A program made the position numbers and the translations under genes. A stretch of DNA of 39,759 bases from a virus. Below are positions 1 to 39,759 of the stretch, one piece after another (position 1 is the stretch's first letter; every line of letters begins with the position of its first letter). The notes beneath the pieces were generated by a model, which made no database searches, was not told the DNA's origin, and saw only the letters and a program-made list of their open reading frames with translations. The stretch spans positions 1 to 39,759 of IMG/VR virus record IMGVR_UViG_3300028558_000057; one strand, 5' to 3'.

Positions 1-1
1 C

Positions 2-31
2 GCCAGCGTTGGAGCGCCAGCGGGAGCCTAG
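2..31 (+). CDS. possible 3' end of an upstream gene (partial)
   Basis: The first bases read as an open frame of nine small residues (ASVGAPAGA) followed by TAG at 29-31. The Ala/Gly/Pro composition resembles the tail end of the glycine-rich protein at 26569-27468, so this may be the C-terminus of a collagen-like or adhesin-like gene that begins outside the window. Nine codons are too few to be sure, and this could be non-coding. Confidence 0.2.
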   Translation, partial: ASVGAPAGA

Positions 32-121
32 TCACCAACCTGACCCGCGTGAACGGGCCGTGTAGGTTTCCTATACCAGCGTCTACCGTAATCGCGGGTC
101 TCTATCAAGGAGATCCGTTCG

Positions 122-805
122 ATGAAACCAATCACACAGAAACTCATTCTCTTCCTCGCCTGTCTTGCCTTCAGCCTCGCCGTATCGTGCGGCGGCATGC
201 CCACCACCGAAGAGACCACCACTCAAACTACCTCTTCTCTTTCGGCCCCGTGGATCTGCTCTCCTATTACTTATGACCCCACTGCGCTGGTCAATGGCGG
301 CTGGCCGAACCAAGGCTATTGCCAGTGGCAGCCGAGCCCGACGGCCGGCGTCTTGCCCCCGAACGTCACTGCATGCAATACAGACCCGCTCTACCCCCAG
401 GGTCATCCTCCTTCGGGCGCGATCGATGCGTTCGACCACCCTAACTATACGGGCCACTGTGCGCGTATCTTTGGTGGAATCAATACTCCACTTCACTGGG
501 ACTATGCACACGTCGTGGTGAACGGATGGGACACCTTCGAGTGGCCGCCTAACACCAAAGGGCCTGTCTACACCCACATCCAGTCGGTTGTAATCGGCAA
601 TCGGCGAACGTCCTTCACTGTGTGGAGTGATGGCGGTGCGAACCCAGGTTCGTGTAATTCCGATGGTACATGTAAGTCAATTTACAACGATCCATACCTC
701 GGCGGCACTTGGTACTCGATTCCGTCATGGGCATCGTTAGGATTGCCTGCCAACTTCGTCCCGGCGATGTTCGATATCGTCCGTTACTGCGTTTCGGGCT
801 GCTAA
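122..805 (+). CDS. secreted lipoprotein, possible beta/gamma-crystallin-like domain
   Basis: The 227-aa protein starts with a classic lipoprotein signal: basic residues at 3 and 7, a hydrophobic core at 8-20, and a lipobox AVSC with Cys23 as the predicted acylated residue. A Thr/Ser-rich linker follows at about 27-42. The rest is rich in Cys, Trp and Tyr. Stretches such as FDHPNYTGHC and IQSVVIG resemble beta/gamma-crystallin Greek-key motifs (aromatic-x4-Tyr-x-Gly), but the match is by eye only. A strong Shine-Dalgarno AAGGAG at 108-113 fixes the ATG, unlike most genes here. Phage-encoded lipoproteins are often lysogenic-conversion genes, for example superinfection exclusion, and the location near an attP-like site fits that. 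It stands alone, with no tail-gene signals. Specific function unknown. Confidence 0.75.
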   Translation: MKPITQKLILFLACLAFSLAVSCGGMPTTEETTTQTTSSLSAPWICSPITYDPTALVNGGWPNQGYCQWQPSPTAGVLPPNVTACNTDPLYPQGHPPSGAIDAFDHPNYTGHCARIFGGINTPLHWDYAHVVVNGWDTFEWPPNTKGPVYTHIQSVVIGNRRTSFTVWSDGGANPGSCNSDGTCKSIYNDPYLGGTWYSIPSWASLGLPANFVPAMFDIVRYCVSGC

Positions 806-811
806 AGCCTA

Positions 812-840
812 TTGCCTTTCGCCGAGCTGTTTGATAGTAT
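812..840 (+). promoter_or_regulatory. sigma70-type promoter for the gene at 847
   Basis: TTGCCT at 812-817 and TAGTAT at 835-840 are separated by 17 bp, close to the -35/-10 consensus. The ATG at 847 lies exactly 6 nt after the -10 hexamer, so the transcript would begin at or next to the start codon (leaderless). Confidence 0.5.
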
Positions 841-869
841 CACATCATGATGTTTCAAACAGCTCGGCG
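820..869. repeat. 15-bp perfect inverted repeat around the start of the 847 gene
   Basis: Arms 820-834 and 855-869 are exact reverse complements. The 20-nt spacer holds the -10 element and the ATG. The left arm fills the -35/-10 spacer and the right arm lies in codons 3-8. This is well placed to be a repressor operator. In RNA it could instead be a hairpin with the start codon in its loop. It lacks a T-tract, so it is not a normal terminator for the lipoprotein gene. Confidence 0.6.
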
Positions 870-1044
870 GTTGCGCGTTGGCTCCAAGGTTCGCTTCGTC
901 CCAAATCCTGCCAGCATCGTGTTCAATGGTGAAAACGAAGATTTCGAATACAATCAGGAATTTTGGCAGCCGGCTACTCTCGAACCCACCAAGGAACACC
1001 TGCGTCAACTGCTCCTTCAATCCCTTAAAAGCGTTGACTGCTAG
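847..1044 (+). CDS. small hypothetical protein, leaderless start
   Basis: A 65-aa acidic/basic mixed protein with no recognised family. The segment GSKVRFVPNP looks like a short beta-strand domain, and EHLRQLLLQSLK a C-terminal helix. Codon usage resembles the neighbouring genes, and the frame beats the overlapping ORFs on both strands. There is no Shine-Dalgarno. The start is chosen because ATG 847 lies 6 nt after a consensus -10 box. A second ATG follows directly at 850. The inverted repeat over the promoter suggests tight, perhaps autogenous, repression. Confidence 0.55.
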   Translation: MMFQTARRLRVGSKVRFVPNPASIVFNGENEDFEYNQEFWQPATLEPTKEHLRQLLLQSLKSVDC

Positions 1045-1097
1045 ACAACACATACTTCACGAGTTCAACCTTTCACTACCCAAATAGTTGTCCACCC

Positions 1098-1104
1098 CAA
1101 TCTT
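1098..1104 (+). promoter_or_regulatory. class 2 start-associated motif CAATCTT
   Basis: CAATCTT followed by exactly 6 nt and GTG at 1111. It has the same arrangement as the tail genes and decides the start of the next gene. Confidence 0.55.
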
Positions 1105-1110
1105 CAAAAT

Positions 1111-1422
1111 GTGGGGCCGAAAGCTACAACACCAGCTGACACAGTGACCGAAGCCATCGATCACGACATCATGGAGTCATCTAACAGCCTGGAGCACACC
1201 AGCTATCAAAGCGAAACCCAAGGCCCAGGAATGGCTAAGACACCCGTACAGAAGAACTGCTCCAACTGCGGACACCCCTTAGGAGGTATTACGTGCCTCT
1301 GGTGTTCACAGATGCGGAAGGCGTTGCCTGTTGCTATCTACTCCCGTAGATGCACACAGAACGAAGCCAGCACACGCAAGGTGTCATCCGAATCCACGAA
1401 AAGGCCTAACACCGAAAAGTAA
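1111..1422 (+). CDS. small zinc-ribbon protein
   Basis: A 103-aa protein with a four-cysteine zinc-ribbon signature, CSNCG (about residues 49-53) and CLWC (about 61-64), then a basic C-terminal tail. The N-terminal 45 residues are Thr/Ser/Glu-rich and probably disordered. GTG 1111 is preferred over the internal ATG at 1231 because the class 2 motif CAATCTT ends 6 nt upstream, as at the tail genes. This predicts late expression. It is the only non-tail gene on the left side with that signal. A DNA- or RNA-binding role is plausible but not shown. Confidence 0.55.
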   Translation: MGPKATTPADTVTEAIDHDIMESSNSLEHTSYQSETQGPGMAKTPVQKNCSNCGHPLGGITCLWCSQMRKALPVAIYSRRCTQNEASTRKVSSESTKRPNTEK

Positions 1423-1793
1423 TGGACCTCTTAGGAACGCATTAGAGGCGTGATGAAGTGTCCGAGAGTATCCACACAGCCTAGAGAGCTTCCGGACGCT
1501 GTATAGAGCGAGTGGAAGAGTGGGCTGGATGTCTGAGAGGCTGGCGACTGAGCTGAATCTCTACTGCATCTAGACCTCATGGCGACTGCATCTCGGCTGT
1601 ATCAAAACTGCGGTTGGCGTATACCGCGCGGCTGACCGACGAAACCCGACGAAAGCTGCCTCATCACCGAGGTGGCTATTGGTGCGTCCGCTTACTGATT
1701 ACATGTTACGTGTTAGTGGTTACCCCTTACGGTTTATGAGAGCTGTGTCAAGCCCGAATTTGGCCCCAGCTGGCCATAGAAATCAACGACGGC
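1423..1793. other. non-coding stretch, no gene seen
   Basis: No convincing reading frame on either strand. A run of GTTAC/GTTAG-like words at about 1704-1724 (three copies, roughly 8 bp apart) could be protein-binding sites associated with the adjacent attP-like element, but this is weak. Confidence 0.4.
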
Positions 1794-1971
1794 GCGGACA
1801 AATGCGGACCAGCTCAAAATGGGCCTAAATAGGCTAAACTATAGGACAAATCTTCAAATCACCCAGACTCTGGATCTGGCTATCAAGGTTCGAATCCTTG
1901 TCCCCGAACTGATTTCAAGCACTTAGGAGCGCCTCAGAACGCTCGATCGCGCTGCGGACAAGTGCGGACCA
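1794..1971. other. attP: putative phage attachment site (attP) with flanking direct repeats
   Basis: Two 18-bp direct repeats, 1794-1811 and 1954-1971, match at 17 of 18 positions. Each contains GCGGAC twice. They flank, at about 50 bp on each side, a sequence that folds as the 3' half of a tRNA (1863-1907). Tyrosine-integrase phages commonly carry the 3' part of a host tRNA as the attP core, with integrase arm-binding repeats on both sides, and this block has that layout. The integrase gene lies 6 kb away at 7932-9134, farther than usual, which is the main caveat. Confidence 0.5.
1863..1907 (+). other. 3' half of a tRNA-Gln(CUG), truncated
   Basis: Anticodon stem CCAGA/TCTGG (1863-1867, 1875-1879) encloses a 7-nt loop CTCTGGA with anticodon CTG (Gln). 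A 4-nt variable loop follows, then a T-arm with stem CAAGG/CCTTG around TTCGAAT (1884-1900), and an acceptor 3' strand TCCCCGA (1901-1907). No matching 5' acceptor strand (TCGGGGA or a wobble version) and no D-arm occur upstream, so this is not a functional tRNA gene. It most likely mirrors the host gene used as attB. Confidence 0.6.
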
Positions 1972-2130
1972 AGGTCTGTCCACAACGCAGCCACGCGCAA
2001 GCTGTGCAGCCACAGCTGCATCCTGGTGCAGGTCCTATGGCCGTACCCGGATAGTACTGTGACGTACGGTCGACCGGTCCGGGTGGGGTTTTTCCGGACG
2101 TCCCCCGGCTTCTGGGACCCACGGACGATT

Positions 2131-2155
2131 GGTCGGTCATTTTCCGACCCTTTTT
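2131..2155 (+). terminator. Rho-independent terminator
   Basis: Stem GGTCGG/CCGACC (2131-2136, 2144-2149) with a 7-nt loop, followed by CTTTTT. Confidence 0.65.
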
Positions 2156-2184
2156 CGCATTATCTGAGATCGCTAAAAGCCCAA

Positions 2185-2210
2185 TCCGGACATTTCTCCG
2201 GACTTTTTCT
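2185..2210 (+). terminator. second Rho-independent terminator
   Basis: TCCGGA (2185-2190) pairs with TCCGGA (2197-2202) across a 6-nt loop and is followed by CTTTTTCT. It lies just after the 2131 terminator and probably backs it up. Confidence 0.5.
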
Positions 2211-2545
2211 ATTCTGTAGCTATTCCATGAGCGCCTAACATACCGTAATGGCTCAAGAAAGCGCCAAACCGTATCTATTCTGTGCCCGGACATCCTCCCG
2301 GCCCTCCCACGCAGCCCAGATGCGGCCGAACTGCCTCGGAAATGCCTCTAGAAGCCCCGCAAGGCCGTCTGTCATACGTCGTTATGCGTCGAGTCATGAT
2401 CTCTCTAGGGCCAAAACTCCCCTTTTCGGCTCATGACGGTCGCGTAAGTGCCTGAAAACACAGTAACGACCTCTTGAGAAGCAGTTTTGCCCTAGAGGAT
2501 TCATCGGATCGGGCCTCGCTGACGCTCGGCCCCACCCACCTGGGT

Positions 2546-2587
2546 AGGCCATGACGTAGGGTCGCGACCCCACCCGGCCTCTTTTTT
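2546..2587 (+). terminator. possible terminator
   Basis: AGGCC (2546-2550) pairs with GGCCT (2576-2580), followed directly by CTTTTTT. The perfect palindrome GGGTCGCGACCC (2559-2570) lies inside. The outer stem is short, so this is tentative. Otherwise 1972-2727 shows palindromes but no supported gene. Confidence 0.35.
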
Positions 2588-2726
2588 CAGGTACCGGTCC
2601 TTTTACGAAAAATCCTGAAAAATTTGTGACTGCGGACCGGCGGACCTGTCCGCGGGGTGCTCTGGGCACCCGCCTAGCGTGCACGGTGCTCGCTTCGCTC
2701 GCCCCGAATGCTCCTAGAGCGGGCTG

Positions 2727-2739
2727 AGTTTCGCTACTG
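2727..2739 (+). promoter_or_regulatory. class 1 motif (AGTTTCGCTACT-type)
   Basis: AGTTTCGCTACTG, one mismatch from the class 1 consensus. The first ATG after it (2750) is followed by a stop after three codons. The next real gene begins at 2792 with its own Shine-Dalgarno, so here the motif would give a leader of about 50 nt. Confidence 0.5.
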
Positions 2740-2791
2740 ATTCCTTCGAATGATCCTGTAGTCAACCGTCCGAATTTCGAAGGAGCAAATC

Positions 2792-3100
2792 ATGAGCGTA
2801 GAACACTCCGGAGTACCTCTCACTACCCGCGCCGACACTGTCAATAATATCCGATACACCCAAAACGGCTCGTCAAAGGACGATAGAGGAGGGGTTCATG
2901 CATGGGACCTCGCTAATCAGAATACGGTGGGACTTTTGGATGTCACGCTCTGCACCACCAAAGACGGGCTGGTCTACCTGGATATGAAGTCGGGCAAGGA
3001 CTGGGCATCAAAGACCGAGTTTTTGACTCTCGCCATGCCACGTCCGCAGATGGTGCTTTTCTTGCGCTATTTGACGGGATGCGCGGAGCTGCTTCCGTGA
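2792..3100 (+). CDS. hypothetical protein, first gene of the small-gene operon
   Basis: A 102-aa protein of unknown family. The central part (about residues 30-75) alternates hydrophobic and polar residues (TVGLLDVTLCTTKDGLVYLDMKSG), suggesting a small beta-rich domain. The start is fixed by a strong AAGGAG at 2780-2785. It follows a class 1 motif and the double terminator region, so it probably opens a new transcription unit. The gene after it overlaps its stop codon. Confidence 0.7.
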   Translation: MSVEHSGVPLTTRADTVNNIRYTQNGSSKDDRGGVHAWDLANQNTVGLLDVTLCTTKDGLVYLDMKSGKDWASKTEFLTLAMPRPQMVLFLRYLTGCAELLP

Positions 3101-3288
3101 CCTGCAAATATTGCCCCGAGACAGGCAATCACTACATGGGAGGTGACATGTGGGTTTGCTTCAAGCACTTCCTTGCCTGCTTTGGTTTCGTCAGCAAGGA
3201 GTCTCTCGGGGTCGTGTCCGAGATCTACAAGCAGGTCGAAAAGGCTCCTGTCGGCAAAACTCCCAAGCTCTCGATCAAGCGTCGCTGA
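3097..3288 (+). CDS. small CxxC protein
   Basis: A 63-aa protein from GTG 3097, which overlaps the previous stop as GTGA, the usual coupling here. An ATG at 3079 in the same frame would give 69 aa. It has CKYC near the N-terminus and CFKH about 25 residues later, a likely zinc-binding pair (C2-CH), then a short basic C-terminus. No family recognised. The stop codon is followed at once by a class 1 motif. Confidence 0.6.
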   Translation: MTCKYCPETGNHYMGGDMWVCFKHFLACFGFVSKESLGVVSEIYKQVEKAPVGKTPKLSIKRR

Positions 3289-3289
3289 C

Positions 3290-3300
3290 TTTCGCTACTA
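3290..3300 (+). promoter_or_regulatory. class 1 motif TTTCGCTACTA
   Basis: Exact 11-mer, 1 nt after a stop codon. No start codon lies at the usual 6-nt spacing. The next candidate starts are ATG 3338 and ATG 3425 in one frame. Confidence 0.5.
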
Positions 3301-3424
3301 CATCACTGCCAGAAGGACCGTTCGAGTCGGTAAGTTCATGCGGCTAAGGGCTCGCTACCCAGAGAGTGAAAGGCCGCCTCTGAACCAAAGTGTAGGGCTG
3401 CACGCTGGCCGATTTTTTGAAATC

Positions 3425-3805
3425 ATGGAAAACCAAAACACACCCGAAAGACAGCTCTCACAGGCACTCGATGAGCTGGTGGAGCGCAACCCCGGCTGCG
3501 AGCCTGGCCGTCACCTGCAGGAGCTGGTGGAGCGCTTCGACGATCGGGTCCGGCCGCACGCCTTCCGTGCGCTGAAGGACAAATTCCCGCCCGTGGAGGC
3601 CGGGCAGGTGCGTCGCTGGAGTGGGCTCAGGCCTACCCACCCACGCGCGGGCCTCGCCTTCGTCGTGGTGACCGTCAATGACCCGGAGGCACTGACGATC
3701 CATCCGGTGCGGTGCCAATACCTGGGCTACGCTGACCACAACGACCTGTCCTGGTGCCATTGGACTGAAGTCTTCCTGGACTCGGTACTTGTAGGTGAGT
3801 CATGA
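3425..3805 (+). CDS. hypothetical protein
   Basis: A 126-aa protein from ATG 3425. The same frame is open from ATG 3338 (155 aa), and neither start has a good Shine-Dalgarno. The N-terminal half is helical and charged (QLSQALDELVERNPG). The second half contains alternating hydrophobics (LAFVVVTVND) and an aromatic segment (DLSWCHWTEVFLD). No family recognised. It ends in a 4-nt ATGA overlap with the next gene. Confidence 0.6.
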   Translation: MENQNTPERQLSQALDELVERNPGCEPGRHLQELVERFDDRVRPHAFRALKDKFPPVEAGQVRRWSGLRPTHPRAGLAFVVVTVNDPEALTIHPVRCQYLGYADHNDLSWCHWTEVFLDSVLVGES

Positions 3806-4029
3806 GCGACCTCGAATCCGCCAAGGCCGAAGCGCCCCACGCAGACGGCCCCACCTACGACCAAATCGAGGCTATGGCCTGGAGTGTCGTGTGGGCCCGT
3901 CCGGAGGCTACAGAGAAAGAACACCTCGGCGCCCTCATGACCTTGAACAGCGGCAAGCTTCCGGTTGCTGCGCTCAAGGCGATCCGATGGGCACGAACCA
4001 ACTGCTACTACGCTGGCGAGAAGTCATGA
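3802..4029 (+). CDS. small hypothetical protein
   Basis: A 75-aa protein, coupled by ATGA overlaps at both ends. It is mostly helical (YDQIEAMAWSVVWARPEATEKEHLGALMTLN). No motif or family recognised. Frame and length are well supported by the tight overlaps. Confidence 0.65.
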   Translation: MSDLESAKAEAPHADGPTYDQIEAMAWSVVWARPEATEKEHLGALMTLNSGKLPVAALKAIRWARTNCYYAGEKS

Positions 4030-4289
4030 AGTGCCCGAGCTGCGGGTGGCCTGGTGCTTTCGTCGTAGTCGAGGCCGAGTGCTCCAACTTCAATTGCCCT
4101 AACTTCACTCGCGATCAGCTGGAGTCGCGGCTCCGACCCGAGTGGCTGGAGATTTACTACAGGTTCTTCCCGCCTACTGGGCTCGGCGATTCGTCGTGGG
4201 ACGCGACCGAGACCGAGTGGGAGACGATCGACTTCGTGCTGACCGGCAAGACGCCGGAAGAGAGGTCCGAGCGACCATGCACTGGATAG
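4026..4289 (+). CDS. zinc-ribbon protein, paralogue 1 of 3
   Basis: An 87-aa protein that opens with MKCPSCGWPGAFVVV, followed by ECSNFNCPNF. This is a four-Cys zinc ribbon (CPxC, about 15 residues, then CxxxxC) shared with the proteins at 4938 and 6517. The rest (about residues 35-87) is acidic and differs from the other two. ATG 4026 overlaps the previous stop as ATGA. The stop TAG at 4287-4289 runs into a class 1 motif. Confidence 0.65.
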   Translation: MKCPSCGWPGAFVVVEAECSNFNCPNFTRDQLESRLRPEWLEIYYRFFPPTGLGDSSWDATETEWETIDFVLTGKTPEERSERPCTG

Positions 4290-4300
4290 TTTCGCTACTA
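4290..4300 (+). promoter_or_regulatory. class 1 motif TTTCGCTACTA
   Basis: Exact copy directly after TAG. No clear gene follows before the terminator at 4334, so a transcript started here would be only about 70 nt. Confidence 0.5.
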
Positions 4301-4333
4301 CTTCATTGCTTGGAGGGGGAGCTTGGTGCCCCT

Positions 4334-4374
4334 AGCCCCGACCGGCTCCAGCCGGTCGGGGCTTTTTCTTTTTT
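4334..4374 (+). terminator. strong Rho-independent terminator
   Basis: A perfect 13-bp stem (4334-4346 with 4351-4363), a 4-nt loop and the tail TTTTTCTTTTTT. It ends the operon 2792-4289. The T-tract runs into the next class 1 motif. Confidence 0.9.
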
Positions 4375-4382
4375 CGCTACTA
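4372..4382 (+). promoter_or_regulatory. class 1 motif fused to a terminator
   Basis: TTTCGCTACTA begins inside the T-tract of the terminator. The hexamer TACTAG is 9 nt before ATG 4393, with a weak Shine-Dalgarno (TTGGA) between them. Its place right after a terminator argues for a promoter role. Confidence 0.6.
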
Positions 4383-4392
4383 GCTCTTTGGA

Positions 4393-4941
4393 ATGGCAAA
4401 GCACGAGTACAAGACGACACACGGGGCGCTTTATCAGGCACACGCTTGCGACCGCTACTTATGCGGCGACAACTGCAAGCAGCCTGACCAAGAGCCTGAT
4501 GATCCCATCCAGCCTGATGGACGCGGCTGGGAGCTGGTTAACACCTCGGCTTCGAGAGCACGCCTCTACTGGACCTGGAGACGGGCCCCTGAGGAAGTCC
4601 CGATGACCTCCACCCGCCTCTTCCCCGTCTTGTGGCAAGGCGACCGCGCCCGTAAAGCAGCTCTCGAAGCAGCCGGCTGCCCTCGCTACATCCCCTGGGC
4701 GTTCATCGCACGCTACGAAGACGGGTGCTTGTGGAATCACGACCAAACGGTCCAGCGCCTTTCCGAGCGTGGCGGCCTGGCTCCGGAAGAAATCCTCGCA
4801 GTCATCGCTTCTACCGAAAAAGGCGGGACTACCTACGAAATCCTCCACCAGCTCTGGGTCACCACTCCCGAGGAAACCACGAAGAAATTGCTCGCTCTGC
4901 TGGCTCTGTACGACCTGAGTTTCGCTACTACTTCGGTATGA
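4393..4941 (+). CDS. hypothetical protein with a possible internal start
   Basis: A 182-aa protein with two parts. Residues 1-70 have Cys19 and Cys24, Cys28 and a WELV...LYWTWRR segment, typical of short phage domains. Residues 71-182 are helical (about 135-175 especially). In-frame ATG 4603 (Met71) is preceded by an excellent Shine-Dalgarno (GAGGAAG, 4591-4597), so a separate 112-aa product is likely. The last codons read through the next class 1 motif (SFATT). ATGA overlap with the following gene. No function assigned. Confidence 0.6.
   Translation: MAKHEYKTTHGALYQAHACDRYLCGDNCKQPDQEPDDPIQPDGRGWELVNTSASRARLYWTWRRAPEEVPMTSTRLFPVLWQGDRARKAALEAAGCPRYIPWAFIARYEDGCLWNHDQTVQRLSERGGLAPEEILAVIASTEKGGTTYEILHQLWVTTPEETTKKLLALLALYDLSFATTSV
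4920..4930 (+). promoter_or_regulatory. class 1 motif, N6 spacing
   Basis: TTTCGCTACTA. Hexamer TACTAC (4926-4931) lies exactly 6 nt before ATG 4938. It is embedded in the end of the upstream gene. Confidence 0.65.
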
Positions 4942-5369
4942 AGTGCCCAACCTGCAAGGCGCCTAACGCCTACGTCGGCGTCCTTTCGGTGGAGTGCGAA
5001 AATTCGTCCTGCCGCCACTACAAGCCCGGCCCCGAGGTGAAGAAGGAACCCGTCACAGACGAATACGTCAGGATTGTGGTTCCGACGACCTACTACCATA
5101 CTACCGGAGTTACTCAAATCACGTACAGCGGTTCGTATCCGGTGAGTGGCACGTCGCAGCCTGCTCCGCCATCAACTCCTACGCGCGTTGTCGCCGCCAA
5201 CCTGCAGCCGGGCCAGAAACTCACGTACCACAAAACCGGTTATGTCTATGAGGTGGTGGGGAACGTCGATCAAACCAACCAGCTCGTCCCTCTTGAAAGC
5301 ACTGTTACGGGCTACATATGGACTGTGTCGTTCCAGTTTATTGAAAGCCACATGGAGCTGGTCCCATGA
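4938..5369 (+). CDS. zinc-ribbon protein, paralogue 2 of 3
   Basis: A 143-aa protein. The N-terminus MKCPTCKAPNAYV, then VECENSSCRHYK, is nearly the same zinc ribbon as at 6517. A Pro/Thr/Ser linker (about residues 65-85) leads to a beta-rich C-terminal domain (VAANLQPGQKLTYHKTGYVYEVVG...). This domain is not shared with the paralogues, so one ribbon is attached to different domains. The start is supported both by ATGA overlap and by the class 1 motif at N6 spacing. Confidence 0.7.
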   Translation: MKCPTCKAPNAYVGVLSVECENSSCRHYKPGPEVKKEPVTDEYVRIVVPTTYYHTTGVTQITYSGSYPVSGTSQPAPPSTPTRVVAANLQPGQKLTYHKTGYVYEVVGNVDQTNQLVPLESTVTGYIWTVSFQFIESHMELVP

Positions 5370-5863
5370 AAAACTTCGACGAAACCCGCCGCGCTCTCGT
5401 CTACGCCGGCTGGATGAGACGCGATCGCACCAGCAAAGGCCGGCACATCGAGGGCTGGGTACAGTCCGACAAAATCGGTCGTATCACCTTTTCTTACGAA
5501 GGCGCCTGTCAAGCAGTCGGCATCGAGCCGCTACCGTTCGTCGAGCGCACTGACCCGCGCAAGTCCTACCCGAGGAAGAAGCCTCTCCAGGCGAAGCACA
5601 TCTCCATTAAGCCGATCCTTCAAGCCGTCGCAGCCGTCCAGAAGGAGTTCTACGAAGGTACCGACACTCAGAAGTCGTGGGCTACTATCTGGGACCTAGA
5701 GCGCCACCTCCCAGCTCTGAAGAAACTGCCCCAGCGTTTGGTACAAGCCAAAATGAACGGCCTGATCCGCAAGGGCTACCTAGATGGCTGCTCCTGCGGC
5801 TGCCGCGGGGACTACGAGATGACCGACAAGGGTCACGCTTTTCTGGATCGGACAGCGTCGTGA
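5366..5863 (+). CDS. putative winged-helix protein
   Basis: A 165-aa basic protein. The C-terminal 60 residues (about 105-163) read like a winged helix: IWDLERHLPALKK, then LVQAKMNGLIRKGYLDG, then a wing ending YEMTDKGHAFLD. That matches the usual pattern of helices followed by a strand and LTxKG. A Cys cluster (CSCGC) sits in the wing. The N-terminal part is rich in Arg/Lys and may also bind nucleic acid. ATGA overlap upstream, GTGA overlap downstream. A DNA-binding regulator is inferred from the fold alone. Confidence 0.6.
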   Translation: MKNFDETRRALVYAGWMRRDRTSKGRHIEGWVQSDKIGRITFSYEGACQAVGIEPLPFVERTDPRKSYPRKKPLQAKHISIKPILQAVAAVQKEFYEGTDTQKSWATIWDLERHLPALKKLPQRLVQAKMNGLIRKGYLDGCSCGCRGDYEMTDKGHAFLDRTAS

Positions 5864-6102
5864 GCCAGCTCGGTCGTCGCTTAGCCGTCGTCGAGGCTTT
5901 CCGCAAGCTCGTCAAGAGGGCGCACAAGGAAGGCATGATTGTCGTAGCTGACTCGGATTCAGTTGGTGTCAGGTTCCTTCTGGACAAGAAGGATGAAGGC
6001 GACAATCTCCAAGAGGCTGGCGTTCTGGTCCGTGTCGACAACGCCTGCGGAGGTTCACGTGCAGGCGCTTCTGGATTCGCCTGCAACTACGGGGTGAAGT
6101 GA
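5860..6102 (+). CDS. small hypothetical protein
   Basis: An 80-aa protein from GTG 5860, with GTGA overlap of the previous stop and the same at its own end. The N-terminal helix is very basic (RRLAVVEAFRKLVKRAHKEG). An Asp-rich strand-turn region (MIVVADSDSVGVRFLLDKKDEGD) follows. No family recognised. The double coupling supports the frame. Confidence 0.55.
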   Translation: MSQLGRRLAVVEAFRKLVKRAHKEGMIVVADSDSVGVRFLLDKKDEGDNLQEAGVLVRVDNACGGSRAGASGFACNYGVK

Positions 6103-6509
6103 TAGACGTATCGCTCTGCGACTCCTGCTTCAACGACGTAGTAGACGGGGAGCCTCTCTGCATCTCCTGCGAGCTGGACGACCAATCGGCAGGCTTGAGG
6201 ACCTTGGCGCAGTACAAGGGGTGCTCTCTAAATTGGCCCGGCAAGTTGGTGGTGTTCACCGAGCCTCCTCTGTTCAGTTGGCGCTTCTACTGCGTTCAGA
6301 TTGTCGTACCGATCCCGTTTAGTAGTCTGAGCCTTGAATCAGGGGACTTAATCCCCACCGTATGCGCTCGTAAGATTACTTTGGAGGGCAGAATGTGGAC
6401 GTCGAGAGCTGGTCGGTCCGTCTACGTCTATGCTCGAACAAACGCCTACTTCGCGCACTTCACACAAATGATGCGTGAGCTGGGGGTCGTTGGGAACTTT
6501 CGCTACTAG
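6099..6509 (+). CDS. hypothetical protein with N-terminal CxxC pair
   Basis: A 136-aa protein from GTG 6099 (GTGA overlap). CDSC at residues 7-10 and CISC at 21-24 make a likely N-terminal zinc site. The rest is beta-rich with many aromatics (LFSWRFYCVQIVVPIPF). The final codons, Phe-Arg-Tyr-stop, are themselves the class 1 motif TTTCGCTACTAG. No family recognised. Confidence 0.6.
   Translation: MIDVSLCDSCFNDVVDGEPLCISCELDDQSAGLRTLAQYKGCSLNWPGKLVVFTEPPLFSWRFYCVQIVVPIPFSSLSLESGDLIPTVCARKITLEGRMWTSRAGRSVYVYARTNAYFAHFTQMMRELGVVGNFRY
6498..6508 (+). promoter_or_regulatory. class 1 motif
   Basis: TTTCGCTACTA overlaps the stop codon of the upstream gene. Hexamer TACTAG lies 7 nt before ATG 6517, or 4 nt before the adjoining GTG 6514. 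Confidence 0.6.
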
Positions 6510-6516
6510 CTAGGTG

Positions 6517-6843
6517 ATGAACTGCCCGACCTGCAAGACTCCTGGAGCTTACGTCAGCGCCCTTTCAGTTGAGTGCTCCAACGCCAGCTGCAGACACTTC
6601 AAGGAGTCCACTACACCCCTCCTGACCGCCAAGGTGTTCGTGGGACAGAAGCGACGTTGGAAGTTGAACCGCCGCCCTTGGATCATAGGATACGGCTGGC
6701 CCGCAGACGAGTTCATCGTCAAGACAATCATAAATGACCAAGCCACTTGCGATGGCTCCTTCGGTCTCTTTGGTTACCCTCTGGGTAGTCCATACGAAGC
6801 GAAGCTGGATACGATCGAAATCGACTCCGACGTCATCCAATAG
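6517..6843 (+). CDS. zinc-ribbon protein, paralogue 3 of 3
   Basis: A 108-aa protein. MNCPTCKTPGAYV plus VECSNASCRHFK repeats the ribbon of the 4938 protein almost residue for residue. The C-terminal part begins VGQKRRWK. A similar GQRRRWK opens the protein at 7360, so these genes seem to shuffle small modules. GTG 6514 would add one Met. The class 1 motif just upstream supports the start. The stop TAG is again followed by a class 1 motif. Confidence 0.65.
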   Translation: MNCPTCKTPGAYVSALSVECSNASCRHFKESTTPLLTAKVFVGQKRRWKLNRRPWIIGYGWPADEFIVKTIINDQATCDGSFGLFGYPLGSPYEAKLDTIEIDSDVIQ

Positions 6844-6854
6844 TTTCGCTACTA
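6844..6854 (+). promoter_or_regulatory. class 1 motif
   Basis: Exact TTTCGCTACTA right after TAG. The first ATG (6860) opens only a 24-codon frame across two hairpins, so the likely target is the gene at 6956 with a leader of about 100 nt. Confidence 0.5.
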
Positions 6855-6870
6855 GATAAATGGTTGGGCA

Positions 6871-6890
6871 CCCGAGAGCATCGGGCTTTT
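6871..6890 (+). terminator. weak terminator or attenuator
   Basis: CCCGA (6871-6875) pairs with TCGGG (6881-6885), followed by CTTTT. A second hairpin, GGCAGAC/GTCTGCC, follows at 6898-6921. Both lie between a class 1 motif and the 6956 gene, so they may attenuate it. Confidence 0.4.
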
Positions 6891-6955
6891 GCACGCTGGC
6901 AGACCGTGGCCCATGTCTGCCTTACGTTTCTTGAAGGTTCCAAAGGGAAGCAGTC

Positions 6956-7363
6956 ATGAAGAACGTCGTTGTAGAGCGTGACCAGATCTGGAGTTACTTT
7001 CGGTCCGTTTTGGTCGGTCAGACCCGAAAGGTGATGAGAGTCGAAGACGAATATGTCTACTGTGTCGACAGGAACGGAATCCCCGCCAACATGACGGTCG
7101 AGTTCCTTCTGGAGAATGCGACGCTCGTCTACGCTCCCCCTAAGCAGGAAGAAGAGCCCGAGGTGGACCACACCGACACTATCAACCGCCTTTCTGACAT
7201 GAAAGAGAAGCTGGAGTCGGAGGCGAGCCGCCAGCGCCCGTCTATCGGACCTTGGGGCTTTCTTAAATACGACTCCTGGGACGTGGCCTACAACAAAGAA
7301 CTCGACGCCAAGGCGCTGGAGATCGCAATCGCCGTTCTCAAGAGCAAGTCGGTGCCCGCATGA
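6956..7363 (+). CDS. hypothetical protein, small beta domain plus helical tail
   Basis: A 135-aa protein. Residues 1-55 (VVVERDQIWSYF...TRKVMRVEDEYVYCVD) resemble a short phage beta-barrel-type domain (GQxW...R.VRV). An acidic linker follows (QEEEPEVDH), then helices. AGGGAAG upstream of ATG 6956 is an acceptable Shine-Dalgarno. Coupled by ATGA to the next gene. Function unknown. Confidence 0.6.
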   Translation: MKNVVVERDQIWSYFRSVLVGQTRKVMRVEDEYVYCVDRNGIPANMTVEFLLENATLVYAPPKQEEEPEVDHTDTINRLSDMKEKLESEASRQRPSIGPWGFLKYDSWDVAYNKELDAKALEIAIAVLKSKSVPA

Positions 7364-7602
7364 ACACCCCTTTGGCTATCGGACAACGTCGTCGGTGGAA
7401 GGGGCTGCCCGACGTTTTTGGGCTACCCCACAACGCAGAAGGACTGGAGTTTATTGTCGAAAAAATCGGCCCAAGTACCGCTAGGCTTCTAGGCTGCAGA
7501 GGTTCGTATATAACCTCCAATTCGGAAACGATGTTCTGCGAACACTGCTACGCCGACCAAGACTTTTTCGAGAAGTACTCGGTGCTGGTGGGGAACTACT
7601 AA
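7360..7602 (+). CDS. small hypothetical protein with CxxC
   Basis: An 80-aa protein. It opens with a GQRRRWK segment like the one in the 6517 protein. The C-terminus has MFCEHCYAD, a CxxC that may bind metal. ATG 7360 overlaps the previous stop. Its TAA (7600-7602) overlaps the stop of a small gene on the opposite strand. Last gene of the left rightward operon. Confidence 0.6.
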   Translation: MNTPLAIGQRRRWKGLPDVFGLPHNAEGLEFIVEKIGPSTARLLGCRGSYITSNSETMFCEHCYADQDFFEKYSVLVGNY

Positions 7603-7718
7603 CCTAAGAGTTCCAGCCCATGTGGCGCCCGTAGTACTGCACCTTCGATCGAGAGCTGGTCTAGGTTGACCAATTCCTCTCGGAAGATGATGCCGTGAAT
7701 GCTGGTTGTGTTTATCAT
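7599..7718 (-). CDS. tiny ORF, 39 aa
   Basis: ATG 7718 to TAG 7599-7601. The composition is protein-like (MINTTSIHGIIFREELVNLD...), with alternating hydrophobics. Its stop codon overlaps the stop of the convergent gene 7360-7602, which is the compact packing expected of real genes. No Shine-Dalgarno. It begins 2 nt after the stop of another tiny frame. No family recognised. Confidence 0.4.
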   Translation of the reverse strand: MINTTSIHGIIFREELVNLDQLSIEGAVLRAPHGLELLG

Positions 7719-7720
7719 TT

Positions 7721-7834
7721 TTATTTTTTCGGGCGGGGGCGAAATTGAGGCAGTACGTGAGCCGCGGTCTGCCAGCGCGGAGGCCTGACTCTGTAGTCTC
7801 CTCTCCTAAGGTCGTCACCATCGGGCCCAGTCAC
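7721..7834 (-). CDS. tiny ORF, 37 aa
   Basis: GTG 7834 to TAA 7721-7723. An Arg/Pro-rich basic peptide. Its support is the class 1 motif directly upstream on the same strand and tight packing with the 39-aa frame that follows. A competing frame begins at ATG 7821, so this is tentative. Confidence 0.25.
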   Translation of the reverse strand: MTGPDGDDLRRGDYRVRPPRWQTAAHVLPQFRPRPKK

Positions 7835-7839
7835 CAATG

Positions 7840-7851
7840 ATAGTAGCGAAA
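7840..7851 (-). promoter_or_regulatory. class 1 motif, leftward
   Basis: On the minus strand it reads AAGTTTCGCTACTAT. TACTAT fits TANNNT. It lies between the integrase terminator and the two tiny minus-strand frames. Confidence 0.5.
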
Positions 7852-7852
7852 C

Positions 7853-7922
7853 TTGATGAAAAAGTCAAAACTAATCCCGCGCCAGCCTGCTCGCCCACCT
7901 GCCCTTCAGGATGGCGCGGGAT
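7853..7922 (-). terminator. terminator after the integrase, possibly bidirectional
   Basis: An 11-bp perfect inverted repeat (7874-7884 with 7912-7922, 27-nt loop). On the minus strand it is followed by a T-rich run ending TTTTT, placing it just after the integrase stop. On the plus strand the right arm is followed by ATCCTCTTTTTAA, so it could also stop rightward transcription from 7602. Confidence 0.6.
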
Positions 7923-7931
7923 ATCCTCTTT

Positions 7932-9134
7932 TTAATTCAGAGCGTCGGTGACACGATCGACACGGGCACCCGAGACGGACTCGGCCTTGGCGTAGTGGCG
8001 CTCGGTCACGGCGAAGCTGTCGTGGCCCAGAGCTGCAGCCACTGACTCTCCTGTGCACCCGGCGGCGGTCGCGAGAGACGCGTGAGTCCCTCGGAGACCG
8101 TGAGTAGTGATGATACGGACCCCAGCGAGCTTGCAGCAGCGCTTCACGTTTTTGAGAAGCCACTGCCGATCGACATCGCCGAAAATCCTCTCGTCACCAT
8201 TCCGTCCACTGACCAAAGCTTGCAGCATGGGCTGCAGAGCCTCGGGGATCTTCAGTCGGCGGATGCCAGCCTCGGTCTTGGCCGACGTGATGACGAACAT
8301 CTTCCCTCCGTCATCCAGCTCGCACACGAGCCTGTCGGTTATCTCCGAAGCACGCATCCCCATCAACAGAGCCGTAGCGGCAGCGACTGCCCCCACGTCA
8401 CCTTTGCGAGCCAGCTCTTCGACCTTGTCCAAAAACTTCTTGGACTCGTCGATTCCTACGAGCTGCAGCTTGCCCCTCTTCCTACGGCCAAGCACCTCGA
8501 TTGCACCGAAAGGGTTGATGTCACCCTTCAGCCACCTCTTGGTTCCAACCCACTTGAAGAAGGTCTTCACCTGGCTGAGCGTGCTGGACTGAGTGTTGAC
8601 CGAAGGTACGTGTTTGGTGAAACGACCAGGTGTGGTGATAAACTTCTGCCACACATCACCGGCTAGAGTCTGGGTGAACTCGCCGGTCATGGTCTTTTCT
8701 TGACCACGGAAGAAGACACCGAACCGATCCTTGGTGGTCTGGATTGGACGAGGGCGGTTGCCCTTCTCCTCCATGTACTTGTAGTACTGGTCCAGCGCTT
8801 CCGACAGCAGCACACCGACTGGACGTCGGTACTCTTTCTCTAGCTTCGGGACAGCTGCGTCGGCTTCTTCACGTGTGTTGTACACGTAGTTCTTCTTCTT
8901 GCCCGTATCCGTGTCAACGACCCTTACTCTGAACTTGTTTCGATCAGGAAATACGTACACTTTGCACATCGGCGCTTCTCCTTGTGAAGCGCCGTCGTTG
9001 ATTACTATTTGGTTGTTGTCAGAGAGCTGGTCTGCAGTACGATTTGAACCATACTCAGCCAGCTGCCCCTTGTCCAGGAGGTTTTGGACCACTTGCTTGG
9101 CCGCTTGCGCGACCATTTCCTCGAAGGATGCCAC
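7932..9134 (-). CDS. int: tyrosine-family site-specific integrase
   Basis: A 400-aa recombinase that would join phage and host DNA at attP/attB. All catalytic residues are visible: Arg261 (GMRASEI), Lys286 (SAKTEAG), His345-x-x-Arg348 (THGLRGTH), His371 (LGHDS) and nucleophile Tyr381 (ERHYAK). An N-terminal arm-binding-type domain lies at about 57-100 (CKVYVFPDRNKFRVRVVD), followed by a SAM-like core-binding domain at about 105-200. The first 50 residues are an extra, mostly helical extension. GTG 9134 lies 3 nt after the previous stop, with no clear Shine-Dalgarno. Residues and length fit an intact temperate-phage enzyme. Confidence 0.93.
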   Translation of the reverse strand: MASFEEMVAQAAKQVVQNLLDKGQLAEYGSNRTADQLSDNNQIVINDGASQGEAPMCKVYVFPDRNKFRVRVVDTDTGKKKNYVYNTREEADAAVPKLEKEYRRPVGVLLSEALDQYYKYMEEKGNRPRPIQTTKDRFGVFFRGQEKTMTGEFTQTLAGDVWQKFITTPGRFTKHVPSVNTQSSTLSQVKTFFKWVGTKRWLKGDINPFGAIEVLGRRKRGKLQLVGIDESKKFLDKVEELARKGDVGAVAAATALLMGMRASEITDRLVCELDDGGKMFVITSAKTEAGIRRLKIPEALQPMLQALVSGRNGDERIFGDVDRQWLLKNVKRCCKLAGVRIITTHGLRGTHASLATAAGCTGESVAAALGHDSFAVTERHYAKAESVSGARVDRVTDALN

Positions 9135-9137
9135 GTG

Positions 9138-9659
9138 TTAGCCGTGGTCTTCGCAGGTACCCAGCATACAGCGCCCGCAGACATCCACAATCGTGTAGCC
9201 GCAGCGTTCGTAGTGGTCAAGCTGCGAGGAATGGTGGGCCAGGATGTAGCGCCAAGGGGCTCGCAGGGTGCTGTTCTTAGGGGAACAAACGCGTTCGGTA
9301 TGAAGAAAGTCGAGCTGCCGAGGAGCGTCCGTCTGATACAGCTGACCATAGTTGACACCGACGAATTCAACGGCCTTCTCGAAGGCCAGACCGTACGCCG
9401 CCTCCTTCAGCGGCAGCCGCCTCCGGCCACGCTCGTAGTCCGCCAGAGGGTCCTTGGTGAACTTGCCGTTGTGCCCACGTACGGTGACGTGGTAGTTGCC
9501 GTCCTGCGGCACCCAATCGACCGACTCGCTCAGCTCTTCGATGCACTTGACGAAGCGCCGCTGCCAGTCCGCCGGCATCGACTGCAGTGCAGTGCGAGAG
9601 ACAGCGAAGTACTGGGCATACGACAGACCAAAGAGTTCGTGAACCAGCTCGTCACTCAT
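9138..9659 (-). CDS. conserved-type phage hypothetical protein
   Basis: A 173-aa protein. Segments SRTALQSMPADWQRRFVKCIEEL and YHVTVRGHNGKFTKDPLADYERGRRR recall hypothetical proteins common in actinobacteriophages; this is recollection, not a search. Cys/His at the C-terminus (CGRCMLGTCEDH) could bind metal. The start is supported by a class 1 motif at N6 spacing and an AAGGAT Shine-Dalgarno. It overlaps the upstream gene by 8 nt and sits in the integrase operon. Confidence 0.65.
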   Translation of the reverse strand: MSDELVHELFGLSYAQYFAVSRTALQSMPADWQRRFVKCIEELSESVDWVPQDGNYHVTVRGHNGKFTKDPLADYERGRRRLPLKEAAYGLAFEKAVEFVGVNYGQLYQTDAPRQLDFLHTERVCSPKNSTLRAPWRYILAHHSSQLDHYERCGYTIVDVCGRCMLGTCEDHG

Positions 9660-9945
9660 GATCCTTACGTAGCGAAACTTTTCGAATCTCGACGAGCCCG
9701 GGACCGGCTTTGGAGGCTCTGCACTTACAAGGTGCGGGCGCCAGCTCCATTCTCCGATCGCGGTTCATGGCAGTCACGATGCTTTGTGCCACCTCGAAGT
9801 CCTCACACTCAGCGATGAACTTGTCGTGACAGTCTAGAATCACGTGGATCGTGCGCGAGATGTAGCCGCTGACCCTCGACTTGATCTGCCAAGGGAGACG
9901 CAAGGGGTTATTGGTCCCCGGCAAGGTCAGAGCGGCGTCAACCAC
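9652..9945 (-). CDS. small hypothetical protein
   Basis: A 97-aa protein from GTG 9945. The core (TIHVILDCHDKFIAECEDFEVAQSIVTAMNRD) reads as strand-strand-helix. The C-terminal KVSLRKDHE is encoded across the next class 1 motif. It starts 8 nt after the stop of the 53-aa gene upstream. No family recognised. Confidence 0.6.
   Translation of the reverse strand: MVDAALTLPGTNNPLRLPWQIKSRVSGYISRTIHVILDCHDKFIAECEDFEVAQSIVTAMNRDRRMELAPAPCKCRASKAGPGLVEIRKVSLRKDHE
9667..9677 (-). promoter_or_regulatory. class 1 motif variant, N6 spacing
   Basis: The minus strand reads AGTTTCGCTACGTA. Hexamer TACGTA lies exactly 6 nt before ATG 9659, and a Shine-Dalgarno (AAGGA) follows the motif. Confidence 0.6.
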
Positions 9946-9953
9946 GACCGTAC

Positions 9954-10115
9954 CTACCGCTTGATCCCGCTAGCCAGCTTGCGACGCAGCTCGGAGACCT
10001 CGTCGTACATCTCCTCTTCATCGAGGTAAGCAACCTCGTCGGCAGGCGTGCACAAAGAACAGCTGCAGCGAGTAGGGAGCGAGACGTCAAACACGAAATT
10101 GTCGGAGCGGCTCAT
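9954..10115 (-). CDS. small hypothetical protein, 53 aa
   Basis: ATG 10115 to TAG 9954-9956. CSCSLC near residues 18-23 is a Cys-rich patch. An acidic helix follows (YLDEEEMYDEVSELRRKLA), then a basic end. GGAAG about 7 nt upstream is a good Shine-Dalgarno. It begins 3 nt after the previous gene's stop and sits in an otherwise gapless operon. Confidence 0.65.
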   Translation of the reverse strand: MSRSDNFVFDVSLPTRCSCSLCTPADEVAYLDEEEMYDEVSELRRKLASGIKR

Positions 10116-10118
10116 GAG

Positions 10119-10505
10119 CTACTTCCGCTGCTCGTAGTTCTTCAGTCGGCGCTTGAGTTCGAGGTTCTGCTTCCTCAAGGTGTCGATGGTTCCGCCGACC
10201 GAAATCAGCTTGAGGACGTGAAGCGTCAGGCCCTCGACCTGCTTGGCCAGCTCTTCACGCTGCGTGTCGACGTCCAGAAACATCTGGACGAAGCGATCGA
10301 GCTGGGCTGTTTGTTCGTCCAGCTCCTTTTGAAGGATGGAGAGGCGAGTAAGCGGCGTCATGAGCCTCTCCAGAGGCACGGGTTCAAGCCGTAGCGTGGG
10401 AGGGTTCCGAATGATGGCCGCGAGGGATCGATCCGGGGGCCCCGAGCTGACCGTTTCGACCTTGGCTCCGTAGACGTACCCCAACAGGGGCCATTGCTTC
10501 GACAT
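10119..10505 (-). CDS. coiled-coil protein, first gene of the integrase operon
   Basis: A 128-aa protein. Residues 50-125 form a long heptad-like helix (LTRLSILQKELDEQTAQLDRFVQMFL...LKRRLKNYEQ), so dimerisation through a coiled coil is likely. The N-terminal 45 residues are Pro-rich. ATG 10505 lies 6 nt after hexamer TACTAG of a class 1 motif, with no Shine-Dalgarno. It heads the leftward operon ending in the integrase and is divergent from the tail genes. Confidence 0.65.
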   Translation of the reverse strand: MSKQWPLLGYVYGAKVETVSSGPPDRSLAAIIRNPPTLRLEPVPLERLMTPLTRLSILQKELDEQTAQLDRFVQMFLDVDTQREELAKQVEGLTLHVLKLISVGGTIDTLRKQNLELKRRLKNYEQRK

Positions 10506-10511
10506 GTAATG

Positions 10512-10523
10512 CTAGTAGCGAAA
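10512..10523 (-). promoter_or_regulatory. class 1 motif, leftward, N6 spacing
   Basis: The minus strand reads AGTTTCGCTACTAG, then 6 nt, then ATG 10505. It sits back to back with the class 2 motif at 10533. Confidence 0.7.
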
Positions 10524-10532
10524 CTTCCGAGA

Positions 10533-10539
10533 CAATCTT
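10533..10539 (+). promoter_or_regulatory. class 2 motif CAATCTT, N6 spacing
   Basis: CAATCTT, 6 nt, GTG 10546. The whole divergent intergenic region is 40 bp and contains both start-associated motifs and little else. Confidence 0.7.
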
Positions 10540-10545
10540 GAGCTT

Positions 10546-13041
10546 GTGCCCACTCTTCCTCCCGGTCCTGTCACGTCAATCCAAGACCTAGCTCTCAGCA
10601 ATAAGCTGCGTCCCCAGCCCCAGACGGACCGTCGATGGTTCCGTAACTCTGTGATATCAGGCGGGAATTGGAACAAACTGTTCCCTTACGAGCTGCTGGT
10701 CGTAGAGCAGTCTTCCGACGGTTCGTATGCGACCAAGACTGATTCTCAGGGAGAAATTAAATTCACCCTCCCGATCCCACCCGAGACCATTGGGTTGTCG
10801 ATGCCCTTTGCTGTCTCCGCCGACGCAACGCTAGGCGGCGTCGTAGAGCGTCATAGCGGGGCCCCCTTCCGCATGATTTCTTTGAGCGGCACCACCGGCG
10901 TTCTGATCGGTAAGACCGAGGCGCCGGCAGTTGCCCCTACGGCGTCCCTCTCCGAGGCCATTTTCGCCGGCACCATCACCCAGGCCAATCAAACGGCGTC
11001 GGCGTTTGGGACCCTGCAGAACGGTAGCCAGACGTTCGAGACGAACGCGATCGCCGATTCCGAGTTCGACGACACCGACGGAATGGGCGCGTTGACCGGC
11101 TGGTACCAGTTCCGTCTCCTCCAGGCGTTCTTCGAGGACTACCTGGCCCTGAAGCAAACAAAGGCGGGGCAACGTTCGGTTCTGGCTCTCGCCTGCTACA
11201 AGGACGAGGCCGTCTATCTCGTCACTCCGCAAGCGTTTGATGTCCGAAAGTCGGCTTCCAATCCTCTGGAGTACATGTACCAGCTCAATCTCAAGGCTTG
11301 GAAGAGAATCAAGCTGTCGGGCGGTACCGTTGAAATCATCAACACGTATGTCCCGATCCAAAGGGATCCTAACAAGCTCGCCCAGCTCCTCACCTCGATT
11401 CAAGATTCTCGCCGGGTGCTTCAGGGTGCCCGCAAGACGATCTTGGCGGTGAGCGGTGACGTTCAACACTCGCTCTTTGAGCCCATGCGCGAAGTCTGCT
11501 TGTTCGCCAAAGACGCCCTGAGCGTCCCGTTGGCAATCGCCGACCTCGCAGACAGCGTCATTAAATCGACCAAAGATGCCATCGTCACTCTCAAGGGCAC
11601 ACGAAAAGACATTTTCAATTTCCCCCAGAACGCGGCACAGCGCACGCAGCAAATTACAGTCGAAGCCCGTGACGCCGAATTGGCTATCGGTGCCCTAGCC
11701 GCAGAGAAGGGCGATGACCCCTCTACTCAAAATTCGCGCGAGGCCCATCCGGCGAACACGCCGTTCGTCAACCCTTCGGAGAACTACGATTTCTTCTCGA
11801 CCATTCAGGTTGGCGACCTCCAGCTGCCCCCTCCTGTCATGGCCCAAATCGCAGCCGATAGAGCGCGTGTGCGCCGACTAACTCGTCTGGATTTCAAGCA
11901 ACGCCGTGACACCGTCTTGGCGACAGCGAACCAATTTGCCAACGCCATCGGGCTTGGGGACCCCACCTTTAACAAGGTGTACGGTCTCACGGCCCCCGCG
12001 ACACCTGCCGTTGAAGAGCCTACCGACGAGGATTTTGACATCGTCTATGCCCTCAACCAGGTCGTCCAGGAGCTGAATCGCCTGGTGGTGTCGAACGACA
12101 ACGACCCGAATGCGATCCTAGACTCGGTCACGGCAATCGCCGGCATGGCTACTCGGTCGGGTATCGCCTTCCAGATCCCCAAGTCCAAGTATCCGGTGCC
12201 GTTTCCCTACGGAAGCACTTTGGAGATGCTGTCGGCCCGCTACCTGGGGACCCCCGATCGTTGGCACGAGATCGCTGCCCTCAATGGCCTACGGTCTCCT
12301 TACGTGGACGAGGAGGGCTTTGTTCTGCCGCTCCTGACTTCGGGAGCCCGCAACCAGATCATGGTGTCCGACACAAGCAATCTGCACGTCGGTAAGCCCG
12401 TCTGGATCGAGTCGAACGCGGCCATGCGCGAACGCCGCACAATTATCAAAATCGACAAAATCACCTCGACCTCTTTCATCCTGACCGTCGACGGCAACGC
12501 GGATCTCGAAAAATACTCGGTCCTGGCTGAGGCGAAACTGACAGCATTCCTTCCTGACACCGTCAATAGCCAGCAGACCATCTACATCCCGAGCGACACC
12601 GAGCCCAAAGAAGGCGACTTCAAGACGCAGGCGATCCCGGGCCTGGACGAGTTCGACTCTCTCATCGCCGTGGGCGGTGTTGATTTTCTTCTCACCCAGA
12701 GCAACGACCTGGTTCTAACCCCCGACGCGGAGCCGCGGTGGAGCGTTGGCCTGACAAACGTGATTCAGCAAATTCGCCTGGCCGTATCTACGGTGCAAGG
12801 CTCGGTACTTCGACACCCAGAATTCGGCTTGCCGCTTGAGCCAGGGCAGAGCATTGCGGATTTATCTCCGTCGCAGGTGATTCGTGCAACGCAGACTTTG
12901 TTCGCAGGCAATCCCACTTTTACTGGGGTGAAAAATGCCACGCTGGCAGTCACGGGACCGACATCTACCCTGGCTTTAAACGTAGCTGTGTCAGGAGGCG
13001 GCAACCAGGTCATTCCAGTCGGAGTCGAGATCAAGAGCTAA
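10546..13041 (+). CDS. baseplate protein with LysM-like and gp25-like domains
   Basis: An 831-aa tail protein. Residues about 550-605 (YGSTLEMLSARYLGTPDRWHEIAALNGL) match the LysM-like segment found in myovirus baseplate proteins such as T4 gp53. Residues about 700-831 (GGVDFLLTQSNDLVLTP...HPEFGLPLEPG...) resemble the gp25/GPW baseplate wedge fold. The N-terminal 500 residues are unassigned beta- and helix-rich sequence. The next gene is baseplate protein J, the usual partner of gp25, which supports a contractile tail. GTG start set by the class 2 motif, no Shine-Dalgarno. A fusion of the two wedge functions is an inference. Confidence 0.7.
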   Translation: MPTLPPGPVTSIQDLALSNKLRPQPQTDRRWFRNSVISGGNWNKLFPYELLVVEQSSDGSYATKTDSQGEIKFTLPIPPETIGLSMPFAVSADATLGGVVERHSGAPFRMISLSGTTGVLIGKTEAPAVAPTASLSEAIFAGTITQANQTASAFGTLQNGSQTFETNAIADSEFDDTDGMGALTGWYQFRLLQAFFEDYLALKQTKAGQRSVLALACYKDEAVYLVTPQAFDVRKSASNPLEYMYQLNLKAWKRIKLSGGTVEIINTYVPIQRDPNKLAQLLTSIQDSRRVLQGARKTILAVSGDVQHSLFEPMREVCLFAKDALSVPLAIADLADSVIKSTKDAIVTLKGTRKDIFNFPQNAAQRTQQITVEARDAELAIGALAAEKGDDPSTQNSREAHPANTPFVNPSENYDFFSTIQVGDLQLPPPVMAQIAADRARVRRLTRLDFKQRRDTVLATANQFANAIGLGDPTFNKVYGLTAPATPAVEEPTDEDFDIVYALNQVVQELNRLVVSNDNDPNAILDSVTAIAGMATRSGIAFQIPKSKYPVPFPYGSTLEMLSARYLGTPDRWHEIAALNGLRSPYVDEEGFVLPLLTSGARNQIMVSDTSNLHVGKPVWIESNAAMRERRTIIKIDKITSTSFILTVDGNADLEKYSVLAEAKLTAFLPDTVNSQQTIYIPSDTEPKEGDFKTQAIPGLDEFDSLIAVGGVDFLLTQSNDLVLTPDAEPRWSVGLTNVIQQIRLAVSTVQGSVLRHPEFGLPLEPGQSIADLSPSQVIRATQTLFAGNPTFTGVKNATLAVTGPTSTLALNVAVSGGGNQVIPVGVEIKS

Positions 13042-13054
13042 GACGGGACAACCG

Positions 13055-13061
13055 CAATCTT
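13055..13061 (+). promoter_or_regulatory. class 2 motif CAATCTT, N6 spacing
   Basis: CCGCAATCTT, 6 nt, GTG 13068, in a 26-bp gap between the two baseplate genes. Confidence 0.7.
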
Positions 13062-13067
13062 ACTCGC

Positions 13068-16000
13068 GTGTCAGATATCCCTGTCCCACGGAGTTATCCC
13101 CAGATCCTCGGAACGATGCTGGACGCCTTCATGGCGGACAGAGGCATCACGAACCTGCGGTCGGCAAACCCGATTTTGTCCTGGCTCGAAGCGGCGGCCC
13201 AGAGCGACCTTCGTAGCTCTCAGGATATCTTCAATCTCCTAAATTCAATCGCCCTCGACAATGCGACAGGGCTGGCCCTGCGCCGGATCGGTGACGACGA
13301 AAACGTACCCATCCAAGGCCAGGCTCCCTCCAGCGGCAAAGTGAATATCAGCGACAGCTCCTTCACCAAGCTGTCGGCGAAGCTGTTCCAGGGCGCACCG
13401 GCGCCGATCGTTGGAAGTGTCACCTTGAACGTCGGCGATGTCTCGGCGTGGCCGGCATCGGGCTCGCTGTACATCGGCCGCGGAACGTCGAACTATGAGG
13501 GCCCTCTCGCGTACTCGTCCAAGACGAACGTCGGAACCAACTGGGTCCTCAATCTGACGTCCCCCACCGTGAAGTTCCACAACTCGACGGAGTCCGTGGT
13601 CCTGGCGCAAGGCGGGAACCGCGTTGTGAACGCCAACTCGGTGGTCCGCACCCCGCAGGCCAACACGGCTGACGCGGTGGAGTTCAAGATTTTATACAGC
13701 GTCACCGTCGCTGATGGCGAGACGCTTGTGCCGGACGTGCTCGTGCAGGCTCTCCAGTCCGGCACCGTCGGCAATGTGGCAGCTACCTCGATCAGCCAGT
13801 TCGCGACGCTGCCGTTCGCCGGGGCCACCGTGACCAACCCAAGCCCGTTTTCGAACGGCCTGGACACTGAGCTGGACGACGACTACCGCGAGCGCATCAA
13901 AAACGCCCGCCTCTCGCGCGCCGCCGGAACCCCTCTCGCAATCACCACGGCGGTCACGGGCATCACGGCAAGCGACGAAAACAAGCGAGTGATTTCGTCT
14001 TCGTTCCTGTACCGCCAAGGTCGTGCGTCCCAGCTGTTCATCGACGACGGAACCGGCTACGAAGAGCGGTCGCAGGGCATCTCGATCGAGACCCTGATCG
14101 ACAGCGCTACGGGTGGCGAGCAGTACTTTCAAGCGACGCAGCGTCCATTCGCGAAGGCGTCGATCACCACAACAAATCAGGCTCCCTTCACCCTAAGCTC
14201 CGGGATTCCTCTGACCGTCAAGGTCGGCGGCACGACGTATACGCACAACTTCTCGATCAGTGATTTTACCGCTATCGGGAACGCCACGGCGTACGAGGTG
14301 GTATCGTCCATCAACGCCAATCCAATCCTCGGGTTTTCAGCGCGCACGGCAGGAGCTGGCACCCAGGTTGTTCTGTTCGCCAAGGAAGACACGAACGATG
14401 ACATCGAAGTTGTCTCCACCGAGGGCGATGCGAACGACGTCCTGGCGTTCCCTGTCGGTCGAAATGATACCCTCCAGCTCTACAAGAACGATCGCCTGCT
14501 CTCCAAGGATGGTCTCCTCGCGGTCGTGACCAGCAATCCGGTTGCCGAGTGGAACACGTTGACGGGAGCCCAGACTGTCATCATCGCGATCGACAAGACC
14601 GCGCCTGCAACCTACACCTTTACGGACCAGGATTTCGTGGATCAGTCCACAGGGTTCGTTACGGTCGGTCGCAACACGGTCGACGCATGGGCAGCCGTCA
14701 TCAACGCAAAGATCCCCGGTATCACTGCTGCAGTCGCAGCCGGTGCCATTACGCTGACCTCCAATGCAGGTCGGGTCGACAAGGCGGCCATCTCCATTAC
14801 TGGAGGCACACTGGTCAGCGGTCACATGTTTGGTATCACGGCAGTCTTTGGAAACCAGAGGGACTATACCGTTGATAGAAACGCCGGCCAGGTCAGGCTG
14901 GAGACCCCTTTGTCGACGGGCGACAGGCTCACGATTGGCTCAAAGAACGTTCGCTCCTTCGTGGAATCTCTCGTCATCCCGACGTCGACTCTCTCGGCAA
15001 CGGCTCGCTTGTGGTTCGTGGTCGATGGAGATGCGACACCCATCAAGCACGGTCTAAACACTAGCACCACGCTGACTGTCGCCGTCTACTCCCTGCACGA
15101 GTGGGGTCACACCCTCAAGATCACCGCTGGGTCGGGAACGCCTTTTACGAACGTCCTGGCGGGGGACTATATCGTCCTCTGGGACACGGCCCTTGACGCA
15201 AGCTTACGTGGCGCATTCAGGGTGTCCGAAACCAACTCCAGCACCTACATCGTTATCGACCGTCGGCTGGGCATGGCACTCCGTGGCGGTCACAAGTCGA
15301 TCGCGCTCGCTCCTGTCAGCACTCTGATCTCGAAGGTGTTGACCATTGGCGGCTTCACCCGACCGATTAGTAATCCTGCGACCAGCACTCCGCTGGGTGT
15401 TACCGCGGCATGCGAAATCTACGATCCGAACACCAAGCTGGCCGCGCCCGCGTCCGAGATGGCAACGGCACGTGCTTACCACACCGCCAGTCTTGCCGGC
15501 AACGGCAAGGTGATTGTTACGGGCGGCCTGGATCGAAGCGGAAACGCTCTGAACTCGATCGAAATCTACGATCCCACTACGGGAACCTGGACTACCAGTA
15601 CGCAAACCCTCACGACAGCTGTTGCCAAGCACCACTCTGTCACTCTGCAGGATGGACGCATCTTGATCTGCGGCGGTGTCAACGGAACGACCGCACAGAA
15701 CAAGGCGTACACCTACGATGCCACGAGCGATACTCTGACTGGGGTCGGTAATATGGGAACGGCGCGATGGTCGTTCGGCATCGTGGTGCTCCCTAGCGGC
15801 CTGGTCATGGCTGCAGGCGGCTTCACCACTACTGGGGTTGAAACAGCGTCTGCCGAAAAGTACAACGACGGCACGCACTCCTGGTCCGCCCTCACGACGA
15901 TGGACAATCCAAGGGCGGAGTTCGGGTTGGCGTTGTCGAGCACCACAGAGGTCATTGCCGCCGGAGACACAATTGGCGGCGGCCAGGTAGCACTGCACGG

Positions 16001-19000
16001 GATCTACAACATCGCTGGCAACAGCTGGACGTCCGGCAACCTCCACAGCTACACGTTCGCGCACAAGAGTCCTATCTCCTTGCACAACGGCACGGTCGCG
16101 ATGCTCCATACGTACACAGCGTCGACGACTTCTGGGTCGAACGTGTACACCACAGGAAGCGGAAACGTCGTGGTTGCGGGGAACCCGGCTTTGCTGGAGA
16201 CCTCCACTAGGTACGGCGTAAAATACGTCCTGCTCTCGAAGGCGGACGCTAGCTACCTGAATCACGTCGTTGCAGTTGGCGGTCTAGAGACCCTGCGAGC
16301 AGAGACGGCCTACGGCCCCTGCGCCACGTACGAAGAGTGGGATGGCAACACCAACCTATGGAACGTTCCAGACCCTTGCGTCAACGCCTCTGTCACTCTC
16401 CCGCAGTTGGGCGTGTCGTTCGTCCGGACTACCGGCACGATTCAAGAGATTGACGTTCCGGCCGGCACCAACTACACGGCCTCCTCCTTCGCCTCTACTC
16501 TCAATCAAAATCTGCGAGGAGGGGTCGCCAACACCTACAGGACCACTCAGCTCCGGGTTGGTACGAACACGTTTGCGCAGCCCGGCGGCATCTCGTTGGT
16601 TACCCAAAACACCGATGCTACAGCACTAAAGCTTACGCCTCAGACGTTCGACAACACGAGCCCTCGCGTGGGGAGTGTCGAATCGGGCGGATCCGAAGCT
16701 GGCACCCCTTCGTTCGACGACTTCAGAATCAGAGGTGTCACGGCGTCGACCGGAGCGGCTGCTGAATCGTTAGTGATCTCTGTACCTTCGGTTCACCCCG
16801 GCTACATGCTGGTTGGATTGAAGAGCTGGGATACTATCGTCGACGGTACATATGCGGTCTCCCCGTCTACAATCTCGACTCGAAGGAGCGCAAACAAGGG
16901 CGCTCGTACTTCGCTTCTGGGAACCACATCCTTGGTCGACACCACAAGGGTCGACACCAGAAAACAGCTGGTCCAGCCGTGGTCTCCAGGAAGCCGCGCT
17001 TACCTGGGCGCTCCGTTTGCGTTTGGTCCCCTTGACGATCTGACGATCTTGGTGGACAACGATCCTGACAAGAGATTCGGTCTGAAAATGGCCAGGAAAC
17101 TGGCGACGGTAGGCAATGTGTACAGCCAGTCGAATGCGTTCGTGGACGCCGATGCGGCGAACGCCTCTCTGGCTTCTACCTTTGGACTGTCGTACGATTT
17201 CAAGGACTGTCAGGTGCTGCTGAAAGCCAGAGCAGTGGCCTATTCCGCGACAAGCAGAGCAATGCTCTTTCGCTACTACCGCCACGGAGCGGACGGCGAA
17301 AATGCGCGCGTTCGAATCTCGAATCCAGTAGGTCCAACCACGAGTATCAGCGTAGCTGTCGACGATACAACCAACACGACAACCGACATTCGGATCAAAC
17401 TGGCCGGCGGGGCTCTTCGCACGCCTACCGTGCGAAATACCTCCAAGCTCGCTGCCAACTGCACCTCTGTCGATGGTGGCGGGATCGCAACTCTTGTGTG
17501 GGTATTGAATCTGGCCGTTAACTTTGCTCAACGTATCAGCAACGTAACAACTCTAACCACCACGTTGCCAGGCGGTATTTCAGACCACGGCCTGAATATC
17601 AGCGACACCATCTACGTTAATTCTACAAACGTTAATTTCTCCTCGGGACTCAAAACAATCACTGGACGTACCGCCAGCACCGTTGTCTATGCTGAAGTAG
17701 CGTCTGACGCCATGGCTGCTAATATCGGCACAGTCTCGAACGACTCTGCGGGTGAATGCACGACAACCGGCTCGGGAATTGTCGCAAATGATTTTCTCCA
17801 GATTCCTTCGTCCGGAGTGTTTTCGTCCTCATTCACGCAGTCGGCATTCCTTGTGTCGGCCGTGACGGCAGGAGCAATCACAACAAAGTCCGGCGAGGCT
17901 ACCGGCTTCACGCCAAATGCTACGCTGCAGTGGTCTAGCATCGCTCTCTCGTCGAATCTGCAGGTGTTCGCCAACCCGGCGCAGACAGCGGGTCAAGTCG
18001 TCACTGCCGTGAACGCCCTCTCGGCATTGGCCAACCGAAAATGCCCCATCGACCTAACGCAGCTTGGAGACGGAACAGGGGTCATCGATCGCTCTACTCC
18101 TGAGTTTCTGGACTCGTCTACGACGTGGTACACGCTTACGGATGGCGTGAATCAGGTGGCGTCGCACAATACTCCGACGTCGCCAAGTACCAATTATACG
18201 TTCACACTCAAGAAGCCCGTAACCGGCACACTGACTGGGACCTGTGATTGGTCAAACGAGATAGTTTATCTGGTTCCTGCTACTGCCAAGAACGTAGTGG
18301 ACTGGATGAATGCTCCGACCGTAAGCGGGTTGTTCACAGCGTGCAGCATCCAAACTTCGAGCGATGGAGCCAAAATCCAAATCGCTTCCAACACAGCAGG
18401 AAGCTCCGGAAGCGTACAGGTTCAGGGCGGTCTAGCAAACTCGTCTACCGCAGCTGTGGTTGGAACATATCGTACGACCGGTGGCGGATCTCCCAAGGCT
18501 GTCAGCATAGTCAAGACCGATGATATTGACGGTGTTCGAGCTGGTAAATGGTGTTCGATCGAGAATACAGCCGCTGTGCCACGTAACGGAATCTTTACCT
18601 CTGCAACCACCCTTACGTCGTGGGCGGCAGACGGCACAGTTAATATCGGCGGATCGTCGGTCTTCGCTTACCTTACTTCCGGTGATCAGTCGAATTCCAA
18701 AATCCAGTTCGAGCGGCAAGGTCGATACATGGCCGTGAGCCACTTCGGATGGAACTCGCTGTCATTGTCGAACGTCAATCCCGGCGACATCTTGTGGATC
18801 TCGCCTTCGCAAGACACGGTCTTCAAGCAGACCTCCGCCGCCAATCAGGGGTTTTTCAGAATTCAGCGAGTCGCCACAGGAGACGACATCGGTGGGACGG
18901 TCTGGATCGAGAATGACGCCGGTATTGAAGAGGTGTCCGAATGCCGTATGGACATCTTCATCGGCAACTCGATGATGCCAGGCGACCAGTTCGTAATCAA

Positions 19001-19787
19001 TTCGCCCCTGTGGGGAGTTCAGAATCAGGGAACATGGACGGTCGAAAGCGTCGGCGTGTTCGGTGGTTCGGATCCGTTTGACACGGACTCGACGTTCAAG
19101 TTGAGCACGACGAACCGAACGCCTGTCCCTGTCAGCAGCGTTGGTGCCCTCGGTACATCGGCAAGCCTACTGCAGGTCGTCGAAGGTACGCCTTGCAAGT
19201 TCGTGATGAAAATCGACGGCATCGTGCCGAACCAGACTGATGGACGCTTCACGGATATTCGGTGGGACAAGAACGTCTACTCTTCGACAATCTCGTCGGC
19301 AGCAGGGTCGATTGTTTCTGTCCTCGACAAGCTGGACTTCCCCCTGGACGTGGTGTCAGGAGCTGACGGTTACAGGTATTGCACGGGGCTCATCGGCGAG
19401 GCCAACAAGGTCGTCTATGGCGATCCCTCTGACACAACCACCTATCCCGGCGTGGCCGCTGCCGGCGCCCAGATCAATATCACCGGACCGCTGGTCAAGA
19501 AGATCTCCTTGGCCCTTAGCTTGCGCATTCGGTCGGGCGTCAGCAATTCGGACGTAGCCAACCGAGTTCGCTCCGCGGTCGCCACGGTCGTGAACCAAAC
19601 CCCTCAGGGGTCCTCGATCGCCCTGTCCGCTATTGTCGCGGCAGCTGAAAAAGTGGTCGGCGTGGTCGCCGCAGCGATGGTTAGCCCGGTGTACACGTCT
19701 ACTTCGGACCTCATCACGGTCCAAGGCAGCGAGAAGCCGATGGTGTTGAATTTGTCGGATATTCAGATTTCGTTTGTGGGTGAGTAA
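13068..19787 (+). CDS. giant baseplate J-like protein with inserted Kelch repeats
   Basis: A 2239-aa protein. The N-terminus (about 1-290) is a baseplate J/gp47-like region, with the signature of an extended loop (VADGETLV...GTVGNV) and NGLDTELDDDYRERIKNARL. The C-terminus (about 2130-2239, LALSLRIRSGVSNSDVANRVRSAV...) matches the J-family end. Between them lie about 1,800 extra residues, including at least four Kelch-type repeats at about 770-1080 (GGLDRSGNALNSIEIYDPTTGTW, DGRILICGG, and similar), expected to form a beta-propeller, and then long beta-rich sequence. Usual J proteins are a few hundred residues, so this is a large expansion, perhaps for receptor binding. Starts at GTG after a class 2 motif. 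Confidence 0.8.
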   Translation: MSDIPVPRSYPQILGTMLDAFMADRGITNLRSANPILSWLEAAAQSDLRSSQDIFNLLNSIALDNATGLALRRIGDDENVPIQGQAPSSGKVNISDSSFTKLSAKLFQGAPAPIVGSVTLNVGDVSAWPASGSLYIGRGTSNYEGPLAYSSKTNVGTNWVLNLTSPTVKFHNSTESVVLAQGGNRVVNANSVVRTPQANTADAVEFKILYSVTVADGETLVPDVLVQALQSGTVGNVAATSISQFATLPFAGATVTNPSPFSNGLDTELDDDYRERIKNARLSRAAGTPLAITTAVTGITASDENKRVISSSFLYRQGRASQLFIDDGTGYEERSQGISIETLIDSATGGEQYFQATQRPFAKASITTTNQAPFTLSSGIPLTVKVGGTTYTHNFSISDFTAIGNATAYEVVSSINANPILGFSARTAGAGTQVVLFAKEDTNDDIEVVSTEGDANDVLAFPVGRNDTLQLYKNDRLLSKDGLLAVVTSNPVAEWNTLTGAQTVIIAIDKTAPATYTFTDQDFVDQSTGFVTVGRNTVDAWAAVINAKIPGITAAVAAGAITLTSNAGRVDKAAISITGGTLVSGHMFGITAVFGNQRDYTVDRNAGQVRLETPLSTGDRLTIGSKNVRSFVESLVIPTSTLSATARLWFVVDGDATPIKHGLNTSTTLTVAVYSLHEWGHTLKITAGSGTPFTNVLAGDYIVLWDTALDASLRGAFRVSETNSSTYIVIDRRLGMALRGGHKSIALAPVSTLISKVLTIGGFTRPISNPATSTPLGVTAACEIYDPNTKLAAPASEMATARAYHTASLAGNGKVIVTGGLDRSGNALNSIEIYDPTTGTWTTSTQTLTTAVAKHHSVTLQDGRILICGGVNGTTAQNKAYTYDATSDTLTGVGNMGTARWSFGIVVLPSGLVMAAGGFTTTGVETASAEKYNDGTHSWSALTTMDNPRAEFGLALSSTTEVIAAGDTIGGGQVALHGIYNIAGNSWTSGNLHSYTFAHKSPISLHNGTVAMLHTYTASTTSGSNVYTTGSGNVVVAGNPALLETSTRYGVKYVLLSKADASYLNHVVAVGGLETLRAETAYGPCATYEEWDGNTNLWNVPDPCVNASVTLPQLGVSFVRTTGTIQEIDVPAGTNYTASSFASTLNQNLRGGVANTYRTTQLRVGTNTFAQPGGISLVTQNTDATALKLTPQTFDNTSPRVGSVESGGSEAGTPSFDDFRIRGVTASTGAAAESLVISVPSVHPGYMLVGLKSWDTIVDGTYAVSPSTISTRRSANKGARTSLLGTTSLVDTTRVDTRKQLVQPWSPGSRAYLGAPFAFGPLDDLTILVDNDPDKRFGLKMARKLATVGNVYSQSNAFVDADAANASLASTFGLSYDFKDCQVLLKARAVAYSATSRAMLFRYYRHGADGENARVRISNPVGPTTSISVAVDDTTNTTTDIRIKLAGGALRTPTVRNTSKLAANCTSVDGGGIATLVWVLNLAVNFAQRISNVTTLTTTLPGGISDHGLNISDTIYVNSTNVNFSSGLKTITGRTASTVVYAEVASDAMAANIGTVSNDSAGECTTTGSGIVANDFLQIPSSGVFSSSFTQSAFLVSAVTAGAITTKSGEATGFTPNATLQWSSIALSSNLQVFANPAQTAGQVVTAVNALSALANRKCPIDLTQLGDGTGVIDRSTPEFLDSSTTWYTLTDGVNQVASHNTPTSPSTNYTFTLKKPVTGTLTGTCDWSNEIVYLVPATAKNVVDWMNAPTVSGLFTACSIQTSSDGAKIQIASNTAGSSGSVQVQGGLANSSTAAVVGTYRTTGGGSPKAVSIVKTDDIDGVRAGKWCSIENTAAVPRNGIFTSATTLTSWAADGTVNIGGSSVFAYLTSGDQSNSKIQFERQGRYMAVSHFGWNSLSLSNVNPGDILWISPSQDTVFKQTSAANQGFFRIQRVATGDDIGGTVWIENDAGIEEVSECRMDIFIGNSMMPGDQFVINSPLWGVQNQGTWTVESVGVFGGSDPFDTDSTFKLSTTNRTPVPVSSVGALGTSASLLQVVEGTPCKFVMKIDGIVPNQTDGRFTDIRWDKNVYSSTISSAAGSIVSVLDKLDFPLDVVSGADGYRYCTGLIGEANKVVYGDPSDTTTYPGVAAAGAQINITGPLVKKISLALSLRIRSGVSNSDVANRVRSAVATVVNQTPQGSSIALSAIVAAAEKVVGVVAAAMVSPVYTSTSDLITVQGSEKPMVLNLSDIQISFVGE
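17268..17278 (+). promoter_or_regulatory. class 1 motif inside the baseplate J gene
   Basis: Exact TTTCGCTACTA in the sense orientation, coding Phe-Arg-Tyr-Tyr. No start codon at the standard spacing. It may be chance or an internal promoter. Confidence 0.25.
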
Positions 19788-19791
19788 GCCG

Positions 19792-19798
19792 CAATCTT
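19792..19798 (+). promoter_or_regulatory. class 2 motif, N6 spacing
   Basis: TAAGCCGCAATCTT (stop codon plus motif), 6 nt, GTG 19805. The same 14-mer recurs at 24780-24793. Confidence 0.75.
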
Positions 19799-19804
19799 TA
19801 GCCC

Positions 19805-20278
19805 GTGGGCAGTCCGACAACCGAGGTTTTTTTCGTCTACAACCTGGCCGATGGCACACCCCTCACAGGGGCAGCTGCCGGTATGTCTTTTGATACCTAC
19901 AAAAATTCCTCGGGCACAAACATCACGCCCCAGCCCACCATCACTGAAATCGGCGGCGGGGCGTATGGGTTTACGCCGTCGTTCTCCGACGCGAACCACG
20001 GCACGGTCTACGTCCTCAACACCGGGACCAATGGCAACCCAGCCCGCGTAGCTCGATACATGCGCCCTGAGGACTATGCGCCGGACAGCATCCTGACGAT
20101 AGTCACCCAGATTCAGTCGTACACCGAAGGAAAATGGAAGATTTTCACCACGGGCCCAGACGCTAACCGCCTGGTGATCTACGACGTTGATGGAGTAACG
20201 GTTCTGAAGAAATACGATCTCCAGGACGCCTCTGGGTCTCCGACCTATATCAATCCGTTCGTTAGGATCCCGGTCTAA
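19805..20278 (+). CDS. tail-associated protein
   Basis: A 157-aa protein from GTG 19805. The N-terminal 90 residues look like a small beta-sandwich (VYNLADGTPLTG...GGGAYGFTPSF). The C-terminal WKIFTTGPDANRLVIYDVDGVTVLKKYDL recalls a module seen in phage tail proteins downstream of J, though that is only a resemblance. Its place between baseplate J and Ig-like proteins supports a baseplate or fibre-attachment role. Class 2 start, no Shine-Dalgarno. Confidence 0.55.
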   Translation: MGSPTTEVFFVYNLADGTPLTGAAAGMSFDTYKNSSGTNITPQPTITEIGGGAYGFTPSFSDANHGTVYVLNTGTNGNPARVARYMRPEDYAPDSILTIVTQIQSYTEGKWKIFTTGPDANRLVIYDVDGVTVLKKYDLQDASGSPTYINPFVRIPV

Positions 20279-20280
20279 AA

Positions 20281-20868
20281 ATGCCCCTGATGATTACAGG
20301 GGGCCTGGGTAATACGGCCCCTTGGACAGGCGCGTTCCAGGCTCTTCAGGTGCAGGCGGGCGACAAGCAGCTGGTCATCACCTTCAACGTGGACACAACG
20401 ATCAGTGGCCCGGCTGCTAGCCCCTCAGGCTACTCGGTTACGACAGGAGACGTAGGCGTGCTACCCGTGACCATCACCAGCGTAGCCGTAGCTGGTCCAA
20501 TCGTCACCCTGGGGACCACCATGCAGACGTACAACGCCAACTATGTTCTGAACTTTCCGGTCGTGGGGCTGGTCAGTGTCGACGGGAGGCCATTTAATGG
20601 TCCATTTACTTTCGCTTTCAGCGGTGGGGCAGCGACTCCAGTTGCCGTACAGATGGTGACGACGATCGACGCAAGGACCTTGGACGTGTCGTTTAGCCGT
20701 GCGGTGGTACAGGCAGATGCATCGAACCCAAACAACTATACCGTCACGCCCACGCTCGCAGTTCATTCTGCCACCAGAATCACCGACTTCGTCTATCGAA
20801 TAAAAACTGACCGTCAGGTCCAAGGGCGCGTCTACTCGGTGTCGATTGCAAATATTGGAGGGCTCTAA
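20281..20868 (+). CDS. Ig-like beta-sandwich tail protein
   Basis: A 195-aa protein with two repeats of one pattern, at about 20-105 and 118-195: VTTIDARTLDVSFSRAV..ASNPNNYTVTP is the second copy, and KQLVITFNVDTTISGPAASPSGYSVTT the first. This resembles bacterial Ig-like (Big/SwmB-type) domains, common as virion surface or spacer domains. The next protein begins with the same kind of domain (LRVKFTQDPRKT...NPSNYAISG), so the genes may share an origin. ATG 20281 is 2 nt after the previous stop. Confidence 0.6.
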   Translation: MPLMITGGLGNTAPWTGAFQALQVQAGDKQLVITFNVDTTISGPAASPSGYSVTTGDVGVLPVTITSVAVAGPIVTLGTTMQTYNANYVLNFPVVGLVSVDGRPFNGPFTFAFSGGAATPVAVQMVTTIDARTLDVSFSRAVVQADASNPNNYTVTPTLAVHSATRITDFVYRIKTDRQVQGRVYSVSIANIGGL

Positions 20869-20871
20869 GGC

Positions 20872-23800
20872 ATGCCGACGTTCGTAGGAGCTGGTTTTGC
20901 CCTTGAATCTGTAACGCCTACCGGGTTAGCGACCCTGCGGGTGAAGTTCACCCAGGACCCCCGCAAGACGGATCCGACGTCTCCTGTAGATGGGACCAAT
21001 CCGTCGAACTACGCGATCAGTGGGCCGGCGTTCAATTACGTGACCAGCGTGGTTCCGGTCAGTGATGACACTGAATCAGTCGACGTGTTCCTCGTGGCAG
21101 CGTTGGCCGTCGGACAATGGACGCTCACCGTCAGCTCGATTCAGGCCGACACGGGCGAAGATCTGTCGTCACCGACCTCTCTGTCTTTCAACGTCGTTCT
21201 CACGCCCTCGCAGACACCAGTCACCGGTGGGGCTGTCAACGACAGCGTGTTCAATGTTCTGAGGCGTTTCCTAAATCCGACCCTGAAGGGCCCCGCATGG
21301 GACTCCACCCTCAAGGCCCTGGCTGCTGGCGACGAGATTAACTGGAACAATGCGAAACTAGCATTGGACCAGCTTTACCTATCTACGGCGTCTGGACCCT
21401 ATCTGGTTAAACGAGCAGGCGACCAGGGAATTCAGAAGCCTGTAGATGTTGAGATGTCTGACGACTTGTTCAGGCAGTTGGCTCTGATCCAGAAGAACAA
21501 GAAGCTGACCCAGGAGTCGCTCCTGGAAATCCTTGGCGTGTTTTATGGCCAGGACGCGGTTCGCGCATCTATCGATTCCGAAGTAGTCGAGCCGTTCCCT
21601 CTCGAAGACGGAGACGACCTACAGATACTTTTCGACGGGAAAGACACGCTTCTCGTCACATTCCAGCAGGATCAATTTGCTCGCATCGGCGAGGCTACGT
21701 GCGACGAAGTCGTAGCAGCAATCACCAGAGACCTGCACCTCACTGGAAGCCAGGCGTACGCCGCTACGGTCACGGATCCGATCACCAATGAGAAGGTCGT
21801 TCGAGTCTACAGCGGTAGGCTGGGGATTAGCTCAAGCGTCCAGATTATTGGCGGGCGTGGACAGACCAAGCTGCGCTTCCCGACATCCCTATATACAGAG
21901 ACGGGCGTCTCACCTTTCGCCATCTGGGACATGGACACGTCGCCTATCACGCCAGGAAACATCCGTTTCGTTCTTCTCTCCGGAATCTACGACCTGAATT
22001 TGTTGCAAGCAGGCGACCTCGTTTATATCTACGGATGTGGTGCGGTTACGGTTGGTAACACAAGGGGCGTCTTCGAGGTCCAGACAGTGTCGGTCTCCTA
22101 TGATGTCTTAGGGAACAAGGTCCAGTGGTTTGAGATAACAAATCCTGCTGGCACTCCTGCACTTGCTGTTGAGCAAACACTCTTCACGGACATCATGTTC
22201 TTTCGCCCGCTTCGCAGGACCGTCTACGACGCCCCTCGACACGTCGTCGTCGCCCAAACAGAGTCGGTCGTAGACATCGTTGTGGACGCCACCACCGAGG
22301 CGGTGAAGCGGGCTCCCGGGCAGGCTGCATACGCTCAAGAAGCCGATTCGATGACAGCTTCTCTTATCCGCGTAGGCACGACGGTGACTGCAACGTCAAC
22401 TGCGCACGGACTCCAAGTTGGAGACCGGGTGATTGTCGACGGAGCAGTGTCTACGGGTGCTCGTCCCGTCGTCACACCCGGCACCCCTAGTCCCGATTTC
22501 AGTTCTAACATTGCTACCGGAACGACGGACCTGAGCATAGCGTCGGACGCGAGTGCCGCAGGTACCTTTGAGGGCGGATACCATAAAGTAGTTCGCACCG
22601 CAGAGGGGTTTTTGATGACCATCGGTGGCTCCGACAATGGGTCGCCGATCACCCATCCTGTCCTGTTTGAAGTATTGGGAGAAACCGATGTCGGCGGACG
22701 TCAGCAAACGTACAAGTGGACTAATCTCACTACCATAACGTTCACAACGAAGCCCGTTGATGTCGGCGTGTCTGTTCTGAGTGACGGTCGAATACTTGCC
22801 ACAGGAGGCGCCAGTGACGCTACGTCAGGCGCATCTGAGACAAACGCGTGGGATCTTATCACATACACAAGATCTCCTCCCGTGACATCAAAAACTAGCG
22901 GGACGATGCCAACTGCCTTCGCGGACCACGGGCAAACCACACTGGGGGACGGTAGAGTGCTGGTCAGTGGTGGGTGGGCAGGGACTTTTGCAACCCCGGT
23001 CAACAACGCCTATACGTTCAGTCCCACCGCACTGACATGGACCAGCCGGGCCGCGATGGTACAAACGCGCAAGACCTTCAAATTGACGACCCTCGCCAAC
23101 GGGAACGCGATCGCGATTGGAGGCCTTACCGCAGCTGGGGCAGCTCTGAACACGTGTGAAATCTACGACCAGGTAGGGAACACCTGGTCCGCCACCGGTC
23201 CAATGACCTACGCCAGATACGCGTATGGCCGCATCACCCTGCCTGACGGTCGCATCGTGGTGGCTGGCGGTTACGGGTACAATCCGACGCAGTCAGCTAC
23301 GCCCGTGATCTTGAATACCTGTGAAATCTATGACCCACAGACCGGGTTCTGGCAGATGCTCCCTCCCATGACGGTAGCTAGGGAATACCCGAGCCTGCAT
23401 TATATCGCATCACGCAATGCTGTCGTCGTCACCGGCGGTTTGGGCGATACCGCAATCGAGAGCCTCTATCTGCCCACCATGAAATGGTCGGTCAGCGCAG
23501 CTGCTTTAACTAGTGGCTTTGGTCGTTCGGCGGCGGGCGTCGCTGGTATCGACACGATTCTAGTTTCGGGAGGAGTAAATAACGGAGGCACGTCGACAAA
23601 GAGCAACTTCGTCGTTCTGATGGGAGAAGAAACCTTCAGATCGGGAGGGTTCAATCGCGAGGTAGGTGTAACCTCCGTGCCTACGGCCAATACGTTCACA
23701 TTCGAAACTGACACGTCTGGATATAGCGTTGTCAGTGCCGCGACCATAACCCCTGTGGCTGCCCCGAGCGCTCCAGAGGGTGTGCCCGGTCCGTTTTCGT

Positions 23801-24339
23801 TTGACGTGAAGGAAGGGCTGGCGGCAACTGACGTGGAGTCCAGCGTGGTCGGAGAGCTGGTCGAAGGTCAGCGTTATCAGACGTTGACCTTGTCGGACGC
23901 ATCCGAATTCCCTGATGCGGTGGGGTACCTGGCCTTCAATTTTGGGTACGACGGCGTGGTCGGACCGGTGAAATACCTCGGCAAGCTGTCTTCTACGCAG
24001 CTGATTCTGGACGCCGGCTTCAAATTCACAAATACCGTTCAGGCCGGGTCCACAGTCACTCTGCTATCTGGACGCGCTCCTTTCGTCCCTCCTGCTGCCG
24101 ATAACGCCGGTGCATTCTACCTCACCGGTTCGGCAGCAGGTCGGATCGCAGCTCTGTCGATTATCGCCGATACCGTAGCCGCAGGCGTCCAGGTGTCGGA
24201 GACAATTAATTATCCTGGAGACAGAGGCCTTGGGAACGAAGGAAAGCCGGCGTCTGGGTCTGCCAAGCTGTCTGATGCAGTTTACGTCTGGGGCGGAGAC
24301 CGCCCTGACAGCGAGATCGACACCGCTCGATCCGAGTAA
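20872..24339 (+). CDS. large tail protein with Ig-like domain and Kelch repeats
   Basis: An 1155-aa protein. Residues 1-110 are an Ig-like domain related to the previous gene. Residues about 130-560 are unassigned, beta-rich. Residues about 560-925 carry a series of Kelch repeats (DGRVLVSGGW, NTCEIYDQVGNTW, DGRIVVAGGYG, NTCEIYDPQTGFW, VVVTGGLGD), enough for a full propeller. The rest is beta-rich. The repeats resemble those inside the J protein, suggesting duplication or exchange between two virion proteins. Shine-Dalgarno GGAGGG/AAGG upstream, gap of 3 nt. Confidence 0.75.
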   Translation: MPTFVGAGFALESVTPTGLATLRVKFTQDPRKTDPTSPVDGTNPSNYAISGPAFNYVTSVVPVSDDTESVDVFLVAALAVGQWTLTVSSIQADTGEDLSSPTSLSFNVVLTPSQTPVTGGAVNDSVFNVLRRFLNPTLKGPAWDSTLKALAAGDEINWNNAKLALDQLYLSTASGPYLVKRAGDQGIQKPVDVEMSDDLFRQLALIQKNKKLTQESLLEILGVFYGQDAVRASIDSEVVEPFPLEDGDDLQILFDGKDTLLVTFQQDQFARIGEATCDEVVAAITRDLHLTGSQAYAATVTDPITNEKVVRVYSGRLGISSSVQIIGGRGQTKLRFPTSLYTETGVSPFAIWDMDTSPITPGNIRFVLLSGIYDLNLLQAGDLVYIYGCGAVTVGNTRGVFEVQTVSVSYDVLGNKVQWFEITNPAGTPALAVEQTLFTDIMFFRPLRRTVYDAPRHVVVAQTESVVDIVVDATTEAVKRAPGQAAYAQEADSMTASLIRVGTTVTATSTAHGLQVGDRVIVDGAVSTGARPVVTPGTPSPDFSSNIATGTTDLSIASDASAAGTFEGGYHKVVRTAEGFLMTIGGSDNGSPITHPVLFEVLGETDVGGRQQTYKWTNLTTITFTTKPVDVGVSVLSDGRILATGGASDATSGASETNAWDLITYTRSPPVTSKTSGTMPTAFADHGQTTLGDGRVLVSGGWAGTFATPVNNAYTFSPTALTWTSRAAMVQTRKTFKLTTLANGNAIAIGGLTAAGAALNTCEIYDQVGNTWSATGPMTYARYAYGRITLPDGRIVVAGGYGYNPTQSATPVILNTCEIYDPQTGFWQMLPPMTVAREYPSLHYIASRNAVVVTGGLGDTAIESLYLPTMKWSVSAAALTSGFGRSAAGVAGIDTILVSGGVNNGGTSTKSNFVVLMGEETFRSGGFNREVGVTSVPTANTFTFETDTSGYSVVSAATITPVAAPSAPEGVPGPFSFDVKEGLAATDVESSVVGELVEGQRYQTLTLSDASEFPDAVGYLAFNFGYDGVVGPVKYLGKLSSTQLILDAGFKFTNTVQAGSTVTLLSGRAPFVPPAADNAGAFYLTGSAAGRIAALSIIADTVAAGVQVSETINYPGDRGLGNEGKPASGSAKLSDAVYVWGGDRPDSEIDTARSE

Positions 24340-24343
24340 GCGG

Positions 24344-24350
24344 CAATCTT
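24344..24350 (+). promoter_or_regulatory. class 2 motif, N6 spacing
   Basis: TAAGCGGCAATCTT, 6 nt, GTG 24357. One mismatch from the 14-mer at 19785 and 24780. Confidence 0.75.
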
Positions 24351-24356
24351 TCGTGA

Positions 24357-24782
24357 GTGTCGAGACTAATCACGGGTGCCAGACTTGTCGTTTCTATAAA
24401 CGGCAGGCCATACGCCAAGGTAGTTGATTTCAGCTGGTCCAGTGCAACTCCGGCCCGTGAGATTTATGGGGTCGATTCGACTGAGCCTTTCGAGTTAGCC
24501 ACCACCGTATCAAGGGGCACAGGGGCGATGACGATATATCGCATGGTCTCCGACGGCGGAGCTGAAGGAGCAGGGATTACCGTAAGTCTGCCCGATCTGC
24601 CGAATGAAAAATATTTCTCCGTAGCCCTCACCGAGCGCTCCTCGGACACGGTAGTGTTCCAGGCCAGGCGCTGCAAGGTGACAGCCCAAGAATGGACCGT
24701 GCCCACCCGCGGTTACGTGATGGGTACCATCCACTTCTCGATGATGGAGTGGAGCAATGAAGCTGTGAAGGCTACTCGGTAA
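24357..24782 (+). CDS. tail tube-like virion protein
   Basis: A 141-aa protein. LVVSINGRPYAKVVDFSWSSATPAREIYGVDSTEPFEL has the pattern of tail tube-type proteins (strand, xDGxxV, xSVSWS, REIxGVDS), followed by further strands. The length fits the tube or hub-connector class. An alternative is a small baseplate hub protein sharing the tube fold. GTG start after a class 2 motif. Confidence 0.5.
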   Translation: MSRLITGARLVVSINGRPYAKVVDFSWSSATPAREIYGVDSTEPFELATTVSRGTGAMTIYRMVSDGGAEGAGITVSLPDLPNEKYFSVALTERSSDTVVFQARRCKVTAQEWTVPTRGYVMGTIHFSMMEWSNEAVKATR

Positions 24783-24786
24783 GCCG

Positions 24787-24793
24787 CAATCTT
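24787..24793 (+). promoter_or_regulatory. class 2 motif, atypical 9-nt spacing
   Basis: TAAGCCGCAATCTT identical to the 19785 copy, but ATG 24803 lies 9 nt after the hexamer. Confidence 0.65.
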
Positions 24794-24802
24794 AGGTTCA
24801 GA

Positions 24803-26548
24803 ATGGCGGTACTAAGACAGACCAACTGGGTGGGACAGGCACGCATCGATGTGCCAATGTTGCGCGCCTTGGAATCGGCGGTGGCGGGAGACTTCGACGT
24901 ACTCTCCGGCCGTATCCTGGGTGGCCGGAATCCTCTGGTGATTCAGGGTTTCAACCTGGTGACCACCGGCATTAGTCAGGCGGAAGCACTGCAGATGCAG
25001 GTTGCAGACGCCGTTCTGGTCCACTATCAAGCCTCCGAAGCTGGCTCGGTCTTTCAGGTACCTGCGACGAGAACGCCCGAGACGCTGTCGAGCACCAACA
25101 CAAAGGTCTCTGGGTCCTTCACTCCGTCGGCAGTCAACTACGTTGGTATCGACCTAGTCCGGTCCACCGACGCATCCACAACCGACCTCGTCATGTTCAT
25201 CAACACGACGACACTGACCGAGACTCCAAAGCAGATCCCACTGGCCCGAACGCTGGACTACGTGATCGTTATCAGCACCAGTGACTTCTCGTCCATGCCA
25301 AATGTGGCGCCGGTTGCAAAGGTCACTACGGGGGCAGCGAATACGATCGTCAGCGTCCAGGACGCCAGAAACATCATGTGGCGGCTCGGCTCGGGCGGCA
25401 CTGTGCCGAATGCGGCAAATGCCTTTTCTTGGCCAGCTGGACGCAAAGAGGGGTCTGCAGGCGATGTATTTGCCGGCGGAGACAAGGCCCTGACGTCGTT
25501 TAAGGGCTGGGCCGACTCCGTGATGACTCGACTGTGGGAGGTCGCCGGTGGTGAATACTGGTACTCCGCAACAGCAGACCGAAATGTTCGTATGGTTCGG
25601 TCCGGCACAGCGTTTGTGTCTAACGGAGAGTATTTCGAGTGGGACGGAACCAACCTTCACTGGAGAGGTCTTCGGTTCATTTTCGACAACTCCACCGGCA
25701 ACGTGAATGAGGTCCTAGATCAGCTGACGAGCCTCACGAACCTGACCAACCTGGCAGACGGCGAGTGTATTTACGTCGACCTAGACCGTACACAAAATCG
25801 CACAGGAGGAAGCGGTCTTCAACCTGTCAAAACCGCGCTCGCTTCTCTAGGGACCGGTGCAGTGCCTGGGTCCCGATATGTGATTGCATGGCGCTACGGC
25901 ACATTGGTCTATACACGAGACCAGCCGTTCTCCGTCGGGTCGTCTTTGAAGATCGCCACTACAGGAGCGGTTGGAACGTCACGGCTGTCGGCCTCTGACA
26001 CAACCTCGTCCAGTGCCCCTCGGGTTACCACCTGCGACTCTGGAACAGGTGTCGCTATGGCCGCCGGGCTTTCAAGAGGCAATAGCGGTATCACTGCCAC
26101 GGATTTCGTGTTGGGTTCCGGGATTCTGAAAATCGGTGGCGGCTCTATGGATGGAGCCGTCCAGATCCTAACGACAGCTAGCGCCGACTCGGTGTTCGTA
26201 ATCGGATCCCAAAATCGTGGCGCCAATGCCAATGCTTCTTTGGCAGCATGGAATCTAGACAACTTTATCACACACACTACCAACCAGGCGTTTAAGACTC
26301 TCGCTAGAAACAACTCCACGGGACAAGATGAGACCGGGGTGTTTATCGAGTCGTGTGGCGCTATCGGAATTCGCAGTGTGTACAACGACACCGTGCCAGC
26401 TAACCCGGCCCCTGTAGCGGCAGAAAACGTTCGTTGCAAGCTGTTCGTTAGAACCAACGGGCTAGCCAGCCCCGCTAAGAGGGACCAAGTTTGTGTCCTC
26501 TACTTTGACGGACAGGTCGTCGTACTGAGTGAATCGAACGCGTATTAA
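24803..26548 (+). CDS. putative tail fibre / virion protein
   Basis: A 581-aa protein, Thr/Ser/Ala-rich and beta-dominated. The N-terminal 35 residues (RIDVPMLRALESAVAGDFDVLSGRIL) may attach it to the virion. The middle has aromatic-rich segments (GEYFEWDGTNLHWRGLRFIFD). The C-terminus repeats short strands, as in fibre shafts. The position before the polyglycine protein and lysin suits a fibre. No family confidently recognised. Confidence 0.5.
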   Translation: MAVLRQTNWVGQARIDVPMLRALESAVAGDFDVLSGRILGGRNPLVIQGFNLVTTGISQAEALQMQVADAVLVHYQASEAGSVFQVPATRTPETLSSTNTKVSGSFTPSAVNYVGIDLVRSTDASTTDLVMFINTTTLTETPKQIPLARTLDYVIVISTSDFSSMPNVAPVAKVTTGAANTIVSVQDARNIMWRLGSGGTVPNAANAFSWPAGRKEGSAGDVFAGGDKALTSFKGWADSVMTRLWEVAGGEYWYSATADRNVRMVRSGTAFVSNGEYFEWDGTNLHWRGLRFIFDNSTGNVNEVLDQLTSLTNLTNLADGECIYVDLDRTQNRTGGSGLQPVKTALASLGTGAVPGSRYVIAWRYGTLVYTRDQPFSVGSSLKIATTGAVGTSRLSASDTTSSSAPRVTTCDSGTGVAMAAGLSRGNSGITATDFVLGSGILKIGGGSMDGAVQILTTASADSVFVIGSQNRGANANASLAAWNLDNFITHTTNQAFKTLARNNSTGQDETGVFIESCGAIGIRSVYNDTVPANPAPVAAENVRCKLFVRTNGLASPAKRDQVCVLYFDGQVVVLSESNAY

Positions 26549-26568
26549 AAGAAGGGCAAGACAGACAA

Positions 26569-27468
26569 ATGGCACTTAGAGGCGCGGGCGGTATTGACCC
26601 GATGATCTTCGGAACCGGAGCAGACGGAGCAGTCAGTCTATCTACCAGCGCTTCGTTGACCGGAGATGTGTATGCAACCACCTTCGCGGTAACGGGAGCG
26701 AGCACGTTCATTACAACCGCTGGATTTAGGATCTTTGCCCGAGATTCAATCACGATCGCGTCTACCTGCGTAGTGACTGCGCAGGGGTTGCCTGGAGGGT
26801 CGTTTAGCGGTCTAGGTGGCAACGGAGCTGCGGCTGGCGTAGTTGGCGGTGGCGGTAACGGTGGCGCTGGGGACGCCGGCAGCACCGCAGGATCGCCTGG
26901 AGCGTCTCCGGCTAATGGAATCGGCGGCACGGGTGGCACGGGCGGCACTAGCGCCAGCTCCCATACGCCCGGTGCCGGCGGCGCCCAAAGCGTTACCGCT
27001 CTCAAGAAGACCTGGAACAGCTTCTTTGCGGCTGTAAACGGACACTCATTGGTTGGTGGCTCGGCGCTTCTAATCGGTGGAGGTTCGGGTGGTGGTGGCG
27101 GCGGTGGTGTGACAGGTGGTGGTAACGGTGGCGGCGGTGGCGGTGGCGGTGGTGGTGTGATCGTTCTTGTTGCACCAAAAATCACGATCGCCGGGTCGCT
27201 TACCGTAATCGGTGGTGCCGGAGCTGGCGCCCCCGGCGCTGGTGGTGGTGGCGGTGGCGGTGGCGGTGGTGGTGGCGCTATTTATCTCGTGACTGGCGAA
27301 CTCATTCTGTCAGGAACTCTGGTTGCCGATGGAGGGGCCGGAGGTAATCGAAGTGGCGGCGGATCTCCAGGAGCGGGCGGTGGCGGCGGCGTCATTTATG
27401 TGTTTCAGCCGGCAAGCTCTGCCCAGGCCCTAATTACTGCTGGCGCAGCGGGAGCCAACGGCGTCTAA
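26569..27468 (+). CDS. glycine-rich (polyglycine) adhesin-like protein
   Basis: A 299-aa protein. Residues 1-85 are an ordinary beta region. Residues 85-299 contain several Gly-only or nearly Gly-only blocks (up to about 12 Gly in a row) separated by short hydrophobic strands (VIVLVAPKITIAGSLTVIGG, AIYLVTGELILSGTLV). This resembles glycine-rich motif adhesins such as T-even gp38, where polyglycine helices pack and loops bind receptors. A role at the fibre tip is inferred. GGN-repeat DNA (27087-27285) may allow length variation. Shine-Dalgarno GAAGGG, 20 nt after the fibre candidate. Confidence 0.6.
   Translation: MALRGAGGIDPMIFGTGADGAVSLSTSASLTGDVYATTFAVTGASTFITTAGFRIFARDSITIASTCVVTAQGLPGGSFSGLGGNGAAAGVVGGGGNGGAGDAGSTAGSPGASPANGIGGTGGTGGTSASSHTPGAGGAQSVTALKKTWNSFFAAVNGHSLVGGSALLIGGGSGGGGGGGVTGGGNGGGGGGGGGGVIVLVAPKITIAGSLTVIGGAGAGAPGAGGGGGGGGGGGGAIYLVTGELILSGTLVADGGAGGNRSGGGSPGAGGGGGVIYVFQPASSAQALITAGAAGANGV
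27087..27285 (+). repeat. low-complexity GGN triplet repeats
   Basis: Two blocks of GGT/GGC triplets (about 27087-27160 and 27239-27278) coding polyglycine in the 26569 gene. Such tracts are prone to slippage in multiples of 3. Confidence 0.7.
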
Positions 27469-27472
27469 ACCT

Positions 27473-27479
27473 CAATCTT
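27473..27479 (+). promoter_or_regulatory. class 2 motif, N6 spacing
   Basis: CTCAATCTT, 6 nt, GTG 27486. A GGAGG overlaps the spacer but is too close to the GTG to act as a normal Shine-Dalgarno. Confidence 0.65.
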
Positions 27480-27485
27480 CTGGAG

Positions 27486-27956
27486 GTGACTCCAGAAGAA
27501 CTAATTTCTCACTGCCGATCGTTTCTGTTTGTCCGAGAGGTTGCGCCCAACTCCTCGCCGGAGATCGACGGCTGGCTGAAGCGAAACGGGTGCACTCCAG
27601 GGTGTTCGTGGTGCGCAGCTTACGCCTGCTGCATGGTCTTTGACCTGGACCCGCACACGGCGCTCAAGGCTTCCGCAAGTGCTCTACACCTTTTGTCGGA
27701 GAACCAGCACCTCGTTGTTCCGTTTGAGGAGGTTCAGCCTGGTGACGTTTTAATCGAGGATCACGGTGGCGGGCTTGGCCACGTCTCGATCGTCACTGAC
27801 GTTGTTCGGGTAGACGGCAAGGTCGCCGGGTTGTCTACGATTGCAGGGAACACCTCGGCCGACGGTCACTCTCGAAACGGAGACCGTGTGGCAGAGCACC
27901 CCCACGACCTGCCAGATCCGAGGATCGCGGGCGTCTTGAGAGTCTGCCAAACCTAA
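27486..27956 (+). CDS. CHAP-type peptidoglycan hydrolase (endolysin or virion lysin)
   Basis: A 156-aa single-domain protein with the CHAP/NlpC-P60-like catalytic layout. Cys43 sits in CSWCAAY, His99 in GGGLGHVSIVTD, and a polar third residue, Asn122, in IAGNTS. PGDVLI precedes the His, as is typical of CHAP domains. It would cut peptide bonds in peptidoglycan. No cell-wall-binding domain or signal peptide is visible, so it needs a holin or acts from the virion. Located after the fibre genes and before a membrane protein on the other strand (28228-28575). GTG start fixed by the class 2 motif. Confidence 0.8.
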   Translation: MTPEELISHCRSFLFVREVAPNSSPEIDGWLKRNGCTPGCSWCAAYACCMVFDLDPHTALKASASALHLLSENQHLVVPFEEVQPGDVLIEDHGGGLGHVSIVTDVVRVDGKVAGLSTIAGNTSADGHSRNGDRVAEHPHDLPDPRIAGVLRVCQT

Positions 27957-27960
27957 TCTT
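27954..27960 (+). promoter_or_regulatory. class 2 motif variant TAATCTT, N6 spacing
   Basis: The previous stop TAA is part of the motif. 6 nt separate it from ATG 27967. Confidence 0.6.
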
Positions 27961-27966
27961 TTCGAC

Positions 27967-28296
27967 ATGCCCTCTATTTCCGCACCTGAAGTCTTTCTCG
28001 TGATCGAAAGCGCGTCGAACATCGGCGACCTGCTGGTCGAGACCAATCAGAACGTCTACCCCGGTACCAGCGGGTGGATTTGCAAGAACGACGGAAGCGC
28101 GCGGGCCTACGTGAAGATCGTTGCGGTCAAGGGCAGTGACGGCGTGACCGTTCGGCGTTACCCCAACGACAACCCGAATTCGCCACCGTCCTACGGGCGC
28201 AGCGACATGAGCGCGTTCAATACGGCCTCACACCTCTGCATCCCGATTCAGCCCGTCGCCATCGACCCGGCCTTCTCGAAGCGTACCGTCTCGTAA
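27967..28296 (+). CDS. hypothetical protein, probably virion-related
   Basis: A 109-aa protein of mixed strands (EVFLVIESAS, ARAYVKIVAVKGSDGVTVRRY). No family recognised. It is the last rightward gene of the tail block and has a class 2 start, which suggests late expression. Its last 69 nt overlap the end of a gene on the opposite strand. Confidence 0.6.
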   Translation: MPSISAPEVFLVIESASNIGDLLVETNQNVYPGTSGWICKNDGSARAYVKIVAVKGSDGVTVRRYPNDNPNSPPSYGRSDMSAFNTASHLCIPIQPVAIDPAFSKRTVS

Positions 28297-28575
28297 GGAA
28301 CCCACCGGGTTCTCCATAAGGCTCTTCATGAGCAGCTCCAGGTCTGGGAGCAGTTCGCTGCCAGCGGCACGCCTACCGTCCGTGAAGCCCTTTTCGTAGA
28401 CGGTCTCCATGTCGCTAAGAAGCCACGCCATATGTGAGCGGTATTTACGGTAACCGAGGTTGTACACGACGGCATAGAAGCCGAACAAGAACCCTCCCAA
28501 GAAGGGAGCGAACGCCTCAGGATGCAGGCGGACGAAGAAGTTCAGGTGAAACAGAAAGTGGCTGAGTATGTCCAT
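28228..28575 (-). CDS. small membrane protein, holin candidate
   Basis: A 115-aa protein. Residues about 20-42 (AFAPFLGGFLFGFYAVVYNLGY) are a probable membrane span, preceded by a hydrophobic N-terminal stretch (ILSHFLFHLNFFV) that may be a second. A charged cytoplasmic tail with Glu/Arg follows. Size, topology and nearness to the lysin gene make a holin plausible. Against this, it has a class 1 (not class 2) start signal and lies on the other strand. ATG 28575 is 6 nt after TACGTA. Confidence 0.55.
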   Translation of the reverse strand: MDILSHFLFHLNFFVRLHPEAFAPFLGGFLFGFYAVVYNLGYRKYRSHMAWLLSDMETVYEKGFTDGRRAAGSELLPDLELLMKSLMENPVGSLRDGTLREGRVDGDGLNRDAEV

Positions 28576-28576
28576 G

Positions 28577-29854
28577 CTACTTACGTAGCGAAACTACCGG
28601 CTCTTGTAGATATATATAGGAACACGCGGTCCTGGCCCGAGTCACGGCGGTGTACAAGAATCTCTTCCTCTCGATGCCCTTCATACTCGACAGGCTGTCT
28701 TCGATTACGACCAGGACCTTCTCAAACTCCGAGCCCTGGCTCTTATGGACCGTGAGCGCGTAGCCGTAGTTGGCGTGCACGTACGGAGGCGCTTCGTCGT
28801 CACCGTAGCGCGCGATCCTCTCAAAGGCCTTCTTGGCGGCCCTACGAAACGCCCAGAGCCCAACATTGGAGCCGATCGTACGTCCACAGATTTCGTCAGG
28901 AGACAACATCACCAGAGAATTGCCGCCGAACGATCCGTCGACATGGCCGACGCCAAACTTCATTTGGATGGAGGACGTCGTGTAGCGGTCCGTGACGGTC
29001 TGTAACAGCTCGGGAGGGGTGTCCCAGCCGTGAAAGTCTAGAACTTCGCCGTTGTAGCAGTCGAGGGAGTAATTGTTCTGCAGCACGAGGAGAGGCTCTC
29101 CTGACTGCAGAGTGCCGTGCTCATACTTCTTCGCGGTACGAACCTTGTTGTTCAGGTCATGTCGTCGGGCGTTGGTGTGGCAGACGACGGCTCCGTTGGC
29201 GCTGAAGTCGAGCAGAGATTCGGTCAGCTGACTCTCACCGATGGCGTCGAGCAGACCCATGGCCTCGAACTCGGGCTTGTTCGAACGAAGGAGCATGGAA
29301 GCTCGGATGATGGGGCTGTCGAGAGCCTGGCGGTGAACCTCGGTGAGGTTGATGGAGTAGGGCGTCGGCGTGTTCAGGGAGTTGAAACCCTCGTCCTCTT
29401 TGCTCTTGGTCACTGGGGGGAGCTGGAACCGATCGCCGACGAGGAGAATCTTGAAGCCCAATGTCTTCGACATGGCGTTCAGGTCGATCCAGACATCTTT
29501 GCTAACCATCGACGACTCATCGATCAAAACGAGTCTGTCTTGCAGGAAGCTCAGCTCCCACACGTCCTTGAGAATGAAGATAGGGGCACCGGTTCTGGGG
29601 TCCACTTCCGCCTTGTAGAAAGCACGGTGTATCGTACCAGCTGGTAGCCCCGTAACTTCATGAACCCGAAGGGCCGCTTTGCCTGTCGGAGTTAGAACCT
29701 CGGGCGTGCCGTAGGTCGTGGCAATAACTTTAATGAGCGTGCTTTTGCCGGTGCCGGCATACCCAGTCATTATCGCGATTCTCTGGTCGGCGTCTTTCAG
29801 GAACACGCCGATCATGTCAAGAGCTTGTTGCTGCCCAGTTGACAGAGTCAGCAT
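28577..29854 (-). CDS. SF1B DNA helicase, Dda/RecD-like
   Basis: A 425-aa helicase that unwinds DNA with ATP during replication or recombination. Motifs in order: Walker A GYAGTGKST (31-39), Walker B LVLIDESS (108-115), motif III GDRFQLPPV (140-148), a C-terminal TVHKSQGSEF motif (about 375-384) and YTAVTRAR (about 402-409). The length matches T4 Dda and short RecD2-like phage helicases. ATG 29854 overlaps the HNH gene's end by 7 nt. The 3' end codes across a class 1 motif (VVSLRK). Part of the leftward replication block. Confidence 0.92.
   Translation of the reverse strand: MLTLSTGQQQALDMIGVFLKDADQRIAIMTGYAGTGKSTLIKVIATTYGTPEVLTPTGKAALRVHEVTGLPAGTIHRAFYKAEVDPRTGAPIFILKDVWELSFLQDRLVLIDESSMVSKDVWIDLNAMSKTLGFKILLVGDRFQLPPVTKSKEDEGFNSLNTPTPYSINLTEVHRQALDSPIIRASMLLRSNKPEFEAMGLLDAIGESQLTESLLDFSANGAVVCHTNARRHDLNNKVRTAKKYEHGTLQSGEPLLVLQNNYSLDCYNGEVLDFHGWDTPPELLQTVTDRYTTSSIQMKFGVGHVDGSFGGNSLVMLSPDEICGRTIGSNVGLWAFRRAAKKAFERIARYGDDEAPPYVHANYGYALTVHKSQGSEFEKVLVVIEDSLSSMKGIERKRFLYTAVTRARTACSYIYLQEPVVSLRK
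28583..28593 (-). promoter_or_regulatory. class 1 motif variant, N6 spacing
   Basis: The minus strand reads AGTTTCGCTACGTA, 6 nt, ATG 28575. It lies inside the last codons of the helicase gene. Confidence 0.65.
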
Positions 29855-30387
29855 CTCGACAACTCTCCCGGGAAATTTAGATAGGCGAAGTCTCGTCCAA
29901 AGTGTTCGACGGCAACTCGATCGTAGGCCCTAGCTGCTTCGTCCTTGTCGGCAAAGGAACCAATGTGAAACGGCTTCCGGTCAATTCCTATCTGTGCTCT
30001 CCAGTTGTCGTTGTCCTTGTCCAAATAAACGCCTCGGTATCCGGACTTATTGGTCTTCTTAGGTCCCGTGTTACCTGTGTTTTCAAGAGCTGTGGCGGCT
30101 CGCAAGTTGCGGCGTGTGCAATCCAGACCAAAACGGTTGCGATGATCGACATGCTCAGAAATGTCAAGACCCATACGGCGTGCCACGAAGCGGTGCAGTA
30201 GCAGGCTGGTCCATCCTTCACCGCGACGAACAGCAGCATGCGCATATGCCGTCTTACTCGACTTAGGGATAAGTAAACGCCAACGGAGTGAAGACGCTGC
30301 CTGTAGATCCACCGAGTCCAGCCACGCTATCCCTCGCTCGTTTACGAGCGGTAATGGCATGGCGTCTAGGCTGATGTCGGCGCTCAC
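29848..30387 (-). CDS. HNH-AP2 homing endonuclease 1
   Basis: A 179-aa protein. HNH domain at about 60-105 (LLLHRFVARRMG, HVDHRNRFGLDC, NLRAAT, EN), with Asp81-His82 and Asn94 as core residues. C-terminal AP2-type DNA-binding domain at 115-173 (SGYRGVYLDKDNDNWRAQIG...GSFADKDEAARAYDRVAVEHFG). Free-standing HNH-AP2 nucleases are common mobile genes in phages. GTG 30387 (GTGA overlap) is preferred to ATG 30414, which would overlap the upstream gene by 31 nt. It sits between the nucleotidase and helicase genes. Confidence 0.88.
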   Translation of the reverse strand: MSADISLDAMPLPLVNERGIAWLDSVDLQAASSLRWRLLIPKSSKTAYAHAAVRRGEGWTSLLLHRFVARRMGLDISEHVDHRNRFGLDCTRRNLRAATALENTGNTGPKKTNKSGYRGVYLDKDNDNWRAQIGIDRKPFHIGSFADKDEAARAYDRVAVEHFGRDFAYLNFPGELSRC

Positions 30388-30950
30388 TGAACGCCGTTCA
30401 TGATCACATCCCAAGCCCTCTTGGGATTGCTCCAGTCATCCGCCAGGAAGGTGAAAACCGCACCGGCTGTCTCGTTGTAAGGAAAACGGATCCCAGTGGT
30501 AATAGCCGCTGGGTGAGCCATCCTGTACGCGAGGGCGTTGCTGGGCGAGTCGTCGATCAACACATCGGCAGGAATGATGTGCTTCTCGTGTGCGATGACG
30601 AGCTGGCGCTTGGTGAGAAAGGGCAAGTGCTGCTGACACCACTCTGCTTTTTCGCTCAGGTTGACCGGACTGTGTGCGGCTGTGACGATGTAAAGCTCGT
30701 GTCCGAGGTCGAACAACGTCTTCACTCCTTCGACGGCTCCTTCGTACGGAAGGAGGTTCCGAACCAATCCGGGCCTGCTCAGGTAGTCGTAGATGGCAAC
30801 GCCGCCCTGAGCACAGAGGTGCAAATCCCAATGGGTGATATCGGCGACCGTCAGCTGGTCGGGCCAATCGGCGTTGTAAAGCGTCAGCCAGGGCGTCAGG
30901 AGGTCTGCTACTGTACTGTCTAGATCTATCAAAATGCGCTTGCGCTTCAT
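30384..30950 (-). CDS. HAD-family 5'(3')-deoxyribonucleotidase-like phosphatase
   Basis: A 188-aa protein. HAD motif I DLDST (Asp9, Asp11), motif II in IVTAAHS, and motif IV in DVLIDDSPSN. It resembles phage and bacterial NT5C-like nucleotidases that remove phosphate from dNMPs. Its neighbours (helicase, primase, recombinase) fit a nucleotide-metabolism role. ATG 30950 is used; a TTG 4 codons upstream is inside the class 1 motif. GTGA overlap downstream. Confidence 0.85.
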   Translation of the reverse strand: MKRKRILIDLDSTVADLLTPWLTLYNADWPDQLTVADITHWDLHLCAQGGVAIYDYLSRPGLVRNLLPYEGAVEGVKTLFDLGHELYIVTAAHSPVNLSEKAEWCQQHLPFLTKRQLVIAHEKHIIPADVLIDDSPSNALAYRMAHPAAITTGIRFPYNETAGAVFTFLADDWSNPKRAWDVIMNGVQ

Positions 30951-30960
30951 CCTGAAGATC

Positions 30961-30971
30961 AAGTAGCGAAA
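30961..30971 (-). promoter_or_regulatory. class 1 motif, 9-nt spacing
   Basis: The minus strand reads TAGTTTCGCTACTTG, where TAG is the deformylase stop. Hexamer TACTTG is 9 nt before ATG 30950, with AGG next to the start. Confidence 0.6.
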
Positions 30972-31487
30972 CTATCGTGCTCGACGCGCCTCCCTAAGAG
31001 CCTTTGCGACCTTTCTCTTGATGATGTCTTTTTTCACCCGTCCGAATCGGTCAACGAACATAACCCCATCCAGGTGGTCGATCTCGTGGGCTACGCACTG
31101 AGCTTCGACGTCGTCGAGCTGACGAAGCTCATCCTCACCCTCGACGCTCTTCGAGCTGACGATGATTTCGTTGAACCGATCGACGGTCTCGAACACGCCG
31201 GGAACCGACAGGCAGCCCTCTGCGAAGGGCACCGGGGTCCCGAAAGTCGACATGACTACGGGGTTCACGTAGGTGTGCTTCTCCCCATAAATGTTCGTAA
31301 CGAAGACGCGGTAAGGAATGCCGACTTGGATTGCCGACAGACCTAGGCCCCCAGCGTGCTCCAGCGTTTCGTGAAGGTCACTGACGACGACCTGGAGGGC
31401 AGCGGTGCCAAAATCCTCTACGGGCACGTCCTTCGACGGCGTAGAAAGCTTGGCGCTAGGCCAGATGAGGATTGGGCGGACGCTCAT
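30972..31487 (-). CDS. def: peptide deformylase
   Basis: A 171-aa enzyme removing the N-formyl group from new proteins. All three signature motifs are present: GLGLSAIQVG (47-56), EGCLSVP (90-96, metal ligand Cys92) and CVAHEIDHLDG (131-141, metal-binding His134 and His138, catalytic Glu135). Normal length for the family, so probably active. Phage deformylases are known from marine and other phages. ATG 31487 follows a class 1 motif by 7 nt, with a GAGGG in between. Confidence 0.93.
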   Translation of the reverse strand: MSVRPILIWPSAKLSTPSKDVPVEDFGTAALQVVVSDLHETLEHAGGLGLSAIQVGIPYRVFVTNIYGEKHTYVNPVVMSTFGTPVPFAEGCLSVPGVFETVDRFNEIIVSSKSVEGEDELRQLDDVEAQCVAHEIDHLDGVMFVDRFGRVKKDIIKRKVAKALREARRAR

Positions 31488-31494
31488 ACCCTCT

Positions 31495-31506
31495 TAAGTA
31501 GCGAAA
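31495..31506 (-). promoter_or_regulatory. class 1 motif, 7-nt spacing
   Basis: The minus strand reads TTTCGCTACTTA, then AGAGGGT and ATG 31487. Confidence 0.6.
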
Positions 31507-31509
31507 AAA

Positions 31510-31851
31510 TCAGTCGCTATTCTTGTCGAAGAGCGACTCACCAGACTCGTCAGTATCGACTAAGGGGATCGACAGACTGTCGGATCCGGTGGTGGTCCTA
31601 CAAATGAAGCAGTAAATCTCGCGAGCAACCGACAGCTGATCCTTAGCCCTAAACCAGCGCGCCGACCGAATGTCATCGATTTCGGCCGCACTACCAGCAG
31701 CTTCCAGTCGCAGCTGAAGGGCCACTAGATCTGACGAGATTGTGCAAGCTTCCACGGAAAGTGTTTGTAGACATTTGGCTACAATCTCTCCGACCCTGGT
31801 TTTTATGGCCTCTAGCTGTTCTGATTCAGAAAGTGTCGCTTTTTGTCCCAT
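31510..31851 (-). CDS. hypothetical helical protein
   Basis: A 113-aa protein, largely helical (SESEQLEAIKTRVGEIVAKCLQTL, ISSDLVALQLRLEAAG), with a CFIC pair near residue 82. ATG 31851 has GGGGG at a good distance. ATG 31866 in the same frame is possible. Unknown function. About 85 nt upstream of it (31867-31951) hold no gene. Confidence 0.55.
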   Translation of the reverse strand: MGQKATLSESEQLEAIKTRVGEIVAKCLQTLSVEACTISSDLVALQLRLEAAGSAAEIDDIRSARWFRAKDQLSVAREIYCFICRTTTGSDSLSIPLVDTDESGESLFDKNSD

Positions 31852-31951
31852 GGTTACCCCCAACATCCCGAGGCGCGACAGCTGGTGTTGTACGTTTTGT
31901 CTTCTATCGCACCCGTGACCTATAAGGGTAAACCACTACAGAATGTTTCGT

Positions 31952-32164
31952 CTAGGTTAAAAGCTCCAAGATCGCCGATTCTACAGTTTCTTGCCAATCT
32001 GCCGACAAAGGACTCTCGCCTTCAATCGTTTTGCTATTAGCATTAAATGTTAGCCAAATAAGCTCATCCGGAAGGATTACACGAACCCTAAGTAAGCCGG
32101 GAACGGAACTATCCCAAATCGTGACGTGACACACGTCACGCAATGGTCTCGGACGTCGTCCCAC
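31952..32164 (-). CDS. small hypothetical protein
   Basis: A 70-aa protein from GTG 32164. Beta-rich first half (CHVTIWDSS, LLRVRVILPDELIWLTFNANS) and a short C-terminal helix. The start lies 3 nt after the upstream stop, with GAAG as Shine-Dalgarno. No family recognised. Confidence 0.55.
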   Translation of the reverse strand: MGRRPRPLRDVCHVTIWDSSVPGLLRVRVILPDELIWLTFNANSKTIEGESPLSADWQETVESAILELLT

Positions 32165-32167
32165 TTT

Positions 32168-32458
32168 CTACTCTTCGAGAAGGGTGACGGTGATGGTGAG
32201 TCGGCCGCATTTGCCGACAAAGGGTAGAAAAGCATCCTCGACAAGGTTCCTGCAGGTCTGGCGCTCGCCACCGTCACCGGGTGCTCGTAGGTGCTCATTG
32301 TCGCTCTCGCACTGATCGACCACCAGTCTACCGAAGTGGTCATTCCGAATGTGTCCTGACAGAGAGAAGGTCTTCGTCATACCGTCTTCGTAGCGAATCT
32401 CGGGCGTGTAAACGAGGATCCGAGAGCCTCCGACAAAGAGTGTCTGCAAAACTTCCAT
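32168..32458 (-). CDS. small hypothetical protein
   Basis: A 96-aa protein. Alternating hydrophobic strands (EVLQTLFVGGSRILVYTPEI, GRLTITVTLLEE). The gap to the upstream gene is 2 nt. It resembles its operon neighbour 32461-32703 in ending with a short strand rich in Thr/Val, but there is no clear homology. Unknown function. Confidence 0.6.
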   Translation of the reverse strand: MEVLQTLFVGGSRILVYTPEIRYEDGMTKTFSLSGHIRNDHFGRLVVDQCESDNEHLRAPGDGGERQTCRNLVEDAFLPFVGKCGRLTITVTLLEE

Positions 32459-32460
32459 GT

Positions 32461-32703
32461 CTACGGATACTCAGTCACAGCAACAAGGACAGCTGACCAG
32501 CACTCACCAGTATGGCTAACCTTCATGGTCTCGAAAGGAGACAGGCCACAATTGAGTAGGGTCGGCTGAAAAAGAAGCGCTTGGAGAAAAGGGAACTGTC
32601 GCGCATCCGCCGAGGGCCCGGGCTCTGAAGGAACATCGCTGATAGTGACCGTCCATCGCCACCGACGCTCATCGACTTGCACCTTGGTGATGTTCTTGTT
32701 CAT
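32461..32703 (-). CDS. small hypothetical protein
   Basis: An 80-aa protein. ITKVQVDERRWRWTVTI at the start and WSAVLVAVTEYP at the end suggest a small beta domain. ATGA overlap with the CYTH gene upstream, so likely co-translated. Unknown function. Confidence 0.6.
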   Translation of the reverse strand: MNKNITKVQVDERRWRWTVTISDVPSEPGPSADARQFPFLQALLFQPTLLNCGLSPFETMKVSHTGECWSAVLVAVTEYP

Positions 32704-33338
32704 CCGCGCGCCTTCTTGAGGAACCTTGGCTTCTTAGCGACCTTGTAACGACGGTCGGAGTAGATCTCCAACAAGGAGAGGGTCAGTGGGGTGCCTAGGT
32801 TGAACGCGACCTCAAGCCTCGTTCTCCACTCCTCTAGAAGCAAGCGAGCATCCTCGTCTGAACAGTTGGAGCCCTTAACGATCTCCACCTCCAAGAAGTA
32901 TCGCAATCCTTCACACCGCCGTGTTTTCTCGTTCAGTTTCTCGACACCATATAAAGCCACGCACGTTCCGATCCTATCGTTCTCAAACATAAAAACGTCG
33001 CAGCGGTCTTTAAATAGTGTAAAAAACCTCTTCCATCCGCTGAGTCGGAGGAACTCGGTTATATCGGTGGTTGTTAGTGACTCGGGAAAGGTGAGATCGA
33101 CCTCAAATCGGTCTGTGATATGACGTGAAGACTTCCTTTGTTTGCACGTCAACTCGCCCGCTCCACCGCTCCACCGATGTCTCACAATATTATCGCCCTG
33201 ACTATAATAAACGTCAGGACACGAGGTGCGCGAGTATGAAACAGGAGACTGCCTTTGGCACCAAAGACCAAAGGCTTCAGGACTTATATGGTCTGCAGAC
33301 CATTTATATTCTATTTCAGAATGAGCCGAGGTCTTCAT
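32700..33338 (-). CDS. CYTH-domain triphosphate tunnel protein
   Basis: A 212-aa protein. EIEYK at residues 8-12 is the ExExK signature of the CYTH superfamily (CyaB adenylate cyclase, thiamine triphosphatase). Further elements in the right order: a basic strand NIVRHRW (about 50-56), LTCKQR, EVDL, a KDR basic patch (about 111-113) and a late FLEVEI acidic strand (about 148-153). These residues line the triphosphate tunnel and bind metal. The substrate cannot be read from sequence; an inorganic or nucleoside triphosphatase is most likely. ATGA overlaps on both sides. Confidence 0.75.
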   Translation of the reverse strand: MKTSAHSEIEYKWSADHISPEAFGLWCQRQSPVSYSRTSCPDVYYSQGDNIVRHRWSGGAGELTCKQRKSSRHITDRFEVDLTFPESLTTTDITEFLRLSGWKRFFTLFKDRCDVFMFENDRIGTCVALYGVEKLNEKTRRCEGLRYFLEVEIVKGSNCSDEDARLLLEEWRTRLEVAFNLGTPLTLSLLEIYSDRRYKVAKKPRFLKKARG

Positions 33339-33907
33339 CGCGAGACTCCGACCGTATCGTTTGTTACAGCAAATGCGCCATGGTATCGCAAAGCAGCTGC
33401 GTCTCGAAGGGCTCCCGCCTCCTCCTTTGTGTCGCAGTACCCCAAACTGATCCCGCGCCGCTCTCCTTCCGCGGTCACTTGAATTTGAGCGTGAAACTTT
33501 CCAATTCTCTTGTGGAAAGTAACTCCAATGAACCCGCTCGTATTGTTCCTTTGCTTCTGTCGATTTCTGGAATTGTCTCCACTACTTGCGGGACGCAGGT
33601 TGTCTTCCGAATTATTCAAAGGTTGCCCATCTAGATGGTCAAGGCCTTTGCCACGTTCTAACACCTTGCCAGCAAGGGCCCAGACGAAAATATGAAGAAG
33701 AACCGTTCTTTGGCCACCGTCATCCTTAGGCATATTTGTTCTAACGGCAAACTGTCGCCCAGCGGCTCTTTGTTTATTCCGGCTCACATACCAGACGTGT
33801 TGCTCGATTGATTCTCTGAAACGAGCTGGAGCAGTGACCGTAAACTGTCCGTATTTCGGACTTACGATCTGAAATGTAAAGGTCTCGCTATGAGGATCTG
33901 TTCCCAC
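33335..33907 (-). CDS. HNH-AP2 homing endonuclease 2
   Basis: A 190-aa protein. HNH core at about 70-115 (LHIFVWALAG, GLDHLDGQPLNNSEDNLRPASSGDNSRN), with Asp90-His91 and Asn103. AP2-type domain at about 124-185 (SGFIGVTFHKRIGKFHAQI...). Same architecture as the 29848 gene but quite diverged. GTG 33907 is 6 nt after the class 1 hexamer TACTAG, with no good Shine-Dalgarno. It heads a chain of overlapping genes down to the CYTH operon. Confidence 0.85.
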   Translation of the reverse strand: MGTDPHSETFTFQIVSPKYGQFTVTAPARFRESIEQHVWYVSRNKQRAAGRQFAVRTNMPKDDGGQRTVLLHIFVWALAGKVLERGKGLDHLDGQPLNNSEDNLRPASSGDNSRNRQKQRNNTSGFIGVTFHKRIGKFHAQIQVTAEGERRGISLGYCDTKEEAGALRDAAALRYHGAFAVTNDTVGVSR

Positions 33908-33914
33908 CTCATGC

Positions 33915-33925
33915 TAGTAGCGAAA
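33915..33925 (-). promoter_or_regulatory. class 1 motif, N6 spacing
   Basis: The minus strand reads AGTTTCGCTACTAG, 6 nt, GTG 33907. Confidence 0.65.
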
Positions 33926-33928
33926 CTC

Positions 33929-34528
33929 TTAGAATTCGAGTCGTAGGCTCAGACCGCCCATGCCTGAAGAATTACCCCAGACACCCAAGAACAAGGGTCC
34001 TAGGAAGCGGTGCTCAACAGATGCTCCAAGCACTAGATGGGCGACCGGTAGAGTCGGCAGAAGCGAGTACGACGAGCTGTGTCCAAGAGCCCCGGCAAAG
34101 TCAAAACCGGGCTGTAGCGAAAAGGACCAGGACGGCTTGCTGCGTTCAACCAGCTTGGTCGTCTCCCGGTCTTGGTAGACCAGCTTTTCCTGCACGACGG
34201 TCTTGGTCTCTTGCTCTTTCTGCTGGACCTTCGTCTCAGACTCCGTCTTCGACTTGTCATCCTGCGTAACGGTGACCTTCGTGGTGCCGTCGGGCTCCTT
34301 CTCGACAACCCGCACCGTGTGGACGTCCTTCTGTGTGTTGACGTTCTTTAGTGCGTTCAGGATTTTGTCTGTGTCGACGACGGAGACGAGCTTCTCCTTG
34401 TCTACGGTCACGATCTTGTCCTTGTAGACCACGTGATCCGGCGCCGCCCAGCGACCTGTGGCGTAACCACCGGCGAAGAGGGCCAAAAGAAGGCCTGCTG
34501 CGAGAACGTAGCGTTGCTTGGTCGTCAT
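33929..34528 (-). CDS. membrane-anchored coiled-coil protein, spanin- or virion-like
   Basis: A 199-aa protein. One N-terminal membrane span (about 7-24, VLAAGLLLALFAGGYATG). Then a long charged region rich in Lys/Glu/Thr/Gln (about 33-125) with heptad character. A C-terminal aromatic/Gly-rich beta part (about 130-199) ends in Phe. This could be an inner-membrane spanin or a surface protein. Unlike every other gene in this leftward block, its start has a class 2 signal (CGCAATCTT, 6 nt, ATG), which predicts late co-expression with tail and lysis genes. Confidence 0.65.
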   Translation of the reverse strand: MTTKQRYVLAAGLLLALFAGGYATGRWAAPDHVVYKDKIVTVDKEKLVSVVDTDKILNALKNVNTQKDVHTVRVVEKEPDGTTKVTVTQDDKSKTESETKVQQKEQETKTVVQEKLVYQDRETTKLVERSKPSWSFSLQPGFDFAGALGHSSSYSLLPTLPVAHLVLGASVEHRFLGPLFLGVWGNSSGMGGLSLRLEF

Positions 34529-34534
34529 GCCCCC

Positions 34535-34543
34535 AAGATTGCG
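34535..34543 (-). promoter_or_regulatory. class 2 motif on the minus strand, N6 spacing
   Basis: CGCAATCTT, GGGGGC, ATG 34528. It matches the tail-gene copies in motif and spacing. Confidence 0.7.
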
Positions 34544-34857
34544 TTCCGGGACAAATTGCTACCTAAACGAATAAGGAAGGGGTCCTTTCGTTTTCTTGTG
34601 CATTTAGGTGCACACCGCGTCGTAATAGCGGATCTTCCTGGATCTCCTAGGGGTTTTGTAAGGTAAACCCCCTTTCTCAGCGCAGGAGTAGCGCTCTCGG
34701 GTCCCGTCTGTACCAAAACGCCTGGCGTGGTTCAAAACGGACCGGTATAGTTTGATCCATGGGAGCCTGGACTGTAAGCCTGCATCCAGTCCTACGGGTA
34801 GACAGCTGAACTCGTAGGGGTTTTGGAAGGACCTAGGTTGGTCCGAATGTAGCCAGG

Positions 34858-34899
34858 CTCCGTCATGGACCACTGAACAAAAGATCAGTGGAGACGGAG
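34858..34899 (+). promoter_or_regulatory. hairpin that hides the ribosome binding site of 34907
   Basis: Outer stem CTCCGTC (34858-34864) with GACGGAG (34893-34899) and inner stem CCACTGA (34870-34876) with TCAGTGG (34885-34891), loop of 8 nt. GGAG of the Shine-Dalgarno, 7 nt before ATG 34907, lies in the outer stem, so translation may be controlled by melting or binding of this structure. Confidence 0.6.
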
Positions 34900-34906
34900 A
34901 ATCGTA

Positions 34907-36001
34907 ATGCAGATCGCCACGCCGGACGCAAAGAATGCTCGTGCCCTCAATCAACTCCGCTCTTGGCTAGGTGCAGTGAAGATTCCTTTTGAACCGATGA
35001 CCGGTCAAAACGGGGTCGACCTGGTCGTAACCAGTCCGGAGGGGGTTGCTATCGAACTTCAACTGCACACTACCGAGTCGCCTCCTGCCCCCAAAACCGC
35101 GATCGTCATCGAGGCGGGGGCGTTGACCGGCCGAGACATTCAGGCTGCCCTGGACCTCTTTGGGGACCTCACAGAGATGCTCGGCTACGAGCGTCGGATG
35201 CCGGTGAACCGCGGCCCACTTCCCGAGAAGAAGGCGCACTACTCGGATTCTCCCGAACTTGTGGCGTTGCGGCACAACGAGTTTCGGCGTGTGCCGAACC
35301 CCTCGAACGAGACGCTTCGCAGCCACCAGAAAGTCGTCACCAGGACGGCGTGGCAGTTCTTCCGCGGGAACGCGACTTTCTGTCGAGACAACATGCTGGA
35401 GATCGGCGATCTCGAAAGCTACGCACTGGTCTGGACGTGCAACTACATCGGAATCCACGCGATGCCGAATGAGGATACCTCTAGGAACGATCGTAAGCTG
35501 ACCGCCTACCTTCATCAGCGGTTCGCGGAGATGCGAGACACGTTTAGCAAGAAGGGAAAGAACGTGTTACCGATGCTCGACGACGCTTTCATTGCTCAAT
35601 ACGGCGTTTCGTTTGACAACGCTATGCTAGCCGCCGACTACCCCGACCAGCAGACAACCAAGAAGACGTACGTTGTACCCAGTTCCGCCATACTTGGCGT
35701 AGACGAGATCGACGCCTCCTACATCGAAAGAAACCGTAAGCTCGACACGTCTTCTGCGTCGGCGCGCAAGAAGTCGGCCGACAAGCTCCTGACCGAATCA
35801 CTCCAGGCGCTTGGGCACGACAAGATGATTGAAGTGCTCATCTCCACCGTCGAGAATAGCCGGCTCGATCCAGCGGCTCGACGCGAAGCCCGCAACCGCC
35901 TTCGCGATCATGTCGGCAGCTGCACCGGCTGCACCGAGGCGCTACTTCCCGAATCCACCGAGGAAGACGAAGAGTTGAGCGATGCTAGCCTGGGGGCGTA
36001 A
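34907..36001 (+). CDS. possible phage sigma-like factor (region 2 only)
   Basis: A 364-aa protein. Residues about 120-225 resemble sigma70 region 2: a helix WQFFRGNATF, then LEIGDLESYALVWTCNYIG (compare DL..G..GL..A) and NDRKLTAYLHQRFAEM (compare KF.TYA...I...I). No region 4 helix-turn-helix is obvious, as in T4 gp55, which recognises a lone -10 element. The C-terminal part has helices, a CTGC pair (about 341-344) and an acidic tail. The N-terminal 90 residues are unassigned. The gene has its own strand and a long structured leader, suiting a regulator. The match is by eye, so it could be an unrelated helical protein. Confidence 0.4.
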   Translation: MQIATPDAKNARALNQLRSWLGAVKIPFEPMTGQNGVDLVVTSPEGVAIELQLHTTESPPAPKTAIVIEAGALTGRDIQAALDLFGDLTEMLGYERRMPVNRGPLPEKKAHYSDSPELVALRHNEFRRVPNPSNETLRSHQKVVTRTAWQFFRGNATFCRDNMLEIGDLESYALVWTCNYIGIHAMPNEDTSRNDRKLTAYLHQRFAEMRDTFSKKGKNVLPMLDDAFIAQYGVSFDNAMLAADYPDQQTTKKTYVVPSSAILGVDEIDASYIERNRKLDTSSASARKKSADKLLTESLQALGHDKMIEVLISTVENSRLDPAARREARNRLRDHVGSCTGCTEALLPESTEEDEELSDASLGA

Positions 36002-36318
36002 CGCTCTTCATCCACGCAGCAAGCTTCAGGAAATCATCAGGATCGGTCACGGTCGACTTCATCCTGTTGGCGAGATGTGAAATCACGAAAATATTTCCTG
36101 GAACGTAGCCTTTTGACGGCACAAACGCATCTAGGGTGGGTGAGCAATCTATACTGTCTGTAAGTACGCGTGCGATCGGAAATCTGTTCTCTTGTTGCGT
36201 CGCTGTAGAGTTTTACGCAAGACCTGCACTGAGAGCGCCTCCCGGATTTCGTTTTCGACGACCGAGAGAAGCACAGTTCGTCTTTGTCATCGAAACAGGT
36301 TGAACAAGTCTTTGTCAT
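35985..36318 (-). pseudogene. HNH endonuclease gene, frameshifted and internally deleted
   Basis: The N-terminal part from ATG 36318 reads KTCSTCFDDKDELCFSR and SQCRSCVKLYSD, the CxxC/CxxC head usual for this HNH family. The C-terminal part is in another frame (about 36139 to the stop at 35985-35987): PTLDAFVPSKGYVPGNIFVISHLANRMKS and FLKLAAWMK, the unmistakable family tail. The middle, which should hold the CPVLG-type HNH core, is missing. So the gene has lost its core and frame. It overlaps the upstream primase by ATGA and the end of the 34907 gene by 17 nt. Confidence 0.75.
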
Positions 36319-37307
36319 CGACCGAGGTATACGAACAGCTGTCCAGCAGAGGCTCTCGGCGCCAAGAGAAAAGCTTCATGAACCTGCTCAAACGACATTT
36401 CACCAAGATCTTTGTATCCCGGCGGTGGCGAAATCACATAAATCTCATAGTCGCTTAGTGCCGCAGCCAGTCGCGCTGTTTCTGCAGCTGCGTCGGGGTC
36501 AAGGGCGAGGTACACCTTTTTGACGCCCAAGTTTTTGATCAAGGCGAGCTTCGCCCTGGTCACACCTTTGCCCATTGTGGCTACGTTGCCTCCGCAGAGG
36601 TGAGCCTTCATGGCGTCGACTGGACCCTCGCAGAGCACCAGATGTCCACCGCGCGTGACGCGATCTGAGAACATCAACGCACTGTCGCCACCGCTTGGAC
36701 AGTGGGTAAGAATTTTTGATCCTTCGAAATATTTACCCTTCTTCTCATCCCAGGTCTTCGTGTCCTTGACGATTGTGCGGGCCTGCCACCCGATCATCTT
36801 GCCGTCCTGGACAATTGGGAAACCGACCCTGCGTTCCTTGCGGGAGTAGCGGAGCCTGTACTCCACCGCAACGTCTAAAGGGATCCCGCGTTCAGCAAGG
36901 TACGCGGCTCCTTTGGTTGCCATGGGGTCGTCGATGGGTAGGAAGTCAGGCGTCCACACCTGCTCCTCGATCTCATCTTCGAACTCTTCGCCGAAGTCGT
37001 CATCAGAGACCAAGGAGAAGGTGCTGAAGTCGAGCTTCTTTGCATCCTCTCCGTAGAGAGCCTTGCGAACCTCTTTGAGGGGAAGAGAGCACAGTTCGGC
37101 CAGAGGAACGTCGGGGCGATTTGTATCGCGAGTAAATCCCGTGACGGCGTAGCAGTAGAAGCAACGAGTGTTCCCGTTGCTCTTGTTCATGTAGAGGCGC
37201 TTCTTAGTGCACCTCGGACACGTGAAGAGGTACGACTTGCCGTTAGACTTCGGGTCAAGTCCTTGTTGATCTAGAAAATCAGCAAGGACTTCTGGATCCA
37301 GACTCAA
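36315..37307 (-). CDS. DNA primase (zinc ribbon plus TOPRIM)
   Basis: A 330-aa enzyme making RNA primers for replication. N-terminal CHC2-like zinc ribbon with Cys30/Cys33 (CPRC) and Cys49/Cys52 (CFYC). TOPRIM domain from about 220: catalytic Glu227 in LVLCEGPVDAMK and DPD (270-272) in YLALDPDAA. The layout equals the primase half of T7 gp4 without the helicase, which is presumably encoded separately. TTG 37307 overlaps the stop of the 57-aa gene upstream, with AAAGG as Shine-Dalgarno. Confidence 0.88.
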   Translation of the reverse strand: MSLDPEVLADFLDQQGLDPKSNGKSYLFTCPRCTKKRLYMNKSNGNTRCFYCYAVTGFTRDTNRPDVPLAELCSLPLKEVRKALYGEDAKKLDFSTFSLVSDDDFGEEFEDEIEEQVWTPDFLPIDDPMATKGAAYLAERGIPLDVAVEYRLRYSRKERRVGFPIVQDGKMIGWQARTIVKDTKTWDEKKGKYFEGSKILTHCPSGGDSALMFSDRVTRGGHLVLCEGPVDAMKAHLCGGNVATMGKGVTRAKLALIKNLGVKKVYLALDPDAAAETARLAAALSDYEIYVISPPPGYKDLGEMSFEQVHEAFLLAPRASAGQLFVYLGR

Positions 37308-37477
37308 GCCTTTGCGGCTTTCAGCTTCGGTAGAATCACGTCACGGAGAAGCACGTACGCCTGCTCGGCGTCCTCGTACGCGCACTCAGTACTCTCCTCG
37401 TTCTCCCATACCGAGAGGGCCTCTTCCACGCAGTGCTTGACCTGCTCCAGCGACCTACGAACTGTGATTGTCTTCAT
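37304..37477 (-). CDS. small hypothetical protein, 57 aa
   Basis: ATG 37477 to TGA 37304-37306. A helical acidic protein (SLEQVKHCVEEALSVWENEE, AEQAYVLLRDVILPKL). GGAG upstream is a good Shine-Dalgarno. It begins 2 nt after the recombinase stop and its own stop overlaps the primase start. The tight packing makes it real despite its size. Role unknown. Confidence 0.7.
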   Translation of the reverse strand: MKTITVRRSLEQVKHCVEEALSVWENEESTECAYEDAEQAYVLLRDVILPKLKAAKA

Positions 37478-37479
37478 AG

Positions 37480-38580
37480 CTACTCCAACTCCGCCTTGGC
37501 ATCGTCGGCTCCGAAAGCGCCGGCCTGGTCTCTGCGCTTGAGTTCGTCTAGCAACGCTTTGAACAGGGCAGGGTCGCTCTTGATGGCCTGAAGAGTGTCT
37601 CCTTCGCTAGACCACTTTTGCTCGCCGAAAATGTAGGTGCGATTGTTGGGGCGCTCGAAAAGACCTCGGTTCTTGGCGAGGGTGAAGACCTCCTCGTGCT
37701 GGTTTACGATGCCGTTTCTGTAGTCCAGCGTGAACTCCCCAGAACGACCCTTGGGGCCGCAGGAGTTGTCCTTCATCTTCACGAAAATCCGATGAGCCGT
37801 CTGGTCAGCATTCTCGCGCGAGTCTTTCTGTGACTCATTGACGAAAGCGTTGCCAGAAATGTCCCCTCGACCTTCTTTGTTCTTGTTCGGCTCCACCATG
37901 ACGAAGTATTCGGCATAGTGCTGAACGCCGAAGGCGGCAGCCATCTTGAACTTGTTCCCGCGCTTCTGCTCCAAAAGGTCCATCTCGGCTCGAACGTGCG
38001 CGGTCAAGATGACGGCGAACTTGTACTTGCGCTGAACGGCGAGGATTCGCTTGAGGCCCTCTTGAATAGTCAGGGCGTGGTCACCGATCTGCATCGTGGC
38101 GATCGTGTCCGCGTTCATCGCCCGACGACCTTGAATGCCGGTGATACTATCAATAATGACCAACTTCAGTGGCATTCCGTCCTGACAGAAAGCCGCGATC
38201 TCTTGCTCGATACGATCGAACACGAGCACCGGGTTGTTGACCGAATAGGCCAGGTACCGCGTGGTGTCGATGCCCCACATGTTGGCGTCAGCTTCGGTAA
38301 GCTGACCCTCTTCACGAAGCTCGGTGTCGAACTTGATCGCAAAAGCTTCTGGATCGTCCTTGTGCAGCTGTCCGATGATGGCGTTCGAAAGCACCGTTTT
38401 GCCCGCCTTAGGAGGGCCGAATAGACACATCGAGTAGCCGAGAGGAAGTCCCCACCCCTTCCCGAAGATGGCGTTGACGCTCGGACTAGGGGTACGGATG
38501 ACGTGATCGTGCGGGTTGTAGTTGCCTACGACGGCGCCTTCGAGAGCTTGGAGTTTTGCGAGCCAGTTCTTGCCTGCCAA
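37480..38580 (-). CDS. RecA/UvsX-like recombinase
   Basis: A 366-aa ATP-dependent strand-exchange protein. Walker A GPPKAGKT (55-62) and Walker B LVIIDSITG (140-148). A conserved Glu/Asp and Gln-type sequence follows the NTPase core (AVILTAHVRAEMD). Size and operon (with primase and helicase) match phage UvsX. TTG 38580 is the most upstream in-frame start, with GAAAGG at a suitable distance. The C-terminus is acidic, as in RecA. Confidence 0.85.
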   Translation of the reverse strand: MAGKNWLAKLQALEGAVVGNYNPHDHVIRTPSPSVNAIFGKGWGLPLGYSMCLFGPPKAGKTVLSNAIIGQLHKDDPEAFAIKFDTELREEGQLTEADANMWGIDTTRYLAYSVNNPVLVFDRIEQEIAAFCQDGMPLKLVIIDSITGIQGRRAMNADTIATMQIGDHALTIQEGLKRILAVQRKYKFAVILTAHVRAEMDLLEQKRGNKFKMAAAFGVQHYAEYFVMVEPNKNKEGRGDISGNAFVNESQKDSRENADQTAHRIFVKMKDNSCGPKGRSGEFTLDYRNGIVNQHEEVFTLAKNRGLFERPNNRTYIFGEQKWSSEGDTLQAIKSDPALFKALLDELKRRDQAGAFGADDAKAELE

Positions 38581-38608
38581 GGGAGCCTTTCTATGATGGA
38601 CGTGAAGG

Positions 38609-39208
38609 TTAGTAGCGAGCTTTGCCGAAACCGGTAGAGCGGGGGGGCGAAGCGGGGGGTGGTGATGCCGGCCTGGAACGGTCGTCGGCGAGACCAGAGC
38701 TTCCGCCGCCCTTGAGATTGGGGTTCTGCCGCGCCTGCATGTTGTACGTATCTTCCGACATGATCTTCTTCACGGCAGAGAACGCGTTCTCGAAAGATGT
38801 CAATTTGCCACGAAGATATGCGACGATTGCAGTGAGCTGATCCTCGGTTTCCAACAACGCCTGGTACTCGGCATCCAATGTGATGATCGCGTCCCGGTTC
38901 GCGTCGTTTGAGGTGAGGTGCTTTTCTTTAAGTATCGACGGGACGGTGTCGACGAGAAGGACAGCGCGGCGATTCGCAGTCTGTCTCTCGGCCGCCAGCT
39001 TCTCTGCGGCCAGCTGCACGGTGAGCTTGTGGAGATTTCGCCAAGCCTCGTTGAATTCGCGCAGCAGCTCGGGAGCCTTCTGAGGGGTGACGAAAGCGAT
39101 CTCGGCCTGGCGAGCCTCGGCGGTCAGAATCGCACCGAGATCGACAATCAAGGGACCGCTGTCCTTACGACCGGCGGGGCAAACAAGTTCGGTACCAGTG
39201 AAGAGCAT
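38609..39208 (-). CDS. replication/recombination-associated protein of unknown family
   Basis: A 199-aa protein from ATG 39208, which has AAGGA at a good distance. The same frame is open to 39316, but that extension runs through a terminator. The middle (about 50-150) is helical and charged (PELLREFNEAWRNLHKLTVQLAAEKLAAERQ). The C-terminal 40 residues are Pro/Ser/Gly-rich and probably disordered. Last codons ARY-stop resemble a degenerate class 1 motif (CGCTACTA). The position before the recombinase suggests a loader or ssDNA-binding partner, unproven. Confidence 0.65.
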   Translation of the reverse strand: MLFTGTELVCPAGRKDSGPLIVDLGAILTAEARQAEIAFVTPQKAPELLREFNEAWRNLHKLTVQLAAEKLAAERQTANRRAVLLVDTVPSILKEKHLTSNDANRDAIITLDAEYQALLETEDQLTAIVAYLRGKLTSFENAFSAVKKIMSEDTYNMQARQNPNLKGGGSSGLADDRSRPASPPPASPPRSTGFGKARY

Positions 39209-39221
39209 GAAATCCTTTTGA

Positions 39222-39259
39222 AAGAAAAAGTCCCGAGGCGAACTGTTCGCCTCGGGACT
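39222..39259 (-). terminator. strong Rho-independent terminator
   Basis: A 14-bp perfect stem (39229-39242 with 39246-39259) and a 3-nt loop. On the minus strand it is followed by TTTTTCTTTC. It ends the 39276 gene's transcript and lies 14 nt before ATG 39208, so the next gene needs read-through or its own promoter. Confidence 0.9.
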
Positions 39260-39275
39260 GTGCAGTGTGCGGTGA

Positions 39276-39759
39276 CTACTTTTTCGGGCTGAACTTCTTA
39301 AGGAAGTCCTCGTCACTCAGCTCATTCGGGTCCTCTTCAGGGGCAACGTCGTCCTCGGGCTCGTCGACGTCCTCTTGCCCAGCTTCTGCCGCCGCTTCGA
39401 GGGCCGCTGCCTCAGCACGGGCAGCCTCTTCCGCAGCCTTTGCGGCTTCCTCGGCTGCTTTCTTCTTGGCTGCGATGGCTTCCAGACGGGCCGCGATTGC
39501 CGGATTGACAGCCGGCGCAGCAGGATCCGTGGTCGTCTTCTTCTCTGCGGTCTTCGGCGGTGCTTTCTCCGCAGGTGCCTTGACCGGAGCCTTGGTCTCG
39601 GTCTTCTTGTTGCCGTCGAAGATGCGGTCGATCTCCTCCGGGTCCTCTGCCGCTTCCACCACCGCCTTGATTTGGTCGAAGGTCAGCTCGGTCCCCACGA
39701 ACGCGACGTCCTTGCACTCGGTCAAGAGCTTGGTGCACTCCGCTTCGCTGAGCGCTCCC
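39276..39759 (-). CDS. C-terminal part of a gene running off the window
   Basis: The minus-strand frame is open to the window edge (codons from 39758), so the start lies outside. The visible 160 residues begin with helices (ALSEAECTKLLTECKDVAF, TFDQIKAVVEAAEDPEEIDRIF). A Lys/Ala/Pro-rich linker and a long Ala/Glu/Lys helix (about residues 85-125 of the visible part) follow, then a very acidic tail ending in KKFSPKK. Acidic tails of this kind occur in phage ssDNA-binding proteins, but no core domain is visible, so no function is assigned. Confidence 0.7.
   Translation of the reverse strand, partial: GALSEAECTKLLTECKDVAFVGTELTFDQIKAVVEAAEDPEEIDRIFDGNKKTETKAPVKAPAEKAPPKTAEKKTTTDPAAPAVNPAIAARLEAIAAKKKAAEEAAKAAEEAARAEAAALEAAAEAGQEDVDEPEDDVAPEEDPNELSDEDFLKKFSPKK

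Follow-up and report, generated by a model that had tools for sequence, protein, structure and literature searches.

The locus examined here raises the question of what a short, directional motif does when it recurs at the starts of many genes of a phage. The window, a stretch of 39,759 nucleotides of viral DNA (IMGVR_UViG_3300028558_000057), had been described in an initial annotation as carrying 14 copies of such a motif, oriented with transcription; all of them are present on the strands reported, at coordinates that are exact or within 2-3 nt. A scan for TTTCGCTAC, here termed class A, yields 16 exact copies in the window, of which the two that had gone unlisted (17268+ and 34122-) are located within genes and seem to be chance occurrences. 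The reversed pattern, used as a control, has no match in the window, and with one mismatch allowed 22 matches are obtained, against 7.1 expected from shuffles.

A near-DNA search among named phages gave no match for the window. An exact motif scan of IMG/VR matched 72 stretches, mostly single chance matches; three matches on one 67-kb contig, IMGVR_UViG_3300028558_000027, led to the adjoining contig of the same genome. Its start shares a 24-nt overlap with the 3' end of the window (39736-39759), an SSB gene spans the join, and the combined gene order matches that of Mx1, the first Myxococcus phage to be isolated (PMC10720576), which can be propagated on laboratory strains of Myxococcus xanthus. 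Judging from this overlap, the open reading frame across it and the gene order, the two are pieces of one Mx1-like genome, 107 kb when joined; by comparison with relatives, roughly one third of it is missing. Hence, the contig was rejected as an independent relative, and its motif copies are not counted as independent evidence. In the Mx1 genome paper, 187 of 250 genes had no homology to characterized proteins, and promoters were not described (PMC10720576). GTDB genomes contained no terminase relative, and seven sigma relatives, in MAGs.

In the joined genome, TTTCGCTAC is the top over-represented 9-mer, with 31 copies against 0.78 expected under a third-order Markov model, and only 4 of the 31 fall within predicted genes, though 86% of the sequence is coding. 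The class A consensus can be written as AGTTTCGC-TACTAN, and genome profiles restrict its information to about 14 positions (-20 through -7), leaving little at -35. T at -12 and A at -11 are invariant in all five genomes profiled, and the third base of the hexamer varies by genome (C, T or G); unlike typical -10 elements, class A has no conserved T at -7, where G is usual. Motifs, register, gene classes, conservation and sigma homology, as reported here and below, were all computed.

On the plus strand of the window, AGTTTCGCTACTG (2727-2739) stands before gene 2792-3100, with a leader of about 45 nt and AAGGAG before the ATG, and ACTTTCGCTACTA is found both at 3288-3300, overlapping the stop codon of 3079-3288, and at 6496-6508, ahead of ATG 6517. 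The copy AGTTTCGCTACTA (4288-4300) overlaps a TAG stop and leads, with no gene between, to an intrinsic terminator (4334-4363, a 13-bp stem and T run) directly upstream of TTTTTCGCTACTA (4370-4382), whose TTTCGC is 21 nt from the ATG of 4393-4941. A further copy at 4918-4930 is exactly spaced to ATG 4938, and that at 6842-6854 overlaps a TAG stop and is followed by a 24-codon ORF and by gene 6956-7363. On the minus strand, exact spacing is seen at 9667-9679 (ATG 9659, a 173-aa gene adjoining the integrase), at 10513-10525 (ATG 10505, divergent from an element of a second class, described below), for AGTTTCGCTACGT at 28583-28595 (ATG 28575) and at 33915-33927 (GTG 33907, an HNH/AP2 endonuclease). 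The copies at 30961-30973 and 31496-31508 are 21 nt from ATG 30950, of an NT5C-like deoxynucleotidase, and 19 nt from ATG 31487, of a peptide deformylase. Additionally, a near-copy missed by the initial annotation, ATTCGCTACGA (32398-; variant element AGATTCGCTACGA, 32388-32400), has exact spacing to the internal ATG 32381. The overlap with a preceding TAG or TGA stop noted earlier holds at 2727, 3288, 4288, 4918, 6842, 28595 and 30973, and TACTAN or TACGTA does end exactly 6 nt before the starts at 4938, 9659, 10505, 28575 and 33907. The remaining minus-strand copy, at 7841-7853, comes after a hairpin located downstream of the integrase gene. Class A does not carry the -35 of host sigma-70 promoters (TTGACA at 16-18 nt), and this is the one window copy (7851-) that has a -35 and is also a sigma-70-like promoter (7868-7840, TTGACT 17 nt upstream of TACTAT). 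Some copies, such as 4370+ and 7851-, thus lie directly after a terminator or hairpin; terminators were discarded as a general feature upstream of class A, stable folds not being enriched over background, and the terminator argument for a promoter therefore rests on single sites.

Spacing to start codons and its relation to Shine-Dalgarno (SD) sequences were quantified for class A. Exact spacing is found for 10 of the 31 copies in the joined genome (binomial P = 5e-13) and for 18/36, 23/49 and 26/57 copies in three relatives, the four P values ranging from 5e-13 to 1e-35. In five of six members of the clade to which this phage belongs, the motif is most often placed with TTCGC 17 nt ahead of the start codon, and its TA-starting hexamer therefore ends 6 nt ahead of that codon. 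No start lies within 40 nt for about 12 of the 37 copies of TTCGCTAC that the joined genome contains. Genes with close-set class A elements have an SD in 6 of 118 cases, as opposed to 33 of 52 when the element lies 25-94 nt from the start (P = 6e-16). The SD thus stands between motif and distant start, which is how a promoter, and not a translation signal, would behave. Register and SD switch agree with a predicted RNA start about 7 nt past the hexamer, and the exact spacing combined with the absence of an SD suggests that mRNAs of the exactly spaced genes may be leaderless. Cluster O mycobacteriophages likewise have leaderless SigA-like promoters, from which RNA is predicted to begin with the start codon's first base; these are a few host SigA-type sites, whereas here there are tens of near-identical copies without -35 (PMC4351075).

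That the motif is so closely tied to start codons and to the sense strand could also be expected of an element acting on translation from within the mRNA, immediately ahead of the start, like the start-associated sequence (SAS) of cluster K. The SAS is likewise an asymmetric 13-nt repeat close to the starts of non-structural genes, with 11-19 copies per genome; this repeat, GGGATAGGAGCCC, contains GGAG, is separated from the start by 3-7 bp and has been assigned a probable role in translation (PMC3203893). Class A differs from GGGATAGGAGCCC in sequence, lacks an SD core or SD complementarity and shows promoter behaviour: an SD of its own adjoins the start in the 33 distant cases, and some copies precede a leader or, as at 4288+, no gene at all. 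Furthermore, an aligned, putatively late class of elements keeps the same register with a different sequence. A translational role is hence quite improbable, and the likeness to SAS and stoperators that had been proposed stands as regards start association and orientation, but not as regards identity with the SAS, given the missing ribosome-binding core and the separate SD at distant starts.

The class just mentioned, class B (CGCAATCTT), is found ahead of structural genes throughout the family and keeps the same register, with A at -12, A at -11 and T at -7. In the window its elements are exactly spaced on the plus strand at 10533-10539 (CAATCTT, 13 nt to GTG 10546, a baseplate gene), 13055-13061 (CGCAATCTT, GTG 13068, a baseplate J/kelch protein), 19792-19798 (GTG 19805), 24344-24350 (GTG 24357), 27473-27479 (GTG 27486, where Mx1 has its endolysin gene) and, as the variant TAATCTT, 27954-27960 (ATG 27967), and on the minus strand at 34535-34541 (CGCAATCTT, ATG 34528); the plus-strand element at 24787-24793 is 16 nt from ATG 24803. 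Class B repeats the SD switch, with an SD in 2 of 90 genes at short spacing versus 63 of 131 at long spacing (P = 9e-16).

Each relative has a gene for a divergent sigma factor without a -35-binding region (WNM70309 in Mx1), the gene here occupying bases 23123-24160 of IMGVR_UViG_3300028558_000027. Its profile matches RpoD in the PDB (E = 1e-9) in an alignment that ends near E. coli residue 565, before region 4.2, and the AlphaFold model (pLDDT 83) has only sigma factors as top PDB matches; without region 4.2, it is without a -35 reader. The gene is also present in relatives without class A, so that its presence alone does not account for class A. A conserved protein encoded alone on its strand, at 34907-36001, was considered by eye as a second sigma and matched no family. 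A search for single-subunit (T7-type) RNA polymerases gave no match, and neither did its control, so that absence is not demonstrated.

Taken as a whole, these data very probably reflect a largely leaderless promoter system of two classes, both devoid of -35 elements. Class A, in which CGC occupies -15 to -13 and the hexamer starting with TA occupies -12 to -7, would drive non-structural genes, including the helicase-sigma operon, and class B the structural ones, presumably at early/middle and late times, respectively. For about a third to half of class A copies in most genomes, RNA would begin with the first nucleotide of the start codon, yielding leaderless mRNAs, and the remainder would have a short leader, often with an SD. 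The most likely reader of class B is RNA polymerase loaded with the sigma factor that the phage encodes. T4 offers a precedent in its late promoters, which serve late genes with a -10-like element and no -35 conservation and are read through gp55 (with gp33/gp45), a divergent sigma-70 relative that, like the sigma found here, lacks the -35-reading domain (PMC7892883). In contrast to T4, the class B sequence is CGCAATCTT, its promoters, as predicted from sequence, would be mostly leaderless, and the sigma keeps more than region 2. AR9 and phiKZ also have two promoter classes first defined by over-representation, and the AR9 early element, AAATATATATTAT-6N-G, ends 6 nt before the RNA start, as predicted here; these phages, however, have multisubunit polymerases of their own, and AR9 leaders measure 26-491 nt (PMC5312081).

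Comparison among relatives supports this reading. Six related phages form one clade, and each has its own version of class A (GTTCGCTATAG, ATTCGCTAT, GATTCGATAGA): the letters differ and the register is kept in five of the six. An element precedes GroEL in all six and the helicase-sigma operon in five. The conserved place at GroEL contradicts the notion of chance repetition or of a selfish repeat spread by recombination, to which the copy upstream of the homing-type HNH/AP2 gene (33907) might have pointed; with unrelated flanks around some 14 conserved positions, and distant relatives that hold the position and alter the letters, that notion has a negligible probability. Four clade members have no more than a background number of sigma-70-like promoters (2-5 per genome), which are frequent in Mx1 (41), G007 (25) and G008 (22); in G005 they persist (22) and class A spacing is less fixed.

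The same comparison bears on whether class A might consist of prophage repressor operators, akin to the dispersed, asymmetric stoperators that silence lysogens of cluster A phages, possibly overlapping a -10 element. Tyrosine integrases are present in all five large genomes with class A and in none of the others searched, and class A shares with stoperators of temperate phages its asymmetry, directionality, dispersal (about 30-57 copies per genome) and variation between relatives (PMC6550527, PMC9283540). However, integrase and class A are confined to a single clade (tree support 1.0) and represent a single co-occurrence, so that this argument had to be marked down. Moreover, class A has a fixed spacing to starts, which the available parts of the stoperator reports do not describe, and an SD switch, both of them promoter behaviour; with sigma-70-like promoters at background in four clade members, no other promoter signal would be left at these genes without class A. 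Since the spacing is fixed and the joined contigs, which lack about a third of the genome, contain no HTH_3 repressor, a promoter is the better reading, and repressor operators are unlikely.

On the reading of class A as a promoter, it is conceivable, if somewhat doubtful, that the integrase-bearing clade replaced its relatives' host-type early promoters with tens of clade-specific, leaderless promoters without -35, the letters drifting and the register staying fixed, which would imply a co-evolving, phage-encoded specificity factor or a promoter-reading repressor. Were this true, one factor could turn the entire non-structural part of the genome on or off. Clade-only proteins considered as readers comprised the integrase and small, membrane, nuclease and homing types, none of them convincing.

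More generally, the sequence by itself gives a readable map of transcription for a large phage family that has hardly been studied, in which the two classes of promoter, together with a sigma gene, form a testable cascade. The clade provides a natural series in which promoter letters have changed in at least four ways, and which is useful for addressing how a specificity factor and dozens of its sites change together. If leaderless translation proves true, these phages would supply many leaderless genes beyond those bacteria in which leaderless translation is best studied.

All 14 copies of the class A motif (a TTTCGCTAC core with a TACTAN hexamer) listed by the initial annotation are present in the window, on the strands it gave. 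Exact TTTCGCTAC occurs 16 times there, and the two further copies (17268+ and 34122-), which lie within genes, are probably due to chance. A near-copy at 32398-, previously overlooked, stands at the correct spacing to an internal ATG (32381), and the reversed TTTCGCTAC pattern has no copies in either the window or the adjoining contig, IMGVR_UViG_3300028558_000027. TTGACT is found 17 nt upstream of TACTAT at the copy at 7851-, and a strong terminator ends immediately upstream of the copy at 4370+. Within 4288-4363, a class A element is followed by a strong terminator within 35 nt and with no intervening gene, an arrangement that would yield an RNA of about 60 nt.

The adjoining contig (67,419 b) opens with the same 24 nt that close the window (39736-39759), an SSB-like reading frame spans the join, and the gene order (RecA-like, small gene, SSB, small gene, PolIII) is that of the Myxococcus phage Mx1 (169.6 kb). 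Hence, the two contigs adjoin in one genome, J (107 kb), with 49% identity to Mx1 in GroEL and 42% in the sigma factor. J is incomplete, its large relatives spanning 160-182 kb. Its DNA polymerase III alpha gene carries an in-frame intein (L073:1458-6560, on IMGVR_UViG_3300028558_000027), with a Hint/intein-splicing match and a weak LAGLIDADG match. A long, structured-looking leader with repeated TAGGGGTTTTGNAAGG (window 34600-34906) precedes an isolated plus-strand gene (34907-36001) that is kept across the phage family and belongs to no known protein family.

The most over-represented 9-mer in J is TTTCGCTAC (31 observed vs 0.78 expected), and CGCAATCTT, which defines class B, ranks second among independent motifs (16 vs 0.89). 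Class A stands upstream of genes for replication, nucleotide metabolism, chaperones and endonucleases, and of small genes; class B is found ahead of structural genes, among them those for the baseplate, the tail and the prohead protease. Genes for HNH/AP2 endonucleases of the homing type lie at 29848-30414 and 33335-33907, and the second has a class A element upstream. In J both classes adopt a common register from the start codon, with CGC at -15 to -13 and, at -12 to -7, a hexamer (TACTAN in class A, AATCTT in class B) whose end is 6 nt upstream of the start. Spacing is exact for 10 of the 31 class A copies (P = 5e-13) and 6 of the 16 class B copies (P = 9e-9), or 11 of 26 with the shorter class B core CAATCTT.

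A terminase profile search of IMG/VR returned 62 loci, and whole contigs of several were searched de novo for motifs. Class A equivalents are prominent in five related genomes: GTTCGCTATA in G002 (35 copies) and G009 (55), ATTCGCTAT in G004 (42) and the 38-kb G006 (6), and ATTCGATAG in G005 (27). In J and these relatives TTCGC most often stands 17 nt before the start, with the exception of G005, where spacing is loose, and motif-blind positional enrichment recovered the same register. Only one clade, with a support of 1.0, has class A. Class B occurs throughout the family, with the variant CAATCAT in G002 and G009 and CAATCTA in G014 and G003; in most of 11 genomes it keeps an exact or near-exact register upstream of W19, a baseplate gene. 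On another contig (locus L105, 121 kb; L191-L197), TGCCAATCTG/CAGATTGGCA occurs 39 times vs 0.6 expected, away from start codons.

Several sequence features suggest that class A is a promoter: its register, a switch in Shine-Dalgarno (SD) usage, narrow conservation, single sites and the distribution of sigma-70-like promoters. Where class A lies at 15-19 nt, an SD is present at 6 of 118 genes; where its distance to the start codon is 25-94 nt, at 33 of 52 (P = 6e-16), the depletion at short spacing being partly automatic, since the motif takes the place of the SD, and the rise at long spacing not. Class B shows the same switch (2/90 vs 63/131). The switch is in keeping with fixed RNA starts, which would produce either leaderless transcripts without an SD or leaders with one, and the proposed leaderless form resembles the leaderless promoters predicted in cluster O mycobacteriophages (PMC4351075). 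Only about 14 positions are conserved, with little conservation at -35. Sigma-70-like promoters are at background level in J, G002, G004 and G009. They are common in Mx1 and in G007 and G008, and in G005 they coexist with class A. Many Mx1 early promoters (L080, Mx1 86001-128000) carry GCGGATCT or its complement, possibly an operator, between TTGAC and the -10; the genome holds 31 copies vs 3.4 expected. Identity of class A with the start-associated sequences of cluster K mycobacteriophages (PMC3203893) is ruled out, as the sequence differs and there is no SD core. The putative class A promoter might also be overlapped by the operator of a repressor, perhaps a site akin to the stoperators of cluster A mycobacteriophages (PMC6550527), a possibility in line with the occurrence of integrases in the same clade, but this co-occurrence amounts to a single shared event and alone is no proof of a repressor; a search for an HTH_3 repressor in the 107 kb of J, against 160-182 kb in its relatives, found none. 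Among the open-access papers searched, the Mx1 genome announcement (PMC10720576) describes no promoters.

If class A and class B are promoters, a phage sigma factor is a candidate reader of class B. G22 (345 aa; IMGVR_UViG_3300028558_000027 bases 23123-24160) has an ortholog in 13 of the 13 genomes compared. Searched singly against Pfam it gave no match; within its family 11 of 25 members match Sigma70_r2 and 18 of 25 a PHROG sigma family, the family profile reaches RpoD at 1e-9, and the predicted structure matches sigmaA chains. Relatives also occur in contigs binned to Deltaproteobacteria, Saccharibacteria, Saprospiraceae and Elusimicrobia MAGs (L225-L231), which are probably phage contigs. 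In sigma factors, the region 4.2 helix-turn-helix reads the -35. The alignment of the G22 family with RpoD stops near E. coli residue 565, and, given known sigma anatomy, the phage sigma would appear to lack this helix-turn-helix. A sigma lacking the -35 reader would suit promoters that have no such element, as in T4 (PMC7892883), whose late promoters likewise pair a -10-like element with a reduced sigma. Class B is the likeliest target of the phage sigma, because both are family-wide. The helicase-sigma operon has class A upstream in 5 of the 6 clade members, which would give a putative cascade in which the class A promoter drives this operon and the resulting phage sigma, in turn, the class B genes.
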